Shown: piece after piece, positions 1 through 64,000 of the stretch
How positions within the stretch are numbered: the first letter of the stretch is position 1
Layout of the letters: the number at the start of each line of letters is the position of its first letter
Assembly: GCA_949152475.1 (NCBI GenBank)
Contig: OX424561.1
Location: 27,212,481 to 27,276,480 of the forward strand
Direction of reading: 5' to 3'
DNA length: 64,000 bases
DNA from: Terebella lapidaria
Taxonomy: Eukaryota > Annelida > Polychaeta > Terebellida > Terebellidae
Made by a program: the position numbers and the translations under genes
The notes under the pieces: model-generated
Databases searched by the model: none
Told to the model about the DNA's origin: nothing
The model's input: the letters and a program-made list of their open reading frames with translations, nothing else

Positions 1-505
1 CGTGGGGGGTGATTGTCAGGAGCGACAGGCTGATTACAGTCGTATCTGTTTACGTGTATATAGGTAGCCTACATGTGAAAGGATCAGCTGGCTGGTAGCG
101 CTGGCCTCCCTTACACTGATGGTCCCCGTATTATAGACCACTTGTCCATTGCCTTTCCATTCTCTCTTCAAGTGCCCACCTGGCACACCGTGATAACAAT
201 GTCACGTTATACTGGAATATACACCTAGTAAAAATTATATAGTTCAAGTCTGTATTCATTGGTTGATAATGAACAAATCTTCGTCTTGATAGCCCACATG
301 TACATGTATGCATGATGGGACTACGAGGAATGAACAGATGTCCATTTGATGCCGCACGTCTACATGCACACGTGTAGGCTCTATATGGGATCGAAATGCC
401 ATACCATTCACGTTAATGGGTTAAAAAACATGTTCTACAAACATGACAAACGAGTATTGTGCCTGTGTCTGCAAGGAAGTTTAGTCTTACAGTTCTTTGT
501 CTGTT

Positions 506-1996
506 TATACTCTGATTTTTAGGTTACCGGACCTATGGCGTTGCGTCCGTCGTCCGTCGTCGTAGGCGTCGTCGGCGTCGTCGCGCGTCCACATTTTTAT
601 CTTTAAAGTTTACGGGTGAATCTTTCTGAAATTTTCAACAAAAATACCTAAAAATATAATGGGACACATTATGCTTCATAATGGGACACATTATGCCTAA
701 TATCTCGCTTAATATTGAGATTAGAGACTAGGAATCAATTGTGGACATATAGGAAATGATATATGCTGGATATTCTCGTGACCTTGAATTTGACCTCTGA
801 CCTCCGTTCCAAGGTCAGAGCACAAAATGGCTTATATCTCGTTAATTGTTGACTTTACAGCTTAGGAATCAATTGTGGACATATAGGGAATGATATATGC
901 TGGATATTCTCGTGACCTTGAAAATGACCTCTGACTTCCGTTTCCAGGTCAGAGCACAAAATGGCTTACATCTCGCTTATTGTCGACTTTACAGCTTAGG
1001 AATCAATTGTGGACATATAGGAAATGATATATGCTGAATATTCTGATGACCTTGAATTTGACCTTTGACCGCATTTTCAAGGTCACTGGACAAAATGGCT
1101 AGTGTTATTGACTTTACAGCTTAGGAATCAATAATGAACTTATAGGAAATGATAAATGCAGATCATTGTCATGACCTTGAATTTGACCTTTGACCTCATT
1201 TTCAAGGTCACAGGACAAAATGGCTAATGTCTTGCTTATTATCGACTTTACAGCTTAGGAATCAATTGTGAATCTATAGGAAATGTTATATTCTGAATAT
1301 TGTCATGACCTTGCATTTGACCTTTGATCTGATTTTCAAGATCAGAGCACAAAATGGCTAATATCTCACTTATTATCGACTTTACAGCTTAGGAATCAAT
1401 TGTGCACATGTAGGGAATGATATATTCTGAATATTTTGATGACCTCGAATTTGACCTTTGACCTCATTTTCAAGGTCTAAGGACAAAATGGCTAATATCT
1501 CGCTTCTTATCGACTTTACAGCTTGGGACTAAATTGTGGACTTATAGGAAATGGTGTATACTGAATATTTTGATGACCTTGAATTTGACCTTTGACTTCA
1601 TTTTCGAGGTCAGGCACAAAATGGCTAATATCTCGCTCGTTATCGACTTTACAGGCTAGGAATCAATTGTACACATTATGGGAAATGACATATGCCGAAT
1701 ATTCTTGTGACCTTGAATTTGACCTTCGATCTTATTCTCAAGGTCTGAGCACAAAATGGCTAATTTCATTTATTATCGACTTTACAACTTGAGACTCAAT
1801 TGTTGACATATAGGAAATGATATACGCTGAATATTGTCATGACCTTGAAATTGACCTTTGACCTCATTTTCTACTCGATAAACAATTGCCATTTGACTCC
1901 CAGGTGTAGTATGTCAAGTTATGGAAAGATAGCATTCACATCGCAAAAATATCAGCGAAAAACTGCGTAAACGAGTTAGAAAAATCAGAATGTATA
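506..1996. mobile_element. MITE-like element C (ends TATACTCYGATTTTT), interrupted
   Basis: A 15-bp left end (506-520) and a right arm of about 110 bp (1885-1996) match the two arms of the intact copy at 51925-52345. The flanking DNA is ordinary 1.5-kb array sequence. Nearly all of the left arm is replaced by a Helentron-like element that starts at 521. It is non-coding. Confidence 0.6.
521..1880 (+). mobile_element. Helitron/Helentron-like non-autonomous element with ~133-bp repeats, 3' end lost
   Basis: It starts with AGGTTACCGGACCTATGG after a T run, the same start as the copy at 37054. A GTCCGTCGTC-rich stretch follows, then about nine diverged units of roughly 133 bp, each with 'TAGGAATCAATTGTG' and 'CTTGAATTTGACC'. 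The terminal CCGGTAACCT and 3' hairpin of the 37054 copy are missing, so the right end is truncated. The class is inferred from architecture (subterminal inverted repeats, central minisatellite, T-rich target); no replicase is encoded. Confidence 0.65.
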
Positions 1997-3682
1997 TCTT
2001 TCTATACATACATGTGCCTTCTGTTTTTGTCAATATGATTAATGCACACTTACACCCACGCCTGTTCACACAAAAAAAATTGGATGCAGGAAAGTTTGAT
2101 TCGCTTCGCAGAACACTGCGAAGTTACACGTCGTTGATGGGTAGCCGCTATTGAATATGTAACAGGTGCACAATATATATGCAAGTATGGTTATCTTTCC
2201 ACAATGTAAAAAATGCATTTCCTCTGGTGATAGTGAGAATCTATATGAGTAATTTACATAAGGAAACAGGTAGCTGTCAATAAATATCCGCGATGATCCA
2301 TCTTCGGTTACATTGCACAATTTCATGGCGTCTATTCATGTATTTTGCCTTGGCGATGGTTGTTGCAAATTAATACTGTTTATATTTCTTTAGGAAACTG
2401 GACAAAATATGTATTTCTGGGAATCTGAAAATGGCGTTCGGTGCTCTATTTATATAAACATCAAGAAATTTTTGTGTAGCATTTGCAGTACGTACCTAGT
2501 ATATGCAAACTTAATTTGTGAGGGTTGTATATTTTAGGTGTCCATGAAGTATATCTACACGCTCTAGGCAGTACAACTTGCCAGTTCACACCACATGTGA
2601 CCCGTGGTGAAAAGCTGCCATTATCCCAGAGAGCCCATCTATTATACTGCTGCAGTACTGATCTGATCCGTGCTTTGATATGTAAATGCCGTGGTTATAT
2701 TGACTACAGATTATAGTCGGATGACGACATACCTCGAACAATTGGCAGAGGTCTGATGGGCAAAAACTGATTTTTATCTAGGGACATTATCGACAGTTTA
2801 CTGTCTCAAATAATCCATTGTCCTGCAACCTTGTTTGGCTTTGATTTCGAGAATATCACCACACGTCGGTGTCCCAAAATAGTATGACCCCAAGGGAGCG
2901 ATCGTGTTGCTATGGGCACATGGTTGATCTGGGGGTGATTGTCAGGAGCGGTGGGCTGATTACGGTCGTACCTGTTTACGTGTATACACATGTAGGTAGC
3001 CTACATGTATATGTGAAAGGATTAGCTGGTTGATAGCACTTGTCTCCCTCACACTGATGGTCCCTGTGTCATAGACCACTTGTCCATTGCCTGTCCATTC
3101 TCTCGTCCAGTGCCCACGTAGCACACCGTGATAACAATGTCACGTTTTATTGGAATATGCACCTAGTAAAAATCATATAGTTCTGTATTAAGTCTGTATT
3201 AATTGGTTGATAGCTGAGAAATATTCGTCTGGATAGCCTACATGTACATGTTGCATGATAGGACTACGAGGAATGAACAGATGTACATTTGATGCCGCAC
3301 GTCTGCATGAACACGTGCAGGCTCATATGGGCTCGAAGTGCCATACCATTTACGTTAATGGTTTTTTTAAAAAAAAAACATGTCCTGCAAACGAGTATTG
3401 TGCCTGTGTCTGCAAGGGAGTTTATTCTTAATGTTCCTAATCTTTCTATATCTATTCTATACATGTACATGCACCTTCTGTTAAGGCCGATATAATTAAT
3501 GCACACTTACACGCACGCACGTTCGCAAAAAGTACATAAATAACGACCGTTCCTTGATTACTCGTGCTTTGGATGCAGGGAAGTTTGATTTGCTTTGTAG
3601 AAAACTGCAAAATTACACGTCGTTGATGAGTAGCCGCTATTGAATGCGAAACAGGTGCGCAATATACGCAAGTATGATTATC

Positions 3683-3800
3683 TTTCCACAATTGAAAAAA
3701 ATGCATTTCCTCTGGTGATAGACGCGAATCTATAGGAGTAATTTCCACAATTGAAAAAAATGCATTTCCTCTGGTGATAGACGCGAATCTATGGGAGTAA
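3683..3800 (+). repeat. 59-bp tandem duplication inside one array unit
   Basis: The stretch beginning TTTCCACAATTGAAAAAAAT occurs twice in a row with a 59-bp period. Other array units have it once, so this is a local duplication. Confidence 0.85.
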
Positions 3801-6522
3801 TTTACATAAGGAAGCAAGTCGTTCCATCTTCGGTGACAATGCACAATTTCACGGCGTTTATTCATGTATTTTGCCTTGGCAATGGTTGTTGCAAGTTAAT
3901 ACTGTTTATATTTCCTCAGAAAACTGGACAAGACATGGATTTCTGGGAATCCGAAAATGGCTTCGGTACTCTATTCATATACATATCAAGAAGTTTTTGT
4001 GTAGCATTTGCAGTAGGCAGTGCATGTAAACATAATATGTGAGAGTTGTATTTATTTAGTGCCTATGCATGCAGTACGTATATATCTACTTGCTCTAGGC
4101 AGTACAATCTACCGGTTCACACCGCAGGTGACCCTTACATTGTTTAGTGCCTTTTCCACATGCTCAATGTGCGGAGAGAATATCGCAGGAAAAAGAGCCG
4201 CCATTATCCTGGAGAGCCCATCTATTGTATCCGAGCTTTGATCTGCAAATATCGTGATTATATATTGACTCTAGGTTGTAGTCGGATGACGGCATCCCTC
4301 GAACCATTGGCAGGGGTCTGATGGGGGGAAAACTGGTCTCTACCTTGGAACATTGTCGACAGCTTACTCTCCCAAATGGCCCATTGTCCTACAGTTCACA
4401 CGTGCTGCTTTGTTTGACTCTCTGATTTCACGAATATCACCACACGTCGGTGTCCCAAAATAGTAATGACCCCAAGGGAGCGAGCATGTTGCTATGGGCG
4501 TGGGGGTTGATTTGGGAGTGATTATCAGGAGCTACAGGCTGATTACGGTCGTACCTGTTTACGTGTATATACATGTAGGTAGCCTATAAGTGAAAGGATC
4601 AGCTGGCTGATAGCGCTTGCATTCCTTACACTGATGGTCCCCGTGTCATAGACCACATGTCCATCGCCTTTCCATTCTCTCGTCCAGTGCCCATCTAGCA
4701 CACCGTGACCACAGTGCCACATACTGGAATAAACACCTAGTTAAAAAATCATATATTTCAAGTCAGTATTCATTGGTTGATAGTTAACAAGTCTTCGTCT
4801 GGATAGCCTACATGTACATGTATGCATGATGGGACTACGAGGGATGAGCTGATGTCCATTTGATGCTGCACGTCTACGTGTACACGTGTAGGCCCTATAT
4901 ATGGAATTGAAATGCCATACCATTCACGCTAATGGGTTTGAAAAATTATGTCCTACGAACGAGTATTGTGCCTGTGTCTGCAATGAAGTTTAGTCTTACA
5001 GTCCTTATCTGTTTATATCTGTCTACTACAAAAAATGTGCCTTTTTTATGGCCAATATAATTAATGCACATTTACACGCACGCACGTTCACAAAAAGTAC
5101 ATAAATAACGACCGTTCCTTGATTACTCGTGCATTGGATGCAGGGAAGTTCGATTTACTTTGTAGAAAACTGCAAAATTACACGTCGTTGATGTGAACGT
5201 CATCCGCTATTGAATGCGAAATAGGTGCCCAATATATATGCAAGTAGGATTATCTTTCCACAATGTAAAAAATGCATTTCCTCAGGTGATAGTCGTGAAT
5301 CTATGGGAGTAATTCACATAAGGAAACAGGTAGCTGTCAATATATATCCGCGTTGATCCATCTTCGGCTACATTACACAATTTCCTGTTTCACATTTCAT
5401 TTCAATTAATACTGTTTATATTTCCTCAGAAAATTGGACAAAATATGGATTTCTGGGAATCCGGAAATGACGTTTGGTACTCTATTTATATACATATAAA
5501 GAAGTTTCTGTGTAGCATTTGCAGTGGGTAGTGCGCGTAAACATAATTTGTGAGAGTTGTATATATTTAGTGCCTATGCATTACGTATATATCTACTTGC
5601 TCTAGGCAGTACAATCTGCCGGTTCACACTGCGATGACCCGTACACATGGTGCATTGTTTAGTGCCTTTTCCACATGCTCAATGTGCGAAAAAAATAGCG
5701 CAGGGAAAAAAGCCGCCATTATCCTTGAGAGCCCATCTATTGTATCCGAGCTTTGATCTGCAAATATCGTGATTATATATTGACTATAGGTTGTAGTCGG
5801 ATGACGGCATCCCTCGAACCATTGGCAGAGGTCTGATGGGGGGAAAACTGGTCTCTACCTTGGAACATTGTCGACAGTTTACTCTCCCAAATGGCCCATT
5901 GTCCTATAGTTCACACGTGCAGCCTTGTTTGACTCTCTGATTTCACGAATATCACCACACGTCGGTGTCCCAAAATAGTAATGACCCCAAGGGAGCGAGC
6001 ATGTTGCTATGGGCGTGGGGGTTGATCTGGGAGTGATCGTCAGGAGCAGTGGGTTGATTACGGTCGTACCTGTTTACGTGTATACTTATGTAGGGAGCCT
6101 ATATGTGAAAGGATCAGCTGGCTGATAGCGCCTGCCTCCCTTACACTGATGGTCCCCGTGTCATAGACCACATGTTCAAAGCCTTTCCATTCTCTCGTCC
6201 AGTGCCCATCTAGCACACACAGTGATCACAGTGTCACATTATACTGCAATATACATCTAGAAAAAAAAATCATATAGTTCATGTCTGTACTCATTGGTTG
6301 ATGGTTAACAAGTCTTCGTCTGGATAGCTTACATGTACATGTATGCATAATGGGACTACGAGGAAAAGCTGATACCACATAGACACCAAGTTTACATGTA
6401 CACGTGTAGGCCCCATATGGGCTCAAAATGTCATACATTCACGTTAATGGGTTTAAAAACGCATGTCCTACAAACGAATATTTTGCCTGTGTCTGCAAGG
6501 AAGTTTAGTCTTACAGTTTTTT

Positions 6523-7530
6523 GGGCGGGTTGCATGCAACCAACCCGCCTATTAGATTGGCGTGTCCGTCTGTCTGTCCGGCCGTCTGTCCGTCAACAAT
6601 TTCTTGTGAACGCGATAACTTACAAAGTTTTTAACGAAATACTGCCAAAATCATACCAGAGGTGCATCATGAGCAGATCTCGGACAAGTTCGATGATGGG
6701 TGACCTTGACCTATTTTTCAGGTCGTGGCAGGACTTCGAACTTGACAATACATGAAAACAGGACTTTGTACCTTGTGAACGCGATAACTTACAAACTTTT
6801 TAACGAAATACCGCCAAAATCATACCAGAGGTGCATCATGAGCAGATCTCGGACAAGTTCGATGATGGGTGACCTTGACGTATTTTTCAGGTCGTGGCAG
6901 GACTTCGAACTTGACAATACATGAAAACAGGACTTTGTACCTTATGAACGCGATAAATTACAAAGTTTTTAACGAAATACCGCCAAAATCATACCAGAGG
7001 TGCATCATGAGCAGATCTCGGACAAGTTCGATGATGGGTGACCTTGACCTATTTTTCAGGTCGTGGCAGGACTTCGAACTTGACAATACATGAAAACAGG
7101 ACTTTGTACCTTGTGAATGCGATAACTTACAAAGTTTTTAACGAAATACAGCCAAAATCATACCAGAGGTGCTTCATGAGCAGATCTCGGACAAGTTCGA
7201 TGATGGGTGACCTTGACCTATTTTTCAGGTCGTGGCAGGACTTCGAACTTGACAATACATGAAAACCGGACTTTGTACCTTGTGAACGCGATAACTTACA
7301 AAGTTTTTAACGAAATACCGCCAAAATCATACCGGAGGTGCATCATGAGCAGATCTCGGACAAGTTCGATGGTGGGTGACCTTGACTATTTTTCAAGTCG
7401 TGGCAGGACTTCGAACTTGATAATACATGAGAACAATGCCAATTCTTTCCACTAACAGCCCTCCTCGATGCAACCCGCCAAATTGTCGCGGGCGCGACTT
7501 ATACTTGTTTTTCTCTGGCTATATCTGTCA
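6523..7530 (+). mobile_element. Helentron-like non-autonomous element with five 169-bp repeats
   Basis: The left end reads GGGCGGGTTGCATGC and is itself palindromic with the adjacent CAACCAACCCGCC. The right end has the complement ATGCAACCCGCC followed by a perfect short hairpin, GTCGCGGGCGCGAC. Between them is a GTCCGTCTGTCTGTCC stretch and then five units of exactly 169 bp starting near 6604, 6773, 6942, 7111 and 7280. The insertion lies inside a 1.5-kb array unit. Because 169 is not a multiple of three, the repeated open frames are an artefact of the repeat. Subterminal repeats, a central minisatellite and a 3' hairpin fit Helentron-type (HINE or 'pearl') elements; the class is inference. 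Confidence 0.7.
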
Positions 7531-8670
7531 ATACATACAAATGCCTTCTTTTATGCCCAATATAATTAATGCACACTTACACGCACACTCGATCACAAAA
7601 AGTACATAAATAACGACCGTTCCTTGATTACTCGTGCATTGGATGCAGGGAAGTTCAATTTACTCAGTACTTCGTAGAAAACTGCAAAATTACACGTCGT
7701 TGATGGGTAGCTGCTATTGAATGCAGAACAGGTGCGCAATATATGCAAGTATGATTATCTTTCCACAATGTGAAAATGCATTTCCTCTGGTGATAGTCAT
7801 GAATCTATTTGAGTAATTTACATAAGGAAACAGGTAGCTGTCAACATATATCCGCGTTGATCCATCTTTATTTTCTTGCACAATTTCATGGTGTCTATTC
7901 ATGTATTCTGCATTGGAAACGATTGTTGCAATTCAATACTGTTTATATTTCTTTAGGAAACTGGACAAAATATGTATTTCTGGGAATCCGAAAATGGCGT
8001 TCGCTGCTCTATTTATATACACATCAAGAAAGTTTTGTGTAGCATTTGCTGTACGTACCTAGTACATGCAAATTTGATTTGTGAGAGTTGTATATTTTAG
8101 GTGTCCATGAAGTATATCTACTCGCTTTAGGCAGTATAACCTGCCGGTTCACACCACATGTGACCCATGCATTGTTTGGTGCCTTTTTTGCGCTTCCAAT
8201 GTGCGAAGAGAATAGCGCGGGAAAAGAGCTGCCATTATCCCAGAGAGTCCATCTATTGTACTGCAGCTGTACTGATCTGATCCGTGCTTTGATATGTAAA
8301 TACCGTGGTTATATTGACTACAGATTGTAGTCGGATGACGACATACCTCGAACAATTGGCAGAGGTCTGATGGGGGAAAAACTGATCTCTACCTAGGGAC
8401 ATTGTTGATAGTTTAATGTCTCAAATGGTCCATTGTGCTGCAACCTTGTTTGGCTCTGATTTCGAGAACCTCACCACACGTCGGTGTCCCAAAATAGTAT
8501 GACCCCAAGGGAGCAAGCGTGTTGCTATGGGCACATGGTTGATCTGGGGGTGATTGTCAAGAGCGGTGGGCTGTATACAGTCGTACCTGTTTACGTGTGT
8601 ACACATGTAGGTAGTCTACATTTATATGTGAAAGGATCAGCTGGCTGATAGCACTTGTCTCCCTTAATTA

Positions 8671-8875
8671 CTGTAAACCTGTTAATGTTCGCTGCCCTTT
8701 AATTTCGCTGATTTCGCTCTTTGAACAAAACCGCAAACTTCAATGGATGCAAACATTGAAAATTGCATTGAAAATGACATAAAAGAAACAAAACGCAAAC
8801 TTGAATGGCTAGCGAACAGTCGCTTTTTAAAAAATGTGAACATTAATGGGAGCGAACTTAAATGGGTTTACAGTA
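8671..8875. mobile_element. 205-bp MITE with TA target duplication
   Basis: Terminal inverted repeats CTGTAAACC... and ...GGTTTACAG lie between TA dinucleotides. The uninterrupted site, CCCTTAATTACACTG, is present in the array unit near 12078, giving an in-window empty site. TA duplication and short inverted ends fit a Tc1/mariner-type MITE. Its interior has repeated GCGAAC and CGCAAAC words. It has no coding capacity. Confidence 0.85.
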
Positions 8876-8998
8876 CACTGATGGTACCCGCGTCATAGAC
8901 CACTAATCCATTGCCTTTCCATTCTCTCGTCCATCGCCCACCTAGTACACAGTGATCACAGTGTCACATTGTACTGCAATATACACCTAGTAAAAGAG

Positions 8999-9004
8999 GA
9001 AACA
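8999..9004. other. Deletion junction inside an array unit
   Basis: Array sequence jumps from 'CACCTAGTAAAA' to 'AGGAAACAGGTAGCTG', skipping about 0.6 kb present in the other units. This explains the short 1108-bp landmark spacing from 8475 to 9583, which also contains the 205-bp MITE. The shared AAA/AGGA bases suggest a microhomology deletion. Confidence 0.75.
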
Positions 9005-9678
9005 GGTAGCTGTCAATATCTGCGTTGATCCATCTTTGGTTACATTGCACAATTTCGTGGCGTCTATTCATGTTTTTTGCCTTGGCGATGATTGTTGCAA
9101 ATTAATACTGTTTATATTTCCTCAGAAATCCGGACAAAATATGGATTTCTGGGAATCCGAAAATGGCATTCGGTACTCTATTTTTATACATATCAAGAAG
9201 GTTTTGTGTAGCATTTGCAGTAGGTAGTGCAGTAGGTAGTTCGCAGTACAATCTGCCGGTTCACACTGCGATGACCCGTACATTGTTTAGTGCCTTTTCC
9301 ACATGTTCAATGTGCGAAAAGAATCATGCAGGGAAAAAAGCCGCCATTATCCTGGAGAGCCCATCTATTGTATCCGAGCTTTGATCTGCAAATATCGTGA
9401 TTATATTCTGACTATAGGTTGTAGTCGGATGACAGCATCCCTCGAACCATTGGCAGAGGTCTGATAGGGGAAAACTGGTCTCTAACTTGGAACATTGTCG
9501 ACAGTTTACTCTCCCAAATGGCCCATTGTCCTATAGTTCACACGTGCAGCCTTGTTTGACTCTCTGATTTCAGGAATATCACCACACGTCGGTGTCCCAA
9601 AATAGTAATGACCTCAAAGGAGCGAGCATGTTGCCATGGGCGTGGGGGTTGATCTGGGAGTGATTGTCAGGAGCGTTG

Positions 9679-10482
9679 TACGGCGGCTCATATCTGCCAT
9701 GTAAAAAAAATCAACCAATAATTTCGAACACTTACAAAGTACATTTTGTGAAATACGTTCAGAACTCTACGAATCGATTCAAAACATTATGAACACGTTC
9801 GAAACATTTTGAACGCGTTCATAACATTACGAACGTGTTCAAAACATTATGAACGCGTTCAAAACATTATGAACGCGTTCATAACATCACGAGCGTGTTC
9901 AAAACATTATGAACGCGTTCAGAACATAATCAACGCGTTCAAAACATTATGAACACGTTCAAAACTTGATGAACGCGTTCAGAACATTACGAACGCGTTC
10001 AGAACATTTCGAACGCGTTCAAAACATTATGAACGCGTTCGAAGCATTATGAACGCATTCGAAACTTTATGAACGCATTCAGAACATTACGAACGTGTTC
10101 GATACATTACGAACGCGTTCAGAACATTACGAATGCGTTCTAAACATTATGAATGCATTCAAAACTTTATGAACGCCTTCAGAACATTACGAACGCGTTC
10201 GACACATTAGAACGCATTCAGAGCCTTTATCAAATACATGCAATCCTACTCTAGCTCTTATTCGAATACATTATCTACTTTCGTTTCAAATACGTTCGGT
10301 GTGTTCTGAACGCGTTCGTAATGTTCTGAACGCGTTCATAAAATTTCGAATGTGCTCATAATGCTTCGAAAGTTCTAAACGTATAGTTCTGTAAAGTTCT
10401 GAACGTATTTCGCAAAATGTACTTTGTAAGTGTTCAAAATTATTGGTTGATTTTTTTCAGATGGCAGATATGAGCCGCCGTA
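9679..10482. mobile_element. Fold-back element A with palindromic 20-bp repeats
   Basis: Inverted ends of about 89 bp begin TACGGCGGCTCATATCTGCC and match each other with few differences. The element is bounded by a 6-bp direct repeat GCGTTG (9673-9678 and 10483-10488). Other array units show the site without the element. The interior is some 20-25 copies of a ~20-bp unit close to GAACGCGTTCAAAACATTAT, whose core GAACGCGTTC is a perfect palindrome. A short non-repetitive segment lies near 10215-10290. No open frame of note. It shares its ends with the element at 34516-35360; superfamily unassigned. Confidence 0.85.
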
Positions 10483-12755
10483 GCGTTGGGCTGATTACGG
10501 TCGTACCTGTTTACGTGTATACACATGTAGGTAGCCTATACATGAAAGGATCAGCTGATTGATAGCGCTTGCCCCCTTACACTGATGGTCCCCGTGTCAT
10601 AGACCATTGCCTTTCCATTCTCTCGTCCAGTGCCCACCTAGCACACAGTGATGACAGTGTCACATTATACTGGAATATGCACCTAATAAGAATCATTTAG
10701 TTCAAGTCTGTATTCTTTGGTTGATAATTAACAAGTCTTCGTCTGGGTAGCCTACATGTACATGTATGTATAATGGGACTACGAGGAATGAGCTGATGTC
10801 CATTTGATGCCGCACATCTACATGTACCCGTGTAGGCCCTATATTTGGGCTCGAAATGCCATACCATTCACGTTAATCGGTTTAACAAAACATGTCCTAC
10901 AAACAGGAAAACGAGTATTGTGCCTGTGTCTGCAAGGGAGTTTATTCCTAACGTTCTTTATCTGTCTATATCAGTCTATATGCATTGTACCTTCTTTTAA
11001 GGCCGATATAATTAATGCACACTTACATGCACACCCTATCACAAAAAGTACACAAATACTCGTGCATTGGATGCAGGGAAGTTTGATTTACTTCAAGGAA
11101 AACTGCAAAATTTTATGTCGTTGATGGGAAGCCGCTATTGAATGCGAAACAGGTGCGCAATATATGCAAGTATGATTATCTTTCCACAATGTAAAAAAAT
11201 GCATTTCCTGTGGTGATAGTCGCGAATCTATGGGAGTAATTTACATGAGGAAACATATATTGTCAATATATATCTGGGTTGATCCATCTTCGGTGACATT
11301 GCACAATTTCGTGGCGTCTATTCATGTATTTTGCTTTGGCGATGGTTGTTGCAAATCAATACAGTTTATATTTCTTTAGGAAACTGGACAAAATATGTAT
11401 TTCTGGGAATCTGAAAATGGCGCTCGATGCTCTATTTATATACACATCATGAAAGTTTTGTGTAGCATTTGCATTACATGCCCAGTACATGCAAACTTAA
11501 TTTGTGAGAGTTGTATACTTTAGGTGTCCATGAAGTATATCTACACGCTCAAGGCAGTACAACTTGCCGGTTCACACCACAAGTGACCCGTGCATTGTTT
11601 GGTGCCTTTTTTCACGCACCCAATGTGCGAAGAGAATAGCGCGGGAAAAAAACTGCCATTATCCCACAGAGCCCATCCATTGTACTGCGGCTGTACTGAT
11701 ATGATCCGTGCTTTGATCTGTAAATACCGTGGTTATATTGACTACAGATTGTAGTCGGATGACGACATACCTCGAACAATTGGCAGAGGTCTGATGGGGG
11801 AAAACTGATCTCTACCTAGGGACATTGTCGACAGTTTACTGTCTCAAATGGCCCATTGTCCTGCAACCTTGTTTGGCTCTGATTTCGAGAAAATCACCAC
11901 ACGTCGGTGTCCCAAAATAGTATGACCCCAAGGGAGGGAGCGTGTTGCTATGGGCACATGGTTGATCTGAGGGTGATTGTCAGGAGCTACGGGCTGATTA
12001 CGGTCGTACCTGTTTACGTGTGTACACATGTAGGTAGCCTATATGTGAAAGGATCAGCTGGCTGATAGCACTTGTCTCCCTTAATTACACTGATGGTCCC
12101 CACGTCATAGACCACTAGTCCATTGCCTTTCCATTCTGTCGTCCATCGCCCACCTAGCACACAGTGATCACAGTGTCACATTATACTGCAATATACACCT
12201 AGTAAAAAATCATATAGTTCAAGTCTGTATTATTGGTTGATACTTAACAAGTCTTCGTCTGGGTAGCCTACATGTACATGTATGCATAATGGGACTACGA
12301 GGAATGAGCTGATGTCCATTTGATGCCGCAAGTCTACATGTACACGTGTAGGCCCTATATGGGATTGAAATGCCATACCATTCACGTTAATGGGTTTAAA
12401 AAAATCATGTCCTACAAACGAGTATTGTGCCTGTGTCTGCAATGAAGTTTAGTCGTACAGTTCTTTATCTGTCTTTATCTGTCTTACAGTTCTTCATCTG
12501 TCTATACGAACATGTGCCTTCTTTTATGGCCAGTATAATTGATGCACACTTACACGCACGCCCGTTCACAAAAAGTACATAAATAACGACCGTTCCTTGA
12601 TTACTCGTGCATTGGATGCAGGGAAGTTCGATTTACTTCCTAGAAAACTGCAAAATTTCACGTCGTTGATGGGTAGCCGCTATTGAATGCGAAACAGGTG
12701 CGCAATATATGCAAGTATGATTATCTTTCCACAATGTAAAAATGCATCTCCTCTG

Positions 12756-13824
12756 GTGATAATCGCGAATCTATGGGAGTAATTTACATAAGGAAACATG
12801 CTGTCAATATATATCCGCGTTGATCCATCTTCGGTTACATGGCACAATTTCATGGCGTCTATTCATGTATTTTGCCTTGACGATGGTTGTTGCAAATTAA
12901 TACTGTTTATACATGTATTTCCTCAGAAAACTGGACAAGACATGGATTTCTGGGAATCCGAAAATGGCTTTCGGTACTCTATTTATATACATAAAGAAGT
13001 TTTTGTGTAGCATTTGCAGTTGGTAGTGCATGTAAACATAATTTGTGAGAGTTGTATATATTTAGTGCCTATGCATGTAGTACGTATATATCTACTTGCT
13101 CTAGGCAGTACAATCTGCCGGTTCACACCGCAGGTGACCCGTACATTGTTTAGTGCCTTTTCCACATGCTCAATGTGCGAAGAGAATAGCGCGGGAAAAA
13201 GAGCCGCCATTATCCTGGAGAGCCCATCTATTGTATCCGAGCTTTGATCTGCAAATATCGTGATTATATTGACTATAGGTTGTAGTCGAATGACAGCATC
13301 CCTCGAACCATTGGCAGAGGTCTGATGGGGGAAAACTGGTCTCTACCTTGAAACATTGTCAACAGTTTAATCTCCCAAATGGCCCATTGTCCTACAGTTC
13401 ACACGTGCTGCCTTGTTTGACTCTCTGATTTCACGAATATCACCACACGTCGGTGTCCCAAAATAGTAATGACCCGAAGGGGCGTGGGGGTTGATCTGGG
13501 GTGATTTTCAGGAGCGGCGGGCTGATTACGGTCATACCTGTTTACGTGTATACATATGTACATGTAGGTAGCCTATATGTGAAAGGTTCAGCTGGCTGAT
13601 AGCGCTTGCCTCCCTTACACTGATGGTCCCCATGTCATAGACCACTTGTCTATTGCCTTTCCATTCTCTCGTCCAGTGCCCATCTTGCACACATCGTGAT
13701 TACAGTGTCACATTATACCAGATTATACACCTAGTAAAAAATCATATACATGTAGTTCATTTCTGTATTCATTGGATGATACATGTAGTTAACAAGTCTT
13801 CGTCTCGATACCCTACATGTATAC
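12756..13824 (+). repeat. Left copy of a 1069-bp direct repeat flanking the Penelope-like element
   Basis: This stretch of array DNA is repeated at 17027-18095 with only about three or four mismatches by eye, far closer than neighbouring units are to each other. It ends exactly where the Penelope-like element begins (13825). Confidence 0.88.
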
Positions 13825-13931
13825 TTTGGAGAGTATAAAAAATGCACTGGCACAAGATAATTGTAAGAGTAACACATAACATAAAACAGCAATAAAAATT
13901 CAATGAGCGACATTGAACAAAGTTTGTTGGA

Positions 13932-16109
13932 TTATTTAAGTTTGCTTCTGACTAAAAGTTCTTTAAGATTTTGATGCTTCTTGTAAGCTGTTGCTATTTT
14001 AATATCACCATCAGTATTTTTGTTGAGTTGTTTCATATGCTTTTTAACAATTTGGGCTGAAAGAGTACCTGTTTTTGAGAAGGGTACTATATACACCATG
14101 TCGAATTTATTTTTACTTTTGTTCAAAGGGTCATACTTTGTAAATTTTTGAACGTTGAGGCCATGAGGTTCGAAAGTGCCTAGAGTATCAATCCAACAAT
14201 ATTCCCTTTCAAGTCGCCATTGTTTGTTTAAAAGTTCATCACCAAGATCGGAAACCTGTTCAATTGGTAAAAGAGAAAAACATTCAATGGAAAATTCAGT
14301 TTTGCTGTGAAATTTAGATAGATGACTGTATAATGCATTTTCCTCATTGCAGCTAGTTATTGCAGCACGATGACGATTGTTTCTGAATTTGAGTGATTTA
14401 CCGGTTTCACCTACATATTGTTTTTCGCAAAGCTTACAAGTGTATAGATAAATTATATTTTCTGAGTTGCAATCCAAAGCTGAGTTGATTGAGTAGGTCT
14501 GTTCAAAAACTGATCCCGAGAAATTTTGACAATTTGGAACTAAATGACATGTCTGACATTGTCTAGAATTACAAGGTTTTGAGCCAGACGAGCTGGAAGT
14601 GGGCAATTGAAAATCAGCACCTAGTCTTTCCTCACTGTTCAAAATTCTCAATGTTTCATTCTTGATTTTGCGAAGCCAACGTTTTGAATAGTTACGTTTC
14701 GAAAGTGCCTTGAATAATATTTGACAAGCTGATTCAACATCATCTGGATATGAGCAAATTTGGAAAAATCGAAAAACTTGGGACTTGATTAGTCCTTTAT
14801 AAGTGTGTTTTGGATGAAAAGAGAGCTTATGCAACAACTGATGAGTATCCGTTGGCTTGAAGAAAACTTTTGCTTCTAATGTGTTTTCTTTGCTCCTGAA
14901 CAAAGTAGTATCCAAAAAATTAACTGAATCAGTACTAATTTCAGCTTTGAAGTTGATTGATGCCCTATGAGAATTGAAAATTTCGAGAAACTGGTGAAAT
15001 TTGGAAATGCCATGTGGCCAAATGAGGAAAATGTCATCTAAATACCTATAATAGCAATCTGGTTTGAATGGACACTTTTGTAAAGCTTGCTTTTCAAATT
15101 CAGCCATATAAATATCTGCATAATGAGGTGCATATTTCTGACCCATGGCTGTGCCTGAAACTTGTAGGAATGTCTTACCGTCAAATTCAAAGTCATTACA
15201 TTTAAGTGAAATTTCCAATAATTCTATTATACCTTTGAATAGTTCATTGTTTGCCAAAGTCGGGAATGCATTTTTAATTGCTTGGATACCTTCTTCATGA
15301 TTTATATTAGTATACATACTTTCAACATCTGAAGTGATTAGTAAAGAATTTGGATCTAGTTCAAGCCCTCTAACTTTATCTAAAAAGTCATACGTGTTTT
15401 TTATATATGACGGATGCTTATTTGCTTGATCTTTTATATATGAATCAATATACATAGCTACTTTTTCAGATTCACTGCTGCAGTCCGAAACAATTGGGCG
15501 CCCTGGAGGCATTACATTTGGAATTGGCCAGGAGTCTTTGGGTTTATGAATTTTAGGTAGCATATAAAATCTTCTTTGACGAGGGCGTTCTGGTGGTAAA
15601 AGAAATTGGAATACTTTTTCAGAAAGGCATCCAGAATTGCGTAATCCTTTTAAAATTTTTGTTATTTTTGCTGAATTTTCTAGGTAAAGAGGAGTGTCAA
15701 TTTCTCTGTAATGAGCTGGATTGTATAATTGACGAAAGCCTTCATTAATATAATTTTGCCTATCCATGATTACGACTGCACTACCTTTATCTGCTTTTTT
15801 AATTACCAAGTCTACGTTATTTTGTAAATTCTTTATAGTTTTATATTCCATTTTTGTTAGGTTTTTGGTTTCTGGTTGAATTTTCAAGTTTTCAATTTCC
15901 TTAGATATTGCCGAAATGCAATCTAAAACGGGCTTGTCAATCATGGAACTCGGTGGAGTCCAGGTAGATTTTGGAGTGAATTTTGATCTATTTGTGAATG
16001 AATTTGGACGGTGAGAAAAATAATTTTGAAGTTTGAGTTTTCTACCAAAATCTTGCACAGCTTGTTTAATTGGATCCAATGTTATTTTGGGTGTGGGAAC
16101 AAATGTCAA
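13932..16109 (-). CDS. Penelope-type reverse transcriptase with GIY-YIG endonuclease
   Basis: A 725-residue open frame. The N-terminal half has the PLE signatures KKADKGSAVVIMD (about 104-116) and FYMLPKIHKP (181-190). The RT core follows: motif A with Asp in SDVESMYTNI (260-269), motif B GTAMGQKYAP (319-328) and motif C YRYLDD (354-359). A Cys-rich segment CNSRQCQTCHLVPNC (513-527) precedes a GIY-YIG-like nuclease in which YLYTC...QYVGETG (554-570) replaces the canonical GIY-YIG pair; downstream R-rich and Glu (REYCW, ~635) residues complete it. PLE proteins copy their RNA at a nicked chromosomal target. The conserved N-terminal region appears to extend upstream of the first Met: the same frame is open back to about 16245 and reads SKFTLSDTQIALLNRGL just before it. 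The true start is therefore uncertain. No internal stop is seen. Confidence 0.95.
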   Translation of the reverse strand: MTFVPTPKITLDPIKQAVQDFGRKLKLQNYFSHRPNSFTNRSKFTPKSTWTPPSSMIDKPVLDCISAISKEIENLKIQPETKNLTKMEYKTIKNLQNNVDLVIKKADKGSAVVIMDRQNYINEGFRQLYNPAHYREIDTPLYLENSAKITKILKGLRNSGCLSEKVFQFLLPPERPRQRRFYMLPKIHKPKDSWPIPNVMPPGRPIVSDCSSESEKVAMYIDSYIKDQANKHPSYIKNTYDFLDKVRGLELDPNSLLITSDVESMYTNINHEEGIQAIKNAFPTLANNELFKGIIELLEISLKCNDFEFDGKTFLQVSGTAMGQKYAPHYADIYMAEFEKQALQKCPFKPDCYYRYLDDIFLIWPHGISKFHQFLEIFNSHRASINFKAEISTDSVNFLDTTLFRSKENTLEAKVFFKPTDTHQLLHKLSFHPKHTYKGLIKSQVFRFFQICSYPDDVESACQILFKALSKRNYSKRWLRKIKNETLRILNSEERLGADFQLPTSSSSGSKPCNSRQCQTCHLVPNCQNFSGSVFEQTYSINSALDCNSENIIYLYTCKLCEKQYVGETGKSLKFRNNRHRAAITSCNEENALYSHLSKFHSKTEFSIECFSLLPIEQVSDLGDELLNKQWRLEREYCWIDTLGTFEPHGLNVQKFTKYDPLNKSKNKFDMVYIVPFSKTGTLSAQIVKKHMKQLNKNTDGDIKIATAYKKHQNLKELLVRSKLK

Positions 16110-16210
16110 ACCACGATTTAGAAGAGCGATTTGTGTGTCCGAAAGTGTAAATTTGGAAAGGTTTACAACATTATTAGTCGTACTGGAGTTCGGTGGACTC
16201 TCAGAATGAT

Positions 16211-16972
16211 TTAGTTTAAATGACTGAGCCAGAATTTCAACATTTCATTGGCCGTTTGTTCAGTCCAATGAATGTTATCTGTCTGTGAAGAAAACTTGAT
16301 TGGATCCAACTGTTTAACAACTGTGAGATTGCTGAAACGTGAACTCATGTCATCCAAAGCCCTGTTAATCATATCCAAGTTGCGTTTCTCTACAGACGGA
16401 AGATTGTCTGAGTAGTTAATTTTTGGAATGAGAATTTTGGAGTGGGGGAAGATTCGGAAAGCACTGCTGAGCATATTCCTCAGTTCTGGAATTGAAGTAA
16501 CACTTGGTTTGGAGCTTCGATTGTTCAGGCCTACACTTAAGATTAAGTTTTGGGGGGCATCAAATGATTTTTTACAGGCCGTGAACATCATTCTTAGATG
16601 GTTGAACAAAGCTCCAGGATAAGACACAACTTGGATATCACTGACAGGGGATTTGATGATGCGAGAAAGGTTAGAAGAGCCGAGGATGACAGTGGAGGAG
16701 GTTAGTTTAGGAAGGGCCCAAAGAGTTTTGGGTCCTCTGATAGTGGAAGGAGAGACATGGAAAGTGGTGTTAGGAGAGTTTTTAGGAGAGACAAAGCGAG
16801 TGCGTTTGCCTTTGGGTAGAGAGGAGGGTGAGAGTTCAGGAGAAGAAGGAGAGCGCGGACGCCGTTTGGGCGTGGCACTAAGGCGGTTATCAGGAGAAGA
16901 GCGAGAGAGAGGTGGCCAATCATCAGATGATGATAGACAAGGAGGGTTAGAGAGGGTATCAAGGAGTTGGAA
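16211..16972 (-). CDS. SGNH/GDSL-hydrolase-like first protein of the Penelope-like element (5' partial)
   Basis: An open frame on the PLE strand directly upstream of the reverse transcriptase. It runs back to a Met at 17014, but those first ~14 residues are array DNA, so the real N-terminus is missing. The first ~100 residues are Ser/Pro/Arg-rich and probably disordered. Then come SGNH-hydrolase-like blocks: TVILGSSNLSR (block I, G-S-S-N where families have GDSN), LILSVGLNN (block III) and DNIHWTEQ (block V Asp-x-x-His). The usual block I Asp is Ser here, yet the presumed nucleophile Ser and the final Asp/His are present. Comparable esterase-like ORF1 proteins occur in some CR1-type LINEs. 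Function is inferred from these short motifs only. Confidence 0.7.
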   Translation of the reverse strand, partial: FQLLDTLSNPPCLSSSDDWPPLSRSSPDNRLSATPKRRPRSPSSPELSPSSLPKGKRTRFVSPKNSPNTTFHVSPSTIRGPKTLWALPKLTSSTVILGSSNLSRIIKSPVSDIQVVSYPGALFNHLRMMFTACKKSFDAPQNLILSVGLNNRSSKPSVTSIPELRNMLSSAFRIFPHSKILIPKINYSDNLPSVEKRNLDMINRALDDMSSRFSNLTVVKQLDPIKFSSQTDNIHWTEQTANEMLKFWLSHLN

Positions 16973-17026
16973 GATAATCGCGAATCTATGGGAGTAATTT
17001 ACATAAGGAAACATGCTGTCAATACT
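16973..17026 (+). repeat. 53-bp extra copy of array DNA at the 5' junction of the PLE
   Basis: Positions 16973-17025 repeat the first ~53 bp of the following 1069-bp repeat (the stretch GATAATCGCGAATCTATGGG onward), giving a short tandem duplication exactly at the 5' end of the element. Confidence 0.88.
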
Positions 17027-18095
17027 GTGATAATCGCGAATCTATGGGAGTAATTTACATAAGGAAACATGCTGTCAATATATATCCGCGTTGATCCATC
17101 TTCGGTTACATGGCACAATTTCATGGCGTCTATTCATGTATTTTGCCTTGACGATGGTTGTTGCAAATTAATACTGTTTATACATGTATTTCCTCAGAAA
17201 ACTGGACAAGACATGGATTTCTGGGAATCCGAAAATGGCTTTCGGTACTCTATTTATATACATAAAGAAGTTTTTGTGTAGCATTTGCAGTTGGTAGTGC
17301 ATGTAAACATAATTTGTGAGAGTTGTATATATTTAGTGCCTATGCATGCAGTACGTATATATCTACTTGCTCTAGGCAGTACAATCTGCCGGTTCACACC
17401 GCAGGTGACCCGTACATTGTTTAGTGCCTTTTCCACATGCTCAATGTGCGAAGAGAATAGCGCGGGAAAAAGAGCCGCCATTATCCTGGAGAGCCCATCT
17501 ATTGTATCCGAGCTTTGATCTGCAAATATCGTGATTATATTGACTATAGGTTGTAGTCGAATGACAGCATCCCTCGAACCATTGGCAGAGGTCTGATGGG
17601 GGAAAACTGGTCTCTACCTTGAAACATTGTCAACAGTTTAATCTCCCAAATGGCCCATTGTCCTACAGTTCACACGTGCTGCCTTGTTTGACTCTCTGAT
17701 TTCACGAATATCACCACACGTCGGTGTCCCAAAATAGTAATGACCCAAAGGGGCGTGGGGGTTGATCTGGGGTGATTTTCAGGAGCGGCGGGCTGATTAC
17801 GGTCATACCTGTTTACGTGTATACATATGTACATGTAGGTAGCCTATATGTGAAAGGTTCAGCTGGCTGATAGCGCTTGCCTCCCTTACACTGATGGTCC
17901 CCATGTCATAGACCACTTGTCTATTGCCTTTCCATTCTCTCGTCCAGTGCCCATCTTGCACACATCGTGATTACAGTGTCACATTATACCGGATTATACA
18001 CCTAGTAAAAAATCATATACATGTAGTTCATTTCTGTATTCATTGGATGATACATGTAGTTAACAAGTCTTCGTCTCGATACCCTACATGTATAC
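17027..18095 (+). repeat. Right copy of the 1069-bp direct repeat flanking the PLE
   Basis: Matches 12756-13824 at a constant offset of 4271 bp. After 18095 the normal array unit continues, whereas the left copy is cut by the element. Mismatches seen include ones near 17349, 17744 and 17991. Confidence 0.88.
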
Positions 18096-19540
18096 ATGTA
18101 CGCATGATGGGACTACGAGGAATGAGCTGATGTCCATTTGATGCCGCAAGTCTACATGTACACATGTAGGCCCTATATGGGCTCGAAATGCCATACCATT
18201 CACGTTTATGGGTTTAAAAAAATGTGCTAGTATGTTTTGTGCCTGTGTCTGCAAGGAAGTATGCCTTAACGTTATTTACCTGTCATATTCCTTTATGCAT
18301 GTACCTTCTTAAGTTTATTTGATTAATGCACACTTACACGTACACCCGATCTCAAAAAGTACATAAATAACGACCGTTCCTTGATTACTCGCACACTGGA
18401 TGCAGGGAAGTTCGATATACTTCGTAGAAAACTGAAAAATTACACGTCGTTGATGGCAAGCTGCTATTGAATGCGAAACAGGTGCGCAATATACATGATA
18501 TATGCAAGTATGATTATCTTTCCACAATGTAAAAAATGCATTTCCTCTGGTGATAGTCGCGAATCTATGGGAGTAATTTACATAAGGAAACAGGTAGCTG
18601 TCAGTATATATCCGCGTTGATCCATCTTCGGTGACATTGCACGATTTCATGGCGTCTTTTCGTGTATTCTGTCTTGGCGATGGTTGTTACAAATTTATAC
18701 TGTTTATATTTCCTCAGAAAACTGGACAAAATATGGATTTCTGGGAATCCGAAAATGGCGTTCGGTACTCTATTTATATACATATAAAGAAGTTTTTGTG
18801 TAACATTTGCAGTAGGTAGTGCATGTAAACATAACATTGTGTATATATTTAGTGCCTATGCAGTACGTATATATCTACTTGCTCTAGGCAGTACAATCTG
18901 CCCGTTTGCACCGCAGGTGACCCGAACATTGTTTAGTGCCTTTTCCACATGCTCAATGTGCGAAGAGAATAGCGCGGGAAAAAAACCGCCATTATACTGG
19001 AGAGCCCATCTATTGTATCCGAGCTTTGATCTGCAAATATCGTGATTATGTAATGACTATAGGTTGTAGTCGGATGACGGCATCCCTCGAACCAATGGCA
19101 GAGGTCTGATGGGGGGAAAACTGGTCTCTACCTTGAAACATTGTCAACAGTTTAATCTCCCAAATGGCCCATTGTCCTACAGTTCACATGTGCAGCCTTG
19201 TTTGGCTCTGATTTCACGAATATCACCACACGTCGGTGTCCCAAAATAGTAATGACCCCAAGGGAGCGAGCATGTTGCTATGGGCGTGGGGGTTGATCTG
19301 AGGGTGATTGTCAGGAGCTACGGGCTGATTACGGTCGTACCTGTTTACGTGTATACACATGTAGGTAGCCTACATGTATATGTGAAAGGTTCAGCTGGCT
19401 GATAGGGCTTGCCTCCCTTACACATGTTACACTGATGGTCCCCGTGTCATAGACCACTTGTCACTTGCCTTTCCATTCTCTCGTCCAGTGCCCACCTAGC
19501 ACACCGTGATAACAGTGTCACGTTATACTGGAATGTACAT

Positions 19541-20349
19541 TTAATAGAGGTCTCCATTCAGTATGTATGCCCTGCAGTTCTAATCGATAATTATGCCCCC
19601 GGTATCACTTTCTGGCCGTCTACTTAATCTGAATCCAGTCTATTATATCCCCTGTCCAGCGAGTGTCACAAGGTCGCTTTTCGCGTGGATCAAGGTACAA
19701 AGATTGTAGCACCTAATACCCCCTTGTAGTATGTCATGCTTAAAGGTTTTCTCTTTGAATTCATTTCCTCTATGATTATGTCATCTTTTTCCCACAGAGA
19801 CTCGCCTCTTTGTGTGTGATTCCCATTCATGTGCATTATATACTAGTATATTGTCCAGATACACAACTAGGGGATAGCGAAAACGAAAGCAAATTCACAT
19901 TCTGCAAAAAAAAAAATGGTTATAGATTTTATAGATTTGGCATACATGTACTCGATTAGATATTTGAATTGATACGATTCTTAAATGCGGAAATAAGTTT
20001 GGAGTCAATGTGGAAATAAATTTTCACATTTTATGTTCATGTTCTTCTCATGAGCATCGTCAGAAAAAAAAGTATTTTTGTTTGGTCACCTGTACCAAAG
20101 ACCCTCTATACTACATATAGAGGTAGTGTTTACCTGTAAACCAGGACCGCGGGATAATCATTTGATATAGATCCAGAACCCTCGGCCTTTAAAAAAAACT
20201 ATTGCAGCATTTGTTGGTAGATGTTGTAAAATAACTGTAAATGCGGAAAAAACTGTTATTATATACACGTAAGCATGTGCATGTACTGGTATTTTTTGTG
20301 CAATTTACACGTCAACTAATGGTGTCTCCTTTCTCTTTGTTTCCTCCAG
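19541..20349. other. Non-repetitive DNA upstream of the first visible HHAT exon
   Basis: No recognisable gene or element. Probably intron: it ends in a pyrimidine-rich tract and CCTCCAG acceptor just before 20350. I could not find further HHAT exons here. Confidence 0.5.
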
Positions 20350-20385
20350 GTATTTTGACCGAGGTCTTCATGCTTTTCTCACACG
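20350..20385 (+). CDS. HHAT: HHAT-like acyltransferase, 36-bp microexon with the catalytic Asp
   Basis: Preceded by TTTCCTCCAG and followed by GTAAGT, the exon reads (one base of a split codon) YFDRGLHAFLT plus the first two bases of an Arg codon. That matches the animal HHAT segment YFDVGLHNFLIR. HHAT is a multi-pass ER/Golgi MBOAT enzyme that transfers palmitate to the N-terminal Cys of Hedgehog ligands. The Asp of YFD corresponds to the active-site Asp339 of human HHAT. The intron to the next exon (20386-23839) is phase 2. The N-terminal ~330 residues must lie upstream and were not found in this window. Confidence 0.85.
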
Positions 20386-20999
20386 GTAAGTGCAAAAAAT
20401 ACACATATCTTGAAGTACCCATTGATACATATACATGTACATGTATGCCAGTTATTGACTCACATCTACATGTAAACAAAAATAAAATCCGACTAAGTAA
20501 ATCGTCGCCCATTAACCTGTTTTTCTATCGAATTGAACTAAATGTACATGTATGTATATCGATACCGATAAACATCTATAGGACATTCAATCAACTGTTT
20601 TCATGTTGATGTAAACTGTGTCAGAGAAAGTCAAACTTTAACGTCAACTAAAACCATTTCCGGCGTGTTTTCACGCCATCAGTGTCAGTTAAGTTCAGTC
20701 AGTGGTTGTTTGTTCGCACATGTATGTTTTTCTTAATAATTGTGGCGTTGTGACGACGTGGTGACTACACAAGTAGTGACACCACAGTTATGGCGCACAG
20801 ATGCTGGAGCATTTATAAAACATTCAATGACTCTCTAGTAATGGGGGCAAACCTCTTTATCGTCGGGACGCCGCATCACATTGTTGCCGTACCTTTCAAA
20901 CCACTGTGGTTTTGTCTTGGCGTCGGTCCTAGGTCGGCCCCCTACTGTTGACTCACATCACATGTATAGCACTGGTATAGCACTGGTCTGGGGCACCCC
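20386..20999. other. HHAT intron sequence, nothing else recognised
   Basis: Intron DNA with ACATGTA-rich stretches. A GTGACGACGTGGTG...GTAGTGACACCAC block near 20750-20790 recurs near 21662-21702, so it is a short repeat. Confidence 0.5.
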
Positions 21000-21580
21000 T
21001 ACCGTATAATCGCGCATATAAGGACACTCTCCTTATATTCGAGCCTGTCCTTATATTCGAATATAAGGACATGTCCCAATAATCGAGAAGGTTGACTTTT
21101 TTCGCGCCATAAGCAATATTCGTTTATAAGGACACCCATGTCCTTATATTCGAGACACTTGAGTTTTGGCGCCAAAAACGCAACGATGTCCCGAATGAAA
21201 GGGCACCCATTGCACGTGCTACCACGTGCTGCCAGGATTACGACCACTGTCGGTAATATATATACACAAGGTTATTGGGAGCTCATTCAAAATAGGCCTC
21301 AAATACCTACCTAGCTGAGCCAACACTTTATATGTAATTTGACATCAGTGGTGGTTATGACTTGTCTGGAATACTTGGACATGGAGGATAATGTGGCTAT
21401 TATTCAATTTAGCTTACCATGATCTTATATGCGGGTTATTGGGGGGGGGGGGGGGGTGTCCTTATATTCGAATATAAGAACATGTCCTTATATTCGAGAC
21501 ACTTTGGTTTTTTGGTGAGCGCCCCAAAACGCAATATTCCGGATATAAGAACATGTCCTTATATGCGCGATTATACGGTA
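21000..21580. mobile_element. MITE with TACCGTATAATCGCGC ends and self-complementary interior
   Basis: The ends are inverted copies of TACCGTATAATCGCGCATAT, and the interior repeats the palindromic word CCTTATATTCGAATATAAGG and partial versions of it. The outermost TA pair may be the target duplication, as in Tc1/mariner MITEs. An uninterrupted run of about 18 G lies near 21439. No coding capacity. Confidence 0.8.
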
Positions 21581-23839
21581 TGGGTGAATAAATTGACCAG
21601 GGTGATGTGGCTCAACAGTCGAGGACGAGATCTTTCCGAAAGAGGTAGCATTGTAGCGTTGTGACGACGTGGTGGCTATACAAGTAGTGACACCACAGTT
21701 ATCGATCTAGCACACAGATGATGGGGCATTTAGAAGACATTTTGTGACACTCCAGTAATGGGGGTATACCTCTTCAGCGTGTGGGATCACCGAACATTAC
21801 ACAATTAAGGAGAACGGTAATACACAATCGAAGAAACGCGCACTACCTAATACATAATCGTGTACACTTGTGACAAATTCCATAAATTTAAACTTGGAAC
21901 TTCGCGGTATATCTCAACGAAAATCTTTCAATAGATGTCAGTTGAATATATATGGGAAACCTATGGAATTTAAGCGGAAAAAAATATTAGGCAGCACATG
22001 TTTGAAGAACTCTTAGCTTGTGAACTCTTAGCTTGTCCTGTTCTTTAATGGTAAAGTAGGACTTGAATTGTTCAATAGTTCCACGATGTTTCCTCCCATC
22101 GATGCCTACATAAAGCCGGGAGTTAATCAATACATAGGCTCCCTTGGAAGTGAACAGAAGTGTGTACATATATTGTTTCTCTCGCAGTGGGTCTTCTCTC
22201 TTCTGTTAGCAAAGAAGCAGAGCTGTCACAACATACATATATGCCTTGTTTTATTGTGTAAACCGCCTGTTTACTGTACATTCCCCCAGTTGTGTATACA
22301 TTGAAACTGAAACCCTTTTTCGAAATCGACTCGTCTGGGACATGAGATGGGAACAATAACAGCTGGTTTATCCTACATGTAGACTTGTACATTGCACAAA
22401 GGCCTAGACGTTGAAACACAATCCCGAGACGACATATGAGTACCCACCAATGTATAGCACTGTAGCACACACAGCCCGTCACATTTCTTTCATCTATATT
22501 GGGGAAGTATCGAACACACACATGTATATGATAATCATACGTGTACACATGTATACATGTATTGATATGGGGTACAATAACTGAACAACTGAATAAATAT
22601 TGCGTCAATATTTTCAGCGGTATACGTAAACGGTCGTACAGTGTTCCATGGAACATAATCGGAAAGATTTGGTTATGAGTAAGCATCTTTCCCTTTTTGC
22701 ACCTCCAAAGCCTTGAGTGGTGAAACTCTACCCAAAACCTTGGCGCGGGAGACTGCAGTGTTTGCTTCGCGATTTGCTCTGAACGACTTTCGATCAATCG
22801 GGAAACTGGTTCTTGGGTACCCATGAGAGCTGGGAACATAAAAAAGTAGAATGTCTTGAATGACAGGGCAGAAAAATGTCACAGTTCCATCCGGTGCCCT
22901 AGTCGTTCACGATACGATTAAGTCGCAGCGTAACCAAGTGATGGGCCGTGCAAATTAAGCGCGGCTGGGCAGTAGCTACACTGTATCGTTCCCTTGCAAG
23001 CCCTTCCAACTACATGTACCTGCAGGATTTATGGTCCGGTATTTGCATTAGCCGAAGGAAGGGAGGTCGTTGAACAACGGTCACGGTTGATTGAGTTCAC
23101 AATTATCGAGATTTTTGTGTGTGGATGCGCCGCTTTTGCGGGAACACGTCCATGCACTTTGCACATGTGCGATAAGCTTCAATGGAAATGTCAGAACTTG
23201 AATCAAATATGTATTTGAGATGCGATACATTGTCGAGTGAAAAATTGTGTCAGTTTGATACACACAAAACGGTGTATCTGTTTTGCGCTTATTAAAATTC
23301 ACTTGTGTTAGTCACGTTTCGATCGTTAACACGGGCATGTACTTTAGAAGAACGGGCTTGTTTATGTACTATGTATGTACATCCATAGTTATCCGCTATA
23401 TTGCGACGATGTAGTGTCAAAGATGATGAATAAAAGTATTGAATTTGGACTATTTGGTCCAACACAGATTTCACAATAACGGCGAATAAACGCACAAAGT
23501 TTGAATTTTGAATTGATTACTGATATCCGAACTGAGATTAAGTTAATAATATTTACAGAAAAGTGATTGAATAATACTGTAATTATATATGCGTCCACAT
23601 TTACTGATTGAACAAGTAATCTTAAGTAACTTAGACTCAGTCAGAACATCAGCTAATTGTCTGAATATGATCCTTGATTAACGTCGACAGTTTCTCTACG
23701 ATTAATCTTTATGACATCTAGGTCTCTCATAACTCCAGGACATGTGGAGTGGCCAATGGCCAATATCATGATTGTGTTTTAAATTATTAGCTGTACAGTT
23801 ACTGGATGTGACGGAAATTTTATATATATCATATTCCAG
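21581..23839. other. HHAT intron sequence
   Basis: No conserved gene recognised. A 238-codon open frame on the minus strand (22123-22839) has no family motif and is poor in low-complexity-free sequence; I do not call it a gene. The intron ends ATATTCCAG at 23839. Confidence 0.5.
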
Positions 23840-24041
23840 GTACATATATGTGCCGTTGGGCGGTTCACGGCGGGGATTTCCCAGGCAGCTGCTGGCGGCG
23901 CTGCTGTGTTTCGGTTTCGTTTACTACTGGCACGGGGCGGAAGACTACCTTCTGATCTGGGTGACGCTGAACTTTGTCGGGATCAGCCTGGAGACAATGG
24001 CGGGACACTTGTCGAAAATGCCCCTGGTCAGGCATCTGGAG
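23840..24041 (+). CDS. HHAT: HHAT-like acyltransferase exon with the catalytic His
   Basis: Exon bounded by ATATTCCAG and GTACGT. After completing the split Arg codon it encodes 67 residues: YIYVPLGGSRRG, then a hydrophobic segment, then FVYYWHGAEDYL, then a second hydrophobic stretch WVTLNFVGISLE. Human HHAT has YVYIPVGGSQHG and FVSYWHGGYDYL at the same places. The His of YWHG is the MBOAT invariant His (His379 in human). The exon ends on a complete codon. It joins in frame with 30652-30796, so the 6.6-kb intron between them, which contains two lysozyme genes, is phase 0. Confidence 0.93.
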
Positions 24042-26490
24042 GTACGTGTGGACTGGTGTACACAATGGGTGGCCGGTACGTTACTGTACATACGTACATG
24101 TATTATCATCACATTACATGTAGGAATTTGGAATGGTTTGCTACCGTACTGTACTTAACATGTACACGTTAGTTACCAAAATAAGCACACACAACATTAC
24201 AGTACACATGACATTGTCACCTACATCTACACGTATGGCAGAGTTCCAATTTCGTTCTCTTTCGGAAACAGAGTACGTTTGCGGAGCATGTTATCCCAGA
24301 TACATGTACATGTACTTGGATCGTTTGCAATTACATTGTTCCAATTTGTGTATTCTTTATTGTATTGTTGGTGGACACGAGGCACCATGGCCACTGTACA
24401 AATTGTCTCTTTGTCTTATGCCATGTTCTCTACATGTATTATTGTGCAGTTTTACACCGAGACACGAGAACACTCATCATACATGTATTATATACCAGTA
24501 CAGTATACAAGTCTTTGTTTCAATTTTCGCCATGTTATTTTAGTCGTTAGCAAATTTGCTTAATGACTAATGGTGATCTTGTTTGACCTTCACAGTAAGG
24601 TCTCGACGACGAAAATAACAAGTGGTCAATATGCAAATTCATTTATCCCGTAAAGTAGAACACTATTTCTGTGCCGTACGTCGTTCTTTTCAGTCGAATC
24701 GTTCTAGGCCTAACAATAACAGTGACATATGTGTCATTCTCATGTACTTGTTTGTTTTACGTGTTTGTTTATCTTCATGTACGTACACGTATTCTTGTGG
24801 ACATACCGAGCAGGCTTTGAAATTTTTATGTGTTGAATATCGGCTGATAAATCTACATGTGTTTGCTTTCACATGTATCAACCCTGATCAAAGACAAAGT
24901 TACACTCACTTTTAGCAGCAAAGAAATACGGGCACTTGTACGTTCAGCTGTCACGAATTGAATTTATTCTTTGGCGCGCGTTTTTGCCCCCATTTCCTTG
25001 TAATCTAGCTACCACGCTCTGTACAAAGAAATCTCTGCAATTTTGATCAAAACACTGCATGGCAGCATAATGCAAGACCAAAAATGGAATAGAGTATTTC
25101 ATACTATATTTGGTAAGGCCATTGTAAAGCATGTTTTCACTTCGTCATCGTGTACGTAAGGAATTAGCTGAATAAATTACGATCATGTCGACATAAATAT
25201 GGCATCCTTGACATAAACAATCATTCTGCTTCCATGTGTCTGGATAATGTAGCCTTCAGTGAGTTATGCTATTTGAGCAAATTTCATATATATGTATTTC
25301 AGTAAGCTGCAAGAGATGTGGTTGTTGTTGTGGGGTGTAAAAGTTTACATGCACCTATCATCTGATACATGTACATGTACATTGTAGTAGCCGCTGTGAT
25401 ACACACGCATTCAAGTTCGTACTTCGTATGAGGACGCAATGGTTTGGTGGTTTTAGACTTTCAGTGTTGTCGAATTCGCGTTATCATTCCCCATGGAAAT
25501 TGCTGAATATATATGTGTAATGTAGTGTTTCACAATTCGTCTGGGAGTATTTCATGGAAGCTCGTTGCCTACATGTACTTAGCCACCGCTGTGATGTGTT
25601 GATCTGTTTTCAACATGTTCAATGCAACGAACGTAGTAGAAAAAAATCGCATTTCCCTGACGTCACAGACCACTTTTCGGATCGTGATTTAACTGTCCCC
25701 ATTCTCTCGACAATGATAGAAATCGAACCGTCGTTTCAAAATGCTGGTGATCACAGTTTATCAAAAGTTTATCGGGTTGTCGTATCAATTGCAGTCTCAG
25801 TAGACACCTTTTGGTGGCACGTGGTCTTCAGACGAGGCCATGACAGCGTCAAAAGGCGTCGTCTCGGCGCAGTTTCCGCGACGGAAAAAAACCCCGTCTG
25901 TTAACCTAGAACTTCAAAAGAACGTTTTCAAAAGAGCAACCGACGGACAAGTTTGACAGGAATCATTCTAATCGTGATAGCAAGTCACTCTTGACAACAT
26001 AAAGTATTGGCATTTGACTCTCGGAAGCATAAGTTTTCCTTTCGCGAGACGTATCAAGATGACTGAATGTCAATCGTAAAGCCAGTCTGAATTTGAGAAA
26101 ATAAAAAGGCAGGGTGCATGCGTCATCGGTCAAGAACTGTGTCACGAACGCAACATTGTATCGCATGTGTGCTTCCACTGTTACACTGTATATATTTAGA
26201 TCTGCACCTGATGATTGTATCGTACGCCACAACATACAGTACATACATACGCCACAACATACAGAACAGGTCAAGTTATTTTTTAAAGGGAAAAAACGGA
26301 TGGAAAAAAAGAGAAAAAAAGAGCGAATGACGATAATGAACAACACCAGAAAAATGTACATATACAGCTGTATTTTCACCAGCAAAATTCACATTGATCA
26401 TTGGTCACAGTTTATCTTTAGGTAATCGAATAAAAGCCATTATCATTATACATTTTGCGTCATAATTATTTCAGTCCGACTGTAGAAACG
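24042..26490. other. HHAT intron, 5' of lysozyme gene 1
   Basis: ACATGTA-rich intron DNA; no exon or transposon recognised. The last ~400 bp upstream of 26491 would include the lysozyme promoter. A tandem 'ACGCCACAACATACAG' duplication lies near 26223-26265. Confidence 0.45.
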
Positions 26491-27630
26491 ATGTTTCGGT
26501 TGCTGCTACCTTTCATCGCTATTGCGGGTAGGCATCTGACAATTAATGTATGACCGCAAATTATTTCCATACTTAGGTATTGCAGTAAAAGAGAAAATGA
26601 AATAATAATCGAACACATAATATTATTCGTGAATTTGTCACGACGCAGCTATTTTCAATTAGGAAAGCAGTTGATATTCATGTGTTTTGCAGTGGTCAAT
26701 TCCCAGGGCATCACCCAGGATTGTCTCGACTGTATAAGACAGGTACAATGCGATGAAATACATTTTTACATGAAATCTGCTGTGAAGATTCGTCTTATGC
26801 GTATGAATAACTCTAATATTGAACTCTATCGATAGAACGTTCAAGATTATACACATACACCTAAATGGGAGTTGTCTCATAGGCCCTACATGTAATTGAG
26901 CCGCATTGGACACCACAAGTCTACCATTTACATGTACCTACACTAATTTTTCTCTCGCTTCAAACCCAAATTTTGTCTTTGTTAATTGGCCAAAGTTTCC
27001 CGTGCAGCAGTAGGCTAATGTCCATTCCAGACGGAGGGAGGACAGGAAGGCGAGTGTAACTGGGATGTGTACTCGGACAGCTGTGGACCCTTCCAGATCA
27101 AGATAGAGTACTGGTGTGACGCCAACTGGATCGATCCTTCCGATTGCACGACCGCGAACTATGACCAAGGTTCAACAACGATTGTATCTGCTGATCATAG
27201 TGTTATTCCGTGATGTACTGTATAGTGTAGTTTCATGTACTGACACCGGAGGCCCCTGCAACCCTTGTGCTTCTGAATCAATCCAGATCACAGTTTAATT
27301 TGGACCTCGCAATGATATTTCGCTTGTGCTTTAGTATGGTGAAGCTGCATCCGTGTAATGCTGATGTAACAATGCACATACTTGTACATGTAGCTTACTG
27401 TGATCCCAACAGAGTGGCGAGACTGTACGATGTACCTCGCTTGTTCCGAGGACACTGTACGAGGATACATGGACCGTTACGGCACCTGGTGTTCTGGAAT
27501 GCCGAGTCCCACGTGCGAGGTGTACTCACGAGTACATAACGGAGGGCCTTCCGGCTGTACCTGCTCCTGTACGGACGGCTACTGGGCAATCGTCGAGGGC
27601 TGCTGTGCTGGAAAGTCCAACTGTGCTTGA
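26491..27630 (+). CDS. i-type lysozyme (destabilase-like) gene 1, four exons
   Basis: Exons 26491-26527, 26693-26742, 27031-27169 and 27413-27630 join in frame to about 147 residues. Exon 1 gives a signal peptide (MFRLLLPFIAIA). Exon 2 gives ITQDCLDCIRQ, exon 3 TEGGQEGECNWDVYSDSCG then PFQIK and YWCD, and exon 4 WRDCTMYLACSED, YMDRYG, VHNGGPSGC and TDGYW. This is the invertebrate-type lysozyme fold. The catalytic Glu (TEGG) and Asp (NWDV) that match Glu18 and Asp30 of the clam Tapes enzyme are both present. The family motif CxxCIC is CLDCIR here, so one conserved Cys is replaced by Arg, although extra Cys pairs occur near the C-terminus. Predicted secreted bacterial cell-wall (peptidoglycan) hydrolase, possibly with isopeptidase activity. 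The exon 3 donor is weak (CAAG|GTTCAA). It lies within an HHAT intron, same strand. Confidence 0.92.
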
Positions 27631-27677
27631 GCGTGCAGTATTTTGACATAAGGCGAAATGTAGTGGATTCTTTTGCC

Positions 27678-27683
27678 AATAAA
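27678..27683 (+). promoter_or_regulatory. Polyadenylation signal AATAAA of lysozyme gene 1
   Basis: AATAAA 48 bp after the stop codon, with a second ATAATAAA near 27697. Confidence 0.65.
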
Positions 27684-27699
27684 ACGAAATTTTATATAA

Positions 27700-29101
27700 T
27701 AAACGCTGACGTTGTTTTCATATAATGGTCAATATCATAAGACAAGTGTGTTAATCATTCTTTTCAGACATACACAATAACAGTTCCTGGCGATTCAGCT
27801 ACGTTGTGTTTTTGAGAATATATATGGTTCGTTTCTTTGAGTTCAGAGCAACCATTTCAGAAGTTTGAGATCAATGCCGATAACTCGCGCCTTTTGAAAT
27901 GTCCCGAACGTGAAATGAACTTAACGAAGGAACATCACTCGAGAAGCCGCCATGAGCTAGACGTAAGATGTGATATATGAATAACACCCTAGTTTCCTCG
28001 TGGGAGCCATGCCTTTACAGGCTACCCGTCCATGAATGATGGCTTGTCAAGTCGCGCCTCACTTCGAGGCATGGGGCGCACTAATCTGTCCTGTCCAGGA
28101 ACTGGAGCTGGGGGGAGAATTAATTGGCAAAAAGTCGTCGCGTCGTTAGTCAAAGCATGCAATCTTGTGATAATAGTACGTACTTGGGTAATACCATTTC
28201 TCGTTAGGCAAGACAATACCGCGTATCATGCAAGTTACCACAACGCCTTGAATATCAATCAGTCAATCAACTTAATTATTTGAAAAATCGGTGGAAAAAT
28301 ACACAAACGATATACATTTGTTAACATAAGAATGCATCTATTATTGAAATTGTATATTTAGTGTTACGTGTATAAGTCAGGACGATGACTGTGGTACCTG
28401 TGGAGGTATATTGATTTGTTGTATAAACTTCGTCGTTACATGTGTTCCAAAAGCGGTCAATTGCATCGATTGCTTATGTACATTCAGAAGACGTAGACAA
28501 ACAGCATCAGCCTTTTCACGTATCAGATATATGCGTGAAACCACACCCACATATCCCTGGCATCCGATTGTGCTTTCACTAGCGGTAGAGTCAATGCTTA
28601 GAAACATGTGTGAATAATTACGAGAACATACATAACTATGTAATTTTGGTTTGTTCTGAAGTGGTGAAGATGATATTGATGATTTCGGTCGTTGTTTTGC
28701 TGGTTTCTTCATGTTTGTCAGTGTTACGCGTGCCTTGACGGTCAGGACTTTTAGTGTGTGATTGAGATAAATGGCGCTTCCTGTGATTAAATCTCACATT
28801 TGGTTTGTTCACCTATATCTTCATACATGTACGAGTTTATGTTTTGGAATGTTTTGATGGAATGATTAATTCTGAACAATAAAACGTGCTAATCATGGGT
28901 TATTGTAATTACCAGTCCCGTTGATATTTTCAGTTTGTACTAAGAATTCCCAGGTGTTGAATACGAGTAACTTACATGTATACGAAGATTTAGCATTCAG
29001 TAGATTATGTATGTGCTTCTTGGCTGCTACCATCAAATGTCTGCAATAGTGTGTCCATGCGGATTTGCACTGTGCTACAAAGTACAATGTATTGTTGCAA
29101 T
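27700..29101. other. Spacer between the two convergent lysozyme genes
   Basis: No exon or complete element recognised. The inverted symmetry of the two genes does not extend into it: the sequences after the two stop codons do not match. Confidence 0.5.
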
Positions 29102-29149
29102 CAGGGGCGGATCTAGGATTTTTTTCAGAATGGGGGGGGGGGGGGGGGG
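29102..29149 (+). mobile_element. End fragment of a hAT-like MITE next to poly-G
   Basis: CAGGGGCGGATCTAGGATTT followed by a long G run. The matching but diverged inverted end (poly-C then ATCCTATACCCACCCCTG) is at 32072-32112. CAGGGGCGGATC-type ends are typical of hAT elements. The two ends may belong to different copies. Confidence 0.45.
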
Positions 29150-29235
29150 CAATAACAAAGTCGTACATGTATTTCTGGCACAGACATGGATCTGGCCAAA
29201 ATATTAACCACCAGAGCAATAGACAGTTAATTTTT

Positions 29236-29241
29236 TTTATT
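29236..29241 (-). promoter_or_regulatory. Polyadenylation signal AATAAA of lysozyme gene 2
   Basis: On the minus strand AATAAA occurs only 28 bp after the stop codon of gene 2. Confidence 0.55.
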
Positions 29242-29269
29242 TCGTCGCTGACTACAGGTCATGTTATGC

Positions 29270-30301
29270 TCAAGCACAGTTGGACTTTCCAGCACAGCAG
29301 CCCTCGACGATCGCCCAGTAGCCGTCCGTACAGGTGCAAGTACAGCCGGACGGCCCTCCGTTATGTACTCGTGAGTACACCTCGCACGTGGGACTCGGCA
29401 TTCCAGAACACCAGGTGCCGTAACGGTCCATGTACCCTCGTACAGTGTCCTCGGAACAGGCGAGGTACATCGTACAGTCTCGCCATTCTGTCGGGATCAC
29501 AGTACAATGATACAATCACCATTGAACGGATGTAGATTTACAATTCAGAAATGGTAGGAAACAATACTGTGCCAAATTGAAGCTATTGTTACCAGGAGCC
29601 CAAGAGGCGATATGGGTTTCAGTTTTACATGTAACTGAATAAAAACGATATATTTCAGTTGAGTCTTTCGTACATCTTGGAGCGTTTCGTTACATACCTT
29701 GGTCGTAGTTTTCTGGTGTGCAGGTACTGGGGTCGATCCAGTTGGCGTCACACCAGTACTCTATCTTGATCTGGAAGGGTCCACAGCTGTCCGAGTACAC
29801 ATCCCAATTACACTGGCCTTCTTGCCCTCCCTCCGTCTGGAACAAACAATTAGTTCATTTTTGTACTGAGACAGTATCCTACATGTATGTGGTCGAAAAT
29901 GCGAAAAGATTCAAATGATTTCACTGCATTACTACATGTAGATGTACGTGTACAATGTTTGCTGAATCTGTTCCAACAACAACTTGGAGTTTTATCGTGA
30001 TACTTAGTCGATACCTGTCTGATGCAATCCATACAGTCTTGGGTGATTTGAGCACCGGCCACTGAAAAGGAATGGAACGACTCACCATCAAGCACAAAAT
30101 CTGCACAATATCTGTCCTGGCCGGGAAATTACATTTTACTATTTGCATTGTAAGTGTTAATCATTATTTCCCACGTGTACGGGTTTTTTTTCATCGAGAT
30201 CAACGACATGCACCTAAAAGTATTATTCTCAGTAATTCTCAAAAAGTTTTGTGAAAATGTATACCCGCAATGGCGAGGAAAGGTAGAATCACTCTCAACA
30301 T
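29270..30301 (-). CDS. i-type lysozyme (destabilase-like) gene 2, four exons
   Basis: Minus-strand exons 30301-30265, 30061-30015, 29836-29698 and 29487-29270 give about 146 residues with the same exon phases as gene 1 (37, 47, 139 and 218 bp). It starts MLRVILPFLAIA (signal peptide) and continues ITQDCMDCIRQ, TEGGQEGQCNWDV, SCGPFQIK, YWCDANWIDPSTC. Exon 4 is nearly identical to gene 1, with one amino-acid change (Ser to Thr in the CTC[S/T]CTDG stretch). Catalytic Glu and Asp are retained. All splice sites are canonical, including a strong exon 3 donor (GTATGT) where gene 1 is weak. It is tail-to-tail with gene 1 and antisense to HHAT. Predicted secreted antibacterial or digestive muramidase. 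Confidence 0.92.
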
Positions 30302-30651
30302 GGCCGATGATTTGTTCTCGCTTGCAATTCAAGAACTGAAGTATGAGAGGAATATGGCTATCAGTTTGTAGGCGCTATTAGCGATGATATACAATGGTAT
30401 GCACAAAAGATAATTGTATTATCTCTACAAGGTCAGCTCTGCTCGAGCAGTTTGATATACGAAAAAAAGAGGTCACGCTTGACTTCTGTTGTTTTCTCAG
30501 GACGCTCTCATGTTAAATGAATGTACATGTACATAAAACAAACGATATAAATACAGTATCATTTGTAACTGTGTCATCTTTTTAAAACATTTAACATTTG
30601 ATTCCATGCATCTCCTCTCTCACCCCCCCCCCCCCCACCGCCTCCCCCCAG
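30302..30651. other. HHAT intron end with long poly-C tract
   Basis: Lysozyme 2 upstream region followed by a CCCCCC...ACCGCCTCCCCCCAG acceptor. The pyrimidine tract is almost entirely C, including an uninterrupted run of about 15 C. Confidence 0.6.
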
Positions 30652-30796
30652 GACAAGACCCTAGGCCCCCGCTGGAGCCGCCGACTACACGCGCTGCTCT
30701 CCGTGCCTCTCCTCGCCATGTCAGCGCTCGCCATCTTCTACTTTTTCGGGGGCCGCCGCGTGGGAAACGTTTTCGTTCAGCGGCTCATCGTGGACG
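30652..30796 (+). CDS. HHAT: HHAT-like acyltransferase, penultimate exon
   Basis: After CTCCCCCCAG the exon encodes 48 residues: DKTLGPRWSRRLHALL, a transmembrane-type segment LLAMSALAIFYFFGG, then VGNVFVQRLIVD and the first base of a Gly codon. This follows the animal HHAT C-terminal region (SPQARRRFHAAL...NLVFLGGNEVG...). The donor is G|GTGGGT. The exon is more G+C-rich than its surroundings. It joins in frame to the last exon at 36011 across an intron full of repeats. Confidence 0.9.
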
Positions 30797-31249
30797 GTGG
30801 GTAGATTGAAATATCCCATTAATAAAAGAGATAATCAAAGTTTGCAGACTCCAGGCCCGCCCCCCTCCAAAAAAACAGAAGGAAAAAGAGAAGAAGAAAA
30901 AAAGAAGGAAAGGGGGAAAAAGAGAGGGGAGGAAGTGTTTTCAAGATAAATTTCACCGGGAAGTAGCTTTAACTTCTGGGGCCCCATGTCGCGAGCAGTG
31001 TATTCACTCTATAGCCAACCCACTTGTTCTCAGTGAAAGCACTTCATGCCCTCCACCTTCTATAAATTCACCTTCTAAAAATTTGAGAATATTGAATGGC
31101 CAAATGCACTTAATCCTTTGATGGGGTCCAAAACCAAGTAATATTTTATGTCATATTTTGTTTCAACTACAGTGATCATGCATTTATGGGTGTTAAGAAA
31201 TGCTTGATAGTTAGACTCAGGAAAACTCTGGGATGCTGTATTAGGCACG
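30797..31249. other. HHAT intron, purine-rich then repeat-related
   Basis: Contains a 100-bp AGAAGAAAAA/GGGGAAAAAGAG purine tract near 30872-30935 and a weak relative of the following minisatellite near 30967. Confidence 0.5.
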
Positions 31250-32050
31250 CGAATACCGCCAGCTTCTGGGCCCCTTCAGCGGGCCCCAGACCCCCGGCCG
31301 ACACGGGCTTGCTTCAACTTGCTTAACAACATTTCAGAACTAGGCTTTCCCTCAAAATCCTAGATTTGCCTGAATCAGCCATGCATACACTCTTTAGGGG
31401 GATGGGAGATGGACTAAAGAAAACCTATAAAACACACCACTGCATATCCCTTCAGCTTCTGAGGTTCTCAAGCGGGTCCCAGATTCTTGATCTTCACCAC
31501 CTTGCTTCACGACATTTCATATCTTGGCCTTCCTTCTGAACCCTGAATTCACTCAAGATCAGGTATTCATAAACTCTCAAAGGCCATGGATATTGGACCA
31601 AGGAGAGCCCTAGAACACATCATTGGGGATGCATAAACCTTCAGCGTTTGGGGCCCTTGAGCGGGCCCCACACCCTAGGCCGACATGGTCTTGCTTCACC
31701 TGGCTTAGTAACATTTCACAAATGGGTCTTCCCTCAAATGTCAAATCTGCTCCGAATTAGCCATGCAAAAATTCTTAGGGGGTGGGTGATGGACAAAAAG
31801 AAACCTAGAAAAAAAACACCACTGGGCATGCATATCCCTTTAGCTTCTGGGGCCCTTAAGCGAGCCTCAGATCTTCGGCCTTCGCCAACTCGCTTCGCAA
31901 CATTTCATATCCTGGCCCTCCGTCAGAACCCTCGATCCACTCCAGATTAGGCATTCATAAACTCTCCAAGGCCATGAAATTGGTCCAAGGAGAGCCCTAG
32001 AACACACCATTGGGGATGCATAAACCTTCAGCGTCTCGGGCCCTTGAGCC
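31250..32050 (+). repeat. Minisatellite of ~193-bp units alternating in two forms
   Basis: The word GGGCCC(C)TT.AGCGGG and relatives recur near 31260, 31452, 31642, 31838 and 32026. Odd and even units differ consistently ('CCGACA.GG.CTTGCTTCA' versus 'CTTC.CCA.CT.GCTTC'), so the true period is a ~385-bp dimer, about two copies. It lies in the last HHAT intron. No coding function seen. Confidence 0.75.
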
Positions 32051-32071
32051 CGCTATGTCGACCAAATGTTT

Positions 32072-32112
32072 GCCCCCCCCCCCCCCCAAAAAAAATCCTA
32101 TACCCACCCCTG
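32072..32112 (-). mobile_element. Inverted hAT-like MITE end
   Basis: Poly-C, poly-A then ATCCTATACCCACCCCTG: the reverse complement of the end type seen at 29102. It directly abuts the end of the minisatellite. Confidence 0.4.
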
Positions 32113-32544
32113 GACTCTTCGCGGGCATCACCTTCTTGTGTTGCCCATCATACACAATATTTTCGAATCCTACGAATGGGCCTACACGTGCCTGTATCAT
32201 GAAACCTTGATCTTTGACCTTGAAACTCCACACAATACTTAGGCTACACCAGAGACCTATGTTTAACAGTCTGTTTTCATTAAATCGCTGATGGCGGATG
32301 TACTGTATGTACTTCCTTTCAAGTCATGTTCCAATACTCATGCTCACTGATATGTTCTATGCTCTATGCCGTTACATGTTCTGAATTCGGATATATGTGT
32401 ATATACATGTATATATAATGGGATATCAGACACACACACACGTACATGTATTGCTGAAATCTTACCTTCTCTTTCGATTCGGACGCACTACGTTGCCTAG
32501 TGGGAACGGTCTCATATATAAACGGTGCGAGCGTTTAGGAGTTT

Positions 32545-33655
32545 TTATCTTACCGGCCCATATCGGCCGATAAGCTATTGTCGTAGTTTTTCGTCCGTCG
32601 TCCGTCCGGCAAATAACTTTTTGCCTTGATGAATTTTCCTGAAAGTTTACGAAAACATTCCTTGGGCTGATACCCTGAGACGTTTTTTTCATTCAATCGT
32701 TCTTGCCGATTTGGCGGCCATTTTTCTGACTTTGGTGGCCATTTTCTCAAAAAGTGTCTGATAAGTTTTGATATTTTTGTTTTAGAACATTCCTCGCGTG
32801 TACCTACCTCTATGACGTGTATAAGTTTTGTTGCTCTTGAATCGCTAGTCTGCGTGTGGCGGCCATTATGATTTTTTGATGGGTCGGCGAAAAAATATTT
32901 GTTTTGTCCCAAATCAAGTCACTATTCGTTTTGAGCCATTTTCAGCAAAATGAAGAATTTTTTTTCGGCCTCTCAAAAATTTGTTGGACTTCATGAGTAG
33001 CTTTGCGGAGTAAACTCCTAGAACACTTGAAAATAAAGCTTAAGTATTGGGACAATCAAATGGGAATTCATTTTATTGCAGTTTGAATTGTGACATTAAA
33101 TTAGATCCTTAATGACCTTGGAAGGTCAAAACGACCTTTTTTGTCGAAAAAAATGATGATTTTTATCTGATGGCCGTTTTCTCCAAATCTATTCAACAGT
33201 TTTCCTCAGAATCATGCATCAGATTCTCCTTATGTACCTTTGTGATGTGTATAACTTATTTTCTTTTAAATCGACGGTCCGCATGTGGCAGCCATTTTAA
33301 TTTTTTGATGGGTCGGCAAAAATTTTCTTGTCCCAAATCATGTCACTGTTCGTTTTGAGCCATTTCCGGCAAAATAAAAAAAAATTGGCCATTGAATTTT
33401 TTTTTTGAAAATCTTCCATAATGGGAGATTTACGGAGTAAACTCCCAAAACACTTAAAAATAGAACCTAAGTACTGGCACATTCAATTGGGAAATTTCGA
33501 AAGAATGGCTGTTTTTTTCAGCCATTCTCTCAAAATCTATTCAGACAATTTTCCTCAAAATGCATAAGATCTTCCCTATGTGCTTTTGTGATGTGTATGA
33601 GTTTTGTTGCATTTAAATCGACTGTTTGTGGATATAACTAATTACCGAAAAAACT
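32545..33655 (+). mobile_element. Relative of the AGGTTACCGG Helentron-like elements
   Basis: Begins with palindromic CGGCCCATATCGGCCG and GTCCGTCGTCCGTCC. It shares phrases such as GGCGGCCATTTTCTCAAAAA and 'TGTATAA.TT.GTTGC.CTTGAATCGC' with 37200-37440. Two ~425-bp tandem segments are visible (GATGGGTCGGC near 32879 and 33307; GGAGTAAACTCC near 33008 and 33434). The right boundary is unclear. No coding capacity. Confidence 0.55.
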
Positions 33656-34509
33656 TCCAAAATTGTAGCTTGATTTCGTATTTTAGTCTATGGAGAAAAT
33701 GAGTGTTTGGCAATATTTACGAACATCTTTTGAGAATAGATTTGAAGATCGGTGTACGATTTATGTTTTGGAAGATCAATATTCTGTGTATTCTCATGAT
33801 CTGCCGGTAAGCCACAGCACCCTTGGTGCTATGTTTGTCTTCTTTTACCATTTTGACGCTCTTTTGTACCAATGACGTGTTATGAATTCGAAATTTGCAT
33901 TGGTACAAATATATGCATTATGTGCAACCCAACAGCACGTTGCATAATGATAACAAGATAAACTAAGTTACAAGCAGAATAATTCAAGAGATATAGCCAT
34001 CAAAATTCACAAACCCACTCATAAATTCAGAGGCATGTCAGTTTATCATCAGCCAGCCTATTGTTTTGCAAAAGAGGATTACCACATGCGCATATGTAGT
34101 CGTCATTATTGATAATGTAGATATGTTAATATGTAAATAATGACACAGCATGGTATTGGAAACTAAATTCAGTCGACTGTATACATACTATACAAACTGT
34201 AATGCATGAGCGAATGAGTTTTCGAGATATTTCTTTGAGGATATTCTGAAGTTTGGTCACGTTTCTCCGTAAGAAACATTGTTGTCTCTGTCATTTCCAA
34301 TGATTCACACTTTCTATCCAAGGTTTGCATTAGTATAAAATAGTACTATGAACTGAAACGTCATAATTTATGGCCCACTTCGTCAGAAGTACTAGTAACT
34401 ACATGTGTCGTTGACATCTCAAATTGTACGGTATATTTTGAGCGCTATTAAATTGGAATGTGTGCACGCAAAACTACTGTTCATTATAAAATTTTCAGAT
34501 ATTACGAGA
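33656..34509. other. HHAT intron, nothing recognised
   Basis: A+T-rich unique sequence without element ends or exons that I can support. Confidence 0.45.
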
Positions 34510-34515
34510 GAAAAC

Positions 34516-35360
34516 TACGGTGGCTCATATTCGCCAGATGGAGGAATGCACATTTTTCTTTACAGCGTTATAACGCTGTAATACAGCGTAATAACGCTCT
34601 AATTAACAGCGTAATATCGCTCTAATTTACAGCGTAATAACGCTCTAATTTACAGCGTAATTATGCTGTAATACAGCGTTATAACGCTGTAAATTAGAGC
34701 ATAATTACGCTGTAAATTAGAGCGTTATTACGCTCTATTACAGCGTTATAATGCTCTATTACAGCGTTATAACGCTCTAATTTATAGCGTAATTACGCTC
34801 TAATTTACAGCGTAATTACGCTCTAATTACAACGTTAATACGCTGTATTAGAGCGTTATTACGCTGTAATTTAAGCGTAATTACGCTGTATTAGAGCGTT
34901 ATAACACTCTAATTTACAGCGTAATTACGCTCTAATTAGAGCGTCATTACGCTGTATTAGAGCGTTATTACGCTGTAATTAGAGCGTAATTACGCTGTAA
35001 ATTACAGCGTAATAACGCTCTAATACAGTGTAATAACGCTCTAAATTACAGCGTAATAACGCTCTAAATTACACTGCGAGAGACATCATCGGACCTGCTG
35101 GTTCATCAGCTCAATCATATGAAGGGAAATCTCAAAATTACTCTGATCTAGATATGTTTATTATAAATCACGACATTGGAAATATGATGGGAAGGTGAAC
35201 GGTTCAATTTAGAGCGTAATAACGCTCTAAATTAGAGCGTTATAACGCTGTAAATTAGAGCGTTATAACGTTGTATTACAGCGTTATTACACTGTAATTA
35301 GAGCGTTATAACGCTCTAAAAAATGTGTGCTCCTCTATGTGGCGAATATGAGCTTCCGTA
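34516..35360. mobile_element. Fold-back element B with palindromic AGCGTTATAACGCT repeats
   Basis: Inverted ends begin TACGGTGGCTCATATTCGCC on the left and TACGGAAGCTCATATTCGCC on the complement of the right. They extend about 42 bp and are bounded by a 6-bp direct repeat GAAAAC (34510-34515, 35361-35366). The interior is a dense field of ~20-22-bp units built on AGCGTTATAACGCT and TACAGCGTAATTACGCTCTA variants, each self-complementary. A non-repetitive island of about 140 bp (about 35071-35210) interrupts the field. Ends and target-duplication length match element A at 9679-10482. Inserted in the last HHAT intron. Confidence 0.87.
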
Positions 35361-35366
35361 GAAAAC

Positions 35367-36010
35367 TCATCAATCAACAAAACATAAGCTAATTATGTTT
35401 TATTGAGGTATTTCGTCATAATACATGCTGTCTATACATGCAATGTACGAATCAGGCTCTGGGGCGACTGTCTGAAATCTGTGATTGTCTTGTTCTCGTT
35501 CTGTATTTCTTATTTGTGTAAAATAGTTTTGTGTTGAGTATTTCTGCAATGAATAGTACCGATATAGTTCTCGGCGGCGAGGGCACGTTACTCAATGCAC
35601 GGTAATCAGAACGACATCAAGTCTGACAAGATGGTCTTATTAGCTACCAAGCTCATTATGTTTATGCAGTGGATGAAACGGGGATTCCTCACTTCGTCAC
35701 GATCATTTCTCGCAAAAGATGGTCTTGTGTATAAAGTGCAGTTTGAATAATACAAAAGAATTTTTTTTATGTTATCATATTCCGACATATTTGTCCAATT
35801 ATATTAATACCAATGTATCGCATTCAGTGAATTCACCATTCATATTTATGATATCACCGTTTTACCATGTCACTCATAATGAATGCACAACTTCTATCAA
35901 TAAAATACGTGATGTTTTATCAATGACTGATATATCACAGTTATGCACTATATAAGGTACATATATACCGGTATGATGATCAATGCTGTTAAATGTTGTT
36001 CTATGTACAG
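35367..36010. other. End of the last HHAT intron
   Basis: A+T-rich intron sequence ending CTATGTACAG at 36010. No other feature. Confidence 0.5.
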
Positions 36011-36114
36011 GATTCCCTGTGTCCACGATGACCGTATCGCTGTTCCTCTACTTCTGTGTACAGACGTCCATGGAGGTGGCTCGATGGGAGAGGCGCAAAG
36101 TCAAAATATCCTGA
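36011..36114 (+). CDS. HHAT: HHAT-like acyltransferase, terminal exon
   Basis: Preceded by TATGTACAG, the exon completes the split Gly codon. It then reads FPVSTMTVSLFLYFCVQTS followed by MEVARWERRKVKIS and a TGA at 36112. Human HHAT ends with GWPWVTLSVLGFLYCYSH... at this place, with the same hydrophobic pattern, so this is the last transmembrane segment and cytosolic tail. The visible C-terminal part totals about 161 residues, close to the 157 from the matching Tyr to the end of human HHAT. The 5.2-kb intron before it is phase 1. Confidence 0.85.
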
Positions 36115-36556
36115 TACGGTCCCAGGATAGGACATGGATTTAGTTGGGGGTATATTCGCGATATCAAACTGTGTTTGCTATGGTTGTGTACGTGTGTAGA
36201 GGGTGATAGAGAGTCATTATGTCTATGACACGGCGATACTATACTATTATAAATTATAATTTATGTGCATGCACTTCGTTGTGCATTGGTAATCATTAGA
36301 AACATTTATCTCAATCTGTCGAAATGTACAAATACATGTATAGTACTGAAGCGAGACACTAGATTGATGTATCAGGGTGACGTGCATTTACAAATATATG
36401 ATGTCAAAACAAAAATTGGAAAAACAATGGGCGAATATACCGAATTTTCTAATGGTCCAATTGGTGTATTGATTACAAATGTGATTAGCAGTGCACTCAA
36501 CAACAACGACATCACAATGTAGGGTTTTTGACATTAGAGCGTTGGGGGCGAAGCCC
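36115..36556. other. Downstream of HHAT, with a perfect GC-rich hairpin at its end
   Basis: Includes the presumed HHAT 3' UTR. GTTGGGGGCGAAGCCCCCAAC at 36541-36561 is a perfect inverted repeat sitting at the edge of the inverted duplication. Confidence 0.5.
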
Positions 36557-37437
36557 CCAACCCTCTACATGTCTATGTGCTGACTTTTTTATGGAGGTTT
36601 CATGCCAACCTATCGACGCCCGTTTTTGCATATAAACCTTTGTTCACCTACTTCAAATGAGGATTTTCTTCGTCCTTGACATAAAATCTCTCGATTTGAT
36701 GGCAACCTTTGAATATTCCACAGATATATAAAGCATAAATAGATGTGTTAGGTTTGAGAAAATTACGCAAAACGGTCAGCTCGTCTGAAAAATGTCAAAA
36801 TGGCGGAGCCGATGGAAATTCACGTTCCCAGAATGCAAAGCAAATTTTACCGCAATGACGCGTACTTTGGAACACACAATTTTCTGTGCAGCATTTTGTG
36901 CATGCATGTACATGTAACTTTGCGTGTGGCCTTCTTTGGCGTTATGAAGTAAACACAACGATTCGTCTGCGATACCACAACTACATTTACCGTAATCTGC
37001 CATATTTTATCACTTGAGACGTGTTCCATGCTGGGTTGCGAAACCTTTTTATTAGGTTACCGGACCTATGGTCCGTAACCTATTGGCATGGCGATGCGTC
37101 CGGCGTCGTCGTCGTCCGTCGTCGTCCGTCGTCGTCCGTCGTCGTCGTCGTCGTCGTCGTCCATCAACAATTTTATCTTTAAAGTTTACGATCGAATTTT
37201 TCTGAAATTTTGCACAAAAATGCCTAAAAATATTTCGAGAGGGAGGTATTTTTTAGTTTTTTGATTTTCGCATTTTTTTCAAAATGGCAGCCGTTTTCGT
37301 CGAAAAACGGTCAATTGTGGATTTTGGCGGCCATTTTCTCAAAAACTGTTTAGTAACTTTTTTTTTTATTGATGCATAACACTCCTCATATGTACCCCTG
37401 TGACATGTATAAATTTCGTTGCGCTTGAATCGCTTGA
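36557..37437 (+). repeat. Left arm of a ~0.88-kb inverted duplication
   Basis: Reverse-complement match to 40936-41807, with few substitutions (one near 36631) and a length difference in the GTC microsatellite. It spans unique DNA plus the first ~380 bp of the Helentron-like element. Confidence 0.88.
36776..37003 (-). CDS. Small open frame of unknown function inside the inverted duplication
   Basis: 75 codons starting MADYGKCSCGIADESLC, identical in the copy at 41361-41588. It could be a first exon or chance: a CCATTTTGAC-type promoter-proximal word is near, but no splice donor is obvious and no family is recognised. Identity between copies only shows that the duplication is recent. Confidence 0.2.
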   Translation of the reverse strand: MADYGKCSCGIADESLCLLHNAKEGHTQSYMYMHAQNAAQKIVCSKVRVIAVKFALHSGNVNFHRLRHFDIFQTS

Positions 37438-39104
37438 AGTGGGCCATTTTGGGCCCAAACTCGGCCCAAATGTGACTTTCCCATGTTAAATTTTCCTATG
37501 CTTTATAATGGCACACATTAAGCCTAATATCTCACTTAATATTGAAATTAGAGACTAGGAATGAATTGTGGACATATAGGAAATGATATATGCTGAATAT
37601 TCTCGTGACCTTGAATTTGACTTTTGACCTCATTTTCAAGGTCACAGGACAAAATGGTTAATATCTCGCTTATTATCGACTTTACAGCTTAGGAATCAGT
37701 TGTGAACATATAGGAAATGATATATGCTGAATATTCTTGTGACCTTGAATTTGACCTTTGACCTCATTTTCAAGGTCACATGACAAAATGGCTAATATCT
37801 CGCTTATTATCGACTTTACAGTTTAGGAATCAATTGTGAACATATAGGAAATGATATATGCTGAATATTTTCGTGACCTTGAATTTGACCTTTGACCTTA
37901 TTTCCAAGGTCGCAGGACAAAATTGCTAATATCTCGCTTATTATCGACTTTACAGCTTAGGAATCAATTGTGAACATATAGGAAATGATATATGCTGAAT
38001 ATTCTCGTGGCCTTGAATTTGAGCTTTGACCTCATTTTCAAGGTCACAGGACAAAATGGCCAATATCTTGCTTATTAGCGACTTTACAGCTTAGGAATCG
38101 ATTGTGAACATATAGGAAATGATATATGCTGAAAATTCTCGTGACCTTGAATTTGACCTTTGACCTCATTTTCAAGGTCACAGGACAAAACGGCCAATAT
38201 CTCGCTTATTAGCGACTTTACAGCTTAGGAATCAATTGTGAACATATAGGAAATGATATATGCTGAAAATTCTCATGACCTTGAATTTGACCTTTGACCT
38301 AATTTTCAAGGTCACATGACAAAATGGCTAATATCTCGCTTATTATCGACTTTACAGCTTAGGAATCAATTGTGAACATATAGGAAATGATATATGCTGA
38401 ATATTCTCATGACCTTGAATTTGACCTTTGACCTCATTTCCAAGGTCACAGGACAAAATTGCTAATATCTCGCTTATTATCGACTTTACAGCTTAGGAAT
38501 CAATTGTGAACATATAGGAAATGATATATGCTGAATATTCTCATGACTTTGATTTTGACCTTTGAACTCATTTTGAAGGTCACAGGACAAAATGGCCAAT
38601 ATCTTGCTTATTAGCGCCTTTACAGCTTAGAAATCAATTGTGAACATATAGGAAATGATATATGCTGAATATTCTAGTGACCTTGAATTTGACTTTTGAC
38701 CTCATTTTCAAGGTCAACAGGGCAAAATGGCTAATATCTCGCTTATTATCGACTTTACAGCTTAGGAATCAATTGTGAACATATGGGAAATGATATATTC
38801 TGAATATTTTAATGATATTGAATTTGACCTTTGACCTAAATTTCAAGGTCAGTCATTTTATTTTCAAAGTCAGATTACAAAATGGCTTATATCTCGCTTA
38901 TTATCAAATTTACAGCTTAGGGGTCCATAGTGAACATATAGGAAATGATGTATGCTGAATAGTTTGGTGATCTAGAATTTAACCTTTGATCCCATTTTCA
39001 AGGTTAGAGATATGGCGATTTCAGTGGTCACCTTGAATTTGACCTTCAACTTTCTCGGCTTAACTCTGTATATTTATCCGGTAACCTTTCTAGCCCATTG
39101 GGCT
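37054..39104 (+). mobile_element. Helentron-like non-autonomous element with about eleven 134-bp repeats
   Basis: The 5' end AGGTTACCGGACC pairs with GGTCCGTAACCT just inside it. The 3' end has the complement CCGGTAACCT (39079-39088) followed by hairpin AGCCCATTGGGCT and a T run. After a (GTC)n tract and ~300 bp, units of 134 bp begin near 37557, 37691, 37825, 37959, 38093, 38227, 38361 and 38495 and continue to about 39000. Each unit carries GACCTTGAATTTGACC, TTTGACCTCATTTT and CAAGGTCAC words. Non-coding. Class inferred from architecture. Confidence 0.75.
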
Positions 39105-40315
39105 AATTTTTTAAACTGGTCTTTTAATTTGCTCAGTATGTATGTGTTATTTATATCATGATATCAGATGCAGATATTCATCATAGTATCCAATATTTTA
39201 AGGATATTCTATTGAGATTCAATATCATTTTATCAGGCGTATCTGTTTCATTGAGTTCAAAATAAATGTTTACTCATTAGGAATATGATTGAAGTACGCC
39301 TATGTTTTTCATCATAATATAGGGAATGAATTTGAATCATATGGGGGCATGATGTGGTTCAATTTTCTTTCTTTTTTTGCAGAAGGGGGGGGGGGGGGCG
39401 GGTAACGTTGTGTAAGATACATTCAGCTGTCGTGGTGCTGATGATGTGCTCGAGCTCTAATGTCGTCTCCCGCAGTTAGCTGCATTTTTTCTCAATATGA
39501 TGTGATTTATCACTATATCTCGCCATCAGGTGGTACGGGAATAAACTGCCAACGGAATTACACAACAATACAATGTATCTTGTTGATGTTTTGTAGAACT
39601 AACCTAAAAGTAGTCCATGGCACACGATCGATTCTAGATTTAACCGTCATAACAATACATATCTGAGGCCCTTGAATCTGTGTAGCCATATTAGTTACTT
39701 TTTCCATTTTCATTGAATTCGTTGGGTAAATCCCAATGTCCATAAAAATATTTTATGGATTAAATTTATTGATGTTCCCATCAGTTTGCATATGAGTCAG
39801 ACTACATATAATATTCTATTACATAATGTACCTACTTTATTGCCGAATTGTGTTCTTCTCAAAACTGGTTCCAGGGTCGAATTTCACTTGGGCCAGTAAT
39901 ATAACGGCAAAAAAGAAAACATTTTGTTGATTCTGACCAGGCGGCCAACTTACAATATACATACCATACAGGTTAACCAAAAACACTGTGTCTTCCCTAG
40001 CGACAAGTGTACATGTATTATTGGAAGATATCCTCGAATCTCCTGTGGGGAGATCGATCGATACCCGTTGATCTGTACACCGAATCCCACCATCTTTCCT
40101 CCGCAAAGATCGAAATCTCACGTGAAGGCGTTAATCGTGTGTTAAACGAAAGGTAATCGAACTATACCTTCACACTCGCGTATGGCTACATTTGCATTTA
40201 ATGTTGGACCACATTCATACTGCGCTTTGAACATTGGAAAACATCTTGCAGATGAGCAAATAATATGTTTCAAAGAAATGTTGGATATATCTTTCATCGA
40301 CGCATATTATGCAAA
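39105..40315. other. Unique DNA between repeats
   Basis: No gene recognised. A 12-14-bp G run is near 39386. Open frames are short and unsupported. Confidence 0.4.
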
Positions 40316-40918
40316 TGAAAAATTGTTGATATAATTGATTCAGGGTCAAGTCATCCTTATTGTTTACGGTTAGGTATCATATTCATATTCTTGCAATTTC
40401 GATTTTGCTGACGGTATATTGCCAGCATAATGGTGGAACAGTCTGTCTGCCACTTGTTACTATCTGAACAGATGGAGTTCCTATAGTTGCTGGAGTCTGT
40501 CGAGTTGTAATTAATTACATGAATAATACAATTCCCGTGTAGCTATTGCGACATGCTTCCATACGTGACCCGCACCATCCACAGAGCTGATTATGTAGTC
40601 ATTGAGCCGTTCATCATTTTGATGAAAATAACAACAGTATACATGGTCCTGCTTAATTCTGTGCAAACATATCGTATCGGGTATGTTTTGTCGGGCTGGT
40701 TTGTTGGGGTGTAACCAAAGCGACAATATATACATACACTTAGTCCATGCCTCGATCACTGCTTGGGGAGCGATCATCGAATAAAACATTTACCTACACA
40801 TGGACACATATATTCTTAAATCTTGAATAAACCTTGATGACATATCAATTGCAGAAAATGTCAGCTAACAGGCTGTTTCATTGCAGATGTTGTTTTTGAA
40901 AGTGATGCAAGATTTTAA
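40316..40918 (+). repeat. Left copy of a 603-bp direct repeat
   Basis: Matches 41811-42413 at a constant offset of 1495 bp with no difference noticed by eye. Part of it (GGCTGGTTTGTTGGGGTGT near 40695) is a diverged relative of the duplicated blocks at 45205 and 49706. Confidence 0.9.
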
Positions 40919-41810
40919 TGCATCACTTTTGACCTTCAAGCGATTCAAGCGCAACGAAATTTATACATGTCACAGGGGTACATATGAGGAGTGTTATGCA
41001 TCAATAAAAAAAAAAGTTACTGAACAGTTTTTGAGAAAATGGCCGCCAAAATCCACAATTGACCGTTTTTCGACGAAAACGGCTGCCATTTTGAAAAAAA
41101 ATGCGAAAATCAAAAAACTAAAAAATACCTCCCTCTCGAAATATTTTTAGGCATTTTTGTGCAAAATTTCAGAAAAATTCGATCGTAAACTTTAAAGATA
41201 AAATTGTTGATGGACGACGACGACGACGACGACGACGGACGACGACGGACGACGACGACGCCGGACGCATCGCCATGCCAATAGGTTACGGACCATAGGT
41301 CCGGTAACCTAATAAAAAGGTTTCGCAACCCAGCATGGAACACGTCTCAAGTGATAAAATATGGCAGATTACGGTAAATGTAGTTGTGGTATCGCAGACG
41401 AATCGTTGTGTTTACTTCATAACGCCAAAGAAGGCCACACGCAAAGTTACATGTACATGCATGCACAAAATGCTGCACAGAAAATTGTGTGTTCCAAAGT
41501 ACGCGTCATTGCGGTAAAATTTGCTTTGCATTCTGGGAACGTGAATTTCCATCGGCTCCGCCATTTTGACATTTTTCAGACGAGCTGACCGTTTTGCGTA
41601 ATTTTCTCAAACCTAACACATCTATTTATGCTTTATATATCTGTGGAATATTCAAAGGTTGCCATCAAATCGAGAGATTTTATGTCAAGGACGAAGAAAA
41701 TCCTCATTTGAAGTAGGTGAACAAAGGTTTATATGCCAAAACGGGCGTCGATAGGTTGGCATGAAACCTCCATAAAAAAGTCAGCACATAGACATGTAGA
41801 GGGTTGGTAT
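40919..41810 (-). repeat. Inserted inverted copy between the 603-bp direct repeats
   Basis: Positions 40936-41807 are the reverse complement of 36557-37437, including the 5' end of the Helentron-like element (ending CCGGTAACCT at 41310). A few extra bases lie at each junction. The 603-bp flanks are continuous with each other outside this insertion. Confidence 0.88.
41361..41588 (+). CDS. Second copy of the unknown 75-codon open frame
   Basis: Translation identical to 36776-37003 (minus). No recognised family; low support as a gene. Confidence 0.2.
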   Translation: MADYGKCSCGIADESLCLLHNAKEGHTQSYMYMHAQNAAQKIVCSKVRVIAVKFALHSGNVNFHRLRHFDIFQTS

Positions 41811-42413
41811 TGAAAAATTGTTGATATAATTGATTCAGGGTCAAGTCATCCTTATTGTTTACGGTTAGGTATCATATTCATATTCTTGCAATTTCGATTT
41901 TGCTGACGGTATATTGCCAGCATAATGGTGGAACAGTCTGTCTGCCACTTGTTACTATCTGAACAGATGGAGTTCCTATAGTTGCTGGAGTCTGTCGAGT
42001 TGTAATTAATTACATGAATAATACAATTCCCGTGTAGCTATTGCGACATGCTTCCATACGTGACCCGCACCATCCACAGAGCTGATTATGTAGTCATTGA
42101 GCCGTTCATCATTTTGATGAAAATAACAACAGTATACATGGTCCTGCTTAATTCTGTGCAAACATATCGTATCGGGTATGTTTTGTCGGGCTGGTTTGTT
42201 GGGGTGTAACCAAAGCGACAATATATACATACACTTAGTCCATGCCTCGATCACTGCTTGGGGAGCGATCATCGAATAAAACATTTACCTACACATGGAC
42301 ACATATATTCTTAAATCTTGAATAAACCTTGATGACATATCAATTGCAGAAAATGTCAGCTAACAGGCTGTTTCATTGCAGATGTTGTTTTTGAAAGTGA
42401 TGCAAGATTTTAA
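41811..42413 (+). repeat. Right copy of the 603-bp direct repeat
   Basis: Ends TGCAAGATTTTAA like the left copy and then enters different DNA (GTATAGTTAACAG). Confidence 0.9.
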
Positions 42414-42609
42414 GTATAGTTAACAGTTGTTAACAATGTCTGCATACTCTGTACACTTTATGCCAACCTTGCTTCAACCCTCGGTATATGGTAACATGAA
42501 TACGACTGGAGTAACCTGGCTGTAAAATATGAACCAAAAAGGGACTTGTGCAAGTTATTCTTCTATATTCAATGAAGAATAAAAAGGTGCAAGACTGATC
42601 AAATGGTAT

Positions 42610-42985
42610 GTTTTCAGTGGACGAGCAGCATAACGGGACAGCACAAGTTACTTGGGCCAAAAATATTCATATGAATATTTTCAAAGAAGTGCATTGTTCC
42701 TACAGTATTAAAAAATGTTGAAACAAAATACGAGCTCTTTGGAATTGAAGATGGAACAGAATTTGAAAGCGGTTTAAATGTTAGCAGGAACAGGCAGAAA
42801 CAGGCAGAAAATATGCACAGTTTGATGACTAGGGAAAATCACAGTTATTCATGCATGAAAACGCTGGACAGAGTAAAGAGTCTGTGTGTAGAACTCGTCA
42901 GGAAAAAGAATAGATATGAAGCACGAATTAATTCAGCTAGTTCTAAAAGTGGTTTCAGCTTTGATTGTCAAAGAAACCAATAGCA
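42610..42985 (+). pseudogene. Broken counterpart of the 48154-48528 open frame
   Basis: Follows a good acceptor (TATGTTTTCAG). Nearly the same DNA as copy 2, but one extra A in an A run near 42715 shifts the frame, and most base differences would change amino acids. No constraint is evident, so this may never have been coding. Confidence 0.35.
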
Positions 42986-43631
42986 ATAATCAACCAATAA
43001 TCAATCGCAAACGAAAGGGCTCGGAGATATTACGTAAATGCTCACGGAACGCCTGATTAAATTTAGCAATAGTATGCAAATCAGGACAAAACTGTCACCA
43101 TTTTGCCGAAAACAACTCCATTTATCAATCAAGTTGCATCATGGAAGTCATGGGTGACCAGTCATCCGTAAAGGTGCTGAACGACATTGCAAACGCATGC
43201 GACTATTCGAGATACCCCCGAAGAGTCCACTTTCTGACATTCAGTATGTCCCGGTGTGCTCTTTGAGGTAAAACTTTCACACGGGAAGGAAGGAAGTGTC
43301 GGCACGCATGGCACACGTCAAGTGCTGACGCTGGTCGGGCTACTGACCTCAGGCAATCATTTGCAAGTTTTGTTATCACATCAGACACGCATCACTTGTT
43401 CTCTGAAGCGTGGTGCCAACTCTCATGGAGGTAGTTCGCGTTTGAGAAGCAAGTTCCCACATTGGTCACCTATTGATCAAGATAGACGCGTGTCGATCCC
43501 AGTCCAGGTGACATGATGCAGGTGAAGATGGTGTGTAGCTGATAATGCCCGCTATATCACTTCATTACGTGATGCTATGTCTTGTGATATTTGTGGCAGT
43601 CGGATTTTAGGGTCTGCTAGTATACAATTAA

Positions 43632-43795
43632 GGGATGAAAACTGGTTTGCCATGATAGTTGTGACGATTAGAAACGCGCGAGGGACTGTGTCGCCGATTT
43701 GAGACCGACCCGAAGGGGAGGTCTCAAATGTGGCGGCACAGTCCCGAGTGCGTTTCTAATCGCCACAAACGTCATGGCAAACCAGTTTTTATCCC
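43632..43795. repeat. Long hairpin (arms about 75 bp) in a copy-1-specific insertion
   Basis: The left arm GGGATGAAAACTGGTTTGCC... pairs with the right arm ...GGCAAACCAGTTTTTATCCC with some mismatches, around a GACCCGAAGGGG loop. Copy 2 lacks the whole 43622-44125 insertion. The word TTTGAGACC in the arms recurs in inverted form near 44041-44066. Confidence 0.8.
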
Positions 43796-44925
43796 GATTA
43801 TGACATGGCATTACTTCTTAATTGTGTCTTACTTGATTTCCATATGTTTTTGAGCTGGAATATCGCTTATTTTGATTTCGAAGTGAATGAAGCTGCAAAG
43901 TTTTTAACCTGGGAAAGGCCCACAGTTTCGGTCCGGAAAGAAAAGGATCCATGAAATAGCTATGACAACGCACGTGTACAAGCGCATATTAAGTAAACAA
44001 AACAACGATGTCATGGCAACCAGCAGCTGGTCTCAAATGCCGGTCTCTAACACTTATTTGAGACCGGCTTTCGCTGCTCAAACATTGCCGCATCGTGGGT
44101 CTGGATGCTGATGCCATGTTATAATGCACACTATCGCCCACCTTCTTGGATTATGATGACTGGAAAAAGAGAATGTAGCAGATTGCAAGACACATTGCAG
44201 GGTATAATTCCCAAGGAGCACTGTACGAATTCTATTGCACTATTCTCTTCACTTTTATTGACATAAATATCATATATTCACAGTATTCAATATCGGTGGC
44301 TTACAACCGCCCTCAGTTTGTCGAACAGTCTCCAACAATATTTTTAAATTGCATCGAGATTTCTTAGTTTGCAACAAGATTTCTTTTGGTTTCAACTAAT
44401 TTCTTTTCGATTTCCAATAAAATCGTTCTGTTCCCAACGAGGATTTTGTTTTGTTTCCAACAATATGTTGTATGTGTCGATTGCACGTGTCGATTATATA
44501 AGAATCTAGGATTAAGTAAATGTGATAACAGTCATTATTATCATTTTTGCGGGCGCTGCTGTCCGTTAACGAAACAATACACGCATGTTATTCACGCAAC
44601 CGATGACATCAAATAACGTTTTCGGCTACCCAACACAAGACGCGAGCCTCGAATGAAACTGCTCTTCATTCGACGCCAGCGTCTTTCATTCGACGCCCGC
44701 GTATTATGAAACTAGTTCAAACGACTGTTTTTTTTTATTTGCAACTGATACCTTACGATAGATACGTTATGTAGGGACAGTGCTATGACCAGAGTGAGAA
44801 TCAGAGCAATCGGAACAGTCAAACACAAAATGCAAAATGTAGTAGTCCGTCAAATACTACACAGGTTTACTGTCCTTATCAAGTGTTTCAAGTTCTAGTC
44901 AGACTATGAAAATGATAATAATAGT

Positions 44926-45080
44926 AATAACGATGGTTTGCCAGGCGGTGTGGCGGTTTGAAGGCCCTCCTTGGTCCATTCGACGCCTTCCAGACATTGT
45001 CTGCCCTCGCCAAGGCTCGGGCAGACAATGACTGTCAGGCGTCCAACCGCCACACCGCCTGGCAAACCATCGTAATTGTT
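44926..45080. repeat. Second long hairpin in a copy-1-specific insertion
   Basis: CGATGGTTTGCCAGGCGGTG pairs with CACCGCCTGGCAAACCATCG, and an inner pair GACGCC...GTCTGCCC / GGGCAGAC...GGCGTC surrounds a short loop. The insertion (44540-45087) is absent from copy 2 and carries repeated ATTCGACGCC words. Confidence 0.82.
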
Positions 45081-45939
45081 ATATTGTCACAATAATTTAT
45101 TACATTGACATACTGTGATGAAACGATATTCATTGCCGTGTAATATCACAAACGTGTAGTCAAACAAATAAACAGAACAGTTATACTTGCCCACCTTGTT
45201 TAGGCTGGTTTGTTTTGGAGTTACCAGGACAACATTGGACCCAGGCGCTTAGTCATTGCCTCACCGACTGGGCAATGACCATCATAAAACAATCGTGACG
45301 TTGGCGATGGAAAGAGACGTATTGGGATTAATTGGTCTAAAATTACCTCGAGTTACTTTCATGGTATGGATACGTAACACTACGCACATTAGATGTTTAT
45401 TTTCGTTCTCCTATCAGTTTATGGTGACAGCAAATATGGATTTTTTTTAAACGTGAGTAGTTTCACAGCGAAGGAGACAGTGGATTCGGTTTACTAACAG
45501 CTCTGTCCTCATACTGGAGGTGCTGATCTCTGATCCATCATTGTATATTGGGATAACGAGGCTGTGTGAACAGTGTCAGACAGTGTCGAATATCATTCAA
45601 TAACTTCAAAACTAACGAGGGCAGTAATTTTGTATTTATTATCGCTAACATAATACTCTACAAAATTGCTTACCGTGTAAGAACATTATATTCAAATGGC
45701 AAAACCTTAGAAAAATAATGAAATACGCCGTTCGTCGGCCACGTTGGACCACGGAAAAGCCTCGAGTGCCGAGTGAAGCATATAGTATGATACCCATGCA
45801 AAGGCAATGAAATTATCGAAATTCCCACACACATACAACTGTCCTACATTGTCTGTCACCAAACTGCTATTTCGGGTATACCAGTAGAAATACCTCACGT
45901 ATCAGCTTATGTGATACATTACTATTGAATCTGGCACAG

Positions 45940-46254
45940 ATTCGAGCCACTCTCGTGGTTTTAGTCAATCGGGATAGCACAGAGATATACATGGGGTTTG
46001 CTGGTAAGACGGTCCTCTGGCTCACAAGTGGTTGGGGAGGTGAATTTTGTTATTTCATTCAGATTATACAAATAGATGGGGACCGAAATAACCGGATTGG
46101 CCAGAATCAGTCAGATTCAATAAACTGGTCATGTCCAGACTTTGAGTTTTCAATTAGGTTGTCTCAAGATGACAAATTTGCCCCAGCATCTTGTAAGGTG
46201 AAAGTCAGGACAATAACCCTGTGGAATACCAGTTTTAGGAGCGAATCAAATTGA
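45940..46254 (+). CDS. Unrecognised cysteine-containing exon, copy 1
   Basis: The open frame follows a possible acceptor (GAATCTGGCACAG) and reads to a TGA; it has no ATG at its head, so it is an exon rather than a whole gene if real. It encodes GFAGKTVLWL, SGWGGEFCYF, DSINWSCPDFEF and ASCKVKVRTITLWN. The beta-strand-like pattern with Cys...Trp-Ser-Cys...Cys faintly resembles an immunoglobulin-type or other secreted beta domain, but I do not claim a family. Against the copy at 50447-50761, seven of eleven base differences are synonymous, which supports past coding selection. Copy 1 has Gly where copy 2 has Trp and Cys. Confidence 0.45.
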   Translation: MRATLVVLVNRDSTEIYMGFAGKTVLWLTSGWGGEFCYFIQIIQIDGDRNNRIGQNQSDSINWSCPDFEFSIRLSQDDKFAPASCKVKVRTITLWNTSFRSESN

Positions 46255-46431
46255 CAGGGTACATATCCTGTCAACTTCTAGACAAGACATGGTGGGGAAA
46301 AGAAATTAAGTTCAGTGTATGTCTGAGTGAAATGCATTAATCGATTATTGCGCTAATATTTATCATAGCATGGTAGTTTGTATTTCCTGCTTCTGCTTAG
46401 TAATTGATCACGTGTTGAAAACTCCCCACAC

Positions 46432-46713
46432 GTGCATATTTGCTGCTGTGAGCTCAGATCCAGAGATGGGGTTGAACTTTATCCGGTTCATCCAGATCAA
46501 ATACAGAAGCCTTGCACGTTAGTCCACACAATGATCTGCACACAAGACCCATTAGCTATTGAAGTATTATTGGACGGGGTATATCTTTGTGACGTGAGTG
46601 GATACTTTCTGAAGAACCATGCCATTGTGAACAGTATAAAAGCATATACCTTATGTAATAATTCCATGCTTCCGGTTTACAGCGACACAATAGAAATCTT
46701 CGCTTACAAATGA
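46432..46713 (+). CDS. Unrecognised open frame following the Cys exon, copy 1
   Basis: About 93 codons containing ELRSRDGVELYPVHP, CTQDPLAIEVLLDGVYLC and LCNNSMLPVYSDTIEIF. It appears identical in copy 2 (50939-51220). An internal GTGAGT after CTTTGTGAC could be a splice donor. A decayed third copy near 55950-56090 keeps 'NCTQDPVTIEILLSGG'. Probably an exon of the same unknown gene; no family recognised. Confidence 0.35.
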   Translation: MHICCCELRSRDGVELYPVHPDQIQKPCTLVHTMICTQDPLAIEVLLDGVYLCDVSGYFLKNHAIVNSIKAYTLCNNSMLPVYSDTIEIFAYK

Positions 46714-47416
46714 ATGTCTTTCAGACCTAATTGTATTCTCCTTTGTATAAATAATGTCAAATGGGATAATGAATTAAAACTTACCTCTCCACTCATGGAT
46801 GGAGGAAGCAACATATATCATATATATGTATGTACATAAAGCTGGTAGCAAACCCATCGGGCTCTTTGGGATGTTTATATCAGGTCATACATCGATGTGC
46901 TGGATATGAAATGCAAGTTATTGATTGATATCTCTTGAGTCGAACTGAAGCTTTCAATAATGATTTTTTTCCCAACGTAAATCTTGAAAAAACTTAAACT
47001 TCCTAGTATTTCTTTGCTTTTCCCCAAACATTTTAGGCTGCAAAATGCGCATGTATAATATGTGATATGATGGTTTTGTCTTTGAATCTGAGTAACTCTT
47101 ACAATATATAGTTGACAGCTTCCAAATTTTTTATCGATTGTCACTGCCTTGATGATTTTCAGGATCCTGATTTGATCCTTTGGGACAGAGGACAGCTTAC
47201 ATTTTCATATCTTAATGATGTTGGATGCACTGCAACAAAATCCACGCTCACTATAATGTTTTAATTACCCTGAACGTACTTTGCATTTCATATTTTGCTG
47301 TCAAATTGCAATCCGGTTTCCCAAGTCATGATAATCAGAGAGGGTCATGCATTAAAAATAGTACATACTTTTGTGATCTTGTGGCTGGTGAAGTCACGCA
47401 AATACCATAGTCTCCC

Positions 47417-47680
47417 TATACTCCGATTTTTCTAACTTGTTTACACTGTTTTTCGCTGAAATTTTTGCGATTTTAAATGGTATCGTTCTGTAACTTGGCA
47501 TACTTCAAACGGCAATACTCTACCGAATTTCAGATTTGGAAATCTACTCCCAATGTTAAATTTAGCGCTGTCATTCAATTTCTGGGTCCGCGCACAATTT
47601 TGTGTATTTGCTCGGTTTTGTAGCTGTGCAATCTTTCGTAATCAACACGTTTGTGTAGGATACACCCCAATGTGTCTTCT
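47417..47680. mobile_element. Element C, left arm and middle only
   Basis: Starts TATACTCCGATTTTTCTAAC and matches 51925-52180. Its right arm is replaced by a reversed Helentron-like fragment. Confidence 0.65.
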
Positions 47681-48126
47681 TCTATCACAGAGGTATATGA
47701 GGGGAATCTTTTGAAACCAAAAACTCAAAACTGATCAGACAGTTTTTGAGAAAATGGCCGTCAAAGTCCCAAATTGAGCGTTTTTCGACAAAAACGGCCG
47801 CCTTTTTGAAAAAAAATGCGAAAATGAAAAAAAAAAAAAAAAAATACCTCCTTCTCAAAAATATTTTTAGGTGGACGGACGTGCGAACGGATGGGCATTA
47901 CGGGCGGACCCAATGTTAAATTTCCTATCTTAACTTTCCCCGTAAGTCCTGAAAAAATCCCCATAAGACCGCACTTTTGGCTTAAACTGTTGTTGTGGGG
48001 CGTTTTCAGCTTTATTCCCCCTAAGAAATCCCCGTAAACCCTTCTGGTATGCCCGGACAGACGGACGGACGGACGACGGACGCAACGCCATGCCAATAGG
48101 TTATCGGACCAAAGGTCCGGTAACCT
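47681..48126 (-). mobile_element. Reversed AGGTTACC Helentron-like fragment
   Basis: Contains TTTTTGAGAAAATGGCCGTC, a long A run, (GACG)n-rich sequence and the diagnostic end GGTCCGGTAACCT at 48126. It is truncated inside and lacks the 134-bp repeats. It lies exactly at the boundary between block copies 1 and 2. Confidence 0.65.
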
Positions 48127-48153
48127 AAAAAGGTGCAAGACTGATCAAATGGT

Positions 48154-48528
48154 ATGTTTTCAGTGGACGAGCAGCATAACGGGACAGCACAAGTTACTTG
48201 GGCCAAAAATATTCATATGAATATTTTCAAAGAAGTGCATTGTTCCTACAGTATTAAAAATGTTGAAACAATATACGAGCTCTTTGGAATTGAAGATAGA
48301 ACAGAATTTAAAAGCGGTTTAAATTTTAGCAGGAACAGGCAGAAACAAGCAGAAAATATGCACAGTTTGATGACTAGGGAAAATCACAGTTATTCATGCA
48401 TGAAAACGCTGGACAGAGTAAAGAGTCTGTGTGTAGAACTCGTCAGGAAAAAGAATAGATATGAGGCACGAATTAATTCAGCTAGTTCTAAAAGTGGTTT
48501 CAGCTTTGATTGTCAAAGAAACCAATAG
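48154..48528 (+). CDS. Unrecognised open frame at the start of block copy 2
   Basis: About 120 codons after a TATGTTTTCAG acceptor, with CSYSIKNVETIYELFG, NFSRNRQKQAENMH and VELVRKKNRYEAR. No family recognised. Differences from copy 1 are mainly non-synonymous and include a frameshift, so coding status is doubtful. Confidence 0.25.
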   Translation: MFSVDEQHNGTAQVTWAKNIHMNIFKEVHCSYSIKNVETIYELFGIEDRTEFKSGLNFSRNRQKQAENMHSLMTRENHSYSCMKTLDRVKSLCVELVRKKNRYEARINSASSKSGFSFDCQRNQ

Positions 48529-50446
48529 CAATAATCAACCAATAATCAATCGCAAACGAAAGGGCTCGGAGATATTACGTAAATGCTCACGGAACGCCTG
48601 ATTAAATTTAGCAATAGTATGCAAATCAGGACAAAACTGTCACCATTTTGCCGAAAACAACTCCATTTATCAATCAAGTTGCATCATGGAAGTCGTGGGT
48701 AACCAGTCATCCGTAAAGGTGCTGAACGACATTGCAAACGCATGCGACTATTCGAGATACCCCCGAAGAGTCCACTTTCTGACATTCAGTCTGTCCCGGT
48801 GTGCTCTTTGAGGTAAACCCTCACACGGGAAGGAAGGAAGTGTCGGCACGCATGGCACACGTCAAGTGCTGACGCTGGTCGGGCTACTGACCTCAGACAA
48901 TCATTTGCAAGTTTTGTTATCACATCAGACACGCATCACTTGTTCTCTGAAGCGTGGTGCCAACTCTCATGGAGGTAGTTCGCGTTTGAGAAGCAAGTTC
49001 CCACATTGGTCACTTATTGATCAGGATAGACGCATGGCACTCCCAGTCCAGGTGACATCATGCAAGTGAAGATGGTGTGTAGCTGATAATGCCCGCATCA
49101 CTTCATTACATGATGCTGTGTCTTGTGATATTTGTGGCAGTCGGACTCTAGGGTATACTAGACAGTATACAATGCACACTATCGCGCACCTTCTTGGATT
49201 ATGATGACTGGAAAAAGAGAATTTAGCAGATTGCAAAATACATTGCAGGGTATAATTCCCAAGGAGTACTGGACAGGTTCTATTGCAGCCAGCACTACTC
49301 TCATCACTTTTATTGACGTCATATATATTCAAAGTATTCAATATCGGTGGCTCACAACCGCCCTCAGTTTGTCAAATAGTTTCCAACAATATTTCTTGAT
49401 TTGCATCGAGATTTTTTAGTTTCCAACAAGATTTTTTCTTGGGTTCCAACAACAAATTCTTGTTTCCAATAAGATTGTTTTGTTCCCAACAAGGATTTTC
49501 CTTTGTTTCCAACAATATGTTGTATTGTGTCGATTGCACGTGTCGGTTATATAATAATCTAGGATTAAGTAGATGTGATAACAGTCATTGTCACAATAAT
49601 TTATTACATTGACACACTGTGATAGAACGATAATCATTGCCGTGTGATATCACAAACGTGTACTCAAACAAATGAAAACCACAGTTACGGTATACTCCAA
49701 TGCCAGGCTGGTTTGTTTTGGAGTAACCAGGACAACATTGGACCCGGGCGCTTAGTCATTGCCTCACCGATTGGGCAATGACCATCATAAAACAATCGTG
49801 ACGTTGGCGATGGAAAGAGACGTAACGGGATCAATTGGTCTAAAATTACCTCGAATTACTTTTATGGTTTGGATACGTAACACTACGCGCGTTAGATGTT
49901 TATTTTCGTTCTCCTATCAGTTTATGGTGACAGCAAATATGGATTTTTTTAAACGTGAGTAGTTTCATAGCGAAGGAGACAATGGATTCGGTTTACTAGC
50001 AGCTCTGTCCTTATACTGAAGGTGCTGATCTCTGTTCCATCATTGTATATTGGGATAACGAGGATGTGTGAACAATGTCAGACATGTCGAATATCATTCA
50101 ATAACTTAAGAACTAACGAGGGCAGTAATTTTGTATTTATTATTGCTAACATAACACTCTACAAAATTGCTTACCAGGTAACAACATTAATATTCAAATG
50201 GCAAAACCTGAGGAAAATAATAAAATACGCTGCTCGTCGGCCACGTTGGACCACGGAAACGCCTGGTGTGCTGAGTGAAGCATATAAGTGATAATGATAC
50301 CCGTGCAAAGGCAATGAAATTATCGAAATTCCCACACACATACAACTGTCCTACATTGTCTGTCACCAAAATGCTATTTCGGGTATACCAGTAGAAATAC
50401 CTCACGTATCAGCTTATGTGATACATTACTATTGAATCTGGCACAG

Positions 50447-50761
50447 ATTCGAGCCACTCTCGTGGTTTTAGTCAATCGGGACAGCACAGAGATATACATG
50501 GGGTTTGCTGGTAAGACAGTCCTCTGGCTCACAAGTGGTTGGGGAGGTGAATTTTGTTATTTCATACAGATTGTTCAAATAGATTGGGACCGGAATAACC
50601 GCATTTGCCAGAATCAGTCAGATTCAATAAACTGGTCATGTCCAGACTTCGAGTTTTCAATTAGGTTGTCTCAAGATGACAAATTTGCCCCAGCATCTTG
50701 TAAGGTGAAAGTCAGAACAATAACCCTGTGGAATACCAGTTTTAGGAGCGAATCAAATTGA
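50447..50761 (+). CDS. Unrecognised cysteine-containing exon, copy 2
   Basis: Counterpart of 45940-46254, with IVQIDWDRNNRICQNQ where copy 1 has Gly in place of Trp and Cys. The decayed third copy near 55510-55560 also encodes IDWD, suggesting that copy 2 keeps the ancestral residues. Exon limits are inferred. Confidence 0.45.
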   Translation: MRATLVVLVNRDSTEIYMGFAGKTVLWLTSGWGGEFCYFIQIVQIDWDRNNRICQNQSDSINWSCPDFEFSIRLSQDDKFAPASCKVKVRTITLWNTSFRSESN

Positions 50762-50938
50762 CAGGGTACATACCCTGTCAACTTCTAGACAAGACATGGT
50801 GGGGAAAAGAAATTAAGTTCAGTGTATGTCTGAGTGAAATGCATTAATCGATTATTGCGCTAATATTTATCATAGCATGGTAGTTTGTATTTCCTGCTTC
50901 TGCTTAGTAATTGATCACGTGTTGAAAACTCCCCACAC

Positions 50939-51220
50939 GTGCATATTTGCTGCTGTGAGCTCAGATCCAGAGATGGGGTTGAACTTTATCCGGTTCATCC
51001 AGATCAAATACAGAAGCCTTGCACGTTAGTCCACACAATGATCTGCACACAAGACCCATTAGCTATTGAAGTATTATTGGACGGGGTATATCTTTGTGAC
51101 GTGAGTGGATACTTTCTGAAGAACCATGCCATTGTGAACAGTATAAAAGCATATACCTTATGTAATAATTCCATGCTTCCGGTTTACAGCGACACAATAG
51201 AAATCTTCGCTTACAAATGA
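50939..51220 (+). CDS. Unrecognised open frame following the Cys exon, copy 2
   Basis: Same 93-codon frame as 46432-46713 with no difference noticed. No family recognised. Confidence 0.35.
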   Translation: MHICCCELRSRDGVELYPVHPDQIQKPCTLVHTMICTQDPLAIEVLLDGVYLCDVSGYFLKNHAIVNSIKAYTLCNNSMLPVYSDTIEIFAYK

Positions 51221-51924
51221 ATGTCTTTCAGACCTAATTGTATTCTCCTTTGTATAAATAATGTCAAATGGGATTATGAATTAAAACTTACCTCTCCACT
51301 CATGGATGGAGGAAGCAACATATATCATATATATGTATGTACATAAAGCTGGTAGCAAACCCATCGGGTTCTTTGGGATGTTTATATCAGGTCATACATT
51401 GATGTGCTGGATATGAAATGCAAGTTATTGATTGATATCTCTTGAGTCAAACTGAAGCTTTCAATAATGATTTTTTTCCCAACGTAAATCTTGAAAAAAA
51501 CTTAAACTTCCTAGTATTTCTTTGCTTTTCCCCAAACATTTTAGGCTGCAAAATGCGCATGTATAATATGTGATATGATGGTTTTGTCTTTGAATCTGAG
51601 TAACTCTTACAATATATAGTTGACAGCTTCCAAATTTTTTATCGAATGTCACTGCCTTGATGATTTTCAGGATCCCGATTTGATCCTTTGTGACAGAGGA
51701 CAGCTTACATTTTCATATCTTAATGATGTTGGATGCACTGCAACAAAATCCACGCTCGCTATAATGTTTTAATTACCCTGAACGTACTTTGCATTTCATA
51801 TTTTGCTGTCAAATTGCAATCCGGTTTCCCAAGTCATGATAATCAGAGAGGGTCATGCATTATAGATAGTACATACTTTTGTGATCTTGTGGCTGATGAA
51901 GTCACGCAAATACCATAGTCTCCC

Positions 51925-52345
51925 TATACTCCGATTTTTCTAACTCGTTTACACTGTTTTTCGCTGAAATTTTTGCGATTTTAAATGGTATCGTTCTGTA
52001 ACTTGGCATACTTCAAACGGCAATACTCTACCGAGTTTCAGACTTGGAAATCTACTCCCAATGTTAAATTTAGCGCTGTCATTAAATTTTCACACAATTT
52101 TGTGTATTTGCTCGGTTTTGTAGCTGTGCAATCTTTCGAAATCAACACGTTTGTGTAGGATATACCCCAATGTGTCTTCTGATCCAGTATTACAGTAATA
52201 TTTTTACACAGGAAGTCTGAAATTTGGTAGGAAGTTGCCGTTCGACTCCTAAGCGAAGTATGCCAAATTATAGAACGATAACATTTAGCTTCGCAAAAAA
52301 TATCGTCAAAAACAGGTGTAAACAAGTGAGAAAAATCAGAGTATA
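51925..52345. mobile_element. Element C, complete MITE-like copy (421 bp)
   Basis: Inverted arms of about 115-120 bp: TATACTCCGATTTTTCTAAC... at the left and ...GAGAAAAATCAGAGTATA at the right, with a ~170-bp middle. Other partial copies are at 506-1996 and 47417. Non-coding; superfamily not assigned. Confidence 0.75.
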
Positions 52346-52987
52346 TATGCACAACATCTGAGTGGGTTTGAATACATGTATAGGTGGTGTTACATAATAG
52401 ATTGTATTTATCAGTTGGTGACCAATCTTGGAATATTGCCTTTTCAAAATCAGCACAACCCGATCCAGTACCACGCTTCAGTGGACATGTAGTGGCTGCC
52501 TGATGTGATAACAAAACTTTCGCTTAGTTGCCTGAAGTCAGCGACCAGATCCGCGTCAGCACTTGGCGTGTGTCACGCGTGCCAACACTTCCTTCCCATG
52601 TAGGTAGGTAGGTAGGTAATTTATTTTGTACAAACACGATAAATACATGATCGGTCGGTAAGATAAAATTCTTCATGAAAGTGTACGTACAGGACACCAG
52701 AGAAGCTAACGCTCATCGAGCTGGTGACCTTAAATTTGCAGGTAATATATACAATAGCCATAGAAATCATTTACCATCCAATGACAGTGAACAATACTTC
52801 CACCAACTAAAACAAAATAAAACACGAAATGGACAATAAATACGGAACGAACACACAACAATGCTATGTCTGAATACTGAATGTGAGCACAAGGTACAAT
52901 AACAAATTATATTTACATCAGGGTACATCAGGGTACAAAACTTACATGTTCAGGTCACCAGTGAACTAGGATTTCCTATATCCTCCA

Positions 52988-53368
52988 TTATACAAAATAT
53001 CGAGATAATAGATATGTTTTAATCTTGCTTTTGAAGATCGACAAAGATCTTGAGGATTTAATTGATTCTGGGATGGCTTGCCAAAGTTTCAAACAATAGT
53101 TTTTCAGTAAATATACCCCGTTATTTGTATTCACTTTACTTACAGTGAAGAATTCATTGTGTCGCGTACTCAGCATGGGTGAATGCGGTCTCAATACATA
53201 CTTGAATATAATCGGTAGTTTTCCATTGACATAATGATATATAAAGGGATACATTTTCAATTGATGTATTTCTTGAAGCTGAAGTAACTCGGTTGTTGTG
53301 TACAATTCTTCAGTAGGAAATCGATGCGGTTTACAAGTCAGAATTTTTATGATCTTATTCTGCAGCAC
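52988..53368 (-). pseudogene. LINE C-terminal domain fragment
   Basis: About 126 codons typical of the region after the RT in jockey/CR1-like elements (LQNKIIKILT, FPTEELYTTTELLQLQEI, LKNYCLKLWQAIPESIKS). Downstream is the 3' tail of the LINE. Confidence 0.8.
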
Positions 53369-53928
53369 TTATAGTGGTTTGAGAATACTATTTTTAGCGG
53401 TTCCGTAGATTTCGATACAATATGACAGGCGTGAATACACAAATGCAAAGTAGAGTTGTAATTTAGTTTCATATGGCAGGTAATTCCTGATGCGATAAAA
53501 ATTGTTAGTATATTTCACAAGTTTTTTTACAAAGTTCTGATACATGCGGTTTCCATGTTAACTCCTCGCCAATTACGAGACCCAGATATCAAGCTGATTC
53601 TGCTTTGTATATTATATTTCCATACAGTTCATAATACAATCAGGTTTTTTTATATTTTGAGGATAAAATATCGTATAATTAGTTTTTCCTAAGTGCAGTG
53701 TTAGTTTATTGGCATCAAACCATATTTTTTTCTATTTCATTAACACATATTTCGTCTCCTGTTTCGTCATCAGCAAATAGCCGAATAGAGATATTTGGAA
53801 CAACGTTACTAAAATCATTGACGTAAATCAAAAACAATAAGGGCCCAATGAGGGGGGTTAGATCACCATGGTGAAAGTCGAAAACCGCACCTTACTCCCA
53901 AGCACGGAACCTTGGGGAACACCAGTTT

Positions 53929-54405
53929 TTATGGTTTGTTGTTCAGAGTAAACACCATTGTAAACACCGTAAACATACATTGTTTCCGCTCAGTCAAATA
54001 ACTGCATAACAACTCATAACATTTTCCTCGGAAACCATCGATCAACAGCTTTTGTTTCAAAATATTATGATCGACGGTGTCAAACGCCTTTTTCAAGTCC
54101 AGGTATAATCCGAGCACATTTTCTCCATCGCCCAACTTGATTCGAATATTATTAATTGTTTCTAATAGAGTCTGAGCAGTTGAGTGACCAGCTCGAAATC
54201 CGAATTGATATCCGCATAATATATTATTATGAGCTATGAAATTTCGTAATCTTTTCTCGATAACTTTTTCCAATAATTTGTTTAGGCATGATAGCAAACT
54301 AATCGGGCGATAATTTTCAGGCATAGTTGAATCGCCCTTTTTGAACAAAGGTATTACCTTGGCGATTTTAAGACATTTCGGATAGACTCCGGTTGCAAGG
54401 CTCAA
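53929..54405 (-). pseudogene. LINE reverse transcriptase fragment (fingers and palm, motifs 0-A)
   Basis: About 158 codons: fingers motif IPLFKKGD, NYRPISLL, GFRAGHSTAQ, then LDLKKAFDTVDHNIL with the first catalytic Asp, ending in a frameshift within YLTERKQC. The rest of the palm, including the FADD catalytic pair, continues in other frames to about 53700. Confidence 0.88.
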
Positions 54406-56679
54406 ATGTGACAGTTATCTTGAATAACACACGGGGCACATAACAAATGTTGGGGGAGTTGCGTGTGTGTGTGTTGATTCGGACGGCCACATGCCTTTGC
54501 ACTATCATTCAACACCATATTATGGTTCATTGGACTCACAGGGCAATTCCATGGATAATCATCAACTGCATGGACTTTGACAATATTGCGACGATTTGCA
54601 TACAAAAAGATCAGTCACCATGCCGGATTTTACGTATTAACTTTTCGGGGTACATTCACCTGCTTATGCTTTGTGCATGTTTTCGTTTAGTTAAGTTGGC
54701 ACCCTATCCCATCTAGATCGTCAAGTTCGACAAAGCTGTTCATGAAGCTCATGGCATTCATGTTATATACTGGAATGATGCGCATCCTTTTCATGTTTCA
54801 ATCTGTCCCTTAGGTAACCACAGTAACACTAAACATTGTGTCTATTTCAATAACTCAAACTAACTCACCAAACATTTATAACTCAAATCCAAGGTCCGTT
54901 TCAGTGTATGTCGAATTGTCAAGTCATATGACTGTATTGTTTCAGGATGAAATATACACCAAAGGTGGCTTTGTCTTAGAATTTTATCGAACTAAGTTAC
55001 AACCAAAATTTTCTTGCAAACTATTTCAAATTGGTCTCATATTTATTTTCAGTCGTGTATTGTGTTTTCCTTCTGAAGAAAAAGCACATTGGTAACATCC
55101 ATTTTTCAGATGCATTCCGACTTCTCGAAATGGACAACTAGGAACGTTAGGCACGTCTCAAAATATTGTTTCTTGCTTGCACGCCTCAAATATTGTTTCT
55201 TGCTGCTAACCCGGCCGTATGGTTAGCAGATGCCCAACTATCGAATCTCAATCAGGTTCCTCGTTTGAATGCCATGTTATTGTGCATTCCACATACCGAT
55301 TCCTATTATTTTTCACATGCAGATATAATCTCATATCATTACGACACCTCAGTGACCATATATGTTTTAACCATATAAGGGACATGGATTCGAGTCACTT
55401 TTGTGGATTAATTGTGATGGCAAACAGGCATGCTTGGGGTGTATTTGTATCGGTAAGACAGAATTCACCTCGGGCTGGCGAGTGGTTGGAAAGTAAATCT
55501 TCCCATTTGTTATTCGAATAGATTGGGACCAAAATAACTCGGTTTGCAGCCAGGTCAAAATCAATAAATTAGTGCGATCCAGACTTTGAGTTTTCAATTA
55601 GGCTGTCTGGAGAAGACTAATTGGTTCTTATAAGGCGAGGTCATGGCATTGTGGAATACTGGTTTTAGGAGCAAATCAAACTGACAGGGTATATGGTATC
55701 ACTGGACAATCATTTAAGTGTCAGTTCAAGTGAAAGGTATCAATGAATTATTGCGCTAGAATTAATCATAGTGATTCAGCACTATCAATTGCCACAGTTT
55801 TCTACAAACATATATGCTATTGGGATCATGCATATGGGAAAATTAGCAGAATATAATAAGTGAAACGGCATGGCACACTATATAGTCTGCTTTTTCTTAC
55901 AAACTATCAGATCGACGCGTTGAAAACTCTCTACATGTGTATATTTGCTTCGCGCGTTCATCCAGATCGGATACAAAAGCAACATTGTACGTTGGTCCAT
56001 ATAATGGAGATACAGACATGATATTGAACTGTACACAAGACCCAGTAACTATTGAAATCTTACTGAGCGGAGGACATCTAGTAGTACCATACATCCTGTA
56101 GTACCATGCATCATGCTGTGAACAGTACGAAAGCAGGATGTAGTTCCGTGCTTCTGGTCCACAGCCAGACAATAACGCTTATAAACCAATAAATATATAT
56201 CAGGCATACAAGTATTGTCTTCTTTGTGAATACATGAAATGTAAATCTAGGAACATGGAAAGATCCTCCATTGCAACTCATGGACGGAACGAAGTGACAG
56301 ATAAATATATGGGGCTGAAAATATGGAACCAATACTCACGAAGTATTTCGAGCGAACAAAACCAAGTCCGTTATCCAATCTCGAAGTCAAGTGTCAGGCA
56401 TACATGGCCATGATGGGGTGAAATCATCTCTTCCGTAAAGAGTGAACATTTCTTGCTCCACTGGCACCCGTCATGAATTCCGAGAAATAACCTGCAAACA
56501 GGTCTTGCTGCACACTGTTGACAGATTGTGTGTACTTCTTATCAACGAGATCGTGATGACGTCTATAGAATTCATCGAGAGCAGCTATTGGTATGGGCAA
56601 AACATAAGCTTGTCATGGATATGTCGATTGTTTATATCAGGTCACAAACTGATATGGTTGATATAAAATATCGATTGAC

Positions 56680-56765
56680 ATATCTTGATTCAGACTGGAG
56701 CTTTCCATGTGTGATTTGCTTTATATCTTGATTCAGACTGGAGCTTTCCATGTGTGATTTGTCTT
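56680..56765 (+). repeat. 43-bp tandem duplication
   Basis: TATCTTGATTCAGACTGGAG and the following bases occur twice with a 43-bp period. Confidence 0.85.
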
Positions 56766-56993
56766 TACATCGTAAATTCTTGGGGAAAAATATCAGCTTC
56801 TTTCCTAACATTCATGCCAATAACGGAATAACATGGTGTAATATTTTGATCTTTGTTTGTCTTGCCAGCAGAATCTCACTAGATTGGTATATATATTTGA
56901 CAAGTTCCTACTTTTCTACCGAGTTTTCACCAGTCACTTCGTGGATTATGAAACGTTTTAGGATCCCGATTCGAATGGCATACTTATAAAGTT

Positions 56994-57057
56994 GTGTCTT
57001 CGTGTCTTCTTTGTGGTGGAAATTTGTGTCTTCGTGTCTTCTTTGTGGCGGAAATCG
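56994..57057 (+). repeat. 32-bp tandem duplication
   Basis: GTGTCTTCGTGTCTTCTTTG occurs twice with a 32-bp period, followed by GTGG[T/C]GGAAAT. Confidence 0.85.
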
Positions 57058-57289
57058 TTTAGAAATGTTGAACCCCATTGATCTTTTCACATAAAATATA
57101 CATTGATATTCAGGAAGTCTCGGTAGAGGACAGCTTGCATTTGTATGTCATACGGACGATAGACGTAGCCAGATCCACAATCACTATGATGTTGCAATCA
57201 CAGTTAACATTTGCATTTCATATTTCACAAGCAATTTTTGCAACGTGACTAATTGTGAAAATTTCAAATCCACCTCAACCCGATCCAGT

Positions 57290-57660
57290 ACCACGCTTCA
57301 GTGGACATGTAGTGGCTGACTGATGTGATAACAAAACTTTCGCTCAGTTGCCCGTAGTCAGCGACCAGATCAGCGTCAGCACTTGGCGCATGTCACGCGT
57401 GCCGACACTTCCTTCCCATTTGAACATGTTGAAAGTTATCTCGAATAATAGCACGGAACAAATGTCGGTGAGTTGCTTGTGTTTCCGACGGCCACATACC
57501 TTTGCACTATCATTCAGCAGCGTTATAGTTCACAGGACTCACGCACCCTACCAAATGGCATAGAATGTAGACCGACCGAGTTCTTTTGTTCATGGGTCAG
57601 GTCATGTTGTTGTCAAAGCTGTAAGGTTAACTTCGTGGAAGCTCATGCCGACATATATTG
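57290..57660 (+). repeat. Second copy of the block edge, the LINE empty site
   Basis: Parallels 52450-52599 joined to 54409-54760 without the LINE: CCCGATCCAGTACCACGCTT, CACTTCCTTCCCAT and GACGGCCACAT..CTTTGCAC are shared. Confidence 0.75.
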
Positions 57661-60600
57661 AGTAAAACAATTTGTCTGTGAAATACTGACCATATTACCG
57701 TAGAACAGGTAATTAGTGTAAGTATCAATCTATTACCACCAATATAGCCAAATTTTGATGATTCCAATAACAAACGTAAAATACATTTTTCAATAGAAAC
57801 AAAACCCGACCAAACAGTTTATCAAAAGACACACTGACGTCATCAGGGGCAGACAGTGTGCTAAATGTAGTTTTTTCTACTGTACACCTGATGGCATTAG
57901 TATACAACTGCCCAACAACCTATGAAAATACTTTAGAAGTCCGAAACAAACCCCCATGGAATAGATATATGACAAGTACATAAGTACCTAATCACAAGCC
58001 AAAAGGCTACTGAGTGTCTCAAGCAGTTTAGCTCCAATTTTGTGATCTGTGAAAAGGAAACATATCGTCCATATACCATGCATTTATTATCAGTGATGAG
58101 AAAACATCGTCCACGTACCATGCATTTATTACCAGTGATAAGGAAATATATCTTCCACACACCATGCACTCGTTTTACAGTATCAACGTGATAGTTTGTA
58201 TAATCCCATTAATTATAGTTTATTGCAATGACGGGTACGGAAGAGGGATTGGTTTTCTTTTCAGGTAATTATCTTCAGACAAGAACTCCCAGGCGAATGT
58301 TCAGATTACATGCCAAGGATAATCAGTTATTTATTGCTGTCTACAGAAGAGATTACTCAAAGAAATGTTCATTACATTCAGGGCTGTTAAAGAAACGAAT
58401 CTATTGTGAAGTATGATTTTTAGAATTTCATCAGTCCAACGTGGAAACTAAAATATGTATTGTTTCCTCCCATGTCTGTATCAATATCGACCACATTTGT
58501 ATTGATTTCAACATTTTCTAATCAATTCTGATCAAATCAATAATCCTGTGGAAGTCCCAATTTTGTAGCTAGCAGTTGATTCTCTATAATTGGTTTGGTA
58601 GCGAGATCAAAATCAACAACTGTCCTTGTGCCTTTTTATTGAACTTTTCACCTTTTTACTGGTAAAGTTGAGATGGTGTTCGAGTTCCAGTTAAAGCTAG
58701 ACTAATTGGCCATCGTACACTGGTGAAAATAACACATTGGTGACAGCAAAATACCAGTATCGAGGACATAATGATCAGAACAGGTACGTAAGATGATTAT
58801 CAATTTCAAATCACTGTTTTTGTGTCTTGTCAAGCTCAAGAAGTATATCACATGAAATAGTGACTTTCCCAATAGCAGAACAATAAAATGAAAACAAATT
58901 GGCCACAAAAAAGGAAGCGATTGTATATTTTCGTACAGTGGATCTACACAAAGTATGAAATTCTATGTATGGGATTTGATGTTGTATCTCGTGTGTAGAT
59001 TTTAAATTGCTTTTTCTGAAAATGAGATGACGAACATATCATCTGCAGTTGTGCACAAATGATTTTCTATCGAACAAGTATGTAGAATGTGTATAATTCT
59101 TAATGCAAGAGCACACCAGCCTGAAAACTGGAGCTTCTTGAAAATGGGTTTCTTCCCAACCAACCAGACCGACGCCATAAAACATTGCATTCCGGTCCCA
59201 ATCAATACCTTTTTGGAACGTAAGTCGATGAACTTAAACATTATAACATCCTACTCTCAGCTTTGATGCCCATAGTGATACAGTGCCTCTGACCCAATGC
59301 TCATTGCCCCACTGGCCAGTGTACATAGTACGAAACTGAGATGTACTAGTGCAGTTTTGCTGTGAATGGAAGTTATAGATGTCAGTTTATAATATTAACA
59401 TTCTTGTATGCATATCTGGGAATGTCCTGGAGCCAAGGACATGAGAGCGTTCTGGCTACCATCGGAATGTATCCCTCCTGGCACACTAGCCTAACAATGG
59501 ATTTGTACAATTCTGAGAAGTGTGGGATATCTACAAAAAAGTGTTCTGCTATCCAACGATGAAATGTATACTACTCTTTTACTGCCTATTGCAGTAGGAT
59601 TCTGTTTTTGACTTCCCCTAAGTAAGAAAGTTGCCAGTTGTATGTCCAAACAGTGGTGTGTTTTGGGTATTTGTTATTCAAGATACCAAGTAATACTATG
59701 TTTCTGAGGTTCACGGAAGATTCGAATTAATCCTTCGAATTATGACAATACTAGAGACATGATCCATTGTTGAGTTGCATGCAATTAATATATTTTTTCG
59801 CATCCACGCGTTTTTAGAACCTAGACATGGACATATTACATTACACGAGATCATTTGTGGAGAATACTGGGCTTTATCACCCGACTACCACCTCTTGTGC
59901 TCACGTCCGTTCTATTTTGGGAGAAACTCGCCCTCCGGAAATAGGCCCAGCGGTAGATGTCACCGTGCTTCAATGCATGGACGATATCTGTCTGAAGCGA
60001 TACAACAATTTCCAATGATTGCCTGGGGTGAGCGACCTGACAAGCGTCAGCACTCAGCCAACACTTTCTCGTGTGAACGTTGTATCACAAACAGACTATT
60101 GTGAACAGACATAATGTAATGCAGTTGCATGCTAGTGAAAAATCACCCGAGATCACCTGATTCACGAGTCACCCAGGTCTGATATCAATCAGTAGATAAA
60201 TCGCTTAACGTCGTCAGGCATAGTGTATACTGTATACATGTAAAGTGGACAGGCATACTAGGTACGCTGCACAGATTTGTGAGGTGTCTTCAAACACTAC
60301 TGTTACTACTGTTATGTGCTAAAATGTTTCAAGTACCCAGCATCATGATAAACTGCTATTACTGTATATTAGCCCGCTAGTAATATTGACTTCTGAGCCA
60401 ATAAGTTGATGGCGTTTCTGAATGTCTATGTCCATTCAACACGCAAATGGCAGAGAACATTCGTTAGCAGTAAAATGGAGTTTATATCAATAAATACACA
60501 CAAATAATGGATGGAGCCAGCACCCGCTGCAAGAGAATGTTATTAGTAAATCGAGTCCGTATGTTGTCTTTGTGCTCATAAAACCGTTAGTATTTTCAAC

Positions 60601-61539
60601 AATCCATGTCATCATAGATTGATGTGAGAACACATGCAGAACTCCTCTGTGTATGTGGAGTAATTTTGAACCGAATGATCCAGTTGCGTCATTTTTTTAA
60701 ACGCCAATGCCAGAAGTGTTCTATGATGGTAGCTCAAGGTAATGACTCAGTGCATGTCGCCTTGGTTACACCAGCATGAGAACCAGCATGAAAATGTATA
60801 TGATCACACGCGGTATGAAGTGAAAGTATTGTGGAACGAATGTGGACATTCAAACATTTAGTTGAAATATTTGAACACAGGTATCACCTACGTATACTAC
60901 TTAGTATTACAGTGTAAACGTACTGTATGATACGACAGTAGTTAACATGGATTAGGATATCCTGATAATTTTTGCACAATGTGTGTGTGGATTGAAAGCA
61001 AACCTGACTCGTTTCATTCTCAACTATGATTGTCAAAGAACAATGTCACACATATGTCGTGCAATTTCCTATTGATTGTGGTTTACACTGACTGAGATGG
61101 AACGAATACATTCATCATTTGTTATTTAGCCTGTGTTCTTCAACTTGAAATGAAAGCCGTGTTTATTCAGGCTGTTAACCAGTTAAAAACTCACGAAGAT
61201 TCCCATTTTATGGCCCTTGGAGAAACCCAGGGTTTCAGAGTCTCGGTCTCCAATTAGAGCTGGATAAATTGGCTTTCATAAGTTGATGACAGTGGACCTG
61301 TGGAATATTAGTTATAAGAAATAAAGGACAGAACAGGTACATAAGATAATAAGCGACCACAAAACATTTGTCAACACTTAAAACCACCTAAAAGTTTTGC
61401 AGCACACAAAGTTTCGATGACCAACACTTTTCCATATACACATGTATAAACACGTATGAAATACACAAACAGAACGACTTGTTGAGGTGCAGAACGGTTT
61501 TACTACAGACAATAGACGAAAAGAAGATCATTATTATAT
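57661..61539. other. Decayed fragments of the duplicated blocks, no intact gene
   Basis: Scattered weak matches remain. Near 58546-58720 and 61230-61340, fragments such as CTGTGGAATATTAGTTATAAG resemble the end of the Cys exon. The 59362-59562 frame (GQGHESVLATIGMYPSWH) and others are short and unsupported. I see no complete gene. Confidence 0.45.
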
Positions 61540-62200
61540 CCATAGTTTACTATCACTAAACAGAAACAACATTAAGAACATGCACGTGGAGGCGCATGTA
61601 CTGGTGTTGATCCAGATTGCCGACCAGGATCACAAGGTCCCCATATGGTTATCCCACCGCCTCCAGCCTGCACCCTGGGTAGTATGCAGGCTTCATGGTA
61701 AGATTCTTCAACTCGTCTGCGAACTCGGATGCGTCCCTCATGGCGGTACTCCTCGAATCTCGCCTCGTAACTAAATATGACATGATTCCAGTGATGTTGT
61801 CCCAAATGGTGGTAATCCCTATTCCACTGCAGACGTCGCTCGTGATGTCTTCGACTCAGCAGGGGTTTCCTTTGTGGTCTCCTGGCACGATACTCAGCTC
61901 GAACCAATCCGCTGTTCACTAGTGTTCTAGATACGCGTACACCTATGACGTTCTGCCACTGTATTCTCAAGGCCCTGGCTGGCATGGTACGACCGCCAGT
62001 ACACAGGCGAATCAACAAACGGCCCTGTCTTCTTGTTGTCATCATAGGACGTCCTGGGCGAGATCTAGGATTAGGCACACCTGTCTTGGCGTGCCTCCTC
62101 AGGATCTTGCTGACCTCCCACTCAGTCTGTTTTAGCCCATTACGTCGCAGGGCAACCACTCCGTGACAAACTGCCGCACTTAATTGACGCACCATTACTT
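61540..62200 (-). mobile_element. Dead Tc1/mariner-type transposon fragment
   Basis: Minus-strand transposase remnant. Its 207-codon frame (62195-61572) has an N-terminal helix-turn-helix region (EVSKILRRHAKTG...RPGRP), ARRPQRKPLLSRRHHERRLQW, then WNHVIFSYEARF and GGGGITIWG. The first catalytic Asp of the DDE triad, normally FSDE, is Tyr. A frameshift follows ITIWG: in the next frame the expected VGNLDQHQYMRL appears. The remaining catalytic part and the 3' end are missing, so it cannot be active. Confidence 0.88.
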
Positions 62201-64000
62201 CAGGAATCTGCGTTTAAAATATCGTAGCTCCATGTCAACATGGTCAAGGAGGCCCTGGGATATGCAGATAAATTCGACCAGCCCACACAATTTATAGCAG
62301 AACAAAAATCACCCCATATCACAGCGGTCAGTTATTTCGTCACCCCATGTGCAATCCCGTGATGTCAATTGGCACGATAATCGCCTGATCGGCAGGTGAC
62401 ATGCTTGGCTGAACATCAGATCATATAACAACTTCATGGTGCTTATCAATTTGAATATATGACCTAATATTTCATCAGTTTACCCACCCAACCAATATAT
62501 ACCATATCAAATGTCAACCCTGTAGCATGTTGATATTGGCCTGAGAATCAATTTGCCGAGGGTTTAAAGACCTAGTAGCATGCCGATGAAAGTGCTTTTC
62601 ATTTAGTTTATTATGAATAATGTTTAATAAATTTGAACGAATTTTACAAATACAATCAATCGGTTTCGAGATATTGAACCAAATAGGCACTCCTTCCGTA
62701 AATTGCAGAAGATTTTGATCCATATTTTAGTGTGGGTCACGTGGTTGGTGACGTCAGTTGAGGCAGACCTGGAAGTACATGTAGCCAGCGAGGTAAACTC
62801 CATGTCGCATATTCATTCCCCTGACGTATGTTTGACAATTCAAGTGAACAAGTGAGATGGCAGAAATACGGCATTTCTCGTCTTGATATTTAGAATCAGC
62901 ACTATTTTTCACCCAGAACGGAGGTCTGTTGAACTGCAAGATGTCCAGTATTTGCTGGTTTTTGCGTGTTTTCTGTTGAATCGCATGCATTCAGAAGTGA
63001 TTTGCCATCTTTGAGCTGGCCATCAAATTACGTATTTCACGTTTTCGACAAGTCATCATAGCACATTCAGCCTCAACTGACGTCACGAATACGGAGATTA
63101 CCGAAGCTATTTTTTTCATCGGCTGGAGAATGCTCTCGTAGTACTGGCACAATATAGTCCATTATGTCGCTGTTATTAGTTAGCAATTAACGCGAACACT
63201 TTTTTTATCACTAAATGTCCACAATGTCTTGATGTAAACAGGAATGAAACCATATAATGATACCTTGCTACTATGACTTTAAACTGCTCTGCCACCAAAC
63301 GATGAGGTGGGGACCAAATCAAGAATGTTGCCATCTGTTTAATCCTTAAATGGTGTGTTTCAGACATTCAAGTTGAATGAATTTAAGATGTATCACACCT
63401 TATCATGCTTTACTTATCCACTGCTCATCCACTATCTACTTCGAACCCATATTTCAGACCTTTTGAGCAATTCAAGGCATCTCGTCTTGATAACAGGAAA
63501 AAAGTCCTCATTTTGACTTTTTTTGAAACTAAAAATCTGATTCGTGAAAGGGAAACTTTCTGCCCTCGTATTGCTCCCGTTGTTGCCACACCTGACACGA
63601 CTGCCACATGAGTTGTCACATAATGCATCAAATTCTGCATATCAATAAACCACTCACGTCGACCGTGCTCATTTATACATGTTCAAACAAATGATTCGAA
63701 TAGAAATTCAATTGGATAGATTTGATTGTCGATATCCGTATAATGACATATGAATACCCTGCCTGTGTGAAAAGGTCAGAAAGCTGTGCCTACAACTCGT
63801 GAGCACTGATCGGCTCATTTTGGAAATATTACTTGAAGATACTTATTTTCATGTTCGGATTATGTCATCTCTTCACCAAAAACAAATGGTTTGAAATTCA
63901 AATATAAGTGATCATAAAATACCATATTAAGCTAGTATCTGAATTTCCGTCAAAATTTGTCCCTTCCGTCACGTGGTCACTTCAGGAAACCTGTCAAAAA
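62201..64000. other. No feature recognised
   Basis: A+T-rich sequence with only short unsupported open frames on either strand. No repeat landmark from the rest of the window recurs here. Confidence 0.4.

Follow-up and report, generated by a model that had tools for sequence, protein, structure and literature searches.

Two fold-back elements of Terebella lapidaria as probable non-autonomous members of different IS3EU families

Two fold-back elements, A and B, in a 64,000-nucleotide stretch of Terebella lapidaria DNA (the window) are probably non-autonomous members of two different IS3EU families. Each is probably filled with its lineage's own array, the repeated units of which are putative binding sites. 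Two puzzling hairpin elements thereby gain a superfamily, and B also gains a candidate full-length partner; unrelated minisatellites inside related transposons become readable as lineage-specific subterminal arrays. Because one genome holds several IS3EU lineages that differ in array and transposase, the divergence of transposase-end specificity and the repeat filling of fold-back elements become directly testable by binding assays.

RESULTS

Anatomy of elements A and B

Element A occupies positions 9679-10482 and is flanked on both sides by an exact 6-bp target-site duplication, GCGTTG (9673-9678 and 10483-10488, no strand assigned). Its left 21-bp IS3EU-type end, TACGGCGGCTCATATCTGCCA (9679-9699, plus strand), opens a long inverted arm of 92 nt (9679-9770, plus strand) that is 95% complementary to the right arm (10391-10482, minus strand), which terminates in the right 21-bp end (10462-10482). 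Between the arms lie an array of 22.2 copies of a 20-bp unit with the core GAACGCGTTC (9778-10220, plus strand), a stretch in which no array was reported (10221-10292, unstranded), and a short array of 2.2 copies in the opposite orientation (10293-10337, minus strand). Element B (34516-35360) is likewise bounded by exact copies of GAAAAC (34510-34515 and 35361-35366, unstranded). It runs from the left end TACGGTGGCTCATATTCGCCA (34516-34536, plus strand) through a quasi-palindromic array of 23 copies of a 22-23-bp unit (34560-35073, plus strand), an inter-array stretch (35074-35208, unstranded) and a second array of 5.0 copies (35209-35320, minus strand) to the right end TACGGAAGCTCATATTCGCCA (35340-35360, read on the minus strand), which is identical to the end adjoining a 366-aa transposase ORF described below. 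The inter-array stretch is nearly matched, by eye, in another B-type copy (L036, locus bases about 8780-8960). The right end of B was found to be TACGGAAGC, as opposed to the TACGGYGGC given in the original prediction.

Sequence reading and end alignment confirmed the boundaries, the related ends and the exact 6-bp duplications that had been predicted for both elements, and their reading as mobile elements was supported. So was the proposed fold-back anatomy, with the inverted arms of A, the arrays of both elements and a single-strand folding well above that of 20 dinucleotide shuffles (z = -25.9 for A and -33.8 for B, DNA parameters); like the Foldback structural class, they are non-autonomous, have long inverted repeats composed of tandem repeats, and fold back. 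A unit of about 20 bp had been proposed for both, which proved correct for A but not for the longer unit of B, and the claim that each unit is its own reverse complement held only as an approximate dyad, the units being quasi-palindromes with circular dyad scores of 0.80 in A and of 0.82 and 0.96 in the two B arrays. The interiors are indeed unrelated: alignment between A and B was confined to the terminal 21 bp, where 18 of 21 positions were identical and 3 differed.

Ends, target duplications and superfamily

With up to 3 mismatches, the end pattern occurred 2570 + 2620 times in 761.6 Mb, compared with 31 + 35 = 66 occurrences of a reversed-pattern control, the total of 5190 ends taking in several related families and not A and B alone. 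The expectation that copies throughout the genome would share these ends and a consistent 6-bp duplication was upheld. An exact 6-bp duplication was present in 18 of 27 non-redundant adjacent end pairs (taken from the window and sampled loci, with identical-flank pairs removed and the partner required to lie 100-4000 bp away), and at least 5 of 6 positions matched in 23 of 27. No pair had an exact duplication of 3, 4, 5, 7 or 8 bp, and when right flanks were shuffled, the mean was 0.66 exact duplications with a maximum of 5 in 1000 trials. From the window alone, a duplication of 7 or 8 bp would have been possible, since AGCGTTG and AGAAAACT are repeated as well; sampling across the genome settled the length at 6 bp.

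In the available text of the two IS3EU papers, complete families always have TA..TA termini and usually 6-bp duplications (PMC10045372), and fungal TET-bearing elements end in TAYGG..CCRTA (PMC12730594). Both kinds of terminus were found in the two window elements and in three transposase-bearing elements, all three of which also have exact 6-bp duplications. Because TAYGG..CCRTA ends together with a 6-bp duplication constitute the published IS3EU signature, the superfamily of A and B can be named, although none had been considered assignable; moreover, an ORF for a transposase of the Pfam rva_4 type adjoins a copy of B's end. Assignment of A and B to the IS3EU superfamily is therefore made with high confidence. 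A Mutator-type Foldback affiliation, with duplications of 8 to 10 bp, was rejected because the duplications here are 6 bp and none of the 27 pairs was exact at 8 bp. The hAT superfamily, including the 6-bp hAT6 named in the portion of PMC12730594 consulted, was rejected because the ORF beside B's end is rva_4, and no hAT domain was found in eight transposases scanned at E values up to 1.

Transposase loci and a candidate full-length relative of B

The genome contains at least 133 rva_4 matches (150 of 246 candidates scored). One of them, the 366-aa ORF at L057 (93 bits), had a 100% match at a single place, the next best being 54% (among 112 of 250 candidates scored). Adjoining this ORF (L057/L060) are a B-type array, B's right end and the hexamer CTATAC, and the right-end region is identical to the window's B at 143 of 158 aligned positions. 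CTATAC followed by B's left end occurs at four exact places in the genome, one of which lies in the required orientation 27,661 bp from the L057/L060 right end; by our own arithmetic, the chance of such a placement is about 1.6e-4. The two ends and the CTATAC duplication delimit a candidate full-length element of the B lineage of 27,661 bp (C3:30141281-30168941), in which an integrase-like DDE transposase lies between IS3EU-type ends, the left one identified by pattern. Since this candidate, which was read over 3.9 kb at its right end, contains one or more additional IS3EU-type ends (among them C3:30148427), its length is probably inflated by nested insertions. The search for a transposase-encoding copy with these ends, which had been suggested as a check, accordingly yielded a candidate for B and none for A.

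Both ends were also located for two shorter IS3EU elements, parts of whose interiors were read: one of 10,319 bp with an exact 6-bp duplication and one of 8,998 bp with a single mismatch in its left end and an exact 6-bp duplication. In each, arrays of unrelated 20-21-bp units lie between end and gene. Two larger copies, L031 (3.6 kb) and L036 (3.0 kb), were discarded as autonomous candidates, as they contain no open frame over 152 aa and 102 aa, respectively, and inserts that look foreign by eye. In an alignment of eight transposases (L055 without its N-terminal part), an HHCC zinc motif was absent ahead of the core: no Cys was invariant, nor was any His preceding the core start. One of the eight gave an HTH_21 match, a weak resemblance (E = 0.013), and a profile search with the eight proteins gave no useful relative of solved structure (best E, 0.72).

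Lineage identity of the fillings

The original prediction was that a single family swaps or regrows its interior while keeping its termini. That the ends of A and B differ at just 3 of 21 positions would accord with this, but the lack of any alignment past them would not, and B's subterminal stretch and unit match those of its own transposase-bearing locus, so that the B unit already stands beside the transposase gene of the candidate autonomous element. Similarly, A-type copies retain their own subterminal stretch, with at least 44 BLAST matches at 89-100% identity, at least 40 of which cover no fewer than 97 of 112 bases (scores were obtained for 40 of 61 candidates). Unit types were unmixed within each of the 27 end pairs (4 A, 23 B or B-like), and four further unit types were found inside other IS3EU-type ends (L019/L040, L031, L051 and L056). 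Swapping within one family is therefore highly improbable, and membership in different IS3EU families, each carrying its own lineage's subterminal array, is the better reading of A and B. For B, the filling is the array of its own lineage.

For A, the same origin appears likely. A pattern search of the genome gave 39 A-type ends; neither these nor the BLAST matches led to a full-length A element. No transposase place lay within 96 kb of an A-type place, the nearest being at 96 kb (48 A-type places, drawn from the pattern-end and BLAST-match lists, against 113 transposase places; in these lists and in one of 99 HECT places, fragments of already listed loci were omitted). In a periodicity test of three further ends, lag 20 was strongest (0.39) at L040:1556 (minus strand) and no higher than other lags (about 0.3) at L040:313 and L038:3035 (both plus strand), two ends that therefore lend no support.

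Position, pitch and symmetry of the arrays

Arrays were found 5' of the transposase ORF in five of the eight loci read, at distances of 42-74 bp in L051, L052 and L056, at the edge of the open frame in L058, and at about 0.8 kb in L057/L060; in L051, L056 and L057/L060 the array was seen between the gene and the element end. No comparable array was found in the available flank of the other three (L053-L055). With each place counted once, 45 of the 56 arrays that begin no more than 200 bp inward of an end had a period of 20-23; among arrays located elsewhere the figure was 10 of 36, including 4 that are likewise IS3EU arrays. Two of 16 arrays initially set as controls (L031 and L019) turned out to lie inside IS3EU-type ends. 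Dyad symmetry exceeded that of shuffled letters at P < 0.05 in 26 of 31 element-type array units; it passed mildly in L056 and L058 (0.03-0.04) and failed in L052 (0.37-0.38) and in two of the four A-type units taken from other copies (0.06 and 0.16). The closest transposase pair, L056 and L058 (59% identity), has array units that are alike (P about 0.003); those of L057 and L056 (50% identity) are not alike.

It had also been proposed that the ability of the interior to fold, and not its sequence, is what persists. If hairpins aided excision, replication-coupled amplification or small-RNA production, an interior free in sequence would be kept or regrown, in keeping with the very strong folding of both elements as single strands, with the unrelated units across families, most of which have a dyad, and with a mild coupling toward pairing at the center of the B unit (symmetric in 272 of 462 units; odds ratio, 1.8). 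The variable pair 4/19 of the B unit, however, was self-complementary in just 147 of 462 units, below independence (odds ratio, 0.20), the units being related copies, so that a P value for this pair is not a probability, and having been collected with one regular expression, which misses more diverged units. This pair speaks against selection for folding, as do the weak or absent dyad of L052 and a near-constant 20-23-bp pitch that folding does not need. Selection for folding is thus an unlikely explanation; the traits that persist are position, pitch and usually an approximate dyad, a combination that fits binding sites better than hairpins.

Neutral growth of a functionless subterminal repeat in non-autonomous copies, through replication slippage and unequal exchange, would account for the variable copy number of the B array (12.1 units in L001 and 38.2 in L025), and there are precedents for fold-back elements that contain internal tandem repeats and for emerging satellites (Tetris, in the part of PMC4079207 consulted). 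It would, however, need repeated coincidence to give unrelated units the same place, the same pitch and usually a dyad, and we regard it as improbable. That the arrays are instead sites for a host protein, such as a silencer or enhancer beside the transposase promoter, would suit the location of all five arrays found 5' of the ORF; the units differ between most lineages, unlike the target of one host factor, making this quite doubtful.

DISCUSSION

The spacing and symmetry of the units somewhat favor a role for the arrays as transposase binding sites, since sites spaced two turns apart would all lie on the same face of the helix and dyad symmetry suits a dimer. In the mechanism proposed here, a transposase from a full-length relative would cut at the observed TACGG..CCGTA ends and insert the element with a 6-bp staggered join, leaving the duplications seen. 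Five of the eight transposase-bearing IS3EU loci read in this genome bear a tandem 20-23-bp array 5' of the gene, usually dyad symmetric and differing between most lineages. Such an array is most likely a cluster of sites bound by the transposase or by its HTH-like N-terminal domain as a dimer; the position of the array might also permit self-regulation. B consists almost wholly of ends and the array of its own lineage, and the one transposase copy found for that lineage adjoins this end and array; A would be built likewise from a lineage in which no full-length member was found. The fold-back fillings are probably enlarged forms of the short arrays found next to the transposase gene of full-length relatives. 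A copy consisting mostly of array units would be expected to capture more transposase, which could explain both the growing fillings and their differences between families, and hairpin folding would be a by-product of inverted dyad units that need not be selected. More speculatively, each array may be a lineage-private, fast-changing address tag, a set of dyad sites at two-turn pitch, adjoining the transposase gene and recognised only by its own transposase, with non-autonomous copies winning as near-pure tag, unit turnover outpacing the enzyme, and tags recording an arms race over mobilisation; the basis for such turnover is one pair with unrelated units at 50% transposase identity and one with similar units at 59%.

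The elements resemble published IS3EU/GingerRoot elements (PMC10045372 and PMC12730594, as far as the available text goes) in their TAYGG..CCRTA ends, 6-bp duplication, non-autonomous relatives and integrase-type DDE transposase without an HHCC motif. They differ in two features that go unmentioned in that text: their fold-back copies consist of 20-23-bp quasi-palindromic arrays, and arrays lie 5' of the transposase gene. Fungal TET-bearing IS3EU elements carry an alpha-kinase gene, according to the portion of PMC12730594 consulted; a companion gene of this type was rejected here, the sole alpha-kinase match in the genome lying outside the three located elements.

Galileo, a P superfamily element of Drosophila, also has long, internally repetitive, Foldback-like TIRs, which contain several binding sites for its THAP transposase, two of them further in, within tandem repeats (PMC3688188, available portion). 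It belongs to another superfamily with another transposase, and binding was measured in Galileo, whereas for the IS3EU arrays it is inferred; the term "palindrom" is absent from the main text of that report. Tetris and other Foldback elements (PMC4079207, sections consulted) are similarly non-autonomous with long TIRs containing internal tandem repeats, and Tetris has ends in common with another element and is believed to share its transposase; it differs in its 8-10-bp duplications, its assignment to Mutator by its authors and its units of about 220 bp. Oyster satellite DNAs are likewise genome-scattered tandem repeats with links to mobile elements, and two of those from C. gigas are annotated as IS3EU, but with units of 690 and 129 bp; palindromic 20-23-bp units are not described in the accessible part of that paper (PMC8268682).

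The terms "subterminal" and "HECT" are absent from the main texts of PMC10045372 and PMC12730594. In the T. lapidaria genome, a HECT match was observed within 10 kb of 28 transposase places.

Elements A and B in the window and their copies in the genome

The original prediction had observed that the two fold-back elements of the window (C7:27212481-27276480; genome size, 761.6 Mb) share their ends, and this was confirmed: element A (9679-10482; 804 bp) and element B (34516-35360; 845 bp) carry a related 21-bp sequence at both termini, with perfect 6-bp direct repeats outside. Alignment of A with B was confined to this 21-bp end (18/21 identical). Inside A are a 20-bp array (22.2 copies) and a short inverted array, and inside B a 22- to 23-bp array (23 copies) and a second array (5 copies), spaced 135 bp apart. 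Single-strand folding was strong in both (z = -25.9 for A and -33.8 for B, versus 20 shuffles each). The reading that a single family had swapped its interior was unsupported. By eye, an imperfect dyad, (T/C)GGC-N8-GCCA, is present within the 21-bp end of A, B, and a transposase-bearing element (L051), so that two-fold binding may extend to the outermost site as well.

Across the whole genome, the end pattern, which catches related families as well, was found with up to 3 mismatches at 5190 places versus 66 for the reversed control. At the same stringency, a B-specific right-end pattern occurred at 346 places and an A-specific end pattern at 39, which points to a small A family and a larger B family; A-type BLAST matches in the genome numbered at least 44. 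Lack of a consistent 6-bp duplication among genome copies had been named beforehand as one result that would refute the prediction. The duplication held, being exact in 18 of 27 non-redundant end pairs and matching at 5 or 6 of 6 positions in 23; directly abutting the ends, no exact duplication of 3, 4, 5, 7, or 8 bp was seen in any of the 27.

A further A-type end pair, outside the window at C7:27205307-27206497, precedes element A by about 16 kb. At L032:938-2949, a B-type element sits within the end of another B-type element; the duplication of the inserted copy, AATATG, falls within the end sequence of the host copy, and exact 6-bp duplications are retained at both insertions. Three B-type left ends (C4:24004123, 24007070, and 24010022) have a common flank, CTTTAC, at a spacing of about 2.95 kb, and a B element thus seems to have been caught in a tandem duplication.

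Superfamily assignment and a candidate full-length partner of B

The Pfam domain rva_4 (PF24764), used as a search lead, had at least 133 matches in the genome, with open frames of up to 484 aa (150 of 246 candidates scored). Eight transposase loci were read; all eight proteins matched rva_4, and six also matched rve (E up to 1). D131, D190, and E230 (numbered as in the L057 protein) were invariant among the eight and are candidates for the catalytic triad. In the available text of two studies, complete IS3EU families are described as invariably having termini of TA..TA, with duplications that are usually 6 bp long (PMC10045372), and the termini of TET-bearing fungal IS3EU elements are given as TAYGG..CCRTA (PMC12730594). 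There is good support for placing A and B among fold-back elements of IS3EU, and for B this includes a candidate full-length partner. No description of fold-back or palindromic-array IS3EU elements was found in the open-access literature searched.

The candidate partner of B (L057/L060) encodes a 366-aa rva_4 ORF on the minus strand (L057 1556-2653). A B-type array begins about 0.8 kb 5' of this ORF (first half-site, 3428) and continues as far as the right end of B, beyond which lies CTATAC; in the first 160 bp at this end, 143 of 158 aligned positions were identical to the window's B. CTATAC followed by the B left end had four exact occurrences in the genome, and that at C3:30141275 has the required strand and side, giving a 27,661-bp element. 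Since this element, of which the right 3.9 kb was read, contains an L056-type end with 3 mismatches, the 27,661 bp probably includes nested insertions. With 112 of 250 candidates scored, the L057 protein was found at a single genomic place, and the next best match shared 54% identity.

Tandem arrays beside transposase genes

Five of the eight transposase loci had an array, and each of the five arrays lies 5' of the gene. In L051, the left end TACGGTGGCTGATATATGCCA is followed by 12.4 copies of ATTAAATACGCGTACTTAAT in a 20-bp array and then by a 421-aa ORF; the right end, at C1:52953024, has the same duplication as the left, CTATGG, for a total of 10,319 bp. In L056, TAAGTCGATATTATCGAGATA forms a 21-bp array (36 copies) that separates the ORF from the end TACGGAAGCGTAGAAGGGCCA, and the left end (1 mismatch), with CATACG duplicated at both sides, gives 8,998 bp. 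L052 carries 41 copies of a 20-bp unit, with 74 bp between this array and the 5' end of the ORF, and L058 has a 22-bp array of 2.4 copies at the 5' boundary of its open frame. No element end was seen at either locus, and no comparable array was seen in the flank examined at L053 to L055.

Matches to HECT (ubiquitin ligase) lay within 10 kb of any of 113 IS3EU transposase places in 28 of 99 cases, with 0.29 expected by chance, and 27 of the 28 were convergent with the transposase; one example, L059:495-1166 (minus strand), is within the 10.3-kb element. IS3EU elements in this genome seem often to comprise two genes, the transposase and a HECT-like ORF; among the matches listed, none fell inside the 27.7-kb and 9.0-kb elements.

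Arrays with a 20-bp period were also carried by ends at L019/L040 (a single locus; core, CAGCTG) and L031 (core, GATGCATC). When each place was entered once, 45 of the 56 arrays that begin no more than 200 bp inward of an end had a period of 20 to 23 bp, versus 10 of 36 elsewhere, 4 of these 10 being IS3EU arrays too. Because B copies make up the majority of the 56, the independent count is six families: A, B, L019/L040, L031, L051, and L056. Unit symmetry, tested against shuffled units, gave dyad P values of 0.007 for A, 0.004 and 0.0005 for B, 0.006 for L057, 0.005 for L051, 0.03 for L056, 0.035 for L058, and 0.38 for L052. Values were below 0.05 in 26 of 31 element-type array units (L052 and two A-type rows are among the remaining five) and in 1 of 16 arrays first taken as controls. 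That one, L031, and a second control, L019 (P = 0.21), are in fact inside IS3EU-type ends, and with both removed the count was 0 of 14.

Folding versus protein binding

Under selection for pairing, the variable positions of a unit would be expected to co-vary. Among 462 B units, pair 4/19 was self-complementary in 147 and otherwise in 315; the centre was mildly coupled toward pairing (272 symmetric and 190 otherwise). Most B units are of a single polarity, forward or reverse-complemented, and the same polar unit is found at the transposase locus, which suggests that the asymmetric unit is ancestral; folding of the whole element would then arise from the inverted orientation of its arms. A role for hairpins becomes less likely accordingly. 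Four properties of the arrays favour putative protein sites: the two-turn pitch, the dyads, the position next to the transposase gene, and a sequence that is specific to the lineage. We infer such a binding-site mechanism as the best explanation of the arrays. The nearest tested precedent is Galileo, for which the available text describes transposase THAP-domain binding sites in the tandem repeats of long TIRs (PMC3688188).

By nominal, uncorrected P values from 28 unit pairs tested, units were alike for L056 and L058 (transposases, 59%; P about 0.003), unlike for L057 and L056 (50%; P = 0.6), and weakly alike for L051 and L052 (44%; P = 0.03); the A unit, with no known transposase, was weakly like that of L051 (P = 0.03; ACGCGT in common), and the L019 unit was like that of L031 (P = 0.007), with no known transposase for either.

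Other features of the window

A 770-aa reverse transcriptase ORF (RVT_1) at 13932-17041 (minus strand) is preceded by a 276-aa ORF with no Pfam match; by eye, the C-terminal part of the 770-aa ORF looks like a GIY-YIG nuclease, as in Penelope-like elements. A closely similar 134-bp tandem unit forms two separate arrays (693-1871 and 37524-38851), and fragments of a reverse transcriptase (53929-54414) and of a Tc1-like transposase (HTH_Tnp_Tc3_2; 61572-62213, minus strand) are also present.
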